Positions 1 to 64,000 of a stretch of 64,000 nucleotides of DNA are shown in pieces. The notes beneath the pieces were generated by a model, which was not told the DNA's origin, made no database searches, and saw only the letters and a program-made list of their open reading frames with translations. Source of the DNA: Eledone cirrhosa (Eukaryota > Mollusca > Cephalopoda > Octopoda > Eledonidae); contig OZ024743.1 in assembly GCA_964016885.1 (NCBI GenBank), forward strand, positions 172,156,154 to 172,220,153. The letters run 5' to 3'. Numbering within the stretch: the first letter of the stretch is position 1; every line of letters begins with the position of its first letter. The position numbers and the translations under genes are program-made.

Positions 1-82
<82 letters not shown>
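1..82. repeat. (AT)n microsatellite
   Basis: Uninterrupted AT dinucleotides run from the window edge to the outer end of the left PLE1 inverted repeat. Confidence 0.98.
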
Positions 83-87
<5 letters not shown>

Positions 88-967
88 TAGGAATAACCAA
101 AGAGTGCTTAGAAATACATTGCTTTATTAGCTAACAGTGTTTCATCCATACACCATGGCAGGAATCATCAGAGCTTATAAACATAAGTATATCAGCAGTT
201 GCATGCTCCATCGAGCTGCGTCACCAGAACAAGGCCAGAGGACCAGCAGGGGGTCCCGAGACCAGCGCCACACGGAAAAAGACAGAACACATGATGCAAA
301 CAATAAGAAAATAATAAAGAAATAATAAAAAAAATAATAAAAAAGTACAAAAATACAGGGATAAGAAAAGAGATTAATATAAAAATACAAAGCAATAAAG
401 GAACAAAAAGCCCGGAAATCCCCAAGAAATATAAGACAAAGCAAAGTATAGATGCATCAAAGCACAAGCAGTGCAAAAAGAGGGTGTACAGGCAGATCAA
501 GAGAGTTTGCAAGTATGAGTCTGTGATAAGAATAGTTGGTCAGCAGTGGTGCAGCCTTACGTGTATGACAGTCCATATGAGGGATGGTGTACTCCAATTA
601 TATGGCCTTGTAACAGGTAGATTTTCTTTATTATATCCGCACCTTACAAACCACATCGATATGTTCCAGTTCCGAACGTTAAGTGAGATAACACAATTCT
701 TCCAAAACCTATACCCAGGGGATTTATCACCATAGGCAGTCTGGGATATACATTTAAAATCTAAAATAAAAAATAAAGAAAGTACGACGAGTTAAAGAAA
801 TGTATGGTACATATACAGTCGGCACAGATGTGAGGAAATTGAAAACACGCCAGGTCCGCAGAAACTGGCATTCCCCCAAATCCTCACGTTTGGTCGCTCA
901 ATCCAACGTGCCAGGTGAAATTCACTGTATGTCCAAGTTGGCGTTCAACCAATGTATCGCACCGCAT
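81..967 (+). repeat. Left inverted repeat (pseudo-LTR) of PLE1
   Basis: This stretch is the reverse complement of 4537-5523 with scattered substitutions. Matching landmarks are GGAATAACCAAAGAGTGCTT at the outer end, CCATGGCAGGAATCATCAGA at about 152-171, and CCAACGTGCCAGGTGAAATT near the inner end. The left arm has about 45 extra bases near 848-893 that are missing from the right arm. PLEs are known to carry long terminal repeats in direct or inverted orientation, and this pair brackets a PLE coding region, so a pseudo-LTR is the natural reading. Open frames inside it (175-444 and 192-512 on -) recur in the other arm but are low-complexity hydrophobic sequence with no recognisable domain. I do not call them genes. 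Confidence 0.85.
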
Positions 968-3423
968 CTAGGAATACCTACGAAAGGTTGCTCATAGCTA
1001 GCGTAAACTCATTTGTTAAAAGATTAAGGTGGCGTGCTTTCCACTACGATAAGAACCGGGATAACCCTCAGCAAACAACCCAGGTAAATAGGTATGGATT
1101 CAAGATATACAAGAGCCCACCGCACAATAGTGGTCTGGATGGCTTTGAAAGCGACGTTCTAAACCTTGTGAAGAGTATTAGATATAGGACTAAAATCCAT
1201 AGCAAGAACCCTTTCCGTAGAGATCTTAGCTCTATTATTACGGGCTTCGAGGAAAATGCCAACATTCTCGTCCCCTCAGATAAAACAAAAAATGTATATA
1301 ACTTGGACTACAAGACTTACAGAAACTTCATATACAAGGAACTCCACAGAAATTATATGAAAACTACTTATGGAAACCTAGACGAGGTAAATAAGAAAGG
1401 GCTAGAAATCGTTAAGATGCTGAACCTGGAAAGGTACACCCAGCCTTTCACCCCTAAGCAACCCAGATTCACACTGAAGGATCACAAAGAGGACTTCCTT
1501 AGCAACCCCTCAATTAGGCTCATTAGCCCCTCTAAGTCTGACTTAGGGATAATAAGTAAGAAAATCTTGGACGCTGCCATCCCTGTTATACGAAGTAAAA
1601 TTTACCTTGACCTATGGGGGAATACTGAGGAGGTCATTAAATGGTTCTCAAGCATTAGTAACCATAAGTCCCTGAAGTTCAACCTTTCGATATCAACTCA
1701 TACTATACCTCGATCTCTCCCATCCTTCTAAATAAGGCCCTTTTATTAGCTATGCAAAATAGTGACCTACTAGATCCCAAATTGACATCATCCTTGCTGC
1801 CCGGAGAACTATCATCCTCTCCGAAGACCAACTTTGGACCCGGATGAACACGCCGAATAACTTTTATGTGACAATGGGGTCCAGCGATTCGGCGCAGGTC
1901 ACTGACTTGGTTGGACTTTACCTCCTCCATGAACTGCATAAAACATTCCCGCATTTCAAAGGTGGGCTATACCGTGACGACGCCCTGTTCACTATTGAAT
2001 ATAAAAAACATAATATAGAAAGGACGAGAAAATAACTACATAAATTCTTCAAAAGCTTTAACCTTAGCATAACGAAACACATAAATAATAAAACGGTTAA
2101 CTTTCTAGGCGTAACCCTAGACTTGGAAAATAAATACTTCTCACCCTATCACAAGCCAGATGAAACACTAACATACGTGAATGCAAATTACAACCACCCT
2201 AGACCCGTCCTAAATTCCATAAATAAAGGGGTATCTAACAGGATTAGCAGACTATCACATAATGAGCATGCATTTATGTCTAATGCAAGGTACTATAATA
2301 AAGCACTAGCAAAGTCCGGTTTTAGAGAAAAAATATACTACATACATAACAACGCCCAAACCACCAGGGCCGGACAATATAATGCAATCAAACACAATAT
2401 GGCTTTGCCTAATAGAAGCGGACACAAAAATAGGAACTACACGGGTAGTGTAGGCGGCTCTGACCAACCCCAAGGGACTCCATTTAACACGCCTCATCGG
2501 TATGGCAATAACACTAACACTAGGATAAAAGCTAGAAAGTTGAAGTGCAATAGGAAAGACAGGGAAGCCTGTGAACCCCTCCGGATAAGGTTACCACGGA
2601 AGATGGGTTGTCTATGCGCAGGGCCAACTCTTCCCCTAGTACGAAAATTAAGAAAAATAGACGAAGATCTAATTCCTACTTTAATCCACCTTACAACTCG
2701 GAGGTATCAACCAATATACCAAAGGCATTCTTCTCAAATTTGGAACCCCCCCCCCCTGGTAGTAAATACCATAGTATCATTAATAAAAACACAATTAAGC
2801 TATCATTCTCCACTACTCCAAATCTAGCTCGTCACCTAGCCATAACGAACAACAACAAAATTAGAAAGGGTTTCGATACCATTGCAGCTGCGGTACACCG
2901 GCAACCACTAGATGGACCTGATGCGGCGTCACCCAGTAATACTATCCACATATCTGATGTACGGTTGCCAAATCTGGAACGCACGGAAAACCAAACATCT
3001 CCTGTGCCGCAGACTCACATACACCGAAAATATAACTGCAGACGAAAGGCGGAGTACCCCCTAAAGGGACAATGCCTTATAAACAATATTGTCTACGCAT
3101 GTGATGTTACAACTCGGACCTCCTCCAAAGCATATATAGGGTCTACATCGACCCCCTTTAAGACTAGATACAACTCCCATCGCTATACATTTAGGCATGA
3201 TAGACTTAAGAATACTACATCCCTAGCTAGTTACATATCCCTCCTGAAGAAAACTGATATTCAATACATGCTTGATTGGAGGATCATCACTAAATCATCG
3301 CAGTACAGACCCCCTAACAAGACCTGTGACCTTTGTCTCTCTGAATCACACGCCATAATACACTCCAAACTGAACCTGCTAAATAGGAAGTCGGAGATAT
3401 TCTCTTCTTGCCCGCACATATAG
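952..3423 (+). pseudogene. PLE1: Penelope-like reverse transcriptase with GIY-YIG endonuclease, frameshifted
   Basis: The protein would copy element RNA primed at a nick made by its own GIY-YIG nuclease. Visible in order are an N-terminal block with RLRWRAFHYDK (about 1025), RT blocks with DKTKNVYNLD and PRFTLKDHKEDF, the block TMGSSDSAQVTDL (about 1872), the catalytic box GLYRDDALF (about 1963), a thumb-like region around NHPRPVLNSI, the linker block KYHSIINKNTIKLSFST, and a C-terminal endonuclease with AYIGSTSTPFKTRYNSH (about 3130) ending in CDLCLSES. These are hallmarks of PLEs with GIY-YIG domains. The frame is broken at least near 1700, 1850, 2035 and 2600, so no full protein can be made. 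In the finger before the nuclease, a tyrosine stands where related copies have cysteine (EYPL against ECPL in PLE2). The subfamily is uncertain; it is a Penelope/Neptune-type element rather than a telomeric Athena type. Confidence 0.88.
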
Positions 3424-4536
3424 CTGCTTCTATTATTTTAGACCAATTAGCTAACGCTGTAGGACCTGCATACATCCGTCCTGTCTGGCCTACGTAAAAC
3501 CACGCCGCACTGCATCCTGGTTCCTTCAGGTGCATATAGACTACCTTAATACCTCTTCTCTTCATCCCCCTCTCTTACTTTTCTTCCTCTCCTCCCTGGT
3601 TCATCTTATTGGACCACAAGCCAAGAACCCTGGGGTAGAACCTACTTAAGGCTTTTCACTATACCTAGCACAGCTTGACCCTATATAGGCATATACCCAC
3701 ACTAACCATGTTAGTATGGTTTATAAACACACCCATTGTGCGCTAACTGATAGCACATCACAATAGTCTGTCGAAAGCCCAGAAAACCCTGCCGCAGCTA
3801 TAAAGCGGGTGAATTGGGCACCGGGGTCTAGTTAACCTTAACCCTAAAGTGTGTAATAGATCTAACCTAGTATAGTGAACTATGGTAGCAAATTGTGTGG
3901 GCTGGGCGCTGCTGAATCGACCTAGCCCCAGGGGGAAGGAGAGGTTGATCGCCGAGGGCTTCGAATCAAACAAAAGACTCGCCCCTAGCATCCCGTCGGA
4001 TATCTAATGAATCCGCCCTTTATGACGCGAATTGCCTCCCATACCTTTCATAGGTACACTACAACTTCCTGTGTTTATATTCAGACTACCGTTGTCTGTT
4101 ACGAATGAGAGACTAATCTTTGAGAGTTGGAGTTAGTTGAATATGAATTGTGATCCAGTTTGATGAATTATAGAACCACACTCAAGGCAAAGTGCAGCAT
4201 TGGATATTGAACTCCCACCGACCCAGGAGCGGTCATACCCGACTGTGAATGGATTGCAACCTCCGGAGACAATAATCTAAACGAAAACCACGTGGCGGAA
4301 ATATAAATAACATAGCTATCATTGACAGGTTTGGTTGTGAGTTATCCCTTCTATATATATCTATATCTATATATTCTACAGAAATTTGCACTCACTGTAA
4401 TAAACCCGCCTATTATTATAACAATATATGCTCATTCTGCCATATGTGATTCTGGAAGCGGAGTTTCCTATATACACTTTTTCTCTATATGTAACATGAT
4501 TGCCATCACGATTTGTATTTACTGTGGTATAGTTAT
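3424..4536 (+). other. PLE1 3' untranslated region, no gene seen
   Basis: About 1.1 kb lies between the endonuclease stop and the right inverted repeat. Short frames on both strands (3758-3991 on -, 4322-4582 on +) have no recognisable motif. The region belongs to the element by position only. I found no RNA gene or second ORF in it. Confidence 0.55.
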
Positions 4537-5523
4537 ATGCGGTGCGGTACATTGGTTGAATGCCAACTTGGACATACAGTGAATTTCACCTGGCACGTTG
4601 GATTGAGCGACTGAATGTTTTCAATTTCCTCACATCTGTGCCGGCTGTATATGTGCCATACATCTCTTTAACTCGTCGTACTTTCTTTTACTTTTTATTG
4701 TAGATTTTAGGTGTATATCCCAGACCGCCTATGGTGATAAATCCCCTGGGTATAGATTTTGGAAGAATTGTGTTATCTCACTTAACGTTCGGAACTGGAA
4801 CATATCGATGTGGTTTGTAGGGTGCGGTATGATAAGGAGAATCTACCTGTTACAAGGCCATATAATTGGAGTACACCATCCCTCATATGGACTGTCATAC
4901 ACGTAAGGCTGCACCACAGCTGACCAACTATTCTTTTCACAGACTCATGCTTGCAAACTCTCTTGATCTGCCTGTACACCCTCTTTTTGCACTGCTTGTG
5001 CTTTGATGCATCTATGCTTTGCTTTGTCTTATATTTCTTGGGGGTTTCCGGGCTTTTTGTTCCTTTATTGCTTTGTATTTTTATATTTATCTCTTTTCTT
5101 TTCCCTGTATTTTTGTACTTTTTTATTATTTTTTTTATTATTTCTTTATTATTTTCTTATTGTTTCTGACCGAGCTGAGTAATACCCTCACTCATCCCTT
5201 GCTGCACTCTCCCAACCTCTTTATCATCTATTGCACCATTTAAGTGATAAAGTTTTGGTGTAATTTTTAATTTTTAAATTGTTAAGACATTTTGTGACAT
5301 TGTGTGCATCATGTGTTCTGTCTTTTTCCGTATGGCGCTGGCCTCGGGACCCCCCCCCGGCTGGTCTTTTGGTCTTGTTCTGGTGACGCAGCTCGATGGA
5401 GCATGCAACTGCTGATATACTCATGTTTATAGGCTCTGATGATTCCTGCCATGGTGTATGTAACACTGTTAGCTAATAAAACAATGTATTTCTAAGCACT
5501 CTTTGGTTATTCCTATAACTATA
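4537..5523 (-). repeat. Right inverted repeat (pseudo-LTR) of PLE1
   Basis: Reverse complement of the left arm at 81-967. It starts at ATGCGGTGCGG, pairing with the inner end of the left arm, and ends at CTTTGGTTATTCCTATAACT, pairing with the outer end. The arms differ by scattered substitutions and small indels, which suggests an old element. Confidence 0.85.
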
Positions 5524-5627
5524 ACGGCTCTGTAGTATACTAGTTATCCTACTTTGAGCTAAATCCACACTGTCATACCAACGGCAATATATCTGCATGT
5601 CTGGGCATACTGATATATTTGTCAACG

Positions 5628-5631
<4 letters not shown>
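5524..5631. other. Short unassigned spacer
   Basis: About 108 bases between the right PLE1 repeat and the next microsatellite. No gene or repeat is recognised. Confidence 0.5.
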
Positions 5632-5708
<77 letters not shown>

Positions 5709-5731
5709 CATATACATACATATATATATAC

Positions 5732-5766
<35 letters not shown>
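5632..5766. repeat. (TA)n microsatellite grading into (TACA)n
   Basis: About 70 bases of pure TA are followed by interrupted TA with TACA units. It abuts the first PLE2-type terminal repeat. Apparent frames of alternating Tyr and Ile are artefacts of the repeat. Confidence 0.97.
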
Positions 5767-5767
<1 letters not shown>

Positions 5768-5770
5768 GGG

Positions 5771-6310
5771 GTAACAAGTTATCGTTATAGGTAATCCAGT
5801 TAAAGTTTGTGAGTACTCTGCGTCGTGGATAGTTTTAGAGTACGGTTTTGTTTAACTCAATAAGATGTATCCATAGTTAGGCAGCGAGATCGCGGTAATT
5901 CCTCTGCAGGTTATACTTGGAGTAATAATAGTGAAAGAATGAAGAGTAACATGGTTGGCTGTATAACAAGGGGCTTTATTTCAGGTATTGACAATTGTTT
6001 CATTGATCAGGTGAGTCTAGAGGTAGCTAATCGTTTGAAGTTGCGTCACTCGATCTCCATTACATTATTTACCTCTGATAAACTCAACAGAATACGAAGA
6101 TATAAAAATAATTCACTCGAGGCAAGATATATATAGAAGAATTACTTATAATCAAAACAATAACATCAATAATAATATATATATGGTAAATAGGTAGAGA
6201 AGTTACAGACGTAAAAAGTAAAAAGTAAAAGATAAGAAACAATACATTAAAAAATAAAATATAAAAAAATAAATAAGGATAAGTGAGAGCATGTAAGTAC
6301 AGAGTATGCT
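5771..6310 (-). repeat. PLE2-type terminal repeat, copy 1
   Basis: It begins GGGTAACAAGTTATCG and matches 9003-9505 in the same orientation, and 9518-9880 in inverted orientation. Shared landmarks are GGGGCTTTATTTCAGGTATT (about 5970-5989), CACTCGAGGCAAGATATATA, and TAAGTGAGAGCATGTAAGTAC near the end. Strand is given as minus because PLE2 coding and the hammerhead-like core both read on minus. It lies downstream (3') of the PLE2 coding region and is best read as a pseudo-LTR. Confidence 0.75.
5985..6095 (-). ncRNA. Hammerhead-ribozyme-like core, decayed, in terminal repeat 1
   Basis: Read on minus: GTATT (6095-6091), then CTGTTGAG where the canonical core is CTGATGAG, then a long stem-II region, then GAAAC, a short loop, GTC and AATAC (5989-5985). 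GTATT and AATAC can pair as stem I. The A-to-T change in the core predicts loss of cleavage. It is homologous to the better-preserved site at 9734-9829. PLE terminal repeats are known to carry hammerhead motifs. Confidence 0.4.
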
Positions 6311-6805
6311 TGTGGTGGTGGTGAGTATGTGTTCTTATAAGGATCCTGTGGTGGGTTTAGTGCCAACATGAAAAGGCATATGCGAAATATACATAGATAC
6401 GTGTAGAGAGTCTGATGTAGTGACAGATAAAAGAAAAAAGAAAAAGCAATAAATTAGAGATTAATTGGGGGTTAACAAGTATGAGATTTAAGGGCTAAGG
6501 GTGGATGGTGAAGGGAAGTTTGACAAATCTGTGTGGTAAATGTTATGCTGATTGTCTTGGGGTTGATGTTGTTTCAAGGAAAGAGGGTGAAAGAGATGTT
6601 AAGAGATTTATGATCTAGTGACCAGTTGGCCGTTTGACAGCTAATAGCAGTGTGATGGTGTGTATTCCATATGTTAAAATCCAGGTGATTCAGTTCAAAT
6701 TTTGGGATTGCTGGTTCGAATCACGGTGGTTTGAAGTTTGTGAAGCTGGTAGCTATTTTATGCCTACAGAAAATTGATCTTTCTATATTGCTGTTAAGCA
6801 GCATC
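6311..6805 (-). other. PLE2 3' region, no gene seen
   Basis: About 500 bases between terminal repeat 1 and the last recognisable endonuclease codons. I could not find the missing C-terminal part of the GIY-YIG domain here in any frame. Confidence 0.45.
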
Positions 6806-8880
6806 TTATCGTACCTTTGTGTTTTTAAGCTGCCAGATTTTATTGGCGAGCGTCGTAGAGTTCTCCGGTCTACGGTTCTTCATGGAGTGTCTGTGGACGT
6901 ACCACCTTTTCTTGAACTCCCCAGCGTGGAACCTATGTAGTGCCAAGTAGAGTTGACTGAATTTACAGTACACAGGTACACCATACTCGAATCCAGGCAT
7001 CTGTTTTGTAGTGGGCACTCGTCAGGTAGGTGGCAATTACAATTGGAAGTTTTTCTGTGTGCAGGTTCTCCGTTGCGATTTTGTAAGTTGTGAGTGGGTT
7101 TAGATTTAGGCCTATTAGTGTTTTGTTGTGATGCGCTCTGATGTGTTTGTTGTTGCGATGTTGTTATGTGTTTGCATTTTGTATTTGGTGCTATGGTGTA
7201 TGTTGGTAGGTTAATTTCTTTGGGGATATTTTTGTGGTTGATTTTACGTATGTGTGATTCTATGTTGGCTGCAGTAGAGTAAGATAGTTTTATAGTTTTT
7301 CTATTAAAGATTCTATGGTATTTGTGTAGTTTAGGGAAGTGCTTAAAGATTAAGAGTTGAATATTGGATTGAACCATAGGTATTTTCTATCTCTGGATCT
7401 TCTACAGTTTTTGAGGGTCCCTATATTACTGTTCGGTTCAGTTATTTTTGGTGCTCGTTGTCTAATTCTATGCTTAGTCCTATGCTTGTCATTTCTATAG
7501 GTGTTGGTAGTGTAGTTGTCATTAGCTTTGTTGCTGCTGTCTTTATCTGGTATGTATTCAAGCCCCTCTTTATGTCCTGCCTTATGTAAAGCTATGTTAT
7601 AATAGTTTGCGTGTTCGTTAAAAATCTCTAGGTTAGAAGATAGGCAGATATTCTGATGGATATACTATGTGCTATGGAGTTAATTATGGATCGGGGGTGG
7701 TTTGAGTTATAACTAATGTAGGCTAGATTCTCGTTATTTTTATGGAATGGCTCTATTAATCCTGTGTTTAGGTTGAGTGTTACATCTAAGAAATTTGCTT
7801 TTTTAGAGTTAAGTTCGACAGTGATACCTAGGCCTAGTTTGTTGAAGAAGACTGATGTTTTTTCGTAATTTTTCCATGTTTTGATTATTTAAGTTTTTGG
7901 CTAAAAGGGGTGTGTCGTCTCTGTAAATTCCTCCCTGGAGGTTATTGCATTCCTTATGTAATTTGTGCGCTATATATATTCCCACCAAGTCCTTACCTGC
8001 GCTGAGTCGTTAGATCCCATTGTGATATCGAAGCTACTCTGTCTGTTTTTTTTTCGTTCCCAGTAACTGTTTTCGAATCTAATGATAGTCCTCATAGCAG
8101 CTAGTATTATTTTTATTTCGTCCGAGGTAAGGTCCGAATTTTTCTGAGCAAAGGTTAGCGCTTTATCTAGGGTGACTGGGGATATGGATGAGTAGTAGTC
8201 ATTAATGTCGAACTGCACGAAGTTGGATGTTTCTCTACTGTTTATTTTGCTGAACCAGTCTATCGCTTCGGTAGTGTTACCCCATAGCCTAATTACTAGT
8301 TTGTCCTTAATTTGTGCGATAACTCTATCTAGTATATACTTGCTAATTCTACCTATATCCGACTTCGATGGGTATATTAATCTAATTGTGGGGTCTATTT
8401 CGAAATTATATTTGCGATCCTTTAGGTTAAATGTGGGTTTGCAAGGGGTTAGAGGCTCGGTTCAATAAGATATTTTCAGCTTTTTTACTATGCTAAGTCC
8501 TTCCTTATTAATGCTAGTGAGTGCAGATTCTGTTGTTTTTTTATATTTTTTGTGCGGTTCACGGCGTATAAAATGATTGTATGTATTAAGGCTCATGGTG
8601 TATACGTTTGAGGTTTTGTCCGCCTTTACTATAATACCGTTGGTGTTGCGTAGTCGTTTTGCAATCTGTTGTATGTGTCCATTTTTTTTATTTAGTTCCA
8701 CTTATCATGTTCATGAGGTCGAGTTTGAAGGCATCGAGCTGGGGGTTATTTGGTGGATGATTTTTGTAGGATTCGAATCCGTATTTTCCCCTAGTTATTT
8801 TCCTGTGTTAATAGCGTGTCCTTTATCGTAATGGTAGGCCTTCCATCGGATTCGACGAATGACGTCATTAGTACGCTGTA
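6806..8880 (-). pseudogene. PLE2: Penelope-like RT with truncated GIY-YIG endonuclease
   Basis: Read from 8880 down. The N-terminal block resembles IRWRAYHYDK, followed by GIIVKADKTSNVYTMSL (about 8620), the RT block FDINDYYSSISPVTLDKAL (8218 on), TMGSNDSAQVRT, and a thumb-like block around NHPRSIINSI (about 7700). Next come the linker with HRIFNRKTIKLSYST (about 7320), the finger CNCHLPDECPLQNRC (about 7040) and the nuclease start YIGSTLG, continuing in another frame with KKRWYVHRHSMKN. After about 6806 the rest of the nuclease is lost. Multiple stops and frameshifts make it inactive. It keeps the cysteine-rich finger that PLE1 has lost in part. It differs clearly from PLE1 in sequence, so it is a separate lineage. 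Confidence 0.82.
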
Positions 8881-9223
8881 TCATGCCGAGTGTAGTCCTT
8901 CTTTGTTGGTATAGGTAAGTTTTTCAATGACATGCCTATGTGGTGCTTTTCCATCTTAGTGCCGTGCGATAAGGTTGTTGCTCAACCTAGTGGGAGCTGC
9001 GTATATGGGATAACAAGTTATCGTTAAAGGTAATCCAGTTAGAGTTTGTGAGCACTCTGCCTCGTGGATAGTTTTAACGTACGGCTTTGTTTGTCTCAAC
9101 AAGATTTTTCCATAGTCAGGCAGCGAATTCGCGATAATTCCTATGCAGGTTATACTTGGAGTAATAATAGTGAAAGAATGAAGAGTAACATGGTTGGCCG
9201 TACAACAAGGGGCTTTATTTCAG

Positions 9224-9446
9224 GTATTGACAATTGTTTCATTGATCAGGCGAGTCTAGAGGTCGCTAATCGCTTGAAGTTGCGTCACTCGATCTCCATT
9301 ACATTATTTACCTCTAATCTGAGGTTGACTTTGCCTTTCATCCTTACGGGGTCGATAAAATAAAGTACCAGTAATGCACTGGGTAATTGTTGGCCTTGTG
9401 CCAAAAGTAGAACAATTATTTACCTCTGATCAACACATCAGAGTAC
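9224..9446 (-). ncRNA. Hammerhead-ribozyme-like core in terminal repeat 2, interrupted by SINE
   Basis: On minus the 5' half reads GTACTCTGATGTGTTGATCA and the 3' half reads TGATCAATGAAACAATTGTC then AATAC. The SINE lies in the stem-II loop between the halves. Homologous to 9734-9829. Confidence 0.35.
9316..9414 (+). mobile_element. Cephalopod-type SINE tail with 13-bp target-site duplication
   Basis: About 99 bases carrying TTTCATCCTTACGGGGTCGA and GGCCTTGTGCCAAAAGTAGA. The sequence ATTATTTACCTCT occurs on both sides, at 9303-9315 and 9415-9427. It is one continuous site in the homologous repeat at 6065-6077, apart from minor changes. That proves an insertion, with 5' truncation. The family is recognised from memory as typical of octopus and squid. 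Confidence 0.85.
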
Positions 9447-9517
9447 ATAGATATAAAAATAATTCACTCGAGGCAAGATATATATAGGAGAATAGCGTAT
9501 AATCAAAGCATAACTTT

Positions 9518-9880
9518 GTACTTACATGCTCGCACTTATCCTTATTTATTTCTTTATATTTTTCATTTTCTTACTTTTTCAATGTATTGTTTCGTATCTT
9601 TTACTTTTTACTTTTTACATCTGTAACTTCTCTACCTATTTATCATATATATTTTATTATTGATGTTACTGTTTTGATTATACGCCATTCTTCTATATAT
9701 ATCTTGCCTCGCGTGAATTATTTTTATATCTTCGTATTCTGATGAGTTGATCAGAGATAAATAATGTAATGGTGATCAAGCGATTAGCGACCTCTAGACT
9801 CACCTGATCAATGAAACGATTGTCAATACCTGAAATAAAGCCCCTTGTTGTACAGCCAACCATGTTACACTTCATTCTTA
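9518..9880 (+). repeat. PLE2-type terminal repeat, inverted copy
   Basis: It starts GTACTTACATGCTCGCACTT, the reverse complement of the inner end of terminal repeat 1, and runs to ACAGCCAACCATGTTACACT. It sits head-to-head with copy 2 at about 9517, so the right side of PLE2 carries an inverted pair. It ends at the compound CA/TA microsatellite. Confidence 0.75.
9734..9829 (+). ncRNA. Hammerhead ribozyme candidate, type I topology (best preserved copy)
   Basis: Stem I: GTATT at 9734-9738 pairs with AATAC at 9825-9829. Core: CTGATGA at 9739-9745 then G. Stem II: TTGATCA at 9747-9753 pairs perfectly with TGATCAA at 9805-9811, enclosing a loop of about 51 bases. Then GAAA at 9813-9816, a two-pair stem III (A-U and C-G) closed by GATT, and the expected cleavage triplet GTC at 9822-9824. 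All invariant core bases are present. The weak points are the long stem-II loop and a G-U pair where G-C is usual at the base of stem II. Very short stem III is a known trait of hammerheads in Penelope-like elements. Confidence 0.55.
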
Positions 9881-9884
9881 CATA

Positions 9885-10625
<741 letters not shown>

Positions 10626-10747
10626 ATAGGAAAATGTTTTACCCCGACGGCAGAGCTCAAGCCGTTTAGACACCTATTTCTGGACTCAGTTCAGAAATAG
10701 CCGTCGAAACGGTTTGAGCCCTCCGTCGGAGTCAAACATTTTCCTAT
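10626..10747. repeat. 122-nt imperfect palindrome (foldback element)
   Basis: The outer arm ATAGGAAAATGTTT (from 10626) pairs with AAACATTTTCCTAT (to 10747). The inner arms CCGACGG / CCGTCGG, GAGCTCAAGCCGTTT / AAACGGTTTGAGCC and CTATTTCTG / CAGAAATAG also pair, leaving a short loop around GACTCAGTT. By eye the arms pair at roughly 85 percent. It has no coding capacity and lies directly beside a (TA)n run. It could be a solitary foldback or MITE-like element. It is GC-richer than its surroundings. Confidence 0.75.
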
Positions 10748-10754
10748 ATATATA

Positions 10755-11000
10755 TAGTGACAGAGTGAAGAATAACATGGTCGGCTGTACAAAAGGGTTT
10801 TATTTACAGTATTAACAAATGTTTCATTGATGAGCTGTATCTAAAGGCCACTCATCACTCGAAATTACGTCACTGATCAAATCATCGGAATAATGGAGGG
10901 TGTAACACATGGCACTGGTATTTATAGATACGTCGGAGAATCAAGTGAGTGAAAACAATAACACCAATAATAAAAGTATATATTAAAAATGAAAATGTTG
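10755..11000 (-). repeat. Diverged PLE-type terminal repeat fragment
   Basis: GTGACAGAGTGAAGAATAACATGG, GGGTTTTATTTACAGTATTA and TGTTTCATTGATGAG (about 10755-10835) match, with many changes, the terminal repeats at 5935-6000 and 9170-9240. On minus a decayed hammerhead core is visible: GATGATTTGATCAG near 10885, then AATGAAACATTTGTTAATAC near 10830. It may belong to PLE3, whose coding remnant lies about 1.7 kb to the right. Confidence 0.55.
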
Positions 11001-11304
11001 AAGATGTAAAAAATAAGTAAAAAAATAAGTACAAAATACGGTTACTGATAATAGTAGTAGTGGTGGTGGTAGTTGAAGTTATAATGCTGAGTAAGTGGAT
11101 GTGTAAAATAGTGATGACAGTATTGATAACAATAACATCAAAAGAAATACGATATATGATAGGCGAAATGTAGTGTATTGAGTTTAAGCAAAGACACTCG
11201 ACTGAGTTTCAGAAGATCTCGTTAAGGGTGAAAGCAGCGATTCTTTGCTTAAACTTTAATCTGTTCTTATAATAAATATTTTCCCTTCAGATTTCAGTCT
11301 TCAC

Positions 11305-11348
<44 letters not shown>

Positions 11349-12689
11349 ATAATATTAATAAATGGAAAAAATGTTTATAAGACCATATTTATGTTATTAT
11401 ACATATTTCAAGGGTACTAATATTTTAGTACGCTTTCGTCAGATAAAATACAATAATTGGTGTAAAGATAGTGACATATCTTCATGTGAACTTCATGTTA
11501 TAAATTCATTGAAGATAGTGAATATAATTTTTCAAAACTCAGGGGAAATATGCTAATGAGGATAACGTTAAAATTGAAAAGGACCGTTAAGTTTAGACGC
11601 TAGATAGATTTTAAATATTTATCTAAATTACTTTTTAAAAAGGGTTTGCTATTAAATTTGAAAAAATATTTTAAAGTTAATTTAGAATTATTTATAGAAA
11701 TATTCATATATACACCCAATCATATTTATAGAAATGTATGCATATATACACCCAATCATTTATAGAAAGAATGAAATAATTATATTTATTTATTTATTTA
11801 ATTTTATAATATATTTTAAGAATATGGAAGTATTTATAATATTTAGGTGAGAATTATAAATTAATGTATAAAATTGAGAACTATTAATTTATTAAAGCAA
11901 TATAATATGTGAAAGATACCCTGTATTTATATATACGATTGTATATATTTTACGCATATATTTTTATATTATGATGAGTGCAGTTATAAATATAATGTAT
12001 TGTAGTATAAGACATTATTGTATATCGTTATTAAAAAAAAATATTTAGTACATAAATAATTATGAGTGAAGATAGATATTATTTAAGTATATATAATTAT
12101 GAAAGAGCGTAAGATATGTCGAGCGATGCATTTTCTATATATACCTTAAGAATGTGAAAATAATTATATTTTTTTAAGTGAAGATGTATAATATTATTAT
12201 AATCTATTATTGTATAAGGTTAGATATAAAAATTTAAACATTTAATGTAAAATTTGAATGTCTCGTATATGTGAATTGTAAACAAACTTTTCTTAAGGTA
12301 AAAATAACTCTAGTGTTTAGTAATTTAAGGAATGTAAATTATTTAAAGATATATTGTTTAATCTAATGTCTAACCTAATAATTAATTATAATTTGTATTA
12401 TAGTATAAGTAAAATGTCTATATGATTTCAGAACACCATATAGTAAATATGGTCTACATAATAATAAAAAGATAAATGTTTCTATGTATAGATTTTGATA
12501 ATAATAAGTATTTCTATGTATGAAATTTGATAATAGTAAATATTTCTATGTATAAATTTAAGAGCTTTTAAAGACAACCACAAATATATATACTGTACAT
12601 AGGCAACTTATACAGACCACGTGTAATATTTTCTATAAATTGTAAATATTGTGAAATATTCTGGAGAATCAATGCAAAGAATAATTAAA
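11001..12689. other. AT-rich sequence without recognisable genes
   Basis: Very AT-rich, with an (AT)n tract at about 11311-11346 and many short tandem A/T motifs. It probably includes the 3' region of PLE3 next to 12690. The frame at 11362-11556 has no family resemblance and is not called. Confidence 0.4.
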
Positions 12690-13894
12690 TATTTCTTTTT
12701 TTTTGTTTTGTTAATAATATTACCAAGATTGGTAATTATATGAAAGATTTCTTCAATACAGAGATGACAAATTCTGGAGAGAGTCATATTTTGGTAAACA
12801 GCCGCATTAGATATCCTTCGCCAAGAGATCAAATAGTCAGTGTTACTGTCTTTTAAAGACAAAATTAATTGTGATAGTGAGGTTGAGAATTTTTTGTCCG
12901 ATCGTTTGAAAGTATGTTTATGATTATACCAACAGTCCATAAATTTTGAAGAAGTAGCTCCTACATAATTTTATAATCTATCTGTAGTTTTTATAGTGCA
13001 TTTGTATACTAAATTTCTATCAAGGTAATTAGACTGTAAAGGGCATGATATGTTATTTCTGCAATTACATTTTCTAATATTGTTGTTTTAATATACGGTA
13101 TTATTATTTATGCATTCGCTATTATTAGTATACGTAATGTCATTAGTTATATTGTTATTGCTATTTGAATTTATTTGGGTTGAGTTTAATTTTAAATTCC
13201 TATTATTAATTTTATTAATATTTTGTGCTATATTCATAGTAGTAGAGTAAGAGAGTTTGATTGTATGTCTGTTAAAAATGGAGTGATACTTATGGGACTT
13301 AAGAAAACATTTATCTAAATCCTTAAAGAATTGGTGTGGTAAAGGTGTCTTAATTCCTAATGAAATTGGAGGAGAATACCAAATTATATTTCTAGTTCTA
13401 GCTTTTTTATTTGATTTATTATTTTGGTTAATTTATTTATTATTAATATTATAATAAACTTTAGGAGGTTAGTGTATACTATTCTTATCTATGTAGTTAA
13501 TTTTATAATTATATCTAGCTCTGTGTAGAGCGTCATTGTAATATTTTGCTTTGTTATCAAATATATTTTTATTAGCTGACAGTCTAGACATTCTTTTCTG
13601 GACACTATTAACTATAGCCTTTTTAACATTTCTAGGGTGGTTAGAGTAAAACCTAATGTAGTTTAGGTTTTAATTAACCTTATGGAACGGGTAATTTAGT
13701 TAATTTAGTTAAAGTTTAGTGTAACAACTAAAAAATTAACAATTTTATTATTATTTTCTATTTCTAATTTAAAGCCATAATTATTAAAAAAGTCTATAAT
13801 AATTTTCCTTTTTCTGCTAAGTTCACTATTGTTATGTTTATAAGCTATAAATAACGCATCATCACGATATATCGTGATGATGCGTTATTTATAG
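12690..13894 (-). pseudogene. PLE3: 5'-truncated Penelope-like RT/GIY-YIG remnant
   Basis: Read from 13894 down, the sequence starts at the catalytic box YRDDALF (from 13870), followed by a block near SNHPRNVKKAI (about 13640), IIWYSPPISLG (about 13385), the linker YHSIFNRHTIKLSYST (about 13290) and the finger CNCRNNISCPL (about 13070). Next is a damaged GIY-YIG start with YVGATSSKF, then CWYNHKHTFKRS and CHLCIEE in the frame 12940-12608. Everything upstream of YRDD (fingers and most of the palm) is missing. Stops and frameshifts are frequent. The base composition is far more AT-rich than PLE1 or PLE2, which fits greater age. It ends at a perfect palindrome. Confidence 0.8.
13845..13894. repeat. 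Perfect 50-bp palindrome at the PLE3 truncation point
   Basis: The 25 bases ending at 13869 (from CTATAAATAACGCATC) are the exact reverse complement of the 25 bases beginning at 13870, with no spacer. The arm at 13845-13869 encodes YRDDALFI of PLE3 on minus. The other arm is an inverted copy of the same codons. Confidence 0.95.
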
Positions 13895-14747
13895 TTGATA
13901 ATAAAATTGTTAATTTCTTTTTACATAAACACACTTACATATATACATTTATACACACACACATACATTCCAACATAAAAACACAACTGCATATAATTAC
14001 ATATACACGCATATGCATATAAATATATATATATTTTTTTATTATTGGTGTATAATCGTTCTTGTGCATGTACCGATGCATACATAATATTTTTTAGGAA
14101 GTTTATTCTTAGTTTTCGTCATATGTTATTTACAATGAAAATATCGCATATCTAGGTATTATATTATTATAACATCATATCACAGAATATGTCATTTTAG
14201 ACATAATTTATATGTAATATTACTAATAATTAATTGTGTATGTAGTATATGACTTTATGGGTACATATTTATTTATTTCCATTTTTTATTTAGCCAAGTT
14301 TCTATATGTAGCTTTGATACTAAATGCTACTGTTTAAGATAAGACTTTTACATTTATTTTCAGGGTGTACAGGGATCGAATATATTCACAAGATATTGAG
14401 AGGTAATGTTAATCATACTTGTATATTAGAACTTACAATCATATAAATATACGGGGATCTTATGGGCCCAGTCACACTTTTATAGCTTGATTCTCATAGT
14501 TGTCAATACACTTATATGTATATGTATATTTCTATTATTGGGTATTTTAATATATGATTGTGTATATTAAATTAATTTTTGTAGACTAACTGCATGTTAG
14601 GTGTGCTGAGAGATAATTTTTCTGCTCAAAATGAATGAACAGTAGAAATAACATGTGTTCTGTGTACGGTGTATTAATTGTTGTATGCAAGTTAGAAACT
14701 TTTGAGTTTTATAATGGTTTAGGTTTTTAGGTTATATTTCAGGGTAA
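13895..14747. other. AT-rich unassigned sequence
   Basis: Between the PLE3 palindrome and the first (AAT)n tract. Short CA-rich and TA-rich stretches occur at 13930-14030. No coding region, RNA gene or repeat shared with other parts of the window was recognised. This may be the original host sequence at the left edge of the array. Confidence 0.4.
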
Positions 14748-14755
14748 TGATGATG

Positions 14756-14828
<73 letters not shown>
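14748..14828. repeat. (AAT)n microsatellite, left edge of the array
   Basis: GATGATGAT passes into about 24 AAT units and joins the 5'-truncated R4b-1. Confidence 0.97.
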
Positions 14829-14830
<2 letters not shown>

Positions 14831-15839
14831 GACTAGGAAGCTATTGACTATCTACAACATGTTCCACAAGAGGAGTGATGTCGATAGACTCTACCTAAGG
14901 AGATCTGAGGGTGGAAGAGGTCTTATCAGCATAGAGGACTGTGTTCAGATGGAGAAAAACAACCTATACAAATACGTGACCTATAGTAAGGAGCCAATGC
15001 TCAGAGCTGTACTGAAGGAGGGGACAGTAGGCCAGGGGATACCCAAGGAGGAAATAACATCAAGGAGGAAGAGCAGCCTTAAGGGAAAATCCCTTCATAG
15101 TACCTTCTTTGAGAAAACTGAATTTAGAGATCCACAGACATGGAACTGGTTGAGAAGAGGAGACCTCAAAAAGGCTACAGAAGGAATGCTAATGGCTGCG
15201 CAGGAGCAGGCCCTCAAAACGAAGTGGTTGAAGCACCATATCTACAAGGAGGAGGCTAGCCCACTGTGCAGGATCTGTGGAGAGAGAGAGGAGACTGTGG
15301 CTCACATTGTGTCCGAGTGTAAACACCTAGCCCAGACCCACTATAAGGGCTGGAGACACGATGTGATGGGCAGGGTGATCCACTGGCACCTGTGCAAAGT
15401 AAACAATCTACCACATTCTGAGAAATGGTATGAGCATAGGCCAGAGGCGGTGATGGAGAACAGTCAGGTGAAGGTGCTGTGGGATTTTAGGATACAGACG
15501 GACAAAAAACTGGAACACAATAGACCTGACCTGGTGGTTGTGGACAAAGAAAAAAGATCGTGCCTGATTGTGGATGTGGCCTGCCCGTTCGACACGAGAG
15601 TGCAAGAGAAGGAGAGGGAGAAAATTAACCGATACCAGGACCTAAAGTGGGAGGTGAAAAGGATTTGGAACTGCCATGAAGTCAAAGTGATCCCGATTGT
15701 CATAGGCGCACTGGGGACTATCTCCAAAGGTTTCCAGGGATGGTTAAAGAAAATCGGCCCCTTCACGCTTTTTGGAACGCTTCAAAAGGCATGCTTGCTT
15801 GGAACGGCAAGAACCCTCCGATACGTCCTGAATATCTGA
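14829..15839 (+). CDS. R4b-1 C-terminal ORF: CCHC finger and restriction-like endonuclease
   Basis: An open frame of about 336 codons without an authentic start, since the element is truncated. It begins in the RT thumb region ([10 protein letters not shown]), with [11 protein letters not shown] shortly after. The CCHC finger reads [18 protein letters not shown] (about 15267), followed by the endonuclease core: [14 protein letters not shown], then [11 protein letters not shown] (about 15520-15595), which fits the R/K-PD-X12-D pattern of restriction-like endonucleases in R2/R4-type elements. A downstream K-X3-Y helix ([12 protein letters not shown]) is also as expected. In a complete element this part nicks the target DNA to prime reverse transcription. 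There is no RT active site here, so the fragment cannot move by itself. Confidence 0.85.
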
Positions 15840-15917
15840 GGCTGCAGGTAGTGGCTTGATATTCAATCCAACGGACTTTCCAGTTAACCAACATCAATGA
15901 CTGAGATTCAAGGAATA
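14829..15917 (+). mobile_element. R4b-1, 5'-truncated R4/Dong-like retrotransposon
   Basis: The 5' end falls inside the ORF at the codons for [10 protein letters not shown]. The 3' UTR of about 78 bases ends ATTCAAGGAATAAC before the AAT-type tail. It shares the variants [15 protein letters not shown] and SKGFQGW with R4b-5, 36 kb away, and looks nearly identical to it. Confidence 0.85.
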
Positions 15918-15975
15918 ACAATAACAATAATAATAATAAGAATAATAATAATAAGAATAATAAGAATAAGAATAA
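15918..15975. repeat. (AAT)n tail with AAC and AAG variants
   Basis: The 3' tail of R4b-1 (ATAACAATAAC, then AAT with AAG units). It joins the 5' end of R4a-1 directly. Confidence 0.95.
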
Positions 15976-17078
15976 GGGAAGAAGACGCGCGAGGTGGTAG
16001 AACGTCACGAAATTGCTCCCGTAAGTTTTTTGATTTTTAACATATTTAAATCAATTGTAAAAGAACAATTCTTAGCACAAATGTTGCATAAAGGCACTGA
16101 ATGAGGTCCCATAAAGTTTCGGATCCATATTATATTGTTGTATCGCTCAAATATTCAATTTTGTATTATATATTTTGTATTCAAAAAAAGAAAATGGTTA
16201 TAAATGGAACAAAACACCCTCTGTCTACACTATATAGAACAGCGGCAATTTCAATTTCACCAACACCAGAAACTCGATACACTACCTATCCCATCACACT
16301 AAATATAACGGCAACTTCACCGGCATCATAATAATAATTACTATTATTATTGTCTCAAATTTAAAAAAATGTTTAATTCAAATTTTACGGGAATATGTCA
16401 ACACAAAATATAATGAAAATATATATTAAACATACGAACACAAACTCATAGATACTATATCAGTAACCACAACACCACCGCTGCCACCACCCCACCACAT
16501 CCATCATCGCCGCCACCACTCATTCAATGCTACTGACACTATTCCCCTGTTAACTTGAGAGAGAAAAGGGAAGTTGGTGGTAGCACTAGACAAGAGAGAG
16601 GCTAGCAAAAGATATAAATAGATTGACTTGGTGACCTTGCCACGGACAAACGTCTACATCAACAATTATGGGACTGCTGGCTCACCCCTTCCTCACCAAC
16701 AATATAAAAAGCCCCGGCACCACCACCGACATAGCCAGCAGCAATAACAGCCAACTACAACAAAAAGTATATTATATTATTGTAATGCACTGGGTGATTG
16801 CTGGCCTTGTCCCTGGAGTGGAGACAATTATTAATAATTTCATTCTTAAGCCACGCAATGCTCACATTAAGGAACCACTCATGATAATAACAATTAAAAA
16901 AAAACAACAAAAAGAAAACCCCGTGACCAAGAAATACCGGAATGGCGGCCGGCGGGGAATAGCCATGTCTCTAGGGGAGAACGACCCCTCTAGTCTTGGT
17001 TGACACTCGTTCTAGAAGTGGTAACACGAAAAGATTACCCCTTGGCGGATAAGGATAAAACGCGACAAAATAAAGTAG
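15976..17078 (+). promoter_or_regulatory. R4a-1 5' UTR with shared 5' block and embedded SINE piece
   Basis: The first roughly 570 bases resemble the 5' UTRs of R4a-3 and of the R4-b elements (TGCTCCCGTAAGTTTT, ATATTCAATTTTGTATT, ACACTATATAGAACAGC, CCACC-rich tract). At about 16782-16829 lies a SINE tail (TGCACTGGGTGATTGCTGGCC, then GGAGACAATTATT). A small frame at 16668-17003 covers this SINE. A similar but shorter frame occurs in R4a-3. I do not call it a gene, since most of it is repeat-derived. Being at the 5' end, this region should hold the internal promoter, but no promoter element can be shown from sequence alone. Confidence 0.6.
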
Positions 17079-20000
17079 ATGTCTAATGATGAAATCTCAT
17101 ACCGGATCGGCCGTCACCCGGGTAAAAAAGGGCCGCGTCCCTCAGAGAGGAACCAGACTGGGGTCGAAAAATCAGCTAATGGTTCAAACCTTCCCATCAC
17201 TTCGGAGCTGGAGACCTCCCATAACCGGAATACTCCTACTGTTGGCCCTCCATGCTCACCACCAAGAAATCCAAAGAAAAAAAGAGAAAAATGGTCAAGG
17301 GAAGATAATAAAGAAGTCCTTGAGGCTTTCTACACTGCCATGTACTACCCATCAAATACATCGAATACAGAGCAAACATATATCAACTGGAAAAAGAAAC
17401 ATCCCGAAAACAGAGGCTATATTGACAGTAACAAACTAGCCAATATACGAAGAAATATTGTAAGAAAAAAGTTACTAACTGATATAGAAATTGATCAGAT
17501 CAAGCTAGTAGCACAAAGTCAGCGAAGGGAAAATGAAGCATGTGTCAGTGAAAACGAGGTAAACTGTAACACTTCGAATCCCAGAGTTGGGGCGGAATCA
17601 CTGGCAACAGAACAAATTAAAGAAAGGAGCGAAAAAGTGGAGGGAGTGCATGCTCAGGATGAAACTCCAAATGAAAATAATGAGATCGTAAATGATAAAG
17701 AAATGAATGAGAATGAACTTGCCAACTTGAAGTATGAAATTATGATCGAATGGATGAAAATGAAAGAATCTGACATGGGGCAACGAGACACCCTCCCTAA
17801 GATCCAGAACTCCAAACAGAACCAAAAGATAATACACAAGACTAACATAATTCTCAAAAACATTATCATCACAAACAAAATAAACATTACTGACTTAAAT
17901 CATCTCTATTATGCATCGGCTAAAGTCACCACTCACTTATGTGGAGTGAAGATGAAAAAACAAAGGAATTCCCACAAGAAATCTACTTGGCAAGATAACA
18001 TCAATCGCCAAATAAACCTTCTCCGATCTGACATAGAAATTTTAACAAACTATAAAGTAGGTGAACATGTTAAACAAACTAAACTTAGAAAATTGAAAAA
18101 AAAGTACAGTATAAGATCAACATGTGACATAGACATGCTGATAGAAACAATCAAGCAAAAAGTGTCGGCCAAAGCTGCTCGTATAAGGCGCTTTGAAAAA
18201 CGATCTAGATTCTATAAGGACAATAATATGTTCAAAAACAACCAAAGAAACTTCTACAGAAAAATTGTCAACAATAACTGCTAAATCAATACCACCCAAG
18301 GAGGAAGTGCAAGAATTCTGGGAAAAGATCTGGGCCGAAGAAAAAGTTCATAACATACATGCCCCATGGATAGACAGACAAATGAAAGAAACAGCTCACC
18401 TTGAAGAACAAACATGGGAAAATATAACAGTTGAACAGCTGCGCTTGGCTCTAAGAAAAACCAGCAAATGGAAATCCCCAGGAAAAGACAAAATACAAAA
18501 CTTTTGGATAAATGCCTTCACAGAGTCTCATGAGCTGTTAGCCCAACTTTACAATGAAATAGTTAAGGAGCCAGAAAAGATACCATCATGGCTAGTTAAC
18601 GGCATTACATTCCTGCTACCGAAGAATGATGAGACAAACAATCCCAAAAATTACAGACCGATAACCTGCTTGACCACAATGTATAAAATTTTAACATCAG
18701 TCCTAACTGAATACACATATGACCACCTGATAACAAATGACCTATTTCCCATTGAGCAGAAAGGGTGTAAACGAGGCTCATATGGCTGTAAGGATCAGTT
18801 CTGGTTAACAAAATGATACTGGAAGATTGTCATAATAGACACAAAAATCTATCGATTGCTTGGATAGATTATAAAAAAGCATTTGATAGTTTGCCACACA
18901 GTTGGATTGAAAGATGTTTAGAGATTTTCAAAATATCCCCCGTTGTCAGGAGGTTTTTGTCATTCAGTATGAGGACATGGAGAACGACACTCCTTTTGAA
19001 TAGTGAAACAAAATCACTGGAAGCTGGAGAAGTTAACATTAATTGTGGAATTTTTCAGGGTGACTCTTTATCACCGCTTTTATTCTGCATCGCACTTATA
19101 CCATTAAGTAAAATGCTCAATGAAACAAAACATGGATATAGAGTCTATGACAAAACCATTAATCACCTGTTCTACATGGATGACCTGAAACTATTCGCAA
19201 AAAATGATGAACAATTGCAAGGGCTATTATCCACTGTGAAGCAGTTCAGTGATGACATTAAAATGGAGTTTGGACTGGATAAATGCGCCAAAGCAACGTT
19301 CACCAGAGGAAAGCTGCTGAAGAGTTCAGACATTAATCTTGATCGGGGGAACGTGATAAGAGAGCTTGATCAAGAACAAACTTACAAATATCTAGGTGTT
19401 TGTGAAGGAGACGGAATCAAGCACTCGACAATGAGGGAAAGGATAAGGAAGGAATGTTACCGCAGAGTCAGAGCAATCTTAAGAACGGAATTGAATGCAA
19501 GGAATAGGATCGATGCCATAAACACGCTTGCCATACCAGTAGTAACCTACAGTTACAATGTCATCAACTGGTCAAGCACAGAGATCCGTAGGCTCGATAC
19601 AAAAATCCGAAAATTCTTAACCATGCACAGAATGCATCACCCTAAGGCAGACATAGATAGAATATATCTCCCTAGGAAAGAAGGAGGACGTGGGTTAATC
19701 CAGTTAGACATTGCGTTGAAAACTGCAACAATTGGATTATCCACATATCTAAGGGAATCACATGATTGGATGATCAAACTCGTTTTGAAACACGAAAGCA
19801 CCAAAAGATCATATTCCATTACAAAAGATGCACAAAGATACAGTAATGGACTACAAATTTCAGAAGTCCCATTTACTGCTGAAATGGAAAACACAGAAAA
19901 AGCAAAGCAGGTAAAAGTAACTGCAAAGAAAGAACTGCTACAGAAACTGGCTAAGAAATGGCAAGAAAAGCCTCTGTATGGAAAATACCCAGAGCGAGCT

Positions 20001-20723
20001 AACAATCCTGATGTTGACAAAACTTTAACCCATCAGTGGTTGGCATCCTCTGGACTGAAATCGGAGACTGAAGGACTGATTATATCCGCACAAGATCAGT
20101 GTCTGCCAACAAAAAATTACCAAGCCAACATAATAAAAAATGGGTGCAGCCCATTATGCCGTGTATGCAAAAAACAACCAGAGACCATTGACCATATAAT
20201 TTCAATGTGCAGTCCTATAGCTCCAACCGAATACCTAAACAGGCATGACAGAGCTGCACAATACATACATTGGATAATGTGTAAGCATTTTGACCTGCCC
20301 CATCAAAAGAATTGGTGGGAGCATCAACCACCTCCCATACTTGAAAAAGATCACATCTCAATCTTGTGGAACTTTAGCATCCAAACAGACCGAAAAATAG
20401 ATGCAAATAGACCTGATATAATGTTGAAGGACTTTCAAAGGAGAGTATGCCTGCTAATTGATATGTCTGTTCCAATAGACAAGAATGTATCTATAAAAAC
20501 ATTTGAAAAATTGAGCAAGTATAAGGACCTGGAGATAGAAATTGGAAAAATGTGGAAATTGAGAACTAAAACAATACCAGTGGTTGTAGGCGCTCTGGGA
20601 ATGATACCTAAGGGGTCTAACGACTACTTATCGCAAATCCCAGGAAACCCGCGTATAGGAGAAATACAAAAGATAGTACTAATGGGAACTGCCCATATAC
20701 TAAGGAAGATCCTGTCAATATAA
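17079..20723 (+). pseudogene. R4a-1 ORF: Myb-like, RT, CCHC, restriction-like endonuclease; two frameshifts
   Basis: About 1,215 codons in total. The start MSNDEISYRIGRHPG matches MSNDKISYRIGRHPG in R4a-3. Next come a Myb-like DNA-binding segment (KREKWSREDNKEVLEAFYTA, about codons 68-90, through KLANIRRNI) and the [55 protein letters not shown], catalytic FYMDDLKLF (about 19173), YKYLGVCEGDGI. The CCHC finger is CRVCKKQPETIDHIISMC and the endonuclease core is RPD, then CLLIDMSVPID. Two small deletions relative to R4a-4 break it: 5 bases near 18267 (GGTAA or GTAAG lost) and 1 base near 18798. The near-identity to R4a-4 outside these sites suggests recent damage, or sequencing error. Confidence 0.85.
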
Positions 20724-20865
20724 GTACATCACAAGTCTAAACACTAAGGATGCATGTGTGAATATGTGTGTTCTTTCTTGAACATGGCGGACCTTGTTGT
20801 CTCTTGAGGTCACTGGTTGTGACTTGGTGATAACTCGTATAAACATAAAGCAAGATAAATGCAAA

Positions 20866-20890
20866 TAATAATAATAATAATAATAATAAT
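20866..20890. repeat. (AAT)n between R4a-1 and R4a-2
   Basis: About eight AAT units join the 3' end of R4a-1 to a 5'-truncated R4a-2. Confidence 0.95.
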
Positions 20891-22516
20891 ATACCATTAA
20901 GTAAAATGCTCAATGAAACAAAACATGGATATAAAGTCTATGACAAAACCATTAATCACCTGTTCTACATGGATGACCTGAAACTATTTGCAAGAAATGA
21001 TGAACAATTGCAAGGGCTATTATCCACTGTGGAGCAGTTCAGTGATGACATTAAAATGGAGTTTGGACTAGATAAATGCGCCAAAGCAACGTTCACGAGA
21101 GCAAAGCTGCTGAAGAGTTCAGACATTAATCTTGATCGGGGGAATGTGATAAGAGAACTTGATCAAGAAAAAACTTACAAATATCTAGGTGTTTGTGAAG
21201 GAGACGGAATCAAGCACTCGACAATGAGGGAAAGGATAAGGAAGGAATGTTACCACAGAGTAAGAGCAATCTTAAGAACGGAATTGAATGCAAGGAATAG
21301 GATCGATGCCATAAACACGCTTGCCATACCAGTAGTAACCTACAGTTACAATGTCATCAACTGGTCAAGCACAGAGATCCGTAGGCTCGATACAAAAATT
21401 CGAAAATTCTTAACCATGCACAGAATGCATCACCCTAAGGCAGATATAGATAGAATATATCTCCCTAGGAAAGAAGGAGGACGTGGGTTAATCCAGTTAG
21501 ACATTGCGTTGAAAACTGCAACAATTGGATTATCTACATATCTAAGGGAATCACATGATTGGATGATCAAACTCGTTTTGAAACACGAAAGCATCAAAAG
21601 ATCATATTCCATTACAAAAGATGCACAAAGATACAGTAATGGACTACAAATTTCAGAAGTACCATTTACTACTGAAATGGAAAACACAGAAAAAGCAAAG
21701 CAGGTAAAAGTAACTGCAAAGAAAGAACTGCTACAGAAACTGGCTAAGAAATGGCAAGAAAAGCCTCTGTATGGAAAATACCCAGAGCGAGCTAACAATC
21801 CTGATGTTGACAAAACTTTAACCCATCAGTGGTTGGCATCCTCTGGACTGAAATCGGAGACTGAAGGACTGATTATATCAGCACAAGATCAGTGTTTGCC
21901 AACAAAAAATTACCAAGCCAACATAATAAAAAATGGATGCAGCCCATTATGCCGTGTATGCAAAAAAGAACCAGAGATCATTGACCATATAATTTCAATG
22001 TGCAGTCCTATAGCTCCAACCGACTACCTGAACAGGCATGACAGAGCTGCACAATACATACATTGGATAATGTGTAAGCATTTTGACCTGCCCCATCAAA
22101 AGAATTGGTGGGAGCATCAACTACCTCCCATACTTGATAAAGATCACATCTCAATCTTGTGGAACTTTAGCATCCAAACAGACCGAAAAATAGATGCAAA
22201 TAGACCTGATATAATATTGAAGGACTTTAAAAAGAGGGTATGCCTGCTAATTGATATGTCTGTTCCAATAGACAAGAATGTATCTATAAAAACATTTGAA
22301 AAATTGAGCAAGTATAAGGACCTGGAGATAGAAATTGGAAAAATGTGGAAATTGAGAACTAAAACAATACCAGTGGTTGTAGGCGCTCTGGGAATTATAC
22401 CTAAGGGGTCTAATGATTACTTATCGCAGATCCCAGGAAACCCGCGTATAGGAGAAATACAAAAGATAGTTCTAATGGGAACTGCCCATATACTAAGGAA
22501 GAGTCTGTCAATATAA
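20891..22516 (+). CDS. R4a-2 partial ORF: RT palm onward, CCHC, endonuclease
   Basis: Open for about 541 codons from the truncation to the normal stop. It keeps the catalytic FYMDDLKLF (about 20965), the thumb region, the CCHC finger (CRVCKKEPEIIDHIISMC) and the endonuclease RPD-D motif. It lacks the fingers and first palm motif, including the catalytic aspartate in the DYKKAFD block, so polymerase activity is not expected. Its first ATG (20906) is internal to the family protein, not the native start. Confidence 0.85.
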   Translation: MPLSKMLNETKHGYKVYDKTINHLFYMDDLKLFARNDEQLQGLLSTVEQFSDDIKMEFGLDKCAKATFTRAKLLKSSDINLDRGNVIRELDQEKTYKYLGVCEGDGIKHSTMRERIRKECYHRVRAILRTELNARNRIDAINTLAIPVVTYSYNVINWSSTEIRRLDTKIRKFLTMHRMHHPKADIDRIYLPRKEGGRGLIQLDIALKTATIGLSTYLRESHDWMIKLVLKHESIKRSYSITKDAQRYSNGLQISEVPFTTEMENTEKAKQVKVTAKKELLQKLAKKWQEKPLYGKYPERANNPDVDKTLTHQWLASSGLKSETEGLIISAQDQCLPTKNYQANIIKNGCSPLCRVCKKEPEIIDHIISMCSPIAPTDYLNRHDRAAQYIHWIMCKHFDLPHQKNWWEHQLPPILDKDHISILWNFSIQTDRKIDANRPDIILKDFKKRVCLLIDMSVPIDKNVSIKTFEKLSKYKDLEIEIGKMWKLRTKTIPVVVGALGIIPKGSNDYLSQIPGNPRIGEIQKIVLMGTAHILRKSLSI

Positions 22517-22660
22517 GTACATCACAAGTCTAAACACTAAAGATGCATGTGTGAATATGTATGTTCTGCCTTGAACATGGCGGACCTTGTTGTCTCTTGA
22601 GGTTACTGGTTGTGACTTGGTGATAACTAGTATGAACATAAAGCAAGATAAATGCAACTG
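20891..22660 (+). mobile_element. R4a-2, 5'-truncated
   Basis: The 5' junction is within the RT, at ATACCATTAAGTAAAATGC, equivalent to 19099 in R4a-1. The ATA is shared with the (AAT)n tract. The 3' UTR ends AAATGCAACTGTAATAAC before the tail. Confidence 0.85.
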
Positions 22661-22667
22661 TAATAAC

Positions 22668-22721
<54 letters not shown>
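22661..22721. repeat. (AAT)n between R4a-2 and Tx1-A
   Basis: About 20 units. It serves both as the tail of R4a-2 (plus) and as the tail of Tx1-A (minus, read as ATT). Confidence 0.97.
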
Positions 22722-22723
<2 letters not shown>

Positions 22724-22984
22724 TTTCTTTATTAACCACAAGGGTTTACATAAAGTAGACATTAAGGACAGTGCAGGACATTGCAGGACGGTACAAATGG
22801 GCATTTCTGCGTGTAAAAAAAACAAAAACAGAGGAAGTAACAAAAATAACAATGAAAATAACAATGAAAAATTCCCCAATAGGGGGGAGACTTCGGAGGG
22901 ACATTTGTGGAGAAAGCCCAGTAAAAAGCCACAATGACCCTGACCACCAAGGCAAGTGCCCTCTCCCAGTTTTCCACCTTTAGT

Positions 22985-25900
22985 TTACAGATATATACTC
23001 AGAGTCGGCCCATTCACTCGGGCCATTCTTGCTTCTCTCACCCATCTTTCAACAAAATGCTGGGAAGAGAGCACTTCCTTCTCTACTCTGATTTTCCTTT
23101 TCAAATGAAATTTGAAAAAGTCAATCAGAGCATCACCGAAGAGGTAAGTGCTCGTCTTCAGCCCTTTCAAACGTGTCCACCATACTATCTCTTTCGCCAT
23201 GGCCACCAGACAGATAAAAACTGCCTGCCCTTCCCGGCTAAAGGAGGAGGGCGGGGCAATCCTCACGATAGACTCAGATGATAGCTGGATCCGTCCTAAA
23301 CGCGACAGCAGGTGTTCGACATAAACCCACAAGTCAGCAATTTTCGGACACTGGACGAGTGCGTGCAGGACGGTTTCGTCGCCCAGCGCGCATCTCGGAC
23401 ATGCCCGGCTGACGGCACCTCCATGCCTGTAGAGTTTATCCCGAACTGGCAAGGCTCCTCGGTAGCACTGCCAGGCCAGAGATTTCTGGAAGTTGTCCAT
23501 AGGCCCTGGCCCGAAAGTTCTTCCGAAGAGATTGGCTAGTTGATTTTCGTCGACGCCTAGAGTTTCCCCAAGTACGTCGTCGCTCTTCTCCTCCACTAAT
23601 CCTCTATAGAACGCCGAGGTGGAGTTTCCACCGATCACATTGCCCGATTGGTCGAGGGCTGTGAGCGCCTGAAGACATTCCAGTCTCCAGGCGCTCCCTC
23701 TCGGTCTTCGCTTGACCCAGGACTGCAGCTCCGTCAAGGAAACGAGCTGGGGAAAAACGCGTCTAGCAAACGGCGACCACACCTGATCACCGTCGAGGAA
23801 GAGGTGGAGATGTCGTAGCCTGAGCGCGTGCCTGCGCATCATCAGCCACGGCATGCCCAGCCCTCCACGTAGCGGGTGTTGACAACAGATGGACCGCCTG
23901 ACCATCGGAGCACGTCCCTTCCACAAAAAGCGAAAGAGCAAACGCTCCAGCGCAGTCAGGCGAGGCTTAGGACAAGGTACGACGGTTAGGCGGTAGCAGA
24001 TGACAGACGCGATGTACGCGTTAGCCACCTCCGCTCGACCTTTCAGGGATAGCTTCCTCTCCGCCCATTTCTGGGTGAGAGAAGCCACCCTGCTCGTCAC
24101 CTCGTCCCAGTTTTTGTCCGTCTGGAGGTCCGGACCGAACCAGACCCCTAGCAATTTAACCGGTCCGTCCGTCCAGCGCCCGACGACGCTGTTGGACGGC
24201 ATGGACCTGCCTCTCCAGGTGCCGAGCTGCAGGCCCACTGACTTTTCCTGGTTGATCATTGCTCCTGTCACCGCTTCGTATTCTCTTAGTGTAGTGCCGA
24301 TCGCCTCGATGTGTTTGGCGTTCGACACCACTACGGTGACATCGTCCGCATATGCTGACACGGATCTTCCGCATCCTAGTTCGCGCGGGACTCCCCTCAA
24401 CGTCTCCAGTTTGTGCAGTAATGGCTCGAGCGTCAATACGTACAAGAGGGACGAGAGGGGACATCCTTGGCGGACCGAGCGCATGATGTTGAACGGTTCC
24501 GACAGGTGACCGTTCACTCTCACCACAGAGCAGATGTCGCTGTGCATGGCAGCGATCCAGCCTCTGAAGACGGGCCCAAAGCCAGCCGCCCTCAGGACTG
24601 CCGCTAGGTAACGATGGTCGACCCTATCGAAAGCTTTCGACTGATCTAAATTGATCAAGGACCCACCCGTGCCAGGTTCCCTAGCTACCCTCTCTACGAT
24701 GTATCGCATGAGGTGGAGGTTGTCGTGGATGGATCTGTCGGGAATGGCGCATGTCTGCGCCTCTCCCACCAGACCACCAACGACAAGCGCCAACCTCTTT
24801 GCTAGCACCTTGGCCAAAATCTTAAACTCTGTGTTTAGCAGAGTTATGGGCCGGAAATTTTCTATGTTATCCCCCTTGTTCGGATCCTTTCTCAGCAGTG
24901 CCACCGCTCCTCGGCTCACAGAACTGGGAATTCTCCCGTTCTGTTGCCAGTTGCAGTAGACGTCCGCCAAGAGGCCTCCGAACAAGTCTGGCATCTGTAC
25001 GTAAAGTTCATAGGGCAGACCATCCAAACCAGGCGATTTACCCCTTGTGCAGCCAGTCATTGCCTCCCTTACTTCAGCGGCTGTTATCGGCTTTTCGCAA
25101 CACTTCGCCTCAGTGGCCGAGAGCCGCGGCAGTCCGTCGAGGTAGACACTAAAGTCCATCCCTCTACCCGGCCCACCGCTGCCCCCGAACAGCTGAGCGA
25201 AGTGTCGCTGAAAAGCTTCACACATTTGCCCGGGATCGAGTAGCATGCGCCCGTCGTGGTCCACCAAAGACCGGATCGTGGCTTTGTTGCCACGACGCGC
25301 CTCCGCCACTCGGGCCCATTGCACGGCTTTCATCCCCTCGTGTCTGAGAGCACGCACCCTTGCTCTGACAACGCAGCCTTCGTGCTTTGCATTGAAGAAT
25401 TGGTCAAGGGCCAATTTCGCCGCAAGCACGTCGGTCGCAATGCCTTTGCTAAGCGCCTCGTCTAATTTTCTAACTAGTTCTCCCTCTGCTCTATTTTTCT
25501 CTATTGCTAAAGCCTTACTAAACCTAATCGATTCTATTCTAATCGCTCTTTTCAGAGCAAACCACCACTTGTTGTTGACGATGGCCCCCGTCAACGCCCG
25601 CTTAACTAGTTCGCTAATCTGGTCTCTGTAGGCCTTGCGCGCTGGTAAGGACGCGTTTAGCTTCCAGTAGCCGGGTCCTCGTCTATGAAGCCTATCTAAG
25701 TCAAGCACACAGATCACGAATTTGTGGTCCGTGTAGCTGACTATCTTGAATTGTGGACAGCCTATGCTAGACCTATCTATTTCCCTACAAAATACTCTAT
25801 CTAGATATGATCTGGATGACCCTATGCGGTTTGTCCAAGTCCACATTGGCACATTCGGGAAATCCAATCGGTACCTGTCAGACAGTTCAAAACGCCTGAG

Positions 25901-26404
25901 CAGGTTGGTGAGGCTCTTGCACCCTCCACCCCTATCCGCTAATCCCACACAGTCCCAGCGTGCATCTAAGATCCCGTTCCAGTCGCCCACTAACACTAAA
26001 GAGCGGGACGTTCCAAGAAAGGTCTCCAGACGCCGGAATAAATCAGGCCGCCCTGCTCCTGTCGGGGCATAGACGGCCACTAGCCTGAAAGCTTGCCCGT
26101 CTCCGCTGGTCACGTCCAGCACCACCAGCTTACCCTCTGGGTCCAGGAAGATGGCCCGTATGGCGAGATCCAAACCTCTCCGAAAAAGCACAGCAACTCC
26201 TCCACCGGATCCAGGACGGCTGGGAGATGCGTACACATCGAAGCCGCCGAAGATCGGTGCGAAGGCCCGTGCTTCGGAGATTCTGGTCTCGCTGATGGCC
26301 ACTACATCTATGTTTAGTGACCTGAGGTCGTTGAGCAGGTGACCCTGCTTCCATGACGACCCCAAGCCACGCGCATTTATGCTGCCTATTCTGAGTGAGG
26401 TCAT
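22985..26404 (-). CDS. Tx1-A ORF2: APE endonuclease and reverse transcriptase
   Basis: An intact 1,139-codon ORF starting MTSLRIGSINARGLGSSW. Residues 1 to about 225 form an APE-type endonuclease: SINARGL, ISETRI (the catalytic E in the ETR motif), VAVYAP, VGDWNGILD (about 143) and SYTDHKFVIC with the terminal DH. The RT follows: SPGLDGLPYELY, NFRPITLLNTEFKILAKVLA, LINLDQSKAFDRVDH (about 588), SVRQGCPLSSLLYVL, and the catalytic SAYADDVTVV (about 686). Near residue 1008 the C-terminal cysteine-histidine motif reads CPRCALGDETVLHALVQC. This order and the LLNTEFK and DQSKAFDRVDH signatures place it with the L1 superfamily, nearest Tx1. It should nick target DNA and prime cDNA synthesis there. 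No catalytic residue is visibly lost. Confidence 0.92.
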   Translation of the reverse strand: MTSLRIGSINARGLGSSWKQGHLLNDLRSLNIDVVAISETRISEARAFAPIFGGFDVYASPSRPGSGGGVAVLFRRGLDLAIRAIFLDPEGKLVVLDVTSGDGQAFRLVAVYAPTGAGRPDLFRRLETFLGTSRSLVLVGDWNGILDARWDCVGLADRGGGCKSLTNLLRRFELSDRYRLDFPNVPMWTWTNRIGSSRSYLDRVFCREIDRSSIGCPQFKIVSYTDHKFVICVLDLDRLHRRGPGYWKLNASLPARKAYRDQISELVKRALTGAIVNNKWWFALKRAIRIESIRFSKALAIEKNRAEGELVRKLDEALSKGIATDVLAAKLALDQFFNAKHEGCVVRARVRALRHEGMKAVQWARVAEARRGNKATIRSLVDHDGRMLLDPGQMCEAFQRHFAQLFGGSGGPGRGMDFSVYLDGLPRLSATEAKCCEKPITAAEVREAMTGCTRGKSPGLDGLPYELYVQMPDLFGGLLADVYCNWQQNGRIPSSVSRGAVALLRKDPNKGDNIENFRPITLLNTEFKILAKVLAKRLALVVGGLVGEAQTCAIPDRSIHDNLHLMRYIVERVAREPGTGGSLINLDQSKAFDRVDHRYLAAVLRAAGFGPVFRGWIAAMHSDICSVVRVNGHLSEPFNIMRSVRQGCPLSSLLYVLTLEPLLHKLETLRGVPRELGCGRSVSAYADDVTVVVSNAKHIEAIGTTLREYEAVTGAMINQEKSVGLQLGTWRGRSMPSNSVVGRWTDGPVKLLGVWFGPDLQTDKNWDEVTSRVASLTQKWAERKLSLKGRAEVANAYIASVICYRLTVVPCPKPRLTALERLLFRFLWKGRAPMVRRSICCQHPLRGGLGMPWLMMRRHALRLRHLHLFLDGDQVWSPFARRVFPQLVSLTELQSWVKRRPRGSAWRLECLQALTALDQSGNVIGGNSTSAFYRGLVEEKSDDVLGETLGVDENQLANLFGRTFGPGPMDNFQKSLAWQCYRGALPVRDKLYRHGGAVSRACPRCALGDETVLHALVQCPKIADLWVYVEHLLSRLGRIQLSSESIVRIAPPSSFSREGQAVFICLVAMAKEIVWWTRLKGLKTSTYLFGDALIDFFKFHLKRKIRVEKEVLSSQHFVERWVREARMARVNGPTLSIYL

Positions 26405-26439
26405 GTTTAAAATAGAGTGGAAAAGATGGGAAAGACCAC

Positions 26440-28536
26440 TTACCGTACTTTTGGTAGAGGAGGGATGGTTTTTACATCCCTTTTCACTTGATCGTCTGGT
26501 GAAGGGACCGTTGAATCGTCCCTTCGGCTGGTCGTCGGCTCTTCTAAGAGAATGTCTGAGTATACTCTTCGATTGATGGTTCCTCCTAGGTCCCTGAAAT
26601 CACCAACTGCGTTGGGGAATTTCGTTTTAATATTTGTGTATTGTTTCTGTGCTATTTTTAGCAGTCTTATGTTAGTTGGCGTTTTGATTGGTGCTGGTAT
26701 TATGTAGTCCTGTTGTGAAATGTCTGTGTGTTCAATTATGTAAGTCATTAGTTTCTTGTTGTGTGTATTTATTGCCGTGCATTTGTTTTTCTGGGGGTGG
26801 GGTGTGGTTCTGCTATTTTCTTGTCGTTGTTGCTGGGTGTGTGTGTTTTGTTGTTGTGTTTGCGATGTTGGTGCTTGTGGTGGTGGTGTTGAAGGTGTTG
26901 TTGGCGGTGGGGTTGTCGCCGGTGGTGATGGTGGCGCTAGTGTGGGTGGTGATGGTGTTGGTGTTGTTGCTGCTGTGGGTCTCTTTGCAGTAGACTTTAC
27001 CCTTTTCTCATTTCTTTCCTCCCTTTTCAAAGGCGACGATGCGCTGCTTCTGCGTTTGTGCCTTCTTGCGACCTTTTGCCATCCCTCTCCCACCTCACAC
27101 TCCATGTCTGATTCTGTAAGGTCGGGGAGGGGTACCAGCTCCACTCTTTCACTTGTTGTTGTTGGTGATGTTTGCACTGGAGTCTCTGTTGCAGCTGCAT
27201 TTGGTATTGCTGTTGTTGTTGTTAATATTTCCACTGCTGCTGCTGTCTTTGATTTCCGTGGAGTGGGTATGGGTGCCACGGACCTATCGTTCCTGGTTGC
27301 CGCTTGTCCTGTTGCTGGTAGCCGTGGAGCCGGATTCGGAAGGAGGGGGGTTTTCTCCTTTCTCAGGGTCTTCTCGTTGCAGAAGGCCCTGAGGTGAGTC
27401 TTCGATCCACAGCGAAAGCATTTCGGGCGTTTGCCCTCAACACTTATGGGCAGTTGAGTGCCGTTATCGAAGTCTATCACATCCGGGATAGCTTCGATGC
27501 ACTCCTGGTTGGTTTGGATTAGCATCTCAATGGAGGAGCCGACCCAATCTTCTCTTACTTTTTTCTGTACTTGCAGTACAGTTGTTTTGTCCTCGATTCC
27601 GACGAGGACAGACGCGGCCAGCCAAGAAGGGGTCATTCCGGGGGGGACGTGGGTCAGTTTGACCCTCACAATTTTTTGCCCGCAATAGGAGGGCACCAAC
27701 ACCATTTCCTCGCTCCTTAGGGTCACTACTGATTGGGCCTTTGCCTCCTGGGGTGTGGCAAAAAGTACGTCTACGGTGGCGTATTTTTTGCCTCGGGTGA
27801 TGTGCGTTTTCCTCTGCCACACAGACCCCAAGGCTTTTTGTATTTGGGCCTCTGTGGCTCTTTCCACCCTACGGGATTTTGTACTTATTGTACGGTACGT
27901 GACCGTACAGTGCTCTTGGGTTTCGAAAAAATTTTTCGCTGCCTTGCAGATTGCTCGGTGTCCGTTCTTTGTCACCATCTTCTTCGCTTCCTCTAATTCC
28001 TCATTTGTTATGAGGATTGTTTCCAAGTTTTTCGCAATACCTGCAAATGAGATTGGTTTTTCTCTGCTGTTGTTGTTGTCGTCAGAGCTGCTGGTACTTT
28101 TGTTGTTGCTGCAGGTACTACGACTACTGCCTCCGCCGCTGTTGCTGTGGTTGTTGTTGGTGTTGCTGCTGCTAATGCTGTTGTTGTTTATGCTGCTGGT
28201 GATGCTGTTGCGGCTGCTACTGTTGTTTTCATTGTCACTGTTGCTGTTGTTATTACGGCTGCTACTGCTATTATTCCTGACGTCAGACGAATGAACTGGG
28301 ATTTCGTATTTCCCGCACACCTGTTTCGTCGCTGTCGTCGTCGTCGTGGAGAAACCTTGCACGCTTTGCACGAGACTTTTCTTTTCTTTCGTCACTTGCG
28401 AAAGAGAAGGGAGGGAGAGAGACACATTTAAAGAAGGGAGGGAGAGAGACAATCTTCTCTCTGCTGTAGTGATGATTGAGGAAGAAGAAGACGGAATGAG
28501 TGGGAGTGACGTATGAAATTTTTTTTTCGTAGCCAT
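26440..28536 (-). CDS. Tx1-A ORF1: gag-like RNA-binding protein with CCHC knuckle
   Basis: An intact 698-codon ORF starting MATKKKFHTSLPL. Residues of about 80-175 are an Asn/Ser-rich low-complexity segment encoded by trinucleotide runs. A folded block follows with SFAGIAKNLETILITNEEL, YRTISTKSRRVERATEAQIQ and ATVDVLFATPQEA, probably an RRM-like fold. Then comes a zinc knuckle CFRCGSKTHLRAFC (C-X2-C-X4-H-X4-C), and a Pro/Thr/Gln-rich tail. Such proteins coat the element RNA to form the retrotransposition particle. ORF2 starts 35 bases after the ORF1 stop, so ORF2 translation probably needs reinitiation or an internal start. Frames on plus across this ORF (for example 26756-27397) are antisense shadows. 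Confidence 0.88.
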   Translation of the reverse strand: MATKKKFHTSLPLIPSSSSSIITTAERRLSLSLPSLNVSLSLPSLSQVTKEKKSLVQSVQGFSTTTTTATKQVCGKYEIPVHSSDVRNNSSSSRNNNSNSDNENNSSSRNSITSSINNNSISSSNTNNNHSNSGGGSSRSTCSNNKSTSSSDDNNNSREKPISFAGIAKNLETILITNEELEEAKKMVTKNGHRAICKAAKNFFETQEHCTVTYRTISTKSRRVERATEAQIQKALGSVWQRKTHITRGKKYATVDVLFATPQEAKAQSVVTLRSEEMVLVPSYCGQKIVRVKLTHVPPGMTPSWLAASVLVGIEDKTTVLQVQKKVREDWVGSSIEMLIQTNQECIEAIPDVIDFDNGTQLPISVEGKRPKCFRCGSKTHLRAFCNEKTLRKEKTPLLPNPAPRLPATGQAATRNDRSVAPIPTPRKSKTAAAVEILTTTTAIPNAAATETPVQTSPTTTSERVELVPLPDLTESDMECEVGEGWQKVARRHKRRSSASSPLKREERNEKRVKSTAKRPTAATTPTPSPPTLAPPSPPATTPPPTTPSTPPPQAPTSQTQQQNTHTQQQRQENSRTTPHPQKNKCTAINTHNKKLMTYIIEHTDISQQDYIIPAPIKTPTNIRLLKIAQKQYTNIKTKFPNAVGDFRDLGGTINRRVYSDILLEEPTTSRRDDSTVPSPDDQVKRDVKTIPPLPKVR

Positions 28537-28751
28537 GTTGTTTTTTGTTTAAAATGAAATTTTGGGTACAAAACCCCAATAACTGGTTATTTAACCCCGA
28601 AGGGCCAAATGACGGACAGAAAGACCCCTCTCACGAGGAGGAGGGTGTCTTTATCAACAATTTGGTTCAAGTTTTAAACAATTTACAATTGTTTTAACGG
28701 TTAAAAATTACTATACCTTACAGAGCCGAGCCTCCGTCAACCATGGCATTC

Positions 28752-28784
<33 letters not shown>
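28752..28784. repeat. (AAT)n between Tx1-A and R4b-2
   Basis: About 11 units. It abuts the 5' end of Tx1-A and the 5' end of R4b-2. Confidence 0.95.
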
Positions 28785-28785
<1 letters not shown>

Positions 28786-31700
28786 TATTGTTATAAGGCT
28801 AAAATATTCAAATATTCAACTTTGTATTGTACAATGTATATCCAAAAAAAAAAAAAAAAAAATGGCTATAAATGGAAGAAGAAGAACCCCCCCCCCTCCT
28901 CTCCTCTGGCTACACTATATAGGACAGCTAAACTCACCAACACCAGAAACTAGATACACCACCCACCCCATCATCTGTGTACACTAAACACAACAGCCAG
29001 ATAACGACATTTTCACCTTCACCGCCACCGCTCACTACGGCCATCATTACCACCACTATCCCATCACCGCCGCCACTACCCCTTGACTCCTTCACTGCTG
29101 CCACCGCTACAGCACCATCACTACAGTAATACGGTCGCATCACCGCCACCACTGCCTCGGTATCGACATCACCACCACCACTGTCTCAGTATCGCCAACG
29201 CCGCCAGTCTCCCACTTCTCCCTTGGCTGCTACTTCCACATTATAGAATTCCTACTACTAACAAAGAGGAAGGCATCAAAATATATAGATAGACTCAAAA
29301 GAAAAAAGAAAAAACAAACAACAAAACCAAAGCAGCACAGCAACAACAGCAAAAACGAGAAAAACAGAGAAAAACAAAAACAAAAAAAGAAACCCCAAAA
29401 ACGTAAAGAAAATAAGAATGAAGAGAGAAGCAGGCGGACGGACAGAGAAGAGGGGGGGGGGGAGTAAAACTTAAAAAACAAAAACTAAGTCAGACATTCG
29501 AATACTACATTACAATGAAACTTATGCTTATTCATTTTTGGGGCCCTTTCTGCCCGTGTGTTTGTTTGTTTATGTGTGTTCGTGTACAGCGTGGTGATAA
29601 TGCCACACAAGGGCCAAGTGGGATGGTGGATCCACAGATGGCTATGTAAACATACATTCGCCAATCCTCGATAAGAGTGTTTAAATATCGAACATAAACA
29701 GTTCGAATAACGGTGAAATGGAGACTAGAACGTCATGTGACAGACTCTCACCCAACAGGTGCCCCCTGGCTCAGCAGCAGGAACCTGACTGTCAACCAAA
29801 TACTGCTGATGTTGGAGGAAGAAGAAGAAGGAAAGGGGCCAGAACCAACTGGACGAAAGAATTGAATAGAACTGTTATGCAATGCTACCTGAAAAGTAAC
29901 CCCAAGGAGAGGGGCTACAGGAGACGGATGCATAACATCTGGAACGAGATTGGTTTATTTAAATTAGATGAACACAAATTGGCCGGGCAGGCTCGGGTAA
30001 TAAGAACTAATGGGTGGATAAGCGAGCTGGAACTGGAGGAACTGAGCAGAGAGAATGGCTTGGAGATGGCGGGTGTAGTATGCCAGACAAGCGAGCCGGT
30101 GGGAAATGAAGGTGAGGAGGTCCTGAGAACGGAGAAACCACCCGAAGCAGACAATGATCTGAATACTGAGATAAATAATACCTGGAACAGAGATACGGCC
30201 ACTGAGGAGATGAATGCTGACGGGCTAGGACAAGATTCGGTTGACATCCTAAATTTAGTGGTAGATGAATTGAACAATGATAGTGGGAGACCTATGAACC
30301 TAAGATTTGTAGACAGGAAAAAGTTAAAAGAAACAACAGCTAAGGTAAACAAAGTCATCCCATACCTTGAGGCGAGGAGCCTTCACCAGTGCAACAATAT
30401 CCTCAAAGCAACAGCAAATACGGTGAGGAAACTACTTGGTATAAAAGCGAGAGGAAACAACAGACAAGAAAGAGCAGAGCCGTGGTGGAAGAAGCGACTG
30501 AGTGGGCAAATCGGGGAAATGAGAAATGACATAGGAAAGCTTGAGTCACTACTGAATGGGACACTAAAAAACATAGGCACTAAAAATAGACTGGAAATAA
30601 AATACAAAACTAGGAGTAAAAAGCTAAATATTATCATAGAGGAATTGAAGCAACGCATTGTAGCAAAGAGTGCCAAAATCAGGCGATACGAGAACAGAGT
30701 CAGTCAGTATAAACAGAACCGCATGTTCGACAACAACCAGAAGATGCTGTTTGGACAGCTTGAGGGGAAAGAAAGAGGCAACGACTTGATCCCTAGGGCG
30801 GAACAAACTAAAACATTCTGGAGAGGAATATGGGAGCAGGATGTTAGACACAATGCCCAGGCAGGGTGGATTGAGACAGTACAGAGGGAGATCGGTGAGC
30901 AGGCACAACAACAAACTGATTTGAGTATCACAGTTGAAACTCTTAAGGGGCAGGCCAAAAAACTAACCAACTGGAAATCACCAGGCCCAGATGGTGTGCA
31001 GGGCTATTGGATTAAACATTTAACATCCCTCCACCCGAAGCTGACGGCCATGTTCAATGACTGCTTGGTGTCGGGTGAGGTGCCAGAGCGGTTGACAAAA
31101 GGTACCACAGTTCTGATAATGAAAGACCGAATCAAGGGTAATGATGTTACCAACTATAGACCTATCACATGTCTGCCCGTAATGTGGAAACTGTTGACGA
31201 GCATTGTGTCTGAGGAAATCTACCATCACCTCCACACAAACAACTTGTTACCGGACGAACAGAAAGGATGCCGAAAGAAGTCACGTGGTACAAAGGACCA
31301 GTTGCTTATTGATAAGATGGTAATGGGGAATTGCAGGAGGAGACACACTGATCTTGCCATGGGATGGATAGACTACAGAAAGGCATTTGACATGGTGCCT
31401 CATTCCTGGATCACCAAAAGCCTGGAGATCTTCAGGGTGGCAGATAACATCAGACAGTTGCTAGGCAGGAGTATGGGGTCCTGGGAGACAGAGTTGACAT
31501 CAACTGGAGTATCCTTGGGAAGCGTGAAGATCAAGAGAGGTATCTTCCAGGGAGATAGCCTGTCCCCTCTGTTGTTTGTCCTTGCCCTGATGCCCTTGAC
31601 CATTATGCTGCGAAAAGTGAGAGCAGGATACAAGTTGGGAAGGGGAGAGCTTACCATCAATCACCTCCTCTTCATGGACGATCTTAAGCTCTTCGGGAAA

Positions 31701-33182
31701 AGTGAGAATGGAGTTGGATGTGCTTGTTGACACTGTCCGTATTTTCAGCAGTGATATATGTATGCAGTTTGGTATTGGTAAATGTGGAGTCATTGTGATG
31801 AAGAGGGGTAGGTTGAGCAGAAGTAACGGGATCCAGACACCAACAGGTGAGATGATAAAGGAAATTGACTCTGAGGAAGGATACAAGTATTTGGGCGTTC
31901 TGGAGGCTGATGGCATAAAGAACAAAAAAATGAAGGAATTGTTAAGAACTGAATACATTCGGAGAGTAAGGAGCGTATTGAAGTCACATCTGAACAGCAG
32001 AAATGCCATAAGCGCAGTAAATTCCCGAGCTGTGTCTATTATTAGGTACAGTGCGGGAATTCTGAGATGGAATGTTGCTGAACAAAAAGAAATGGATAGG
32101 AAGACTAGGAAGCTATTGACTATCTACAACATGTTCCACAAGAGGAGTGATGTCGATAGACTCTACCTAAGGAGATCTGAGGGTGGAAGAGGTCTTATCA
32201 GCATAGAGGACTGTGTTCAGATGGAGAAAAACAACCTATACAAATACGTGACCTATAGTAAGGAGCCAATGCTCAGAACTGTACTGAAGGAGGGGACAGT
32301 AGGCCAGGGGATGTCCAAGGAGGAAATAACATCAAGGAGGAAGAGCAGCCTTAAGGGAAAATCCCTTCATAGTACCTTCTTTGAGAAAACTGAATTTAGA
32401 GATCCACAGACATGGAACTGGTTGAGAAGAGGAGACCTCAAAAAGGCTACAGAAGGAATGCTAATGGCTGCGCAGGAGCAGGCCCTCAAAACGAAGTGGT
32501 TGAAGCACCATATCTACAAGGAGGAGGCTAGCCCACTGTGCAGGATCTGTGGAGAGAGAGGAGACTGTGGCTCACATTGTGTCCGAGTGTAAACACCTAG
32601 CCCAGACCCACTATAAGGGCTGGAGACACGATGTGATGGGCAGGGTGATCCACTGGCACCTGTGCAAAGTAAACAATCTACCACATTCTGAGAAATGGTA
32701 TGAGCATAGGCCAGAGGCGGTGATGGAGAACAGTCAGGTGAAGGTGCTGTGGGATTTTAGGATACAGACGGACAAAAAACTGGAACACAATAGACCTGAC
32801 CTGGTGGTTGTGGACAAAGAAAAAAGATCGTGCCTGATTGTGGATGTGGCCTGCCCGTTCGACACGAGAGTGCAAGAGAAGGAGAGGGAGAAAATTAACC
32901 GATACCAGGACCTAAAGTGGGAGGTGAAAAGGATTTGGAACTGCCATGAAGTCAAAGTGATCCCGATTGTCATAGGCGCACTGGGGACTATCTCCAAAAG
33001 TTTCCAGGGATGGTTAAAGAAAATCGACCCCTTCACGCTTTTTGGAACGCTTCAAAAGGCATGCTTGCTTGGAACAGCAAGAACCCTCCGATACGTCCTG
33101 AATATCTGAGGCTGCAGGTAGTGGCTTGATATTCAATCCAACGGACTTTCCAGTTAACCAACATCAATGACTGAGATTCAAG
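28785..33182 (+). mobile_element. R4b-2, nearly full-length R4/Dong-like element
   Basis: It starts at ATATTGTTATAAGGCT, about 140 bases into the 5' UTR as seen in R4b-3, so it lacks the extreme 5' end but keeps the whole ORF. The 5' UTR (28785-29717) is rich in CCA/CAC repeats and A-runs. The 3' end ATTCAAGGAATAACAATAAC runs into (AAT)n. Confidence 0.85.
29718..33109 (+). pseudogene. R4b-2 ORF: Myb-like, RT, CCHC, restriction-like endonuclease; two frameshifts
   Basis: About 1,130 codons in total. The start METRTSCDRLSPNRC is the same in R4b-3. Next come a basic Myb-like segment (RTNWTKELNRTVMQCYL, then KERGYRRRMHNIW, about codons 40-75), a basic coiled region, and the [62 protein letters not shown] and catalytic FMDDLKLF (about 31672). 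Then [12 protein letters not shown], the CCHC finger and the endonuclease [20 protein letters not shown] 1-base insertion (T) near 31709 and a 2-base deletion near 32556 break it. The first frameshift is shared exactly with R4b-6. The protein aligns with R4-a throughout but differs at about half its positions. Confidence 0.87.
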
Positions 33183-33219
33183 GAATAACAATAACAATAA
33201 TAATATTAATAATAATAAT
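33183..33219. repeat. (AAT)n between R4b-2 and Tx1-B
   Basis: AACAAT then AAT units, with one ATT-containing imperfection (TAATATTAAT). Confidence 0.95.
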
Positions 33220-33453
33220 GCTTTCTTTATTAACCACAAGGGTTTACAAACAGTACAGGTCAATACAGGACGGCACAAATGGACATTTCTGCGTGTAAAA
33301 AACAAAAACAGAGGATGTAACAAAAAATAACAATGAAGAATTCCCCAATAGGGGGGAGACTTCCGAGGGACATTTGTGGAGAAAGCCCATTAAAAGGCCA
33401 CAGTGACCCTGACCACCAGGGCAAATGCCCTCTACCAGTTTTCCACTTTTAAT

Positions 33454-35813
33454 TTACAGACACATACTCAGAGTATTATTCATTCGGGCCATTCTTGCTT
33501 CTCTCACCCATCTTTCAACAAAATGCTGGGAAGAGAGCACTTCCCTCTCTACCCTGATTTTCCTTTTCAAATGAAATTTGAAAAAGCTAATCAGGGCATC
33601 ACCGAAGAGGTAAGTGCTCGTCTTCAGCCCTTTCAAACGTGTCCAACATACTATCTCTTTCGTCATGGCCACCAGACAGATAAAAACTGCCTGCCCTTCC
33701 CGGCTAAAGTAAGAGGGTGGGGCAGTGCTCACGGTGGATTCAGCTGATAGCTGGATCCGTCCTACACGCGACAGCTGGTGTTCGACATAAACCCACAAGT
33801 CAGCAATGCTCGGACACTGGACGATTGCGTGCAGGACGGTTTCGTCGCCCTGCGCGCATCTTGGACATGCCTGGCTGACGGCACCTCCATGCCTGTAGAG
33901 TTTATCCCGAATTGGCAAAGCTCCTCGGTAGCACTGCCAGGCCAGGGATTTCTGGAGGTTGTCCATAGGCCCCGGCCCGAAAGTTCTTCCGAAGACATTG
34001 GCTAGTTGATTTTCGTCGACTCCTAGAGGTTCCCCAAGTACGTCATCGCTCTTCCCCTCCACTAATCCTCTATAGAACGCCGAGGTGGAGTTTCCACCGA
34101 TCACATTGACCGATTGGTCGAGGGCTGTGAGCGCCTGAAGACATTCCAATCACCAAACGCTCCCTCTCGGTCTTCGCTTGACTCAGGACTGCAGCTCCAT
34201 CAAGGAGACGAGCTGGGGAAAGACGCGTCTAGCAAACGGCGACCACACCTGATCACCGTCGAGGAAGAGGTGGAGATGTTAGGACAAGGTACTACGGTTA
34301 GGCAGTAGTAGATGACGGACGCGATGTACGCGTTAGCCACTTCCGCTCGACCTTTCAGGGATAGCTTCCTCCCCGCCCTGCTCGTTACCCTACCCGTCAC
34401 TTCGTCCCAGTTTTTGTCCGTCTGGAGGTCCGGACCCCCAGCAATTTAACCGGTCCGTCCGTCTAGCGCCCGACGACGCTGTTGGACGACATGGACCTGC
34501 CTCTCCAGGTGCCGACTTTTCCAGGTTGATCATTGCTCCTGTCACCGCTTCGTATTCTTTTAGTGTAGTGCCGATCACCTCAATGTGTTTGGCGTTCGAC
34601 ACCACTACGGTGACATCGTCCGCATATGCTGACACGGATCTTCCGCATCCTAGTTCGCGCGGGACCCTCCTCAACGTCTCCAATTTGTGCAGTTATGGCT
34701 CGAGAGTCAATACGTACAAGAGGGACGAGAGGGGACATCCTTGGCGGACCGAGCGCATGATATTGAACGGTTCCGAAAGGTGACCGTTCACTCTCACCAC
34801 AGAGCAGATGTCGTTGTGCATGGCAGTGATCCAGCTTCTGACGACGGGCCCAAAGCCAGCCACGCCTCGTCTAATATTCTAACTAGTTCTCCCTCTGCTC
34901 TATTTTTCTCTATAGCTAAAGCCTTACTAAACCTAATGGACTCTATTTTAATCGCTCTTTTCAGAGCAACCACCACTTGTTGTTGACGATGGCCCCCGTC
35001 AACGCTCATTTAACTAGTTCGCTAATCTTGTCGCTGTAGGCCTTGCGCGCTGGTAAGGATGCCTTTAGCTTCCAGTAGCCGGGTCCTCGTCTATCAAGCC
35101 TATCTAAGTCAAGCACACAGATCACGAATTTGTGGTCCGTGTAGCTGACTATCTTGAATTGGGAACAGCCTATGCTAGAACTATCTATTTCCCTACAAAA
35201 TACTCTATCTAGATATTATCTGGATGAGCCTATGCGATTTGTCCAAGTCCACATTGTCACATTCGGGAAATCCAATCGGTACATGTCAGACAGTTCAAAA
35301 GGCCTGAGCAGGTTGGTGAGGCTCTTGCACCCTCCTCTCCTATCCACTAACCCCACACAGTCCTAACGTGCATCTAAGATCCCGTTCCAGTCGCCCACTA
35401 ACACCAAAGAGCGGGACGTTCCAAGAAAGGTCTCCAGACGCCGGAAGATATCAGGCCGCCCTGCTCTTTTCGGGACATAGACGGCCACTAGCCTGAAAGC
35501 TTGCCCTTCTCCGCTGGTCACGTGTCCAGCACCACCAACTTACCTTCTGGGTCCAGGAAGATGGCCCGTATGGCGAGATCCAAACCTCTCCGAAAAAGAA
35601 CAGCAACTCCTCTCCCGACCCAGGACGGCTGGGAGATGCGTACACATCGTAGCCGCCGAAGATCGGTGCGAAGGCCCGTGCTTCGGAGATTCTGGTCTCG
35701 CTGATGGCCACTACATCTATGTTTAGTGACCTGAGGTCGTTGAGCAGGTGGCCCTTCTTCCATGAAGACCCCAAGCCACGCGTATTTATGCTGCCTATTC
35801 TGAGTGAGATCAT
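33454..35813 (-). pseudogene. Tx1-B ORF2 remnant
   Basis: It begins MISLRIGSINTRGLG at 35813, frameshifts in the APE domain around 35600 and 35450, loses the block from the linker to the DQSKAFDRVDH motif, and keeps SAYADDVTVV (about 34620). The C-terminal part is open from 34149 to 33454, with CPRCAQGDETVLHAIVQC. With the central RT and part of the APE domain gone it cannot encode an active protein. Confidence 0.87.
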
Positions 35814-35847
35814 GTTGAAATGGAGTGGAAAAGATGTGAAAGACCAC

Positions 35848-37535
35848 TTACCTTACTTCTCGTAGAGGAAGGATGGTTTCTCCATCCCTTTTCACTTGAT
35901 CGCCTGGTGAAGGGACCGTTGAATCGTCTCTTCGGCTGGTCGTCGGCTCTTCTGTGAGTATATCCGAATATACTCTCCAGTTGAGTGTCCGTCCTAGGTC
36001 TCTGAAATCACCAACTGCGTTGGGGAATTTCATTTTGATGTTTGTGTATTGTTTCTGTGCTATTCTTACCAGTATTATGTTCGTCGGTGTTTTGATTGGT
36101 GCTGGTATTATGTAGTAGTGCTGTGAAATGTCTGTGTGTTCAATTATGTAAGTCATTAGTTTCTTGTGTGTATTTATTGCTGTGCATTTCTTTTTCTGGA
36201 GGTGGGGTGTGGTTCTGCTATTTTCGTGTCGTTGTTGCTGGGTGTGTGTATTTTGTTGTTGTGTTTGCGATGTTGGTGCTTGTGTTGGTGGTGTTGAAGG
36301 TGTTGTTGTTGTTGGCGGTGGGGTTGCCGCCGGTGGTGATGGCGTTGGTGGTGTTGCTGCTGTAAATCTCTTTGCACTAGCCTTTACCCTTTTTTCATCC
36401 CCCCCCCCCATTTTTCGAAGGCGACGATGCGCTGCTTCTGCGTTTGTGCCTTCTTACAACCTTTTGTCATCCCTCTGCCACCTTACACTCCATGTCCGAT
36501 TCTGTGAGGTTGGGGAGGGGGTACCAGCTCCACTCTTTCACTTGTTCTTGTTGGTGATGGTTGCAGTGGAGTCTCTGTTGCAGCTGCAGTTTGTATTACT
36601 CTTGTTGTTAATACTTCCACTGCTGTTCTTGATTTCTGTGGCGTGGGTATGGGTGCCACGGACCCATCCTTCCTGCTTTCCGCCTGTCCTGTTGCTGGTA
36701 GCAGTGGAGCCGGTTTCGGAAGGAGGGAGGTTTTCTTCTTTCTCAGGGTCTTCTCATCGCAGAAGGCCCTGAGGTGAGTCTTCGACCCACAGCGAAAGCA
36801 TTTCGGGCGTTTGCCCTCAACACTTATGGAAGTTGAGTGTCATTATCGAAATCTATCACATGTGGGATAACTTCGATGCACTCCTGGTTGGTTTGAATTA
36901 ACATCTCAATGGAGGTGCCGACCCAATCTTCTCGTACTTTTTTCTGTACTTGCAGTACAGTTGTTTTGTCCTCGATTCCGACGAGGACAGACGCGGCCAG
37001 CCAAGAAGGGGCCATTCCGGGGGGGTACGTGGGTCAGTTTGATCCCCTCAATTTTTTGCCCGCAGTAGGAGGGCATCAACACCATTTCCTCGCTCCTTAG
37101 GGTCACTAAGGATTGAGCCTTTGCCTCCTGGGGTGTGGCAAAAAGCACGTCCACGGTGGCATATTTCTTACCTCGGGCGATATGCGTTTTCCGCTGCTAC
37201 ACTGACCCTAAGGCTTTTTGTATTTGAGCCTCTGAGGCTCTTTCAACCCTACGTGATTTTGTGCTTACTGTACGGTACGCGACCGTACAGTGCTGTTGGG
37301 TTTCGAAAAGTTTTTTGGCTGCCTTGCAGATTGCTCGGTGTCCGGTTTTCGTCACCATCTTCTTTGCTTCCTGTAATTCCTCATTTGTTATAAGGGTGGT
37401 TTCCAGGTTCTTTGCGATATCTGCAAACGAGATTGTTTTTTCTTTCTTGTTGTTGTTGTTGTTTTTATCGTCAGACTGCTGTTACTTTTGTTGTTGCTGC
37501 TAGTACTACGACCGCCGCTGCCGCTGTTGCTGTGG

Positions 37536-37566
<31 letters not shown>

Positions 37567-37572
37567 TGTTGT

Positions 37573-37603
<31 letters not shown>

Positions 37604-37978
37604 TCTGCTGCTGCTGATGTTGTTGCGGCTGCTACTAGTGTTTTCCTTGTCACTGGTGCTGCTGCTGCTGTTATTACGGCTGCTGCTGCTATTCTTCATG
37701 ACGTCAGACGAATGAAATGGCTTTCCGTATTTACCGCACACATCTTTCGGTGTTGTCGTCGTTGTGGGGAAATGTTCCACGGAATGCACGTTCTCTTGGT
37801 GGAAGCTACTAGAAACTATATTTTTCTTTTTCTTTAATGGCGTCGCTTGCGAAAGAGGCGACACCACATTTAGAGAAGGGAGGGAGAGAGACAATCTTCT
37901 CTCTAATGAAGTGACGATTGAGGAAGAAGAGGACGGAAAGAGTGGGAGTGACTTGAGAAAATTATTTTTTGTAGCCAT
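35848..37978 (-). pseudogene. Tx1-B ORF1 remnant
   Basis: It begins MATKNNFLKSLPLFPSS at 37978 and has an expanded Ser/Asn tract (37500-37680, written as CTG/GTT-type repeats on plus). It then frameshifts near 37440, 37200, 37030, 36830 and 36400 through to the ORF1 stop region. The pieces 37154-36824 and 36411-35848 match the RRM-like and C-terminal parts of Tx1-A ORF1. Confidence 0.83.
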
Positions 37979-38193
37979 GTTTTTTTACGGTTTAAAATGA
38001 ATATTGGGCACAAAACTTCAATAAGTGGTTATTTAACCCCGAAGGGCCAAATAACGGGCAGAAATACCCCACTCACGAAGAGGAGGGTCTTTTTATCTAC
38101 AGTTTGGTTCAAGTTTTAAAAGATTTACAATTGTTATAGCGGTTAAAAATTACTATATCTTACAGAGCCGAGCCTCCGTCAACCATGGCATTC

Positions 38194-38209
38194 AATAATA
38201 ATAATAATA
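38194..38209. repeat. (AAT)n, short
   Basis: About five units between the Tx1-B 5' end and the first SINE tail. Confidence 0.9.
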
Positions 38210-38270
38210 ATTCTTTCTACTTTTGGCACAAGGCCAGCAATTATCCCAGTGCATTACTGGTACTTTATTT

Positions 38271-38271
<1 letters not shown>
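38210..38271 (-). mobile_element. SINE tail fragment 1 in (AAT)n
   Basis: On minus: AAGTACCAGTAATGCACTGG, then GCTGGCCTTGTGCCAAAAGT and AGAAAGAATT running into (ATT)n. It is the same family as 9316-9414 but more strongly 5'-truncated. Confidence 0.8.

Positions 38272-38353
<82 letters not shown>
38272..38353. repeat. (AAT)n with GAT and CTA interruptions
   Basis: About 27 imperfect units between the two SINE tails. Confidence 0.95.
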
Positions 38354-38354
<1 letters not shown>

Positions 38355-38454
38355 TGTTTCTACGTTAGGCACAAGGCCAGCAATTAACCAGTGTATTACT
38401 GGTACTATATTTTGTCGACCCCGTAAGGATGAAAGGCAAATTAACCTCGGCGGG

Positions 38455-38455
<1 letters not shown>
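38354..38455 (-). mobile_element. SINE tail fragment 2 in (AAT)n
   Basis: On minus: CCGCCGAGGTTAATTTGCC, TTTCATCCTTACGGGGTCGA, then GGCCTTGTGCCTAACGTAGA and (ATT)n. It is bounded by AAT units on both sides. Confidence 0.82.
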
Positions 38456-38513
<58 letters not shown>

Positions 38514-38526
38514 TATTATTATTATT
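38456..38526. repeat. (AAT)n switching to (ATT)n
   Basis: About 19 AAT units are followed directly by five ATT units, so the repeat reverses strand identity at about 38512. R4b-3 begins right after it. Confidence 0.95.
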
Positions 38527-41500
38527 CACGAGGTGACGGAGGTCATGAAATCGCTCCCGTAAGTTTTGAATGTTTTACATATTTAAATCATTTGTGAAAT
38601 AACAACTCTTAGTACAAATGCTACGTAAAGCACGCGGCTTGAGCCCCAAAAAATTCGCACCCAAAATATATTGTTATAAGGCTCAAATATTCAAATATTC
38701 AACTTTGTATTGTACACTGTATATCCAAAAAAGAAAATGGCTATAAATGGAAGAAGAACCCCCCCCCCCTCCTCTCCTCTGTCTACACTATATAGGACAG
38801 CCAAACTCACCAACAGCAGAAACTAGATACACCACCCACCCCATCATGTGTGTACACTAAACACAACAGCCAGATAACGGCATTTTCAACCGCTCACTAC
38901 GGCCATCATTATCACCATTATCCCATCACCGCCGCCACCACCCCTTCACTCCTTCACTGCTGCCACCGCTACAGCACCATCACTACAGTAATACGGTCAC
39001 ATCACCGCCACCACTGCCTCGGTATCGACATCACCACCACCACTGTCTCAGTATCGCCACCGCCGCCAGTCTCCCACTTCTCCCTGCTGGCTGCTACTTC
39101 CACATTATAGAATTCCTACTACTAACAAAGAGGAAGGCATCAAAATATATAGATAGACTCAAAAGAAAAAAGAAAAAACAAACAACAAAACCAAAGCAAC
39201 ACAGCAACAACAGCAAAAACGAGAAAAACAAACAGAAAAACAAAAAAAAAAAAAAAAACCCAAAAAAACGTAAAGAAAATAAGAATGAAGAGAGAAGCAG
39301 GCGGACGGACAGAGAAGAGGGGGTAAAAACTAAAACTTAAAAAACAAAAACTAAGTCAGACATTCGAACATTACATTACAATGAAACTTATGCTTATTCA
39401 TTTTTGGGGCCCTTTCTGCCTGTGTGTTTGTTTGTTTATGTGTGTTCGTATACAGCGTGGTGATAATGCCACACAAGAGCCAAGTGGAATGGCGGATCCA
39501 CAGATGGATATGTAACCATACATTCGCCAATCCTCGATAAGAGTGTTAAATATCGAACATAAACAGTTCGAATAACGGTGAAATGGAGACTAGAACGTCA
39601 TGTGACAGACTCTCACCCAACAGGTGCCCCCTGGCTCAGCAGCAGGAACCTGACTGTCAACCAAATACTGCTGATGTTGGAGGAAGGAGAAGAAGGAAAG
39701 GGGCCAGAACCAACTGGACGAAAGAATTGAATAGAACTGTTATGCAATGTTACCTGAAAAGTAACCCCAAGGAGAGGGGCTACAGGAGACGGATGCATAA
39801 CATCTGGAACGAGATTGGTTTATTTAAATTAGATGAACAAAAATTGGCCGGGCAGGCTCGGGTAATAAGAACTAATGGATGGATAAGCGAGCTGGAACTG
39901 GAGGAACTGAGCAGAGAGAATGGCTTGGAGATGGCGGGTGTAGTATGCCAGACAAGCGAGCCAGTGGGAAATGAAGGTGAAGAGGTCCTGAGAACGGAGG
40001 AACCACCCGAAGCAGACAATGATCTGAATACTGAGATAAATAATACCTGGAACAGAGATACGGCCACTGAGGAGATGAATGCTGACGGGCTAGGACAAGA
40101 TTCGGTTGACATCCTAAATTTAGTGGTAGATGAATTGAACAATGATAGTGAGAGACCTATGAACCTAAGATTTGTAGACAGGAAAAAGTTAAAAGAAAAA
40201 ACAGCTAAGGTAAACAAAGTCATCCTATACCTTGAGGCGAGGAGCCTTCACCAGTGCAACAATATCCTCAAAGCAACAGCAAATACGGTGAGGAAACTAC
40301 TTGGTATAAAAGCGAGAGAAAACAACAGACAAGAAAGAGCAGAGCCGTGGTGGAAGAAACGACTGAGTGGGCAAATCGGGGAAATGAGAAATGACGTAGG
40401 AAAGCTTGAGTCACTACTGAATGGGACACTAAAAAACATAGGCACTAAAAATAGACTGGAAATAAAATACAAAACTAGGAGGAAAAAGCTAAATATTATC
40501 ATAGAGGAACTGAAGCAACGCTTTGTAGCAAAGAGTGCAAAAATCAGGCGATACGAGAACAGAGTCAGTCAGTATAAACAGAACCGCATGTTCGACAACA
40601 ACCAGAAGATGCTGTTTGGACAGCTTGAGGGGAAAGAAAGAGGCAACGACTTGATCCCTGGGGCGGAGCAAACTAAAACATTCTGGAGAGGAATATGGGA
40701 GCAGGATGTTAGAGACAATGCCCAGGCAGGGTGGATTGAGACAGTACAGAGGGAGATCGGTGAGCAGGCACAATAACAAACTGATTTGAGTATCACAGTT
40801 GAAACTCTTAAGGGGCAGGCCAAAAAACTAACCAACTGGAAATCACCAGGCCCAGATGGTGTGCAGGGGTATTGGATTAAACATGTAACATCCCTCCACC
40901 CGAAGCTGACGGCCATGTTCAATGACTGCTTGGTGTCGGGTGAGGTGCCAGAGTGGTTGACAAAAGGTACCACAGTTCTGATAATGAAAGACCGAATCAA
41001 GGGTAATGATGTTAGCAACTATAGACCTCTCACATGTCTGTCCGTAATGTGGAAACTGTTGACGAGCATTGTGTCTGAGGAAATCTACCATCACCTCCAC
41101 ACAAACAACTTGTTACCGGACGAACAGAAAGGATGCCGAAAGAAGTCACGTGGTACAAAGGACCAGTTACTTATTGATAAGATGGTAATGGGGAATTGCA
41201 GGAGGAGACACACTGATCTTGCCATGGGATGGATAGACTACAGAAAGGCATTTGACATGGTGCCTCATTCCTGGATCACCAAAAGCCTGGAGATCTTCAG
41301 GGTGGCAGATAACATCAGACAGTTGCTAGGCAGGAGTATGGGTCCTGGGAGACAGAGTTGACATCAACTGGAGTATCCTTGGGAAGCGTGAAGATCAAGA
41401 GAGGTATCTTCCAGGGAGATAGCCTGTCCCCTCTGTTGTTTGTCCTTGCCCTGATGCCCTTGACCATTATGCTGCGAAAAGTGAGAGCAGGATACAAGTT

Positions 41501-43051
41501 GGGAAGGGGAGAGCTTATCATCAATCACCTCCTCTTCATGGACGATCTTAAGCTCTTCGGGAAAAGTGAGAAGGAGTTGGATGTGCTTGTTGACACTGTC
41601 CGTATTTTCAGCAGTGATATATGTATGCAGTTTGGTATTGGTAAATGTGGAGTCATTGTGATGAAGAGGGGTTGGTTGAGCAGAAGTAACGGGATCCAGA
41701 TACCAACAGGTGAAATTATAAAGGAAATGGACTCTGAGGAAGGATACAATTATTTGGGCGTTCTGGAGGCTGATGGCATAAAGAACAAAAAAATGAAGGA
41801 ATTGTTAAGAACTGAATACATTCGGAGAGTAAGGAGCGTATTGAAGTCACATCTGAACAGCAGAAATGCCATAAGCGCAGTAAATTCCCGAGCTGTGTCT
41901 ATTATTAGGTACAGTGCGGGAATTCTGAGATGGAATGTTGCTGAACAAAAAGAAATGGATAGGAAGACTAGGAAGCTATTGACTATCTACAACATGTTCC
42001 ACAAGAGGAGTGATGTCGATAGACTCTACCTAAGGAGATCTGAGGGTGGAAGAGGTCTTATCAGCATAGAGGACTGTGTTCAGATGGAGAAAAACAACCT
42101 ATACAAATACGTGACCTATAGTAAGGAGCCAATGCTCAGAACTGTACTGAAGGAGGGGACAGTAGGCCAGGGGATGTCCAAGGAGGAAATAACATCAAGG
42201 AGGAAGAGCAGCCTTAAGGGAAAATCCCTTCATAGTACCTTCTTTGAGAAAACTGAATTTAGAGATCCACAGACATGGAACTGGTTGAGAAGAGGAGACC
42301 TCAAAAAGGCTACAGAAGGAATGCTAATGGCTGCGCAGGAGCAGGCCCTCAAAACGAAGTGGTTGAAGCACCATATCTACAAGGAGGAGGCTAGCCCACT
42401 GTGCAGGATCTGTGGAGAGAGAGAGGAGACTGTGGCTCACATTGTGTCCGAGTGTAAACACCTAGCCCAGACCCACTATAAGGGCTGGAGACACGATGTG
42501 ATGGGCAGGGTGATCCACTGGCACCTGTGCAAAGTAAACAATTTACCACATTCTGAGAAATGGTATGAGCATAGGCCAGAGGGGGTGATGGAGAACAATC
42601 AGGTGAAGGTGCTGTGGGATTTTAGGATACAGACGGACAAAAAACTGGAACACAATAGACCTGACCTGGTGGTTGTGGACAAAGAAAAAAGATCGTGTCT
42701 GATTGTGGATGTGGCCTGCCCGTTCGACACGAGAGTGCAAGAGAAGGAGAGGGAGAAAATTAACCGATACCAGGATCTAAAGTGGGAGGTGAAAAGGATT
42801 TGGAACTGCCATGAAGTCAAAGTGATCCCGATTGTCATAGGCGCACTGGGGACTATCTCCAAAAGTTTCCAGGGATGGTTAAAGAAAATCGGCCCCTTCA
42901 CGCTTTTTGGAACGCTTCAAAAGGCATGCTTGCTTGGAACAGCAAGAACCCTCCGATACGTCCTGAATATCTGAGGCTGCAGGTAGTGGCTTGATATTCA
43001 ATCCAACGGACTTTCCAGTTAACCAACATCAATGACTGAGATTCAAGGAAT
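38527..43051 (+). mobile_element. R4b-3, near full-length R4/Dong-like element
   Basis: The 5' end is CACGAGGTGACGGAGGTCATG, just inside the 5' end of R4a-3. The 5' UTR runs to 39582 and the 3' end is ATTCAAGGAATAACAAC. Over the first roughly 600 bases the 5' UTR closely matches that of R4a-3. Confidence 0.85.
39583..42974 (+). pseudogene. R4b-3 ORF: one nonsense codon and one frameshift
   Basis: The same domain order as R4b-2: Myb-like N-terminus, RT with FMDDLKLF (about 41536), CCHC finger [18 protein letters not shown] (about 42402) and endonuclease [15 protein letters not shown]-to-TAA change at 40774-40776 stops translation just before the RT, and one G is lost near 41343 in the RT. The extra T near the active site of R4b-2 and R4b-6 is absent here. 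From 41358 the frame is open to the normal stop. Confidence 0.87.
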
Positions 43052-43057
43052 AACAAC

Positions 43058-43123
<66 letters not shown>
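43052..43123. repeat. (AAT)n between R4b-3 and R4a-3
   Basis: About 23 perfect units. Confidence 0.97.
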
Positions 43124-46100
43124 GGGAGAAGACGCACGAGGTGGTAGAAGGTCATGAAATCGCTCCCGGAAGTTTTGAATTTTTAACATATTTAAATCAT
43201 TTGTGAAATAACAACTCTTTGTACAAATGCTACGTAAAGCATCCGGCTTGAGCCCCAAATAAATTCGGACCCAAAATATATTGTTATAAGGCTCAAATAT
43301 TCAAATATTCAACTTTGTATTGTACATTGTATATTCAAAAAAGAAAATCGCTATGAATGGAAGAAGAACCCCACCCCCCCCTCCTCTGTCTACGCTATAT
43401 AGAACAGCCAAACAACACCAGAAACTAGATACAACACCTACCCCGTCAGCTCTCTGTGTACACTAAACACAGATAACGGCAATTTCACCACCACCACTCA
43501 CTACTGCCATCATTACCACCACTATCCCATCACCGCCGCCACCACTCCTTCATTGCTGCCACCGCTACAACACCATCGCTACAGTAATACGATCACGTCA
43601 CCGCCACCACTGCCTCGGTATCGACATCACCACCACCACAGTCTCAGTATCGATACCGTCGCTACTGTCTCCCACATCTCCCCGCCGCCACCACTCCTTC
43701 AAATGCTACCACCACTATTCCCTGTTAACTTGAGAGAGAAAGGGGAAGGTGGCTGTATCACTAGACAAGGGAGAGGCTAGCAAAAGATATAAATAGATTG
43801 ACTTAGTGACCTGGCCACATCAACAATTATGGGACTGCTGGTTCACCCCTTCCTCACCAACGATATAAAAAGCCCCGGCACCACCACCGACATAGCCAAC
43901 AACAATAACAGCCAACCACAACAAAAAGTATATTATATTATTGTAATGCACTGGGTGATTGCTGGCCTTGTGCCTGGAGTGGAGACAATTATTAATAATT
44001 TCATTCTTAAGCCACGCAATGCTCACATTAAGGAACCACTCATGATAATAACAACTTAAAAAAACAACAAAAAGAAAACCCCGCGACCAAGAAATACCTG
44101 GATTGCGGCCGGCGGGAATAGCCGTGTCTCTAGGGGAGAACGACCCCTCTAGTCTTGGTTGACACTCGTTCTAGAAGTGGTAACACGAAATGATTACCCC
44201 TTGGCAGATAAGGATAAAACGCGACAAAATAAAGTAAATGTCTAATGATAAAATCTCATACCGGATCGGCCGTCACCCGGGTAAAAAAGGGCCGCGTCCC
44301 TCAGAGAGGAACCAGACTGGGGTCGAAAAATCAGCTAATGGTTCAAACCTTCCCATCACTTCGGAGCTGGAGACCTCCCATAACCGGAATACTCCTACTG
44401 TTGGCCCTCCATGCTCACCACCAAGAAATCCAAAGAAAAAGAGAGAAAAATGGTCAAGGGAAGATAATAAAGAAGTCCTTGAGGCTTTCTACACTGCCGT
44501 GTACTACCCATCAAATACATCGAATACAGAACAGACATATATCAACTGGAAAAAGAAACATCCCGAAAAAAGAGGCTATATTGACAGCAACAAACTAGCC
44601 AATATACGAAGAAATATTGTAAGAAAAAAGTTACTAACTGATATAGAAATTGATCAGATCAAGCTATTAGCACAAAGTCAGCGAAGGGAAAATAAAGCAT
44701 GTGTCAGTGAAAACGAGGTAAACTGTAACACTTCCAATCCCAGGGTTGGGGCGGAATCACTGGCAACAGAAAAAATTAAAGAAAGGATCGAAAAAGTGGA
44801 GGGAGTGCATGCTCAGGATGAAACTCCAAATGAAAATAATGAGATAGTAAATGATAAAGAAATGAATGAGAATGAACTTGCCAACTTGAAGGATGAAATT
44901 ATGATCGAATGGATGAAAATGAAAGAATCTGACATGGGGCAACGAGACACCCTCCCTAAGATCCAGAACTCCAAACAGAACCAAAAGATAATACACAAGA
45001 CTAACATAATTCTCAAAAACATTATCATCACAAACAAACTAAACATTACTGATTTAAATCATCTCTATTATGCATCGGCTAAAGTCACCACTCACTTATG
45101 TGGAGTGAAGATGAAAAAACAAAGGAATTCCCACAAGAAATCTACTTGGCAAGAGAACATCAATCGCCAAATAAACCTTCTCCGATCTGACATAGAAATT
45201 TTAACAAACTATAAAGTAGGTGAACATGTTAAACAAACTAAACTTAGAAAATTGAAAAAAAAGTACAGTATAAAATCAACATGTGACATAGACATGCTGA
45301 TAGAAATAATCAAGCAAAAAGTGTCGGTCAAAGCTGCTCGTATAAGGCGCTTTGAAAAACGATGATCTAGATTCTATAAGGACAATAATATGTTCAAAAA
45401 CAACCAAAGAAACTTCTACAGAAAAATTGGTAAGTCAACAATAACTGCTAAATCAATACCACCCAAGGAGGAAGTGCAAGAATTCTGGGAAAAGATCTGG
45501 GCCGAAGAAAAAGTTCATAACATACATGCCCCATGGATAGACAGACAAATGAAAGATACAGCTCACCTTGAAGAACAAACATGGGAAAATATAACAGTTG
45601 AACAGTTGCGCTTGGCTCTAAGAAAAACCAGCAAATGGAAATCCCCAGGAAAAGACAAAATACAAAACTTTTGGATAAATGCCTTCACAGAGTCTCATGA
45701 GCTGTTAGCCCAACTTTACAATGAAATAGTTAAGGAGCCAGAAAAGATACCTTCATGGCTAGTTAACGGCATTACATTCCTGCTTCCGAAGAATGATGAG
45801 ACAAACAATCCCAAAAATTACAGACCGATAACTTGCTTGACCACAATGTATAAACTTTTAACATCAGTCCTAACTGAATACACATATGACCACCTGATAA
45901 CAAATGACCTATTTCCCATTGAGCAGAAAGGGTGTAAACGAGGCTCATATGGCTGTAAGGATCAGCTTCTGGTTACCAAAATGATACTGGAAGATTGTCA
46001 TAATAGACACAAAAATCTATCGATTGCTTGGATAGATTATAAAAAAGCATTTGATAGTTTGCCACACAGTTGGATTGAAAAATGTTTAGAGATTTTCAAA

Positions 46101-47866
46101 ATATCCCCCGTTGTCAGGAGGTTTTTGTCATTCAGTATGAAGACATGGAAAACGACACTCCTTTTGAATAGTGAAACAAAATCACTGGAAGCTGGAGAAG
46201 TTAATATTAAGTGTGGAATTTTTCAGTGTGACTCTTTATCACCGCTTTTATTCTGCATCGCACTTATACCATTAAGTAAAATGCTCAATGAAACAAAACA
46301 TGGATATAAAGTCTATGACAAAACCATTAATCACCTGTTCTACATGGATGACCTGAAACTATTTGCAAAAAATGATGAACAATTGCAAGAGCTATTATCC
46401 ACTGTGGAGCAGTTCGGTTATGACATTAAAATGGAGTTTGTACTAGATAAATGCGCCAAAGCAACGTTCACCAGAGGAAAGCTGCTGAAGAGTTCAGACA
46501 TTAATCTTGATCGAGGGAACGTGATAAGAGAACTTGATCAAGAAAAAACTTACAAATATCTAGGTGTTTGTGAAGGAGACGGAATCAAGCACTCGACAAT
46601 GAGGGAAAGGATAAGGAAGGAATGTTACCGCAGAGTAAGAGCAATCTTAAGAACGGAATTGAATGCAAGGAATAGGATCGATGCCATAAACACGCTTGCC
46701 ATACCAGTAGTAACCTACAGTTACAATGTCATCAACTGGTCAAGCACAGAGATCCGTAGGCTCGATACAAAAATTCGAAAATTCTTAACCATGCACAGAA
46801 TGCATCACCCTAAGGCAGATATAGATAGAATATATCTCCCCAGGAAAGAAGGAGGACGTGGGTTAATCCAGTTAGACATTGCGTTGAAAACTGCAACAAT
46901 TGGATTATCTACAGGGTAACTGCAAAGAAAGAACTGCTACAGAAACTGGCTAAGAAATGGCAAGAAAATCCTCTGTATGGAAAATACCCAGAGCGAGCTA
47001 ACAATCCTGATGTTGACAAAACTTTAACCCATCAGTGGTTGGCATCCTCTGGACTGAAATCGTAAACTGAAGGACTGATTATATCAGCACAAGATCAGTG
47101 TCTGCCAACAAAAAATTACCAAGCCAACATAATAATAAATGGATGCAGCCCATTATGCCGTGTATGCAAAAAACAACCAGAGACCATTGACCATATAATT
47201 TCAATGTGCAGTCCTATAGCTCCAACCGAATACCTAAACAGGCATGACAGAGCTGCACAATACATACATTGGATAATGTGTAAGCATCTTGACCTGCCCC
47301 ATCAAAAGAATTGGTGGGAGCATAAACCACCTCCCATACTTGAAAAAGATCACATCTCAATCTTGTGGAACTTTAGCATCCAAACAGACCGACAATAGAT
47401 GCAAATAGACCTGATATAATATTGAAGGACTTTAAAAAGAGGGTATGCCTGCTAATTGATATGTCTGTTCCAATATACAACAATGTATCTATAAAAACAT
47501 TTGAAAAATTGAGCAAGTATAAGGACCTGGAGATAGAAATTGGAAAAATGGGGAAATTGAGAACTAAAACAATACCAGTGGTTGTAGGCGCTCTGGGAAT
47601 GATACCTAAGGGGTCTAATGATTATTTATCGCAAATCCCAGGAAACCCGCGTATAGGAGAAATACAAAAGATAGTACTAATGGGAACTGCCTATATACTA
47701 AGGAAGATTCTGTCAATATAAGTACGTCAGAAGTCTAAACACTAAAGATGCATGTGTGAGTATGTATGTTCTTTCTTGAACATGGCGGACCATGTTGTTT
47801 CTTGCGGTCACTGGTTGTGACTTGGTGATAACTCGTATGAACATAAAGCAAGATAATTGCAACTGT
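43124..47866 (+). mobile_element. R4a-3, full-length R4/Dong-like element, decayed
   Basis: The 5' end is GGGAGAAGACGCACGAGG. The 5' UTR is about 1.1 kb with the SINE piece at 43942-43990, and the 3' UTR ends ATTGCAACTGTAATAAT. It is more mutated than R4a-1 or R4a-4. Confidence 0.85.
44238..47721 (+). pseudogene. R4a-3 ORF: nonsense codons, a deletion and frameshifts
   Basis: The start MSNDKISYRIGRHPG is shared with R4a-1. A 3-base insertion makes an in-frame TGA at 45363-45365. The RT runs on from 45390 with GKSTITAKSIPPK, NPKNYRPITCL, FYMDDLKLF (about 46335) and [19 protein letters not shown] is altered to GIFQCDSL, a change in a conserved RT motif. About 170 bases are missing near 46913. 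A TAA lies at 47063-47065 and a 1-base loss near 47392. The CCHC finger and endonuclease motif can be followed to the stop at 47721. Confidence 0.85.
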
Positions 47867-47890
47867 AATAATAATAATAATAATAATAAT
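47867..47890. repeat. (AAT)n between R4a-3 and R4b-4
   Basis: Eight units. Confidence 0.93.
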
Positions 47891-48219
47891 CATTCGACAC
47901 GTGAGTGCAAGAGAAGGAGAGGGAGAAAATTAACCGATACCAGGACTTAAAGTGGGAGGTAAAAAGGATTTGGAACTGCCATGAAGTCAAAGTGATCCCG
48001 ACTATCATAGCCGCACTAGGGACTATCTCAAAAAGTTTTCAGGGATGGTTAAAGAAAATTGGCCCGGCCACGCTTTTTGGAACACTTCAAAAGGCATGCT
48101 TGCTGGGAACAGCAAGAACCCTCCGATACGTCCTGAATATCTGAGGTTGCAGGTAGTGGCTTGATATTCATTTCAACAAACTTTCCAGTTAACTAACATC
48201 AATGACTGAGACTCAAAGA

Positions 48220-48220
<1 letters not shown>
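47891..48220 (+). pseudogene. R4b-4, short 3' fragment of an R4-b element
   Basis: It begins in the endonuclease at TTCGACACG (FDT of the family) with an immediate AGA-to-TGA nonsense change, and ends with the normal stop at 48144 followed by the R4-b 3' UTR. It shows what severe 5' truncation leaves behind. No catalytic residue of RT remains. Confidence 0.82.

Positions 48221-48267
<47 letters not shown>
48221..48267. repeat. (AAT)n between R4b-4 and R4a-4
   Basis: About 15 units. One frame reads as oligo-isoleucine in phase with R4a-4. Confidence 0.96.
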
Positions 48268-48270
<3 letters not shown>

Positions 48271-50856
48271 GAAACAATCAAGCAAAAAGTGTCGGCCAAA
48301 GCTGCTCGTATAAGGCGCTTTGAAAAACGATCTAGATTCTATAAGGACAATAATATGTTCAAAAACAACCAAAGAAACTTCTACAGAAAAATTGGTAAGT
48401 CAACAATAACTGCTAAATCAATACCACCCAAGGAGGAAGTGCAAGAATTCTGGGAAAAGATCTGGGCCGAAGAAAAAGTTCATAACATACATGCCCCATG
48501 GATAGACAGACAAATGAAAGAAACAGCTCACCTTGAAGAACAAACATGGGAAAATATAACAGTTGAACAGCTGCGCTTGGCTCTAAGAAAAACCAGCAAA
48601 TGGAAATCCCCAGGAAAAGACAAAATACAAAACTTTTGGATAAATGCCTTCACAGAGTCTCATGAGCTGTTAGCCCAACTTTACAATGAAATAGTTAAGG
48701 AGCCAGAAAAGATACCATCATGGCTAGTTAACGGCATTACATTCCTGCTACCGAAGAATGATGAGACAAACAATCCCAAAAATTACAGACCGATAACCTG
48801 CTTGACCACAATGTATAAAATTTTAACATCAGTCCTAACTGAATACACATATGACCACCTGATAACAAATGACCTATTTCCCATTGAGCAGAAAGGGTGT
48901 AAACGAGGCTCATATGGCTGTAAGGATCAGCTTCTGGTTAACAAAATGATACTGGAAGATTGTCATAATAGACACAAAAATCTATCGATTGCTTGGATAG
49001 ATTATAAAAAAGCATTTGATAGTTTGCCACACAGTTGGATTGAAAAATGTTTAGAGATTTTCAAAATATCCCCCGTTATCAGGAGGTTTTTGTCATTCAG
49101 TATGAGGACATGGAGAACGACACTCCTTTTGAATAGTGAAACAAAATCACTGGAAGCTGGAGAAGTTAACATTAATTGTGGAATTTTTCAGGGTGACTCT
49201 TTATCACCGCTTTTATTCTGCATCGCACTTATACCATTAAGTAAAATGCTCAATGAAACAAAACATGGATATAGAGTCTATGACAAAACCATTAATCACC
49301 TGTTCTACATGGATGACCTGAAACTATTTGCAAAAAATGATGAACAATTGCAAGGGCTATTATCCACTGTGAAGCAGTTCAGTGATGACATTAAAATGGA
49401 GTTTGGACTGGATAAATGCGCCAAAGCAACGTTCACCAGAGGAAAGCTGCTGAAGAGTTCAGACATTAATCTTGATCGGGGGAACGTGATAAGAGAGCTT
49501 GATCAAGAACAAACTTACAAATATCTAGGTGTTTGTGAAGGAGACGGAATCAAGCACTCGACAATGAGGGAAAGGATAAGGAAGGAATGTTACCGCAGAG
49601 TCAGAGCAATCTTAAGAACGGAATTGAATGCAAGGAATAGGATCGATGCCATAAACACGCTTGCCATACCAGTAGTAACCTACAGTTACAATGTCATCAA
49701 CTGGTCAAGCACAGAGATCCGTAGGCTCGATACAAAAATCCGAAAATTCTTAACCATGCACAGAATGCATCACCCTAAGGCAGACATAGATAGAATATAT
49801 CTCCCTAGGAAAGAAGGAGGACGTGGGTTAATCCAGTTAGACATTGCGTTGAAAACTGCAACAATTGGATTATCCACATATCTAAGGGAATCACATGATT
49901 GGATGATCAAACTCGTTTTGAAACACGAAAGCACCAAAAGATCATATTCCATTACAAAAGATGCACAAAGATACAGTAATGGACTACAAATTTCAGAAGT
50001 CCCATTTACTGCTGAAATGGAAAACACAGAAAAAGCAAAGCAGGTAAAAGTAACTGCAAAGAAAGAACTGCTACAGAAACTGGCTAAGAAATGGCAAGAA
50101 AAGCCTCTGTATGGAAAATACCCAGAGCGAGCTAACAATCCTGATGTTGACAAAACTTTAACCCATCAGTGGTTGGCATCCTCTGGACTGAAATCGGAGA
50201 CTGAAGGACTGGTTATATCCGCACAAGATCAGTGTCTGCCAACAAAAAATTACCAAGCCAACATAATAAAAAATGGGTGCAGCCCATTATGCCGTGTATG
50301 CAAAAAACAACCAGAGACCATTGACCATATAATTTCAATGTGCAGTCCTATAGCTCCAACCGAATACCTAAACAGGCATGACAGAGCTGCACAATACATA
50401 CATTGGATAATGTGCAAGCATTTTGACCTGCCCCATCAAAAGAATTGGTGGGAGCATCAACCACCTCCCATACTTGAAAAAGATCACATCTCAATCTTGT
50501 GGAACTTTAGCATCCAAACAGACCGAAAAATAGATGCAAATAGACCTGATATAATATTGAAGGACTTTCAAAGGAGGGTATGCCTGCTAATTGATATGTC
50601 TGTTCCAATAGACAAGAATGTATCTATAAAAACATTTGAAAAATTGAGCAAGTATAAGGACCTGGAGATAGAAATTGGAAAAATGTGGAAATTGAGAACT
50701 AAAACAATACCAGTGGTTGTAGGCGCTCTGGGAATGATACCTAAGGGGTCTAACGACTACTTATCGCAAATCCCAGGAAACCCGCGTATAGGAGAAATAC
50801 AAAAGATAGTACTAATGGGAACTGCCCATATACTAAGGAAGATCCTGTCAATATAA
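48268..50856 (+). CDS. R4a-4 partial ORF: complete RT, CCHC and restriction-like endonuclease
   Basis: Open for about 863 codons from the truncation to the stop. With the upstream ATG at 48202 and an isoleucine run encoded by the microsatellite, the frame totals 884 codons. Using that numbering, RT signatures are [41 protein letters not shown] and YMDD near residue 369. The CCHC finger CRVCKKQPETIDHIISMC is near 692 and the endonuclease RPD, then CLLIDM, near 780. This is the best-preserved R4-a catalytic region in the window. It lacks the Myb-like DNA-binding part, so any activity would need help from another copy. The nearest relative is R4a-1. Confidence 0.88.
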
Positions 50857-50996
50857 GTACATCACAAGTCTAAACACTAAGGATGCATGTGTGAATATGT
50901 GTGTTCTTTCTTGAACATGGCGGACCTTGTTGTCTCCTGAGGTCACTGGTTGTGACTTGGTGATAACTCGTATAAACATAAAGCAAGATAAATGCA
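48268..50996 (+). mobile_element. R4a-4, 5'-truncated with intact RT and endonuclease
   Basis: It joins (AAT)n at AAAAGAAACAATCAAGC, equivalent to 18145 in R4a-1. It lacks the 5' UTR and Myb-like segment. The 3' UTR is the same as in R4a-1 (AAGATAAATGCAAATAAT). Confidence 0.87.
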
Positions 50997-51010
50997 AATA
51001 ATAATAATAA
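50997..51010. repeat. (AAT)n, short
   Basis: About five units between R4a-4 and R4b-5. Confidence 0.9.
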
Positions 51011-52938
51011 TGTGGAAACTGTTGACGAGCATTGTGTCTGAGGAAATCTACCATCACCTCCACACAAACAACTTGTTGCCGGACGAACAGAAAGGATGCC
51101 GAAAGAAGTCACGTGGTACAAAGGACCAGTTGCTTATTGATAAGATGGTAATGGGGAATTGCAGGAGGAGACACACTGATCTTGCCATGGGATGGATAGA
51201 CTACAGAAAGGCATTTGACATGGTGCCTCATTCCTGGATCACCAAAAGCCTGGAGATCTTCAGGGTGGCAGATAACATCAGACAGTTGCTGGGCAGGAGT
51301 ATGGGGTCCTGGGAGACAGAGTTGACATCAACTGGAGTATCCTTGGGAAGCGTGAAGATCAAGAGAGGTATCTTCCAGGGAGATAGCCTGTCCCCTCTGT
51401 TGTTTGTCCTTGCCCTGATGCCCTTGACCATTATGCTGCGAAAAGTGAGAGCAGGATACAAGTTGGGAAGGGGAGAGCTTACCATCAATCACCTCCTCTT
51501 CATGGACGATCTTAAGCTCTTCGGGAAAAGTGAGAAGGAGTTGGATGTGCTTGTTGACACTGTCCGTATTTTCAGCAGTGATATATGTATGCAGTTTGGT
51601 ATTGGTAAATGTGGAGTCATTGTGATGAGGAGGGGTAGGTTGAGCAGAAGTAACGGGATCCAGATACCAACAGGTGAGATGATAAAGGAAATTGACTCTG
51701 AAGAAGGATACAAGTATTTGGGCGTTCTGGAGGCTGATGGCATAAAGAACAAAAAAATGAAGGAATTGTTAAGAACTGAATACATTCGGAGAGTAAGGAG
51801 CGTATTGAAGTCACATCTGAACAGCAGAAATGCCATAAGCGCAGTAAATTCCCGAGCTGTGTCTATTATTAGGTACAGTGCGGGAATTCTGAGATGGAAT
51901 GTTGCTGAACAAAAAGAAATGGATAGGAAGACTAGGAAGCTATTGACTATCTACAACATGTTCCACAAGAGGAGTGATGTCGATAGACTCTACCTAAGGA
52001 GATCTGAGGGTGGAAGAGGTCTTATCAGCATAGAGGACTGTGTTCAGATGGAGAAAAACAACCTATACAAATACGTGACCTATAGTAAGGAGCCAATGCT
52101 CAGAGCTGTACTGAAGGAGGGGACAGTAGGCCAGGGGATACCCAAGGAGGAAATAACATCAAGGAGGAAGAGCAGCCTTAAGGGAAAATCCCTTCATAGT
52201 ACCTTCTTTGAGAAAACTGAATTTAGAGATCCACAGACATGGAACTGGTTGAGAAGAGGAGACCTCAAAAAGGCTACAGAAGGAATGCTAATGGCTGCGC
52301 AGGAGCAGGCCCTCAAAACGAAGTGGTTGAAGCACCATATCTACAAGGAGGAGGCTAGCCCACTGTGCAGGATCTGTGGAGAGAGAGAGGAGACTGTGGC
52401 TCACATTGTGTCCGAGTGTAAACACCTAGCCCAGACCCACTATAAGGGCTGGAGACACGATGTGATGGGCAGGGTGATCCACTGGCACCTGTGCAAAGTA
52501 AACAATCTACCACATTCTGAGAAATGGTATGAGCATAGGCCAGAGGCGGTGATGGAGAACAGTCAGGTGAAGGTGCTGTGGGATTTTAGGATACAGACGG
52601 ACAAAAAACTGGAACACAATAGACCTGACCTGGTGGTTGTGGACAAAGAAAAAAGATCGTGCCTGATTGTGGATGTGGCCTGCCCGTTCGACACGAGAGT
52701 GCAAGAGAAGGAGAGGGAGAAAATTAACCGATACCAGGACCTAAAGTGGGAGGTGAAAAGGATTTGGAACTGCCATGAAGTCAAAGTGATCCCGATTGTC
52801 ATAGGCGCACTGGGGACTATCTCCAAAGGTTTCCAGGGATGGTTAAAGAAAATCGGCCCCTTCACGCTTTTTGGAACGCTTCAAAAGGCATGCTTGCTTG
52901 GAACAGCAAGAACCCTCCGATACGTCCTGAATATCTGA
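51010..52938 (+). CDS. R4b-5 partial ORF: RT palm onward, CCHC, endonuclease
   Basis: Open for about 642 codons from [16 protein letters not shown] to the normal stop, with [17 protein letters not shown] (about 51187), [21 protein letters not shown] (about 51500), [18 protein letters not shown] and the [11 protein letters not shown] endonuclease motif. It lacks the extra T seen in R4b-2 and R4b-6. Both catalytic RT blocks are kept, but the N-terminal fingers and Myb-like region are lost. An upstream ATG at 50992 in the R4a-4 tail is in frame through four isoleucine codons. Confidence 0.87.
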
Positions 52939-53016
52939 GGCTGCAGGTAGTGGCTTGATATTCAATCCAAACGGACTTTCCAGTTAACCAACATCAATGA
53001 CTGAGATTCAAGGAAT
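51011..53016 (+). mobile_element. R4b-5, 5'-truncated
   Basis: The 5' junction is in the RT at TAATGTGGAAACTG. TAATG is both element sequence (31178 in R4b-2) and compatible with the microsatellite. The 3' end is the standard R4-b end. Confidence 0.87.
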
Positions 53017-53051
53017 AACAATAACAATAATAATAATAATAATAATAATAA
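53017..53051. repeat. (AAT)n with AAC units
   Basis: The tail of R4b-5, joining R4b-6 at ATTGGTTTATTT. Confidence 0.93.
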
Positions 53052-56000
53052 TTGGTTTATTTAAATTAGATGAACAAAAATTGGCCGGGCAGGCTCGGGT
53101 AATAAGAACTAATGGATGGATAAGCGAGCTGGAACTGGAGGAACTGAGCAGAGAGAATGGCTTGGAGATGGCGGGTGTAGTATGCCAGACAAGCGAGCCA
53201 GTGGGAAATGAAGGTGAAGAGGTCCTGAGAACGGAGGAACCACCCGAAGCAGACAATGATCTGAATACTGAGATAATTAATACCTGGAACAGAGATACGG
53301 CCACTGAGGAGATGAATGCTGACGGGCTAGGACAAGATTCGGTTGACATCCTAAATTTAGTGGTAGATGAATTGAACAATGATAGTGGGAGACCTATGAA
53401 CCTAAGATTTGTAGACAGGAAAAAGTTCAAAGAAACAACAGCTAAGGTAAACAAAGTCATCCCATACCTTGAGGCGAGGAGCTTTCACCAGTGCAACAAT
53501 ATCCTCAAAGCAACAGCAAATACGGTGAGGAAACTACTTGGTATAAAAGCGAGAGGAAACAACAGACAAGAAAGAGCAGAGCCGTGGTGGAAGAAGCGAC
53601 TGAGTGGGCAAATCGGGGAAATGAGAAATAACATAGGAAAGCTTGAGTCACTACTGAATGGGACACTAAAAAACATAGGCACTAAAAATAGACTGGAAAT
53701 AAAATACAAAACTAGGAGTAAAAAGCTAAATATTATCATAGAGGAATTGAAGCAACGCATTGTAGCAAAGAGTGCAAAAATCAGGCGATACGAGAACAGA
53801 GTCAGTCAGTATAAACAGAACCGCATGTTCGACAACAACCAGAAGATGCTGTTTGGACAGCTTGAGGGGAAAGAAAGAGGCAACGACTTGATCCCTGGGG
53901 CGGAACAAACTAAAACATTCTGGAGAGGAATATGGGAGCAGGATGTTAGACACAATGCCCAGGCAGGGTGGATTGAGACAGTACAGAGGGAGATCGGTGA
54001 GCAGGCACAACAACAAACTGATTTGAGTATCACAGTTGAAACTCTTAAGGGGCAGGCCAAAAAACTAACCAACTGGAGATCACCAGGCCCAGATGGTGTG
54101 CAGGGGTATTGGATTAAACATTTAACATCCCTCCACCCGAAGCTGACGGCCATGTTCAATGACTGCTTGGTGTCGGGTGAGGTGCCAGAGTGGTTGACAA
54201 AAGGTACCACAGTTCTGATAATGAAAGACCGAATCAAGGGTAATGATGTTACCAACTATAGACCTATCACATGTCTGTCCGTAATGTGGAAACTGTTGAC
54301 GAGCATTGTGTCTGAGGAAATCTACCATCACCTCCACACAAACAACTTGTTACCGGACGAACAGAAAGGATGCCGAAAGAAGTCACGTGGTACAAAGGAC
54401 CAGTTGCTTATTGATAAGATGGTAATGGGGAATTGCAGGAGGAGACACACTGATCTTGCCATGGGATGGATAGACTACAGAAAGGCATTTGACATGGTGC
54501 CTCATTCCTGGATCACCAAAAGCCTGGAGATCTTCAGGGTGGCAGATAACATCAGACAGTTGCTAGGCAGGAGTATGGGGTCCTGGGAGACAGAGTTGAC
54601 ATCAACTGGAGTATCCTTGGGAAGCGTGAAGATCAAGAGAGGTATCTTCCAGGGAGATAGCCTGTCCCCTCTGTTGTTTGTCCTTGCCCTGATGCCCTTG
54701 ACCATTATGCTGCGAAAAGTGAGAGCAGGATACAAGTTGGGAAGGGGAGAGCTTACCATCAATCACCTCCTCTTCATGGACGATCTTAAGCTCTTCGGGA
54801 AAAGTGAGAATGGAGTTGGATGTGCTTGTTGACACTGTCCGTATTTTCAGCAGTGATATATGTATGCAGTTTGGTATTGGTAAATGTGGAGTCATTGTGA
54901 TGAAGAGGGGTAGGTTGAGCAGAAGTAACGGGATCCATATACCAACAGGTGAGATGATAAAGGAAATTGACTCTGAGGAAGGATACAAGTATTTGGGCGT
55001 TCTGGAGGCTGATGGCATAAAGAACAAAAAAATGAAGGAATTGTTAAGAACTGAATACATTCGGAGAGTAAGGAGCGTATTGAAGTCACATCTGAACAGC
55101 AGAAATGCCATAAGCGCAGTAAATTCCCGAGCTGTGTCTATTATCAGGTACAGTGCGGGAATTCTGAGATGGAATGTTGCTGAACAAAAAGAAATGGATA
55201 GGAAGACTAGGAAGCTATTGACTATCTACAACATGTTCCACAAGAGGAGTGATGTCGATAGACTCTACCTAAGGAGATCTGAGGGTGGAAGAGGTCTTAT
55301 CAGCATAGAGGACTGTGTTCAGATGGAGAAAAACAACCTATACAAATACGTGACCTATAGTAAGGAGCCAATGCTCAGAACTGTACTGAAGGAGGGGATA
55401 GTAGGCCAGGGGATGTCCAAGGAGGAAATAACATCAAGGAGGAAGAGCAGCCTTAAGGGAAAACCCCTTCATAGTACCTTCTTTGAGAAAACTGAATTTA
55501 GAGATCCACAGACATGGAACTGGTTGAGAAGAGGAGACCTCAAAAAGGCTACAGAAGGAATGCTAATGGCTGCGCAGGAGCAGGCCCTCAAAACGAAGTG
55601 GTTGAAGCACCATATCTACAAGGAGGAGGCTAGCCCACTGTGCAGGATCTGTGGAGAGAGAGAGGAGACTGTGGCTCATATTGTGTCCGAGTGTAAACAC
55701 CTAGCCCAGACCCACTATAAGGGCTGGAGACACGATGTGATGGGCAGGGTGATCCACTGGCACCTGTGCAAAGTAAACAATTTACCACATTCTGAGAAAT
55801 GGTATGAGCATAGGCCAGAGGCGGTGATGGAGAACAATCAGGTGAAGGTGCTGTGGGATTTTAGGATACAGACGGACAAAAAACTGGAACACAATAGACC
55901 TGACCTGGTGGTTGTGGACAAAGAAAAAAGATCGTGCCTGATTGTGGATGTGGCCTGCCCGTTCGACACGAGAGTGCAAGAGAAGGAGAGGGAGAAAATT

Positions 56001-56213
56001 AACCGATACCAGGACCTAAAGTGGGAGGTGAAAAGGATTTGGAACTGCCATGAAGTCAAAGTGATCCCGATTGTCATAGGCGCACTGGGGACTATCTCCA
56101 AAAGTTTCCAGGGATGGTTAAAGAAACGCGGCCCCTTCACGCTTTTTGGAACGCTTCAAAAGGCATACTTGCTTGGAACAGCAAGAACCCTCCGATACGT
56201 CCTGAATATCTGA
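53051..56213 (+). pseudogene. R4b-6 ORF with single frameshift shared with R4b-2
   Basis: Open from the truncation through KLAGQARVIRTNGWI, the basic region, and the RT with [40 protein letters not shown] and FMDDLKLF (about 54775). Then an extra T at about 54811 shifts the frame. From about 54804 the second frame is open for 469 codons to the normal stop, with the CCHC finger and endonuclease. The frameshift is identical in position and base to that of R4b-2, while R4b-3 and R4b-5 lack it. Apart from this one site and the 5' truncation the copy appears intact. Confidence 0.87.
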
Positions 56214-56289
56214 GGCTGCAGGTAGTGGCTTGATATTCAATCCAACGGACTTTCCAGTTAACCAACATCAATGACTGAGATTCAAGGAA
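53051..56289 (+). mobile_element. R4b-6, 5'-truncated by a few dozen codons
   Basis: The junction is within the Myb-like region, at IGLFKLDEQKLAG (equivalent to 29950 in R4b-2). The 3' end is TTCAAGGAATAACAACAAC. It is the longest truncated R4-b copy. Confidence 0.86.
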
Positions 56290-56299
56290 TAACAACAAC

Positions 56300-56334
<35 letters not shown>
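56290..56334. repeat. (AAT)n between R4b-6 and Tx1-C
   Basis: About 15 units. Tail of both flanking elements on opposite strands. Confidence 0.96.
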
Positions 56335-56336
<2 letters not shown>

Positions 56337-56558
56337 TTTTCTTTATTAACCACAAGGGTTTACATAAAGTAGACATTAAGTACAGTACAGGACAATACAG
56401 GACGGTACAAATGGGCATTTCTGCGTGTAAAAAATAACAAAGACAAATTCCCCAATAGGGGTAGACTTCCGAGGGACATTTGTGGAGAAAGCCCATTAAA
56501 AGACCACAGTGAATCTGACCACCAAGGCAAGTGCCCTCTCCCAGTTTCCACCTTTAAT

Positions 56559-59500
56559 TTACAGACACATACTCAGAGTATTATTCATTCGGGCCATTCT
56601 TGCTTCTCTCACCCATCTTTCAACAAAATGCTGGGAAGAGAGCATTTTCCTCTCTACCCTGATTTTCCTTTTCAAATGAAATTTGAAAAAGTTAATCAGG
56701 GCATCACCGAAGAGGTAAGTGCTCGTCTTCAGCCTTTTCAAACGTATCCACCATACCATCTCTTTCGCCATGGCCACCAGACATATGAAAACTGCCTGCC
56801 CTTCCCGGCTAAAGGAAGAGGGCGGAGCAATCCTCACGATGGACTCAGCTGATAGCTGGATCCGTCCTACACGTGACAGCAGGTGTTCGACATAAACCCA
56901 CAAGTCAGCAATGCTCGGACACTGGACGAGTGCGTGCAGGACGGTTTCGTCGCCCTGTGCGCGTCTCGGACATGCCCGGCTGACGGAACCTCCATGCCTG
57001 TAGAGTTTATCCCGAACTGGCAAAGCACCCCGGTAGCACTGCCAGGCCAGGGATTTCTGGAAGTTGTCCATAGGCCCCGGCCCGAAAGTCCTTCCGAAGA
57101 GATTGGCTAGTTGATTTTCGTCGACGTCTAGAGTTTCTCCAAGTACGTCGTCGCTCTTCCCCTCCACTAATCCCCTATAGGACGCCAAGGTGGAGTTTCC
57201 ACCCATCACATTGCCCGATTGGTCGAGGGCTGTGAGCGCCTGAAGACATTCCAGTCTCCAAGCGCTCCCTCTCGGTCTTCGCTTGACCCAGGACTGCAGC
57301 TCCTTCAAGGAGACGAGCTGGGGAAAAACGTGTCTAGCAAACGGCGACCACACCTGATCACCGTCGAGGAAGAGGTGGAGATGTCGTAGCCTGAGCGCGT
57401 GTCTGCGCATCATCAGCCACGGCTTGCCCAGCCTTACACGTAGCGGGTGTTGACAGCAGATGGACCGCCTGACCATCGGAGCGCGTCCCTTCCACACGAA
57501 GCGAAAGAGCAAACGCTCCAGCGCAGTCAGGCGGGGCTTAGGACAAGGTGCGACGGTCAGGCGGTAGTAGATGACGGACGCGATGTACGAGTTAGCCACC
57601 TCCGCTCGACCTTTCAGGGATAGCTTCCTCTCGGCGCATTTCTGGGTGAGAGAAGCCACCCTGCTCGTCACCTCGTCCCAGTTTTTGTCCGTCTGGAGGT
57701 CTGGACCGAACCAGACCCCTAGCAATTTAACCGATCCGTCCGTCCAGCACCGGACGACGCTGTTGGACGGCATGGACCTGCCTCTCCAGGTTCCGAACTG
57801 CAGGCCCACTGACTTTTCCTGGTTGATCATTGCTCCTGTCACCGCTTCGTATTCTCTTAGTGTAGTGCCGATCGCCTCGATGTGTTTGACGTTCGACACC
57901 ACTACGGTAACATCGTCCACATATGCTGACACGGATCTTCCGCATCTTAGTTCGCGCGGGAGCTCCCTCAACGTCTCCAGTTTGTGCAGTAATGGCTCGA
58001 GAGTCAATACGTACAATAGGGAGGAGAGGGGTCATCATTGGCGGACCGAGCGCATGATGTTCAACGGTTCCGAAAGGTGACTGTTCACTCTCACTACAGA
58101 GCAGATGTCGCTGTGCATGGCAGCGATCCAGCCTCTGAAGACGGGCCCAAAGCCAGCCGCCCTCAGGACTGCCGCTAGGTAACGATGGTCGACCCTATCG
58201 AAGGCTTTCGATTGATCTAAATTGATCAACGACCCACCCGTGCCAGGTTCCCTAGCTACCCTCTCTACTATGTATCGCATGAGGTCGTGGAGGGATCTGT
58301 CGGGAATGGCGCATGTATGTGCTTCTCCCACCAGACCACCAACGACAAGCGCCAACCTCTTTGCTAGCACCTTGGCCAAAATCTTGAACTCTGTGTTTAG
58401 CAGAGTTTTGGGCCTAAAATTATGTTATCCCCCTTGTTCGGATCCTTTCTCAGCAGCGCCACCGCTCCTCGGCTCACAGAGCTGGGAATTCTCCCGTTCA
58501 GTTGCCAGTTGCAGTAGACGTCCGCCAATAGGCGTTCGAACAAGTCTGGCATTTGTACGTAAAGTTCATAGGGCAGACTATCTAAACCAGGCGATTTACC
58601 CCTTGTGCAGGCAGTCATTGCCTCACGTACTTCAGCGGTTGTTATCGGCTTTTCGCAACACTCCGCCTCAGTGGCCGAAAGCCGCGGCAGTCCGTCGAGG
58701 TAGACACTAAAGTCCATCCCTCGATCCGACCCGCCACTGCCCCCGAACAGTTGAGCGAAGTGTCGCTGAAAAGATTCACACATTTGCCCGGGATCGAGTA
58801 GCATGCGCCCGTCGTGGTCCACCAAAGACCGGATCGTGGCTTTATTGCCACGACGCTCCTCCGCCACTCGGGCCCATTGAACGGCTTTCGTCCCCTCGTG
58901 TCTGAGAGCACGCACCCTAGCTCTGACAACGCAGCCTTCGTGCTTTGCATTTAAAAATTGGTCAAGGGCCAATTTCGCCGCAAGTACGTCGGTCGCGATG
59001 CCTTTGCTAAGCGCCTCTTCTAATTTTTTAACTAATTATCCCTCTGCTCTATTTTTCTCTATTGCTAAAGCCTTACTAAACCTAATGGACTCTATTCTAA
59101 TTGCTCTTTTCAGAGCAAACCACCACTTGTTGTTGACGATGGCCCCCGACAACGCCCGCTTAACTAGTTCGCTAATCCGGTCTCTGTAGGCCTTGCGCGC
59201 TGGTAAGGACGCGTTTAGCTTCCCGTAGCCGGGTCCTCGTCTATGAGGCCTATCTAAGTCAAGGACACAGATCACGAATTTGTGGTCCATGTAGCTGACT
59301 ATCTTGAATTGTGGACACCCTATGCTAGACCTATCTATTTCCCTACAAAATACTCTATCTAGATATGATCTGGATGACCCTATGCGATTTGTCCAAGTCC
59401 ACATTGGCACATTCGGGAAATCCATTCGGTACCTGTCAAACAGTTCAAAACGCCTGAGCAGGTTGGTGAGACTCCTGCACCCTCCTTCCCTATCCACTAA

Positions 59501-59962
59501 TCCCACACAATCCCAGCGTGCATCTAAGATCCCGTTCCAGTCGCCCACTAACACTAAAGAGCGGGACCTTCCAAGAAAGGTCTCCAGACGCCGGAAGATA
59601 TCAGGCCGCCCTGCTCCTGTCGGGGCATAGACGGCCACTAACCTGAAAGCTTGCCCTTCTCCGCTGTTCACGTCCAGCACCACCAACTTACCTTCTGGGT
59701 CCAGGAAGATGGCCCGTATGGCGATATCCAAACCTCTCCGAAAAAGAACAGCAACTCCTCCCCCCGATCCCGGACAGCTGGGAGATGCGTACACATCGTA
59801 GCCGCCGAAGATCGGTGCGAAGGCCCGTGCTTCGGAGATTCTGGTCTCGCTGATGGCCACTACATCTATGATTAGTGACCTGAGGTCGTTGAGCAGGTGG
59901 CCCTTCTTCCATGACGACCCCAAGCCACGCGCATTTATGCTGCCTATTCTGAGTGAGGTCAT
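56559..59962 (-). pseudogene. Tx1-C ORF2: APE-RT with nonsense codons and a frameshift
   Basis: It starts MTSLRIGSINARGLGSSW and keeps a whole APE domain (ISETRI, VGDWNGILD, DHKFVIC). It is broken by TAA at 59038-59036 and a small deletion near 58425 in the RT region. Two consecutive TGA codons follow at 58037-58032, where Tx1-A has GC of RQGCPLS. From 58016 down it is open to the normal stop, with AYVDD in place of AYADD at the RT active site and the motif CPRRAQGDETVLHALVQC, in which one zinc-binding cysteine is replaced by arginine. It is inactive as it stands. Confidence 0.87.
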
Positions 59963-59996
59963 GTTGAAAAGGAGTGGAAAAGATGGGAAAGACCAC

Positions 59997-61995
59997 TTAC
60001 CTTACTTCTCGTAGGGGAAGGACGGTTTTTCCATCCTTTTCACTGCTTGTGGCCTCCTCAGGAAGGATGTCCTTATAAATCCTCCTGGAGAGTGCTTGTC
60101 GGAAGTCTCCGATGTCTTTGGGGAATTTTTGTTTTCGTGTCATGTACGTTTTCTGTGCGATGCGAGTGATTTGTATGTGTGGAGGTGGTGTGAATTTTGG
60201 GGTTGTTGTGTAGTCTTTTTCTGTGATGCTGGTGTTGTGTTGGATGTAGTGTAATAATTGCTTGTTGTTCAAATTTAATGCTGTGTAGTGTGTATCGTTT
60301 TGGTTGTTTTGTTTTGTTTGCGTTTGTTGTGGGTTTGTTTCTGTTTCGCATTTTGGTGACTTTTGTGGTGTAGGTGATGGTGGTGTTGGGGTTAATGATG
60401 GTGATGGTGTTGGTGTTTGGGTTGATGGGGTTGGTGATGCTGGTGTGGATGGTGGCATATCTGTCCTAAATTTTTTGTTTGTTAATTTATTTGTTTCCCT
60501 CTGTATTTTGTTTTTGGAGGGGGAAGGAAGAGAATTTTTTCTTTTTTGGTTTCTTTTTTTTTTCCTGATACCGTTTCCCACTCCTCGTCGTCACAATCTG
60601 TCTCCAGTTGTGATAGGCCGGGGAGTGGAAAATTCTCCACAGGCGTTAGTTTTGGTTGTGGCGTGGTGGATGGTGTAGGCGCTGGTGCTAGTTCTGAAGC
60701 GTTGGGTGGTGGTTGTGTTGGTTTTGCTGGTGGTGGTGGTGTTGGTTTTGCTACTGTTGCTGGGGTTGTTGCTGTTATAGTTGCTTCTGTTGTTGCTGCT
60801 ACAGTTGTTGCTGCCATCTCTGCTACTGGTGGTGTTGATGGTTGTGTCACTGGGGTGGGTAGGAGAGGTGGCCTCAACCTTTTAGCCTGAGGGCAGAAAG
60901 CCCTTAGGTGGGTTCCTTCACCACAAACGACACACCTAGGCCTTCTGCCCTCGACAATTACGGTGAGGTGGCTGCCGTCAGTGAGGTCTATTACCTCTGG
61001 GATCTCCTCAATGCTTTTTTTGTCCGCTTGGATCAGGAGCTCCATCCCAGATCCGGACCAGTTCTCCTGCTTTTCTTTTGCTATTGCTATTATCTTTGTG
61101 TTGGCTTCGATGCCGGCGAGGACGGCCGCTATTAGCCAGGGAATTTCGATGGGCGGTGGAACGTGGGTCACCCTGATCTTTACGAGTCTCTGGCCACAAT
61201 AGCTTGGGACGAGTGTGAAGTCGTCACTTCTTAATGGGGCCATGGAGTGTTCTCTAGCCTCCTCTGGTGTTTCAAAGAACACGTCCACCGTTCCATACTT
61301 CTGCCCACGTCTGATGTGGGTTTTTCTTGCCCACACATGTCCCAAAGCTTTTTGGATGTGGGACTCGGATGCCCGTTCCACTCGGCGCGATTTTACATTT
61401 ATTGTTCGATACGACACGGTGCATAGACGCCGATGCTCCCTTTTATTAGGTGGGGCGGGGGTGAGGCTGACCCTGTACCCATCTTTCTTTACCATTTGTT
61501 TGGCATTTTCTAAATCCTCCTGAGTTACCGTAAATGCTTCGAACTGTTTTGCTACTCTGGCAAAACTCAGGGTGTTTTTTTAATGTCATTGTTGTTGTTG
61601 TTGCTATCGTTATTTTTGTTATTATTAATTTTAGTTTCAGTTGTGGTGGTGGTGACGTCATTGAAAGTCGGTTTGGGAGAGTCCATTTTGGTTGAAAATA
61701 TTTCGACATCACGAGTTGATTTATTTTTTGCTTTTGTTTCTGTTGTTGCGGTGGTGGTGGTGGTGGTGGTGGTGGTGGTGGTGGTGGTTGTCGCGGTGGT
61801 GGTGGCGGCTTTAACACCTTCAGTCATTGGTAATGGCGGGAAATGAATGTCTGCCTGAAACAAATTTAAAATATTGCTAGTGCTTAAATTGTTTGTGTTG
61901 GCAAACGTAGTATCATTTACAATGGTGGTGTCGGTGTGAGGTGTTAATTTGTGAGGAAGGCTTTCAGCTGCTTGGTGCAGAGGTGAATTAGCCAT
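59997..61995 (-). pseudogene. Tx1-C ORF1: diverged gag-like protein, one homopolymer frameshift
   Basis: It starts MANSPLHQAAESLPHK at 61995, runs through a Thr-rich tract (about 61740-61800), and stops early because of a 7-base A run (T7 at 61575-61581 on plus). The frame that resumes carries LSFARVAKQF, YRTINVKSRRVERASESHIQ, GTVDVFFETPEEA, the knuckle CVVCGEGTHLRAFC and a Pro/Thr-rich tail ending VLPLREVR at 59997. It aligns with Tx1-A ORF1 along the RRM-like and knuckle parts at very roughly 60 percent. The neighbouring ORF2 is about 95 percent like Tx1-A. One base of length change would restore the frame, so this could be a sequencing or polymerase slip. Confidence 0.82.
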
Positions 61996-62204
61996 TTTTT
62001 TTCAAAGAAATTTTTTGATAATCATAAAAGTTTAAATTTTGTGTACAAGGCCCCAATCTTTTTGGGTGTCCTTTTCGGAAAACAATGTATGTGCGCTTAT
62101 ATATAGTTAACAATAAAAACTTTCCATAAATGGCAATTTTTAACAAACGGAAATAACAAACCTTTGCGGAGCTCACGATGATACGATTTACTACGTAGGT
62201 CGCC
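61996..62204 (-). promoter_or_regulatory. Tx1-C 5' UTR
   Basis: About 209 bases between the element's 5' end and the ORF1 start. It is unlike the 5' UTR of Tx1-A and Tx1-B, apart from a short GTACAA...CCCCAAT likeness. It presumably holds the internal promoter. No specific element can be named. Confidence 0.45.

Positions 62205-62243
<39 letters not shown>
62205..62243. repeat. (AAT)n between Tx1-C and Tx1-D
   Basis: About 13 units. It abuts the 5' end of Tx1-C and is the 3' tail of Tx1-D. Confidence 0.96.
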
Positions 62244-62245
<2 letters not shown>

Positions 62246-64000
62246 TTTTTTATTAACCACAAGGGTTTACATAAAGTAGACATTAAGGACAGTACAGGAC
62301 AATACCGGCCGGTACAAATGGGCATTTCTGTGTGTAAAAAAAACAAAAACAGGATGTAACAAAAAAATAACAATGAAAAATTCCATAATAGGGGGGAGAC
62401 TGCCGAGGGACATTTGTGGAAAAAGCCCATTAAAAGGCCACAGTGACCCCGGCCACCAGAGCAAATGCCCTCTCCCAGTTTTCCACCTTTAATTTACAGA
62501 CAGATACTCAGAGTAGGCCCATTCACTCGGGCCATACTTGCTTCTCTCACCCATCTTTCAACAAAATGCTGGGAAGAGAGCATTTCCCTCTTTACTCTGA
62601 TTTTCCTTTTCAAATGAAATTTGAAAAAGTTAATCAGGGCATCACCGAAAAGGTAAGTGCTCGTCTTCAGCCCTTTCAAACGTGTCCACCATACTATCTC
62701 TTTCGCCATGGCCACCAGACAGATAAAAACTGCCTGCCCTTCCCGGCTAAAGGAAGAGGGCGGGGCAATCCTTACGATGGACTCAGCTGATAGCCGGATC
62801 CGTTCTACACGCGACAGCAGAGGTTCGACATAAACCCACAAGTCAGCAATGCTCGGACACTGGACGATGCGTGCAGGACGGTTTCGTCACCCTGCGCGCA
62901 TCTCGGACATGTTCGGCTGACCACACCTCCATGCCTGTAGAGTTTATCCCGAACTGGCAAAGCTCCTCGGTAGCAGTGCCAGGCCAGGGATTCTGGAAGC
63001 TGTCCATAGGCCCCGGCCCGAAAGCCCTTCCGAAGAGATTGGCTAGTTGATTTTCGTCGACGCCTAGAGTTTCTCCAAGTACGTCGTCGCTCTTCCCCTC
63101 CACTAATCCTCTATAGAACGCCAGTTGGAGTTTCCACCCATCAGATTGCCCGATTGGTCGAGGGCTGTGAGCGCCTGAAGACATTCCAGTCTCCAAGCGC
63201 TCCCTCTCGGTCTTCGCTTGACCCAGGACTGCAGCTCCGTCAAGGAGACGAGCTGGGGAAAGACGTGTCTAGCAAACGGCGACCACACCTGATCACCGTC
63301 GAGGAAGAGGTGGAGATGTCGTAGCCTGAGCGCGTGTCTGCGCATCATCAGCCACGGCTTGCCCAGCCTTACACGTAGCGGGTGTTGACAGCAGATGGAC
63401 CGCCTGACCATCGGAGCGCGTCCCTTCCACACGAAGCGAAAGAGCAAACGCTCCAGCGCAGTCAGGCGGGGCTTAGGACAAGGTGCGACGGTCAGGCGGT
63501 AGTAGATGACGGACGCGATGTACGAGTTAGCCACCTCCGCTCGACCTTTCAGGGATAGCTTCCTCTCGGCGCATTTCTGGGTGAGAGAAGCCACCCTGCT
63601 CGTCACCTCGTCCCAGTTTTTGTCCGTCTGGAGGTCTGGACCGAACCAGACCCCTAGCAATTTAACCGATCCGTCCGTCCAGCACCGGACGACGCTGTTG
63701 GACGGCATGGACCTGCCTCTCCAGGTTCCGAACTGCAGGCCCACTGACTTTTCCTGGTTGATCATTGCTCCTGTCACCGCTTCGTATTCTCTTAGTGTAG
63801 TGCCGATCGCCTCGATGTGTTTGACGTTCGACACCACTACGGTAACATCGTCCACATATGCTGACACGGATCTTCCGCATCTTAGTTCGCGCGGGAGCTC
63901 CCTCAACGTCTCCAGTTTGTGCAGTAATGGCTCGAGAGTCAATACGTACAATAGGGAGGAGAGGGGTCATCATTGGCGGACCGAGCGCATGATGTTCAAC
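62244..64000 (-). mobile_element. Tx1-D, 3' part of a Tx1 element running off the window
   Basis: The 3' end is GTGGTTAATAAAAAATC before (ATT)n. The 3' UTR runs to about 62493. The part from 63263 to the window end appears identical to 57328-58065 of Tx1-C, whereas the part nearer the 3' end differs from Tx1-C at many positions. Confidence 0.87.
62494..64000 (-). pseudogene. Tx1-D ORF2, C-terminal two-fifths, frameshifted
   Basis: Enters from the window edge. It carries the same paired TGA codons (63972-63967) and AYVDD active-site variant as Tx1-C, then the thumb and linker regions. A 1-base loss near 63125, further indels near 62985 and a small deletion near 62868 split the C-terminal part. 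The last piece (62841-62494) ends RVNGPTLSICL, like Tx1-A rather than Tx1-C. The N-terminal portion lies outside the window. Confidence 0.85.

Follow-up and report, generated by a model that had tools for sequence, protein, structure and literature searches.

Sixteen retroelement copies of three kinds in one array of AAT repeats, probably built by repeated insertion into the repeat

How retroelements of three unrelated kinds came to lie end to end, with AAT repeats at their joins, is the question raised by the locus described here. In order to answer it, we analyzed a stretch of DNA of 64,000 bases, hereafter the window, which has a GC content of 42% and is free of N. Self-BLAST and tract listings showed that positions 14745-64000 are filled by 16 retroelement copies and 16 AAT tracts. 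Ten copies are R4/Dong-like (A1-A6 and B1-B4), four are Tx1-like (T1-T4) and two are 3' fragments of SINEs (S1 and S2), in agreement with a preliminary description of this DNA, which had counted the same 16 copies and held that they were joined by (AAT)n alone. The tracts measure 15-85 bp each and add up to 779 of 49,256 bp, or 1.6% of the interval. As the boundaries are drawn here, only (AAT)n tracts separate the copies, with the reserve that T3 was credited with its 5' 2.1 kb (about 60045-62204) on the basis of partial similarity to T1 alone (about 65-82%, in short stretches). The order of the array is the following.

14745-14829, plus strand: left-most AAT tract, which starts TAATGATGATGATAATAAT and adjoins non-array DNA
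14829-15913, plus strand: A1, R4-like family A, 5'-truncated at A3 position 3451, with CCHC and RLE motifs
15976-20863, plus strand: B1, R4-like family B, considered full length since B3 has a nearly identical start point; coding frame split; embedded SINE fragment at 16782-16826
20890-22660, plus strand: B2, R4-like family B, 5'-truncated at B1 position 3122
22722-28751, minus strand: T1, Tx1-like, two long stop-to-stop frames, the first of 702 aa, the second of 1204 aa with APE and RT domains
28782-33183, plus strand: A2, R4-like family A, begins at A3 position 152; frameshift by a 1-nt insertion common to A6
33220-38193, minus strand: T2, Tx1-like, with the 5' end of T1, from which it differs by internal deletions
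38213-38271, minus strand: S1, SINE 3' fragment with an (ATT)n tail in its own sense
38355-38454, minus strand: S2, SINE 3' fragment
38526-43048, plus strand: A3, R4-like family A, longest copy; inverted (ATT)4 at 38514-38525 just before it
43123-47865, plus strand: B3, R4-like family B, with the 5' end of B1 and an internal deletion when compared with it; SINE fragment inside the copy at 43943-43987
47893-48220, plus strand: A4, diverged family A 3' end (92-93% identity to the others), 5'-truncated at A3 position 4210
48270-50996, plus strand: B4, R4-like family B, 5'-truncated at B1 position 2168; single open frame with RT, CCHC and RLE motifs
51008-53013, plus strand: A5, R4-like family A, 5'-truncated at A3 position 2532; single open frame
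53051-56287, plus strand: A6, R4-like family A, 5'-truncated at A3 position 1301; frameshift common to A2
56336-62204, minus strand: T3, Tx1-like, 5' half largely unlike T1 and T2
62244-64000, minus strand: T4, Tx1-like, runs past the window end

The R4/Dong-like copies belong to two families, whose proteins are 41% identical over 688 aligned positions (A5 versus B4) and which have much of their 5' UTR in common (87% over 574 nt, A3 versus B3). In both families, an RVT_1 reverse transcriptase domain was present, the RT regions strongly matched R2 proteins of solved structures, and CCHC and RPD...D restriction-like endonuclease (RLE) motifs were detected by pattern search; the alignment of the A1 endonuclease region with R2 proteins of solved structures was weak (E 0.005-0.011). 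An RT followed by CCHC and a restriction-like endonuclease, together with the (TAA)n target observed for all ten copies at the present locus, is what characterizes the R4/Dong clade. This placement is read from motifs and target, and no protein named Dong or R4 occurred among the 120 matches listed out of 1386. A divergent Myb-like N-terminus devoid of zinc fingers is a further trait of the clade. The N-termini of A and B aligned with the N-terminus of the homologue P0096 at 25-28%; no C2H2 pattern was found in them, and no Myb domain was returned by a Pfam search to E 10. Scans of genome contigs with family B and P0121 yielded no relative with DNA context, and scans of viral contigs with family B, Tx1 and three 3'-end patterns yielded no relative.

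T1 contains two open reading frames of 702 and 1204 aa. The second includes Exo_endo_phos (APE) and RVT_1 domains, and its best PDB match was LINE-1 ORF2. Two reading frames with APE and RT in the second are the mark of the Tx1 clade; in the protein search, one of 14 matches was named Transposon TX1 protein (32% identity over 57% of the query), and the assignment is read from the domains rather than from a tree. The mark of a SINE is a tRNA-derived head, and what the window holds of these elements is short pieces of their 3' side.

Did these copies arrive one by one, or did one founding cluster expand, with its AAT tracts as the sites of unequal crossing-over or segmental duplication? Several neighbour orders do occur more than once: A is followed by B three times and by Tx1 twice, and B by A twice. 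In addition, a Tx1 copy comes next after both A2 and A6, and these two carry the same inserted, frame-breaking base, which is lacking in A3 and A5. The 5' ends argue against duplication of blocks: the seven 5'-truncated R4 copies all break at different points (A3 positions 3451, 152, 4210, 2532 and 1301; B1 positions 3122 and 2168). Furthermore, the members of recurring pairs diverge unequally. A1 and A3 are 99.1% identical, versus 96.6-96.7% for B1 and B3 along their two long stretches and 75-80% close to the 5' end; A1 and A4 are 92.6% identical, versus 99.5% for B1 and B4; and A2 and A6 are 99.1% identical, versus 86-94% for T2 and T3 where these are well aligned, the 5' halves of the latter two being largely different. 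Distinct truncation points and unequal divergence of neighbours thus indicate that the insertions were independent, as had been proposed. The shared frameshift of A2 and A6 fits copies from one frameshifted source, that is, two RNAs of one damaged source copied by the protein of another element, other histories being possible. Whole-block copying is disfavoured as the main source of the array, and we regard it as quite unlikely. Microhomology at the truncated ends (4 nt for A2 and for A5, 2 nt for A6 and for B2, none for A1, A4 and B4) was too weak to be retained.

An assembly artefact, by which unrelated loci would have been joined at AAT tracts, was considered for the reason that every join sits in low-complexity sequence. 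The 64 kb are uninterrupted by N, tracts of 15-85 bp would be short in comparison with long reads, and copies 97-99% identical over 1-4 kb were kept separate with no gaps. None of these points is decisive; an artefact is, in our opinion, very unlikely.

In order to establish where the copies had entered, the 15 nt flanking each of them were scored for plus-strand AAT. Twelve or more of the 15 nt matched at the 5' flank of 15 of the 15 copies having a 5' end inside the window (T4, cut by the window end, is outside this set) and at the 3' flank of the same 15; for A3, the 5' flank was scored to the left of the inverted (ATT)4 that sits between the AAT tract and the element. In the left flank, 51 of 14,729 positions reached this score, and in the bodies of 13 of the 16 elements (S1, S2 and T4 omitted) 24 of 45,802 did. 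Since the tracts represent so few bases of the interval, random insertion within it would nearly always strike an element body; none of the 15 5' boundaries lies inside one. The sole insertion inside a body is the SINE fragment of family B, which is common to B1 and B3 and is therefore probably older than the array. The earlier claim that nearly all 5' ends start at (AAT)n was thus confirmed, and the use of one (AAT)n target by three element types was supported, in both cases for the present locus, from which all flank counts come.

The strand of the copies follows a rule. The R4 copies are on the plus strand in 10 of 10 cases and the Tx1 and SINE copies on the minus strand in 6 of 6 (T4 being judged by its 3' side only). 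Read in their own sense, the minus-strand copies end in (ATT)n, so that the statement that each copy ends in (AAT)n stands for the R4-like copies and has to be corrected for the Tx1-like and SINE copies. In 15 of 15 cases, the polarity of the 5' flank is that of the copy's own tail. Overall, 591 bases of the array are in plus-strand (AAT)5 or longer and 15 in (ATT)5 or longer; in the left flank, neither was found. The simplest reading of this orientation is that an RNA can prime only where its own tail pairs with the nicked strand. Untargeted insertion, by which elements would favour open or safe chromatin and AAT would be created afterwards by their tails, could account for AAT at the 3' ends with no target choice required, but it fails on the AAT at all 15 5' flanks, on the unhit element bodies and on the orientation rule, and is scarcely plausible.

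We consider it likely that the array was built by repeated and independent target-primed reverse transcription into (AAT)n by three tail-matched kinds of retroelements. The target would be the (AAT)n microsatellite, and the RNA 3' ends of the three kinds would match this repeat. We infer that R4/Dong-like RNAs carry (AAU)n at their end and use the strand with ATT for priming, which would produce plus-strand copies, and that Tx1-like RNAs carry (AUU)n there and use the strand with AAT, which would produce minus-strand copies. The RNAs of the SINEs, which probably share the Tx1 3' end, would also end in (AUU)n and give rise to minus-strand copies. New copies would enter the repeat beside older ones, sparing the element bodies. 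The repeat would outlive each insertion, either through the tail brought by the element (family A) or through duplication of the target repeat (Tx1/SINE side), and the array would continue to grow.

The only (ATT)4 listed in the array is the inverted one at the 5' junction of A3; its position between the tract and the element is not explained by the tail-matched model.

How the repeat persists was examined on both sides. Directly after the same 3' end, the tails of family A start with AATAAC in five of six copies (A1, A2, A3, A5 and A6; not the diverged A4). Because this motif immediately follows the common 3' end, family A brings its own repeat-like tail along. For the Tx1/SINE side, one further SINE of the window has to be introduced.

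9320-9414, plus strand: S3, SINE that belongs neither to the array nor to an AAT tract, with 17-bp target duplications at 9303-9319 and 9415-9431 and an empty paralogue at 6064-6079

The target duplication of S3 is ATTATTTACCTCTRATC, of which the two copies are identical at 16 of 17 positions. It starts with ATTATT, a motif that begins at 34 of 14,744 left-flank positions. S3 was inserted at this ATTATT, and apart from the duplication no repeat was left behind; in family B, ATTATT likewise comes right after the embedded SINE fragment. Since S3 lies outside any AAT tract, the Tx1/SINE machinery can work without a long repeat. Furthermore, since S3, the only polarised SINE insertion, added no tail, duplication of the target repeat is an equally possible route of renewal on this side: Tx1-like elements and SINEs may keep their target by duplicating it, and such duplications would be invisible inside AAT tracts. 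The preliminary description had stated that a new (AAT)n tail comes with every insertion. This is visible for family A and not for S3, in which nothing was added beyond the target duplication; the array can be called self-renewing in outline, perhaps by more than one route.

The SINEs S1-S3 are taken here to be similar to cephalopod SINEs. The 3' ends of S1 and S2 were compared with those of the other elements. When the terminal 24 nt of S1 and of S2 were set flush with the tail against those of T1-T3, 14-15 positions matched (p 0.0008-0.0078). Against T4, 12 positions (p about 0.07-0.08) and 14 positions (p about 0.005-0.007) matched; against the ends of A2, A4, B1 and B3, 7-10 positions did. 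The p values of this test are optimistic, as it was devised after the local alignment had been viewed. In that local-alignment test, the eight SINE-Tx1 pairs gave p values of 0.05-0.42, mostly not significant, whereas p was below 0.05 for two of the four SINE-B pairs. On these sequence comparisons, a partnership between Tx1-like elements and SINEs through their 3' ends appears likely.

The specificity of R4/Dong elements for TAA repeats had been put forward as a precedent, and PMC7998251 agrees, giving (TAA)n as the target of Dong in most insects, molluscs and cnidarians; according to PMC2887409, Dong sits in the (TAA)n of the rDNA spacer. The present copies resemble the Dong/R4 clade (Bombyx, Darwinula and others) by their RLE type, their CCHC and R/KPD motifs and their (TAA)n target, and differ from it in that many of them are stacked, in a repeat that APE elements and SINEs occupy as well. 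According to PMC3774820, the 5' end of Dong bears an HDV-like, self-cleaving ribozyme, and in a junction primer this end directly follows TAA. The 5' end of B1 likewise directly follows TAA, and that of B3 lies one base later. In contrast to Dong, no 5' ribozyme was detected here by crude tests: the HDV-type ribozyme family was absent from the nine Rfam hits to E 5 in 14500-64000, and a crude ribozyme descriptor found no match in A3, B3 and T3 and did equally well on shuffles in B1, T1 and T2. The nine Rfam hits, SNORD21 and fstAT among them, in every case fell well short of the gathering score and were taken as chance, and a descriptor match in A2 that beat 30 of 30 shuffles was discounted, as it starts in the AAT tract of a copy that lacks its 5' end.

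Other arrays resemble the present one in part. The Drosophila HeT-A/TART/TAHRE telomere arrays and TRAS in telomere repeats are mixed or repeat-targeted LINE arrays. SART is another telomere-repeat-targeted LINE. All of these differ from the present array in being telomeric, and to our knowledge RLE and APE elements are never mixed in them. Kibi and Koshi, reportedly described by Kojima and Fujiwara in 2004, are said to be Tx1-clade APE elements that target simple repeats, with TC and TTC, not AAT, as their targets; we know of no R4 partner for them. Zepp inserts at poly(A) tails, and Keno belongs to the Tx1 clade. In Chlorella and Coccomyxa, the Zepp LINE forms clusters of nested copies of 1.5-42.3 kb (PMC3446292); this likeness goes along with the differences that Zepp is a single family of the L1 clade (PMC3747384) with one cluster per chromosome. 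According to PMC4640811, Utopia (RLE) and Keno (APE) chose the same U2 snRNA gene site in parallel, Utopia families sometimes occupy the same array, microsatellites are among the targets of site-specific elements, and the Tx1 clade is among the target-specific groups. Two endonuclease classes thus meet at one target, as in the present array; the difference is that the target of Utopia and Keno is a gene, not a microsatellite resembling the elements' own tails.

For Octopus vulgaris, 1129 Dong-R4 and 421 L1-Tx1 recently active insertions are given (PMC13282606), and Dong-R4 and L1-Tx1 are among the families expanded in three coleoids (PMC8967140). The accessible portions of these two papers make no mention of AAT arrays. 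In the literature searched by titles and abstract openings, a scope that leaves most subscription papers outside, no description of AAT repeats with a mixed R4/Tx1/SINE array was found. The novelty first claimed for the sharing of a target by RLE and APE elements was overstated, as Utopia/Keno (PMC4640811) and nested Zepp (PMC3446292) had been published. The mixed R4/Tx1/SINE array in AAT does look new, and it looks like a new variation on known microsatellite-targeted retroelements.

We suggest, as a tentative idea that may well prove wrong, that throughout the genome AAT microsatellites are a niche shared by RLE and APE retroelements and their SINEs, which would maintain it together. With every insertion, a repeat usable by the others would be restored or lengthened, the orientation of each copy would be set by the strand with which the RNA tail pairs, and the islands would grow as a multi-species community. 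The orientation rule offers a readable test of whether RNA-tail pairing, as opposed to endonuclease choice alone, determines the site and direction of insertion. Shared AAT targeting could also help to explain repeat-rich islands that are hard to assemble. If the idea holds genome-wide, unrelated retroelements would have converged on one simple-repeat target, each keeping it alive for the others.

In the left flank of the retroelement array, self-comparison revealed long inverted repeats (80-978 and 4526-5523, about 90% identical) that bound an AT-rich stretch of 5.4 kb, perhaps a DNA transposon; a Pfam search with three open frames within this stretch gave no match above the cut-off. The same type of analysis detected a duplicated segment (5763-6079 and 9002-9318, 92% identical), one copy of which carries a SINE insertion (9320-9414), the other being its empty site.

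Within the array, the 5' ends of the two R4-like families, A and B, were 87% identical over 574 aligned nt (38527-39087 versus 43135-43685), despite only 41% identity between their proteins, as if the 5' UTR had been exchanged between them. Among the Tx1-like copies, the 3' 3.8 kb of T3 (56336-62204) was 93% identical to T1 (22722-28751); in the 5' 2.1 kb, similarity to T1 was limited to short, weaker stretches. From this sequence comparison, module exchange among Tx1-like elements is possible.

At the 5' junction of A3, a family A copy, an inverted (ATT)4 (38514-38525) resembling a snap-back was observed between the element start and the AAT tract. Finally, the reverse transcriptase (RT) frame of two other family A copies, A2 (28782-33183) and A6 (53051-56287), was broken by an identical 1-nt insertion. 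Since this insertion is common to both and absent from A3 and A5, it suggests that A2 and A6 were copied from a single damaged source, mobilised by the protein of another copy.
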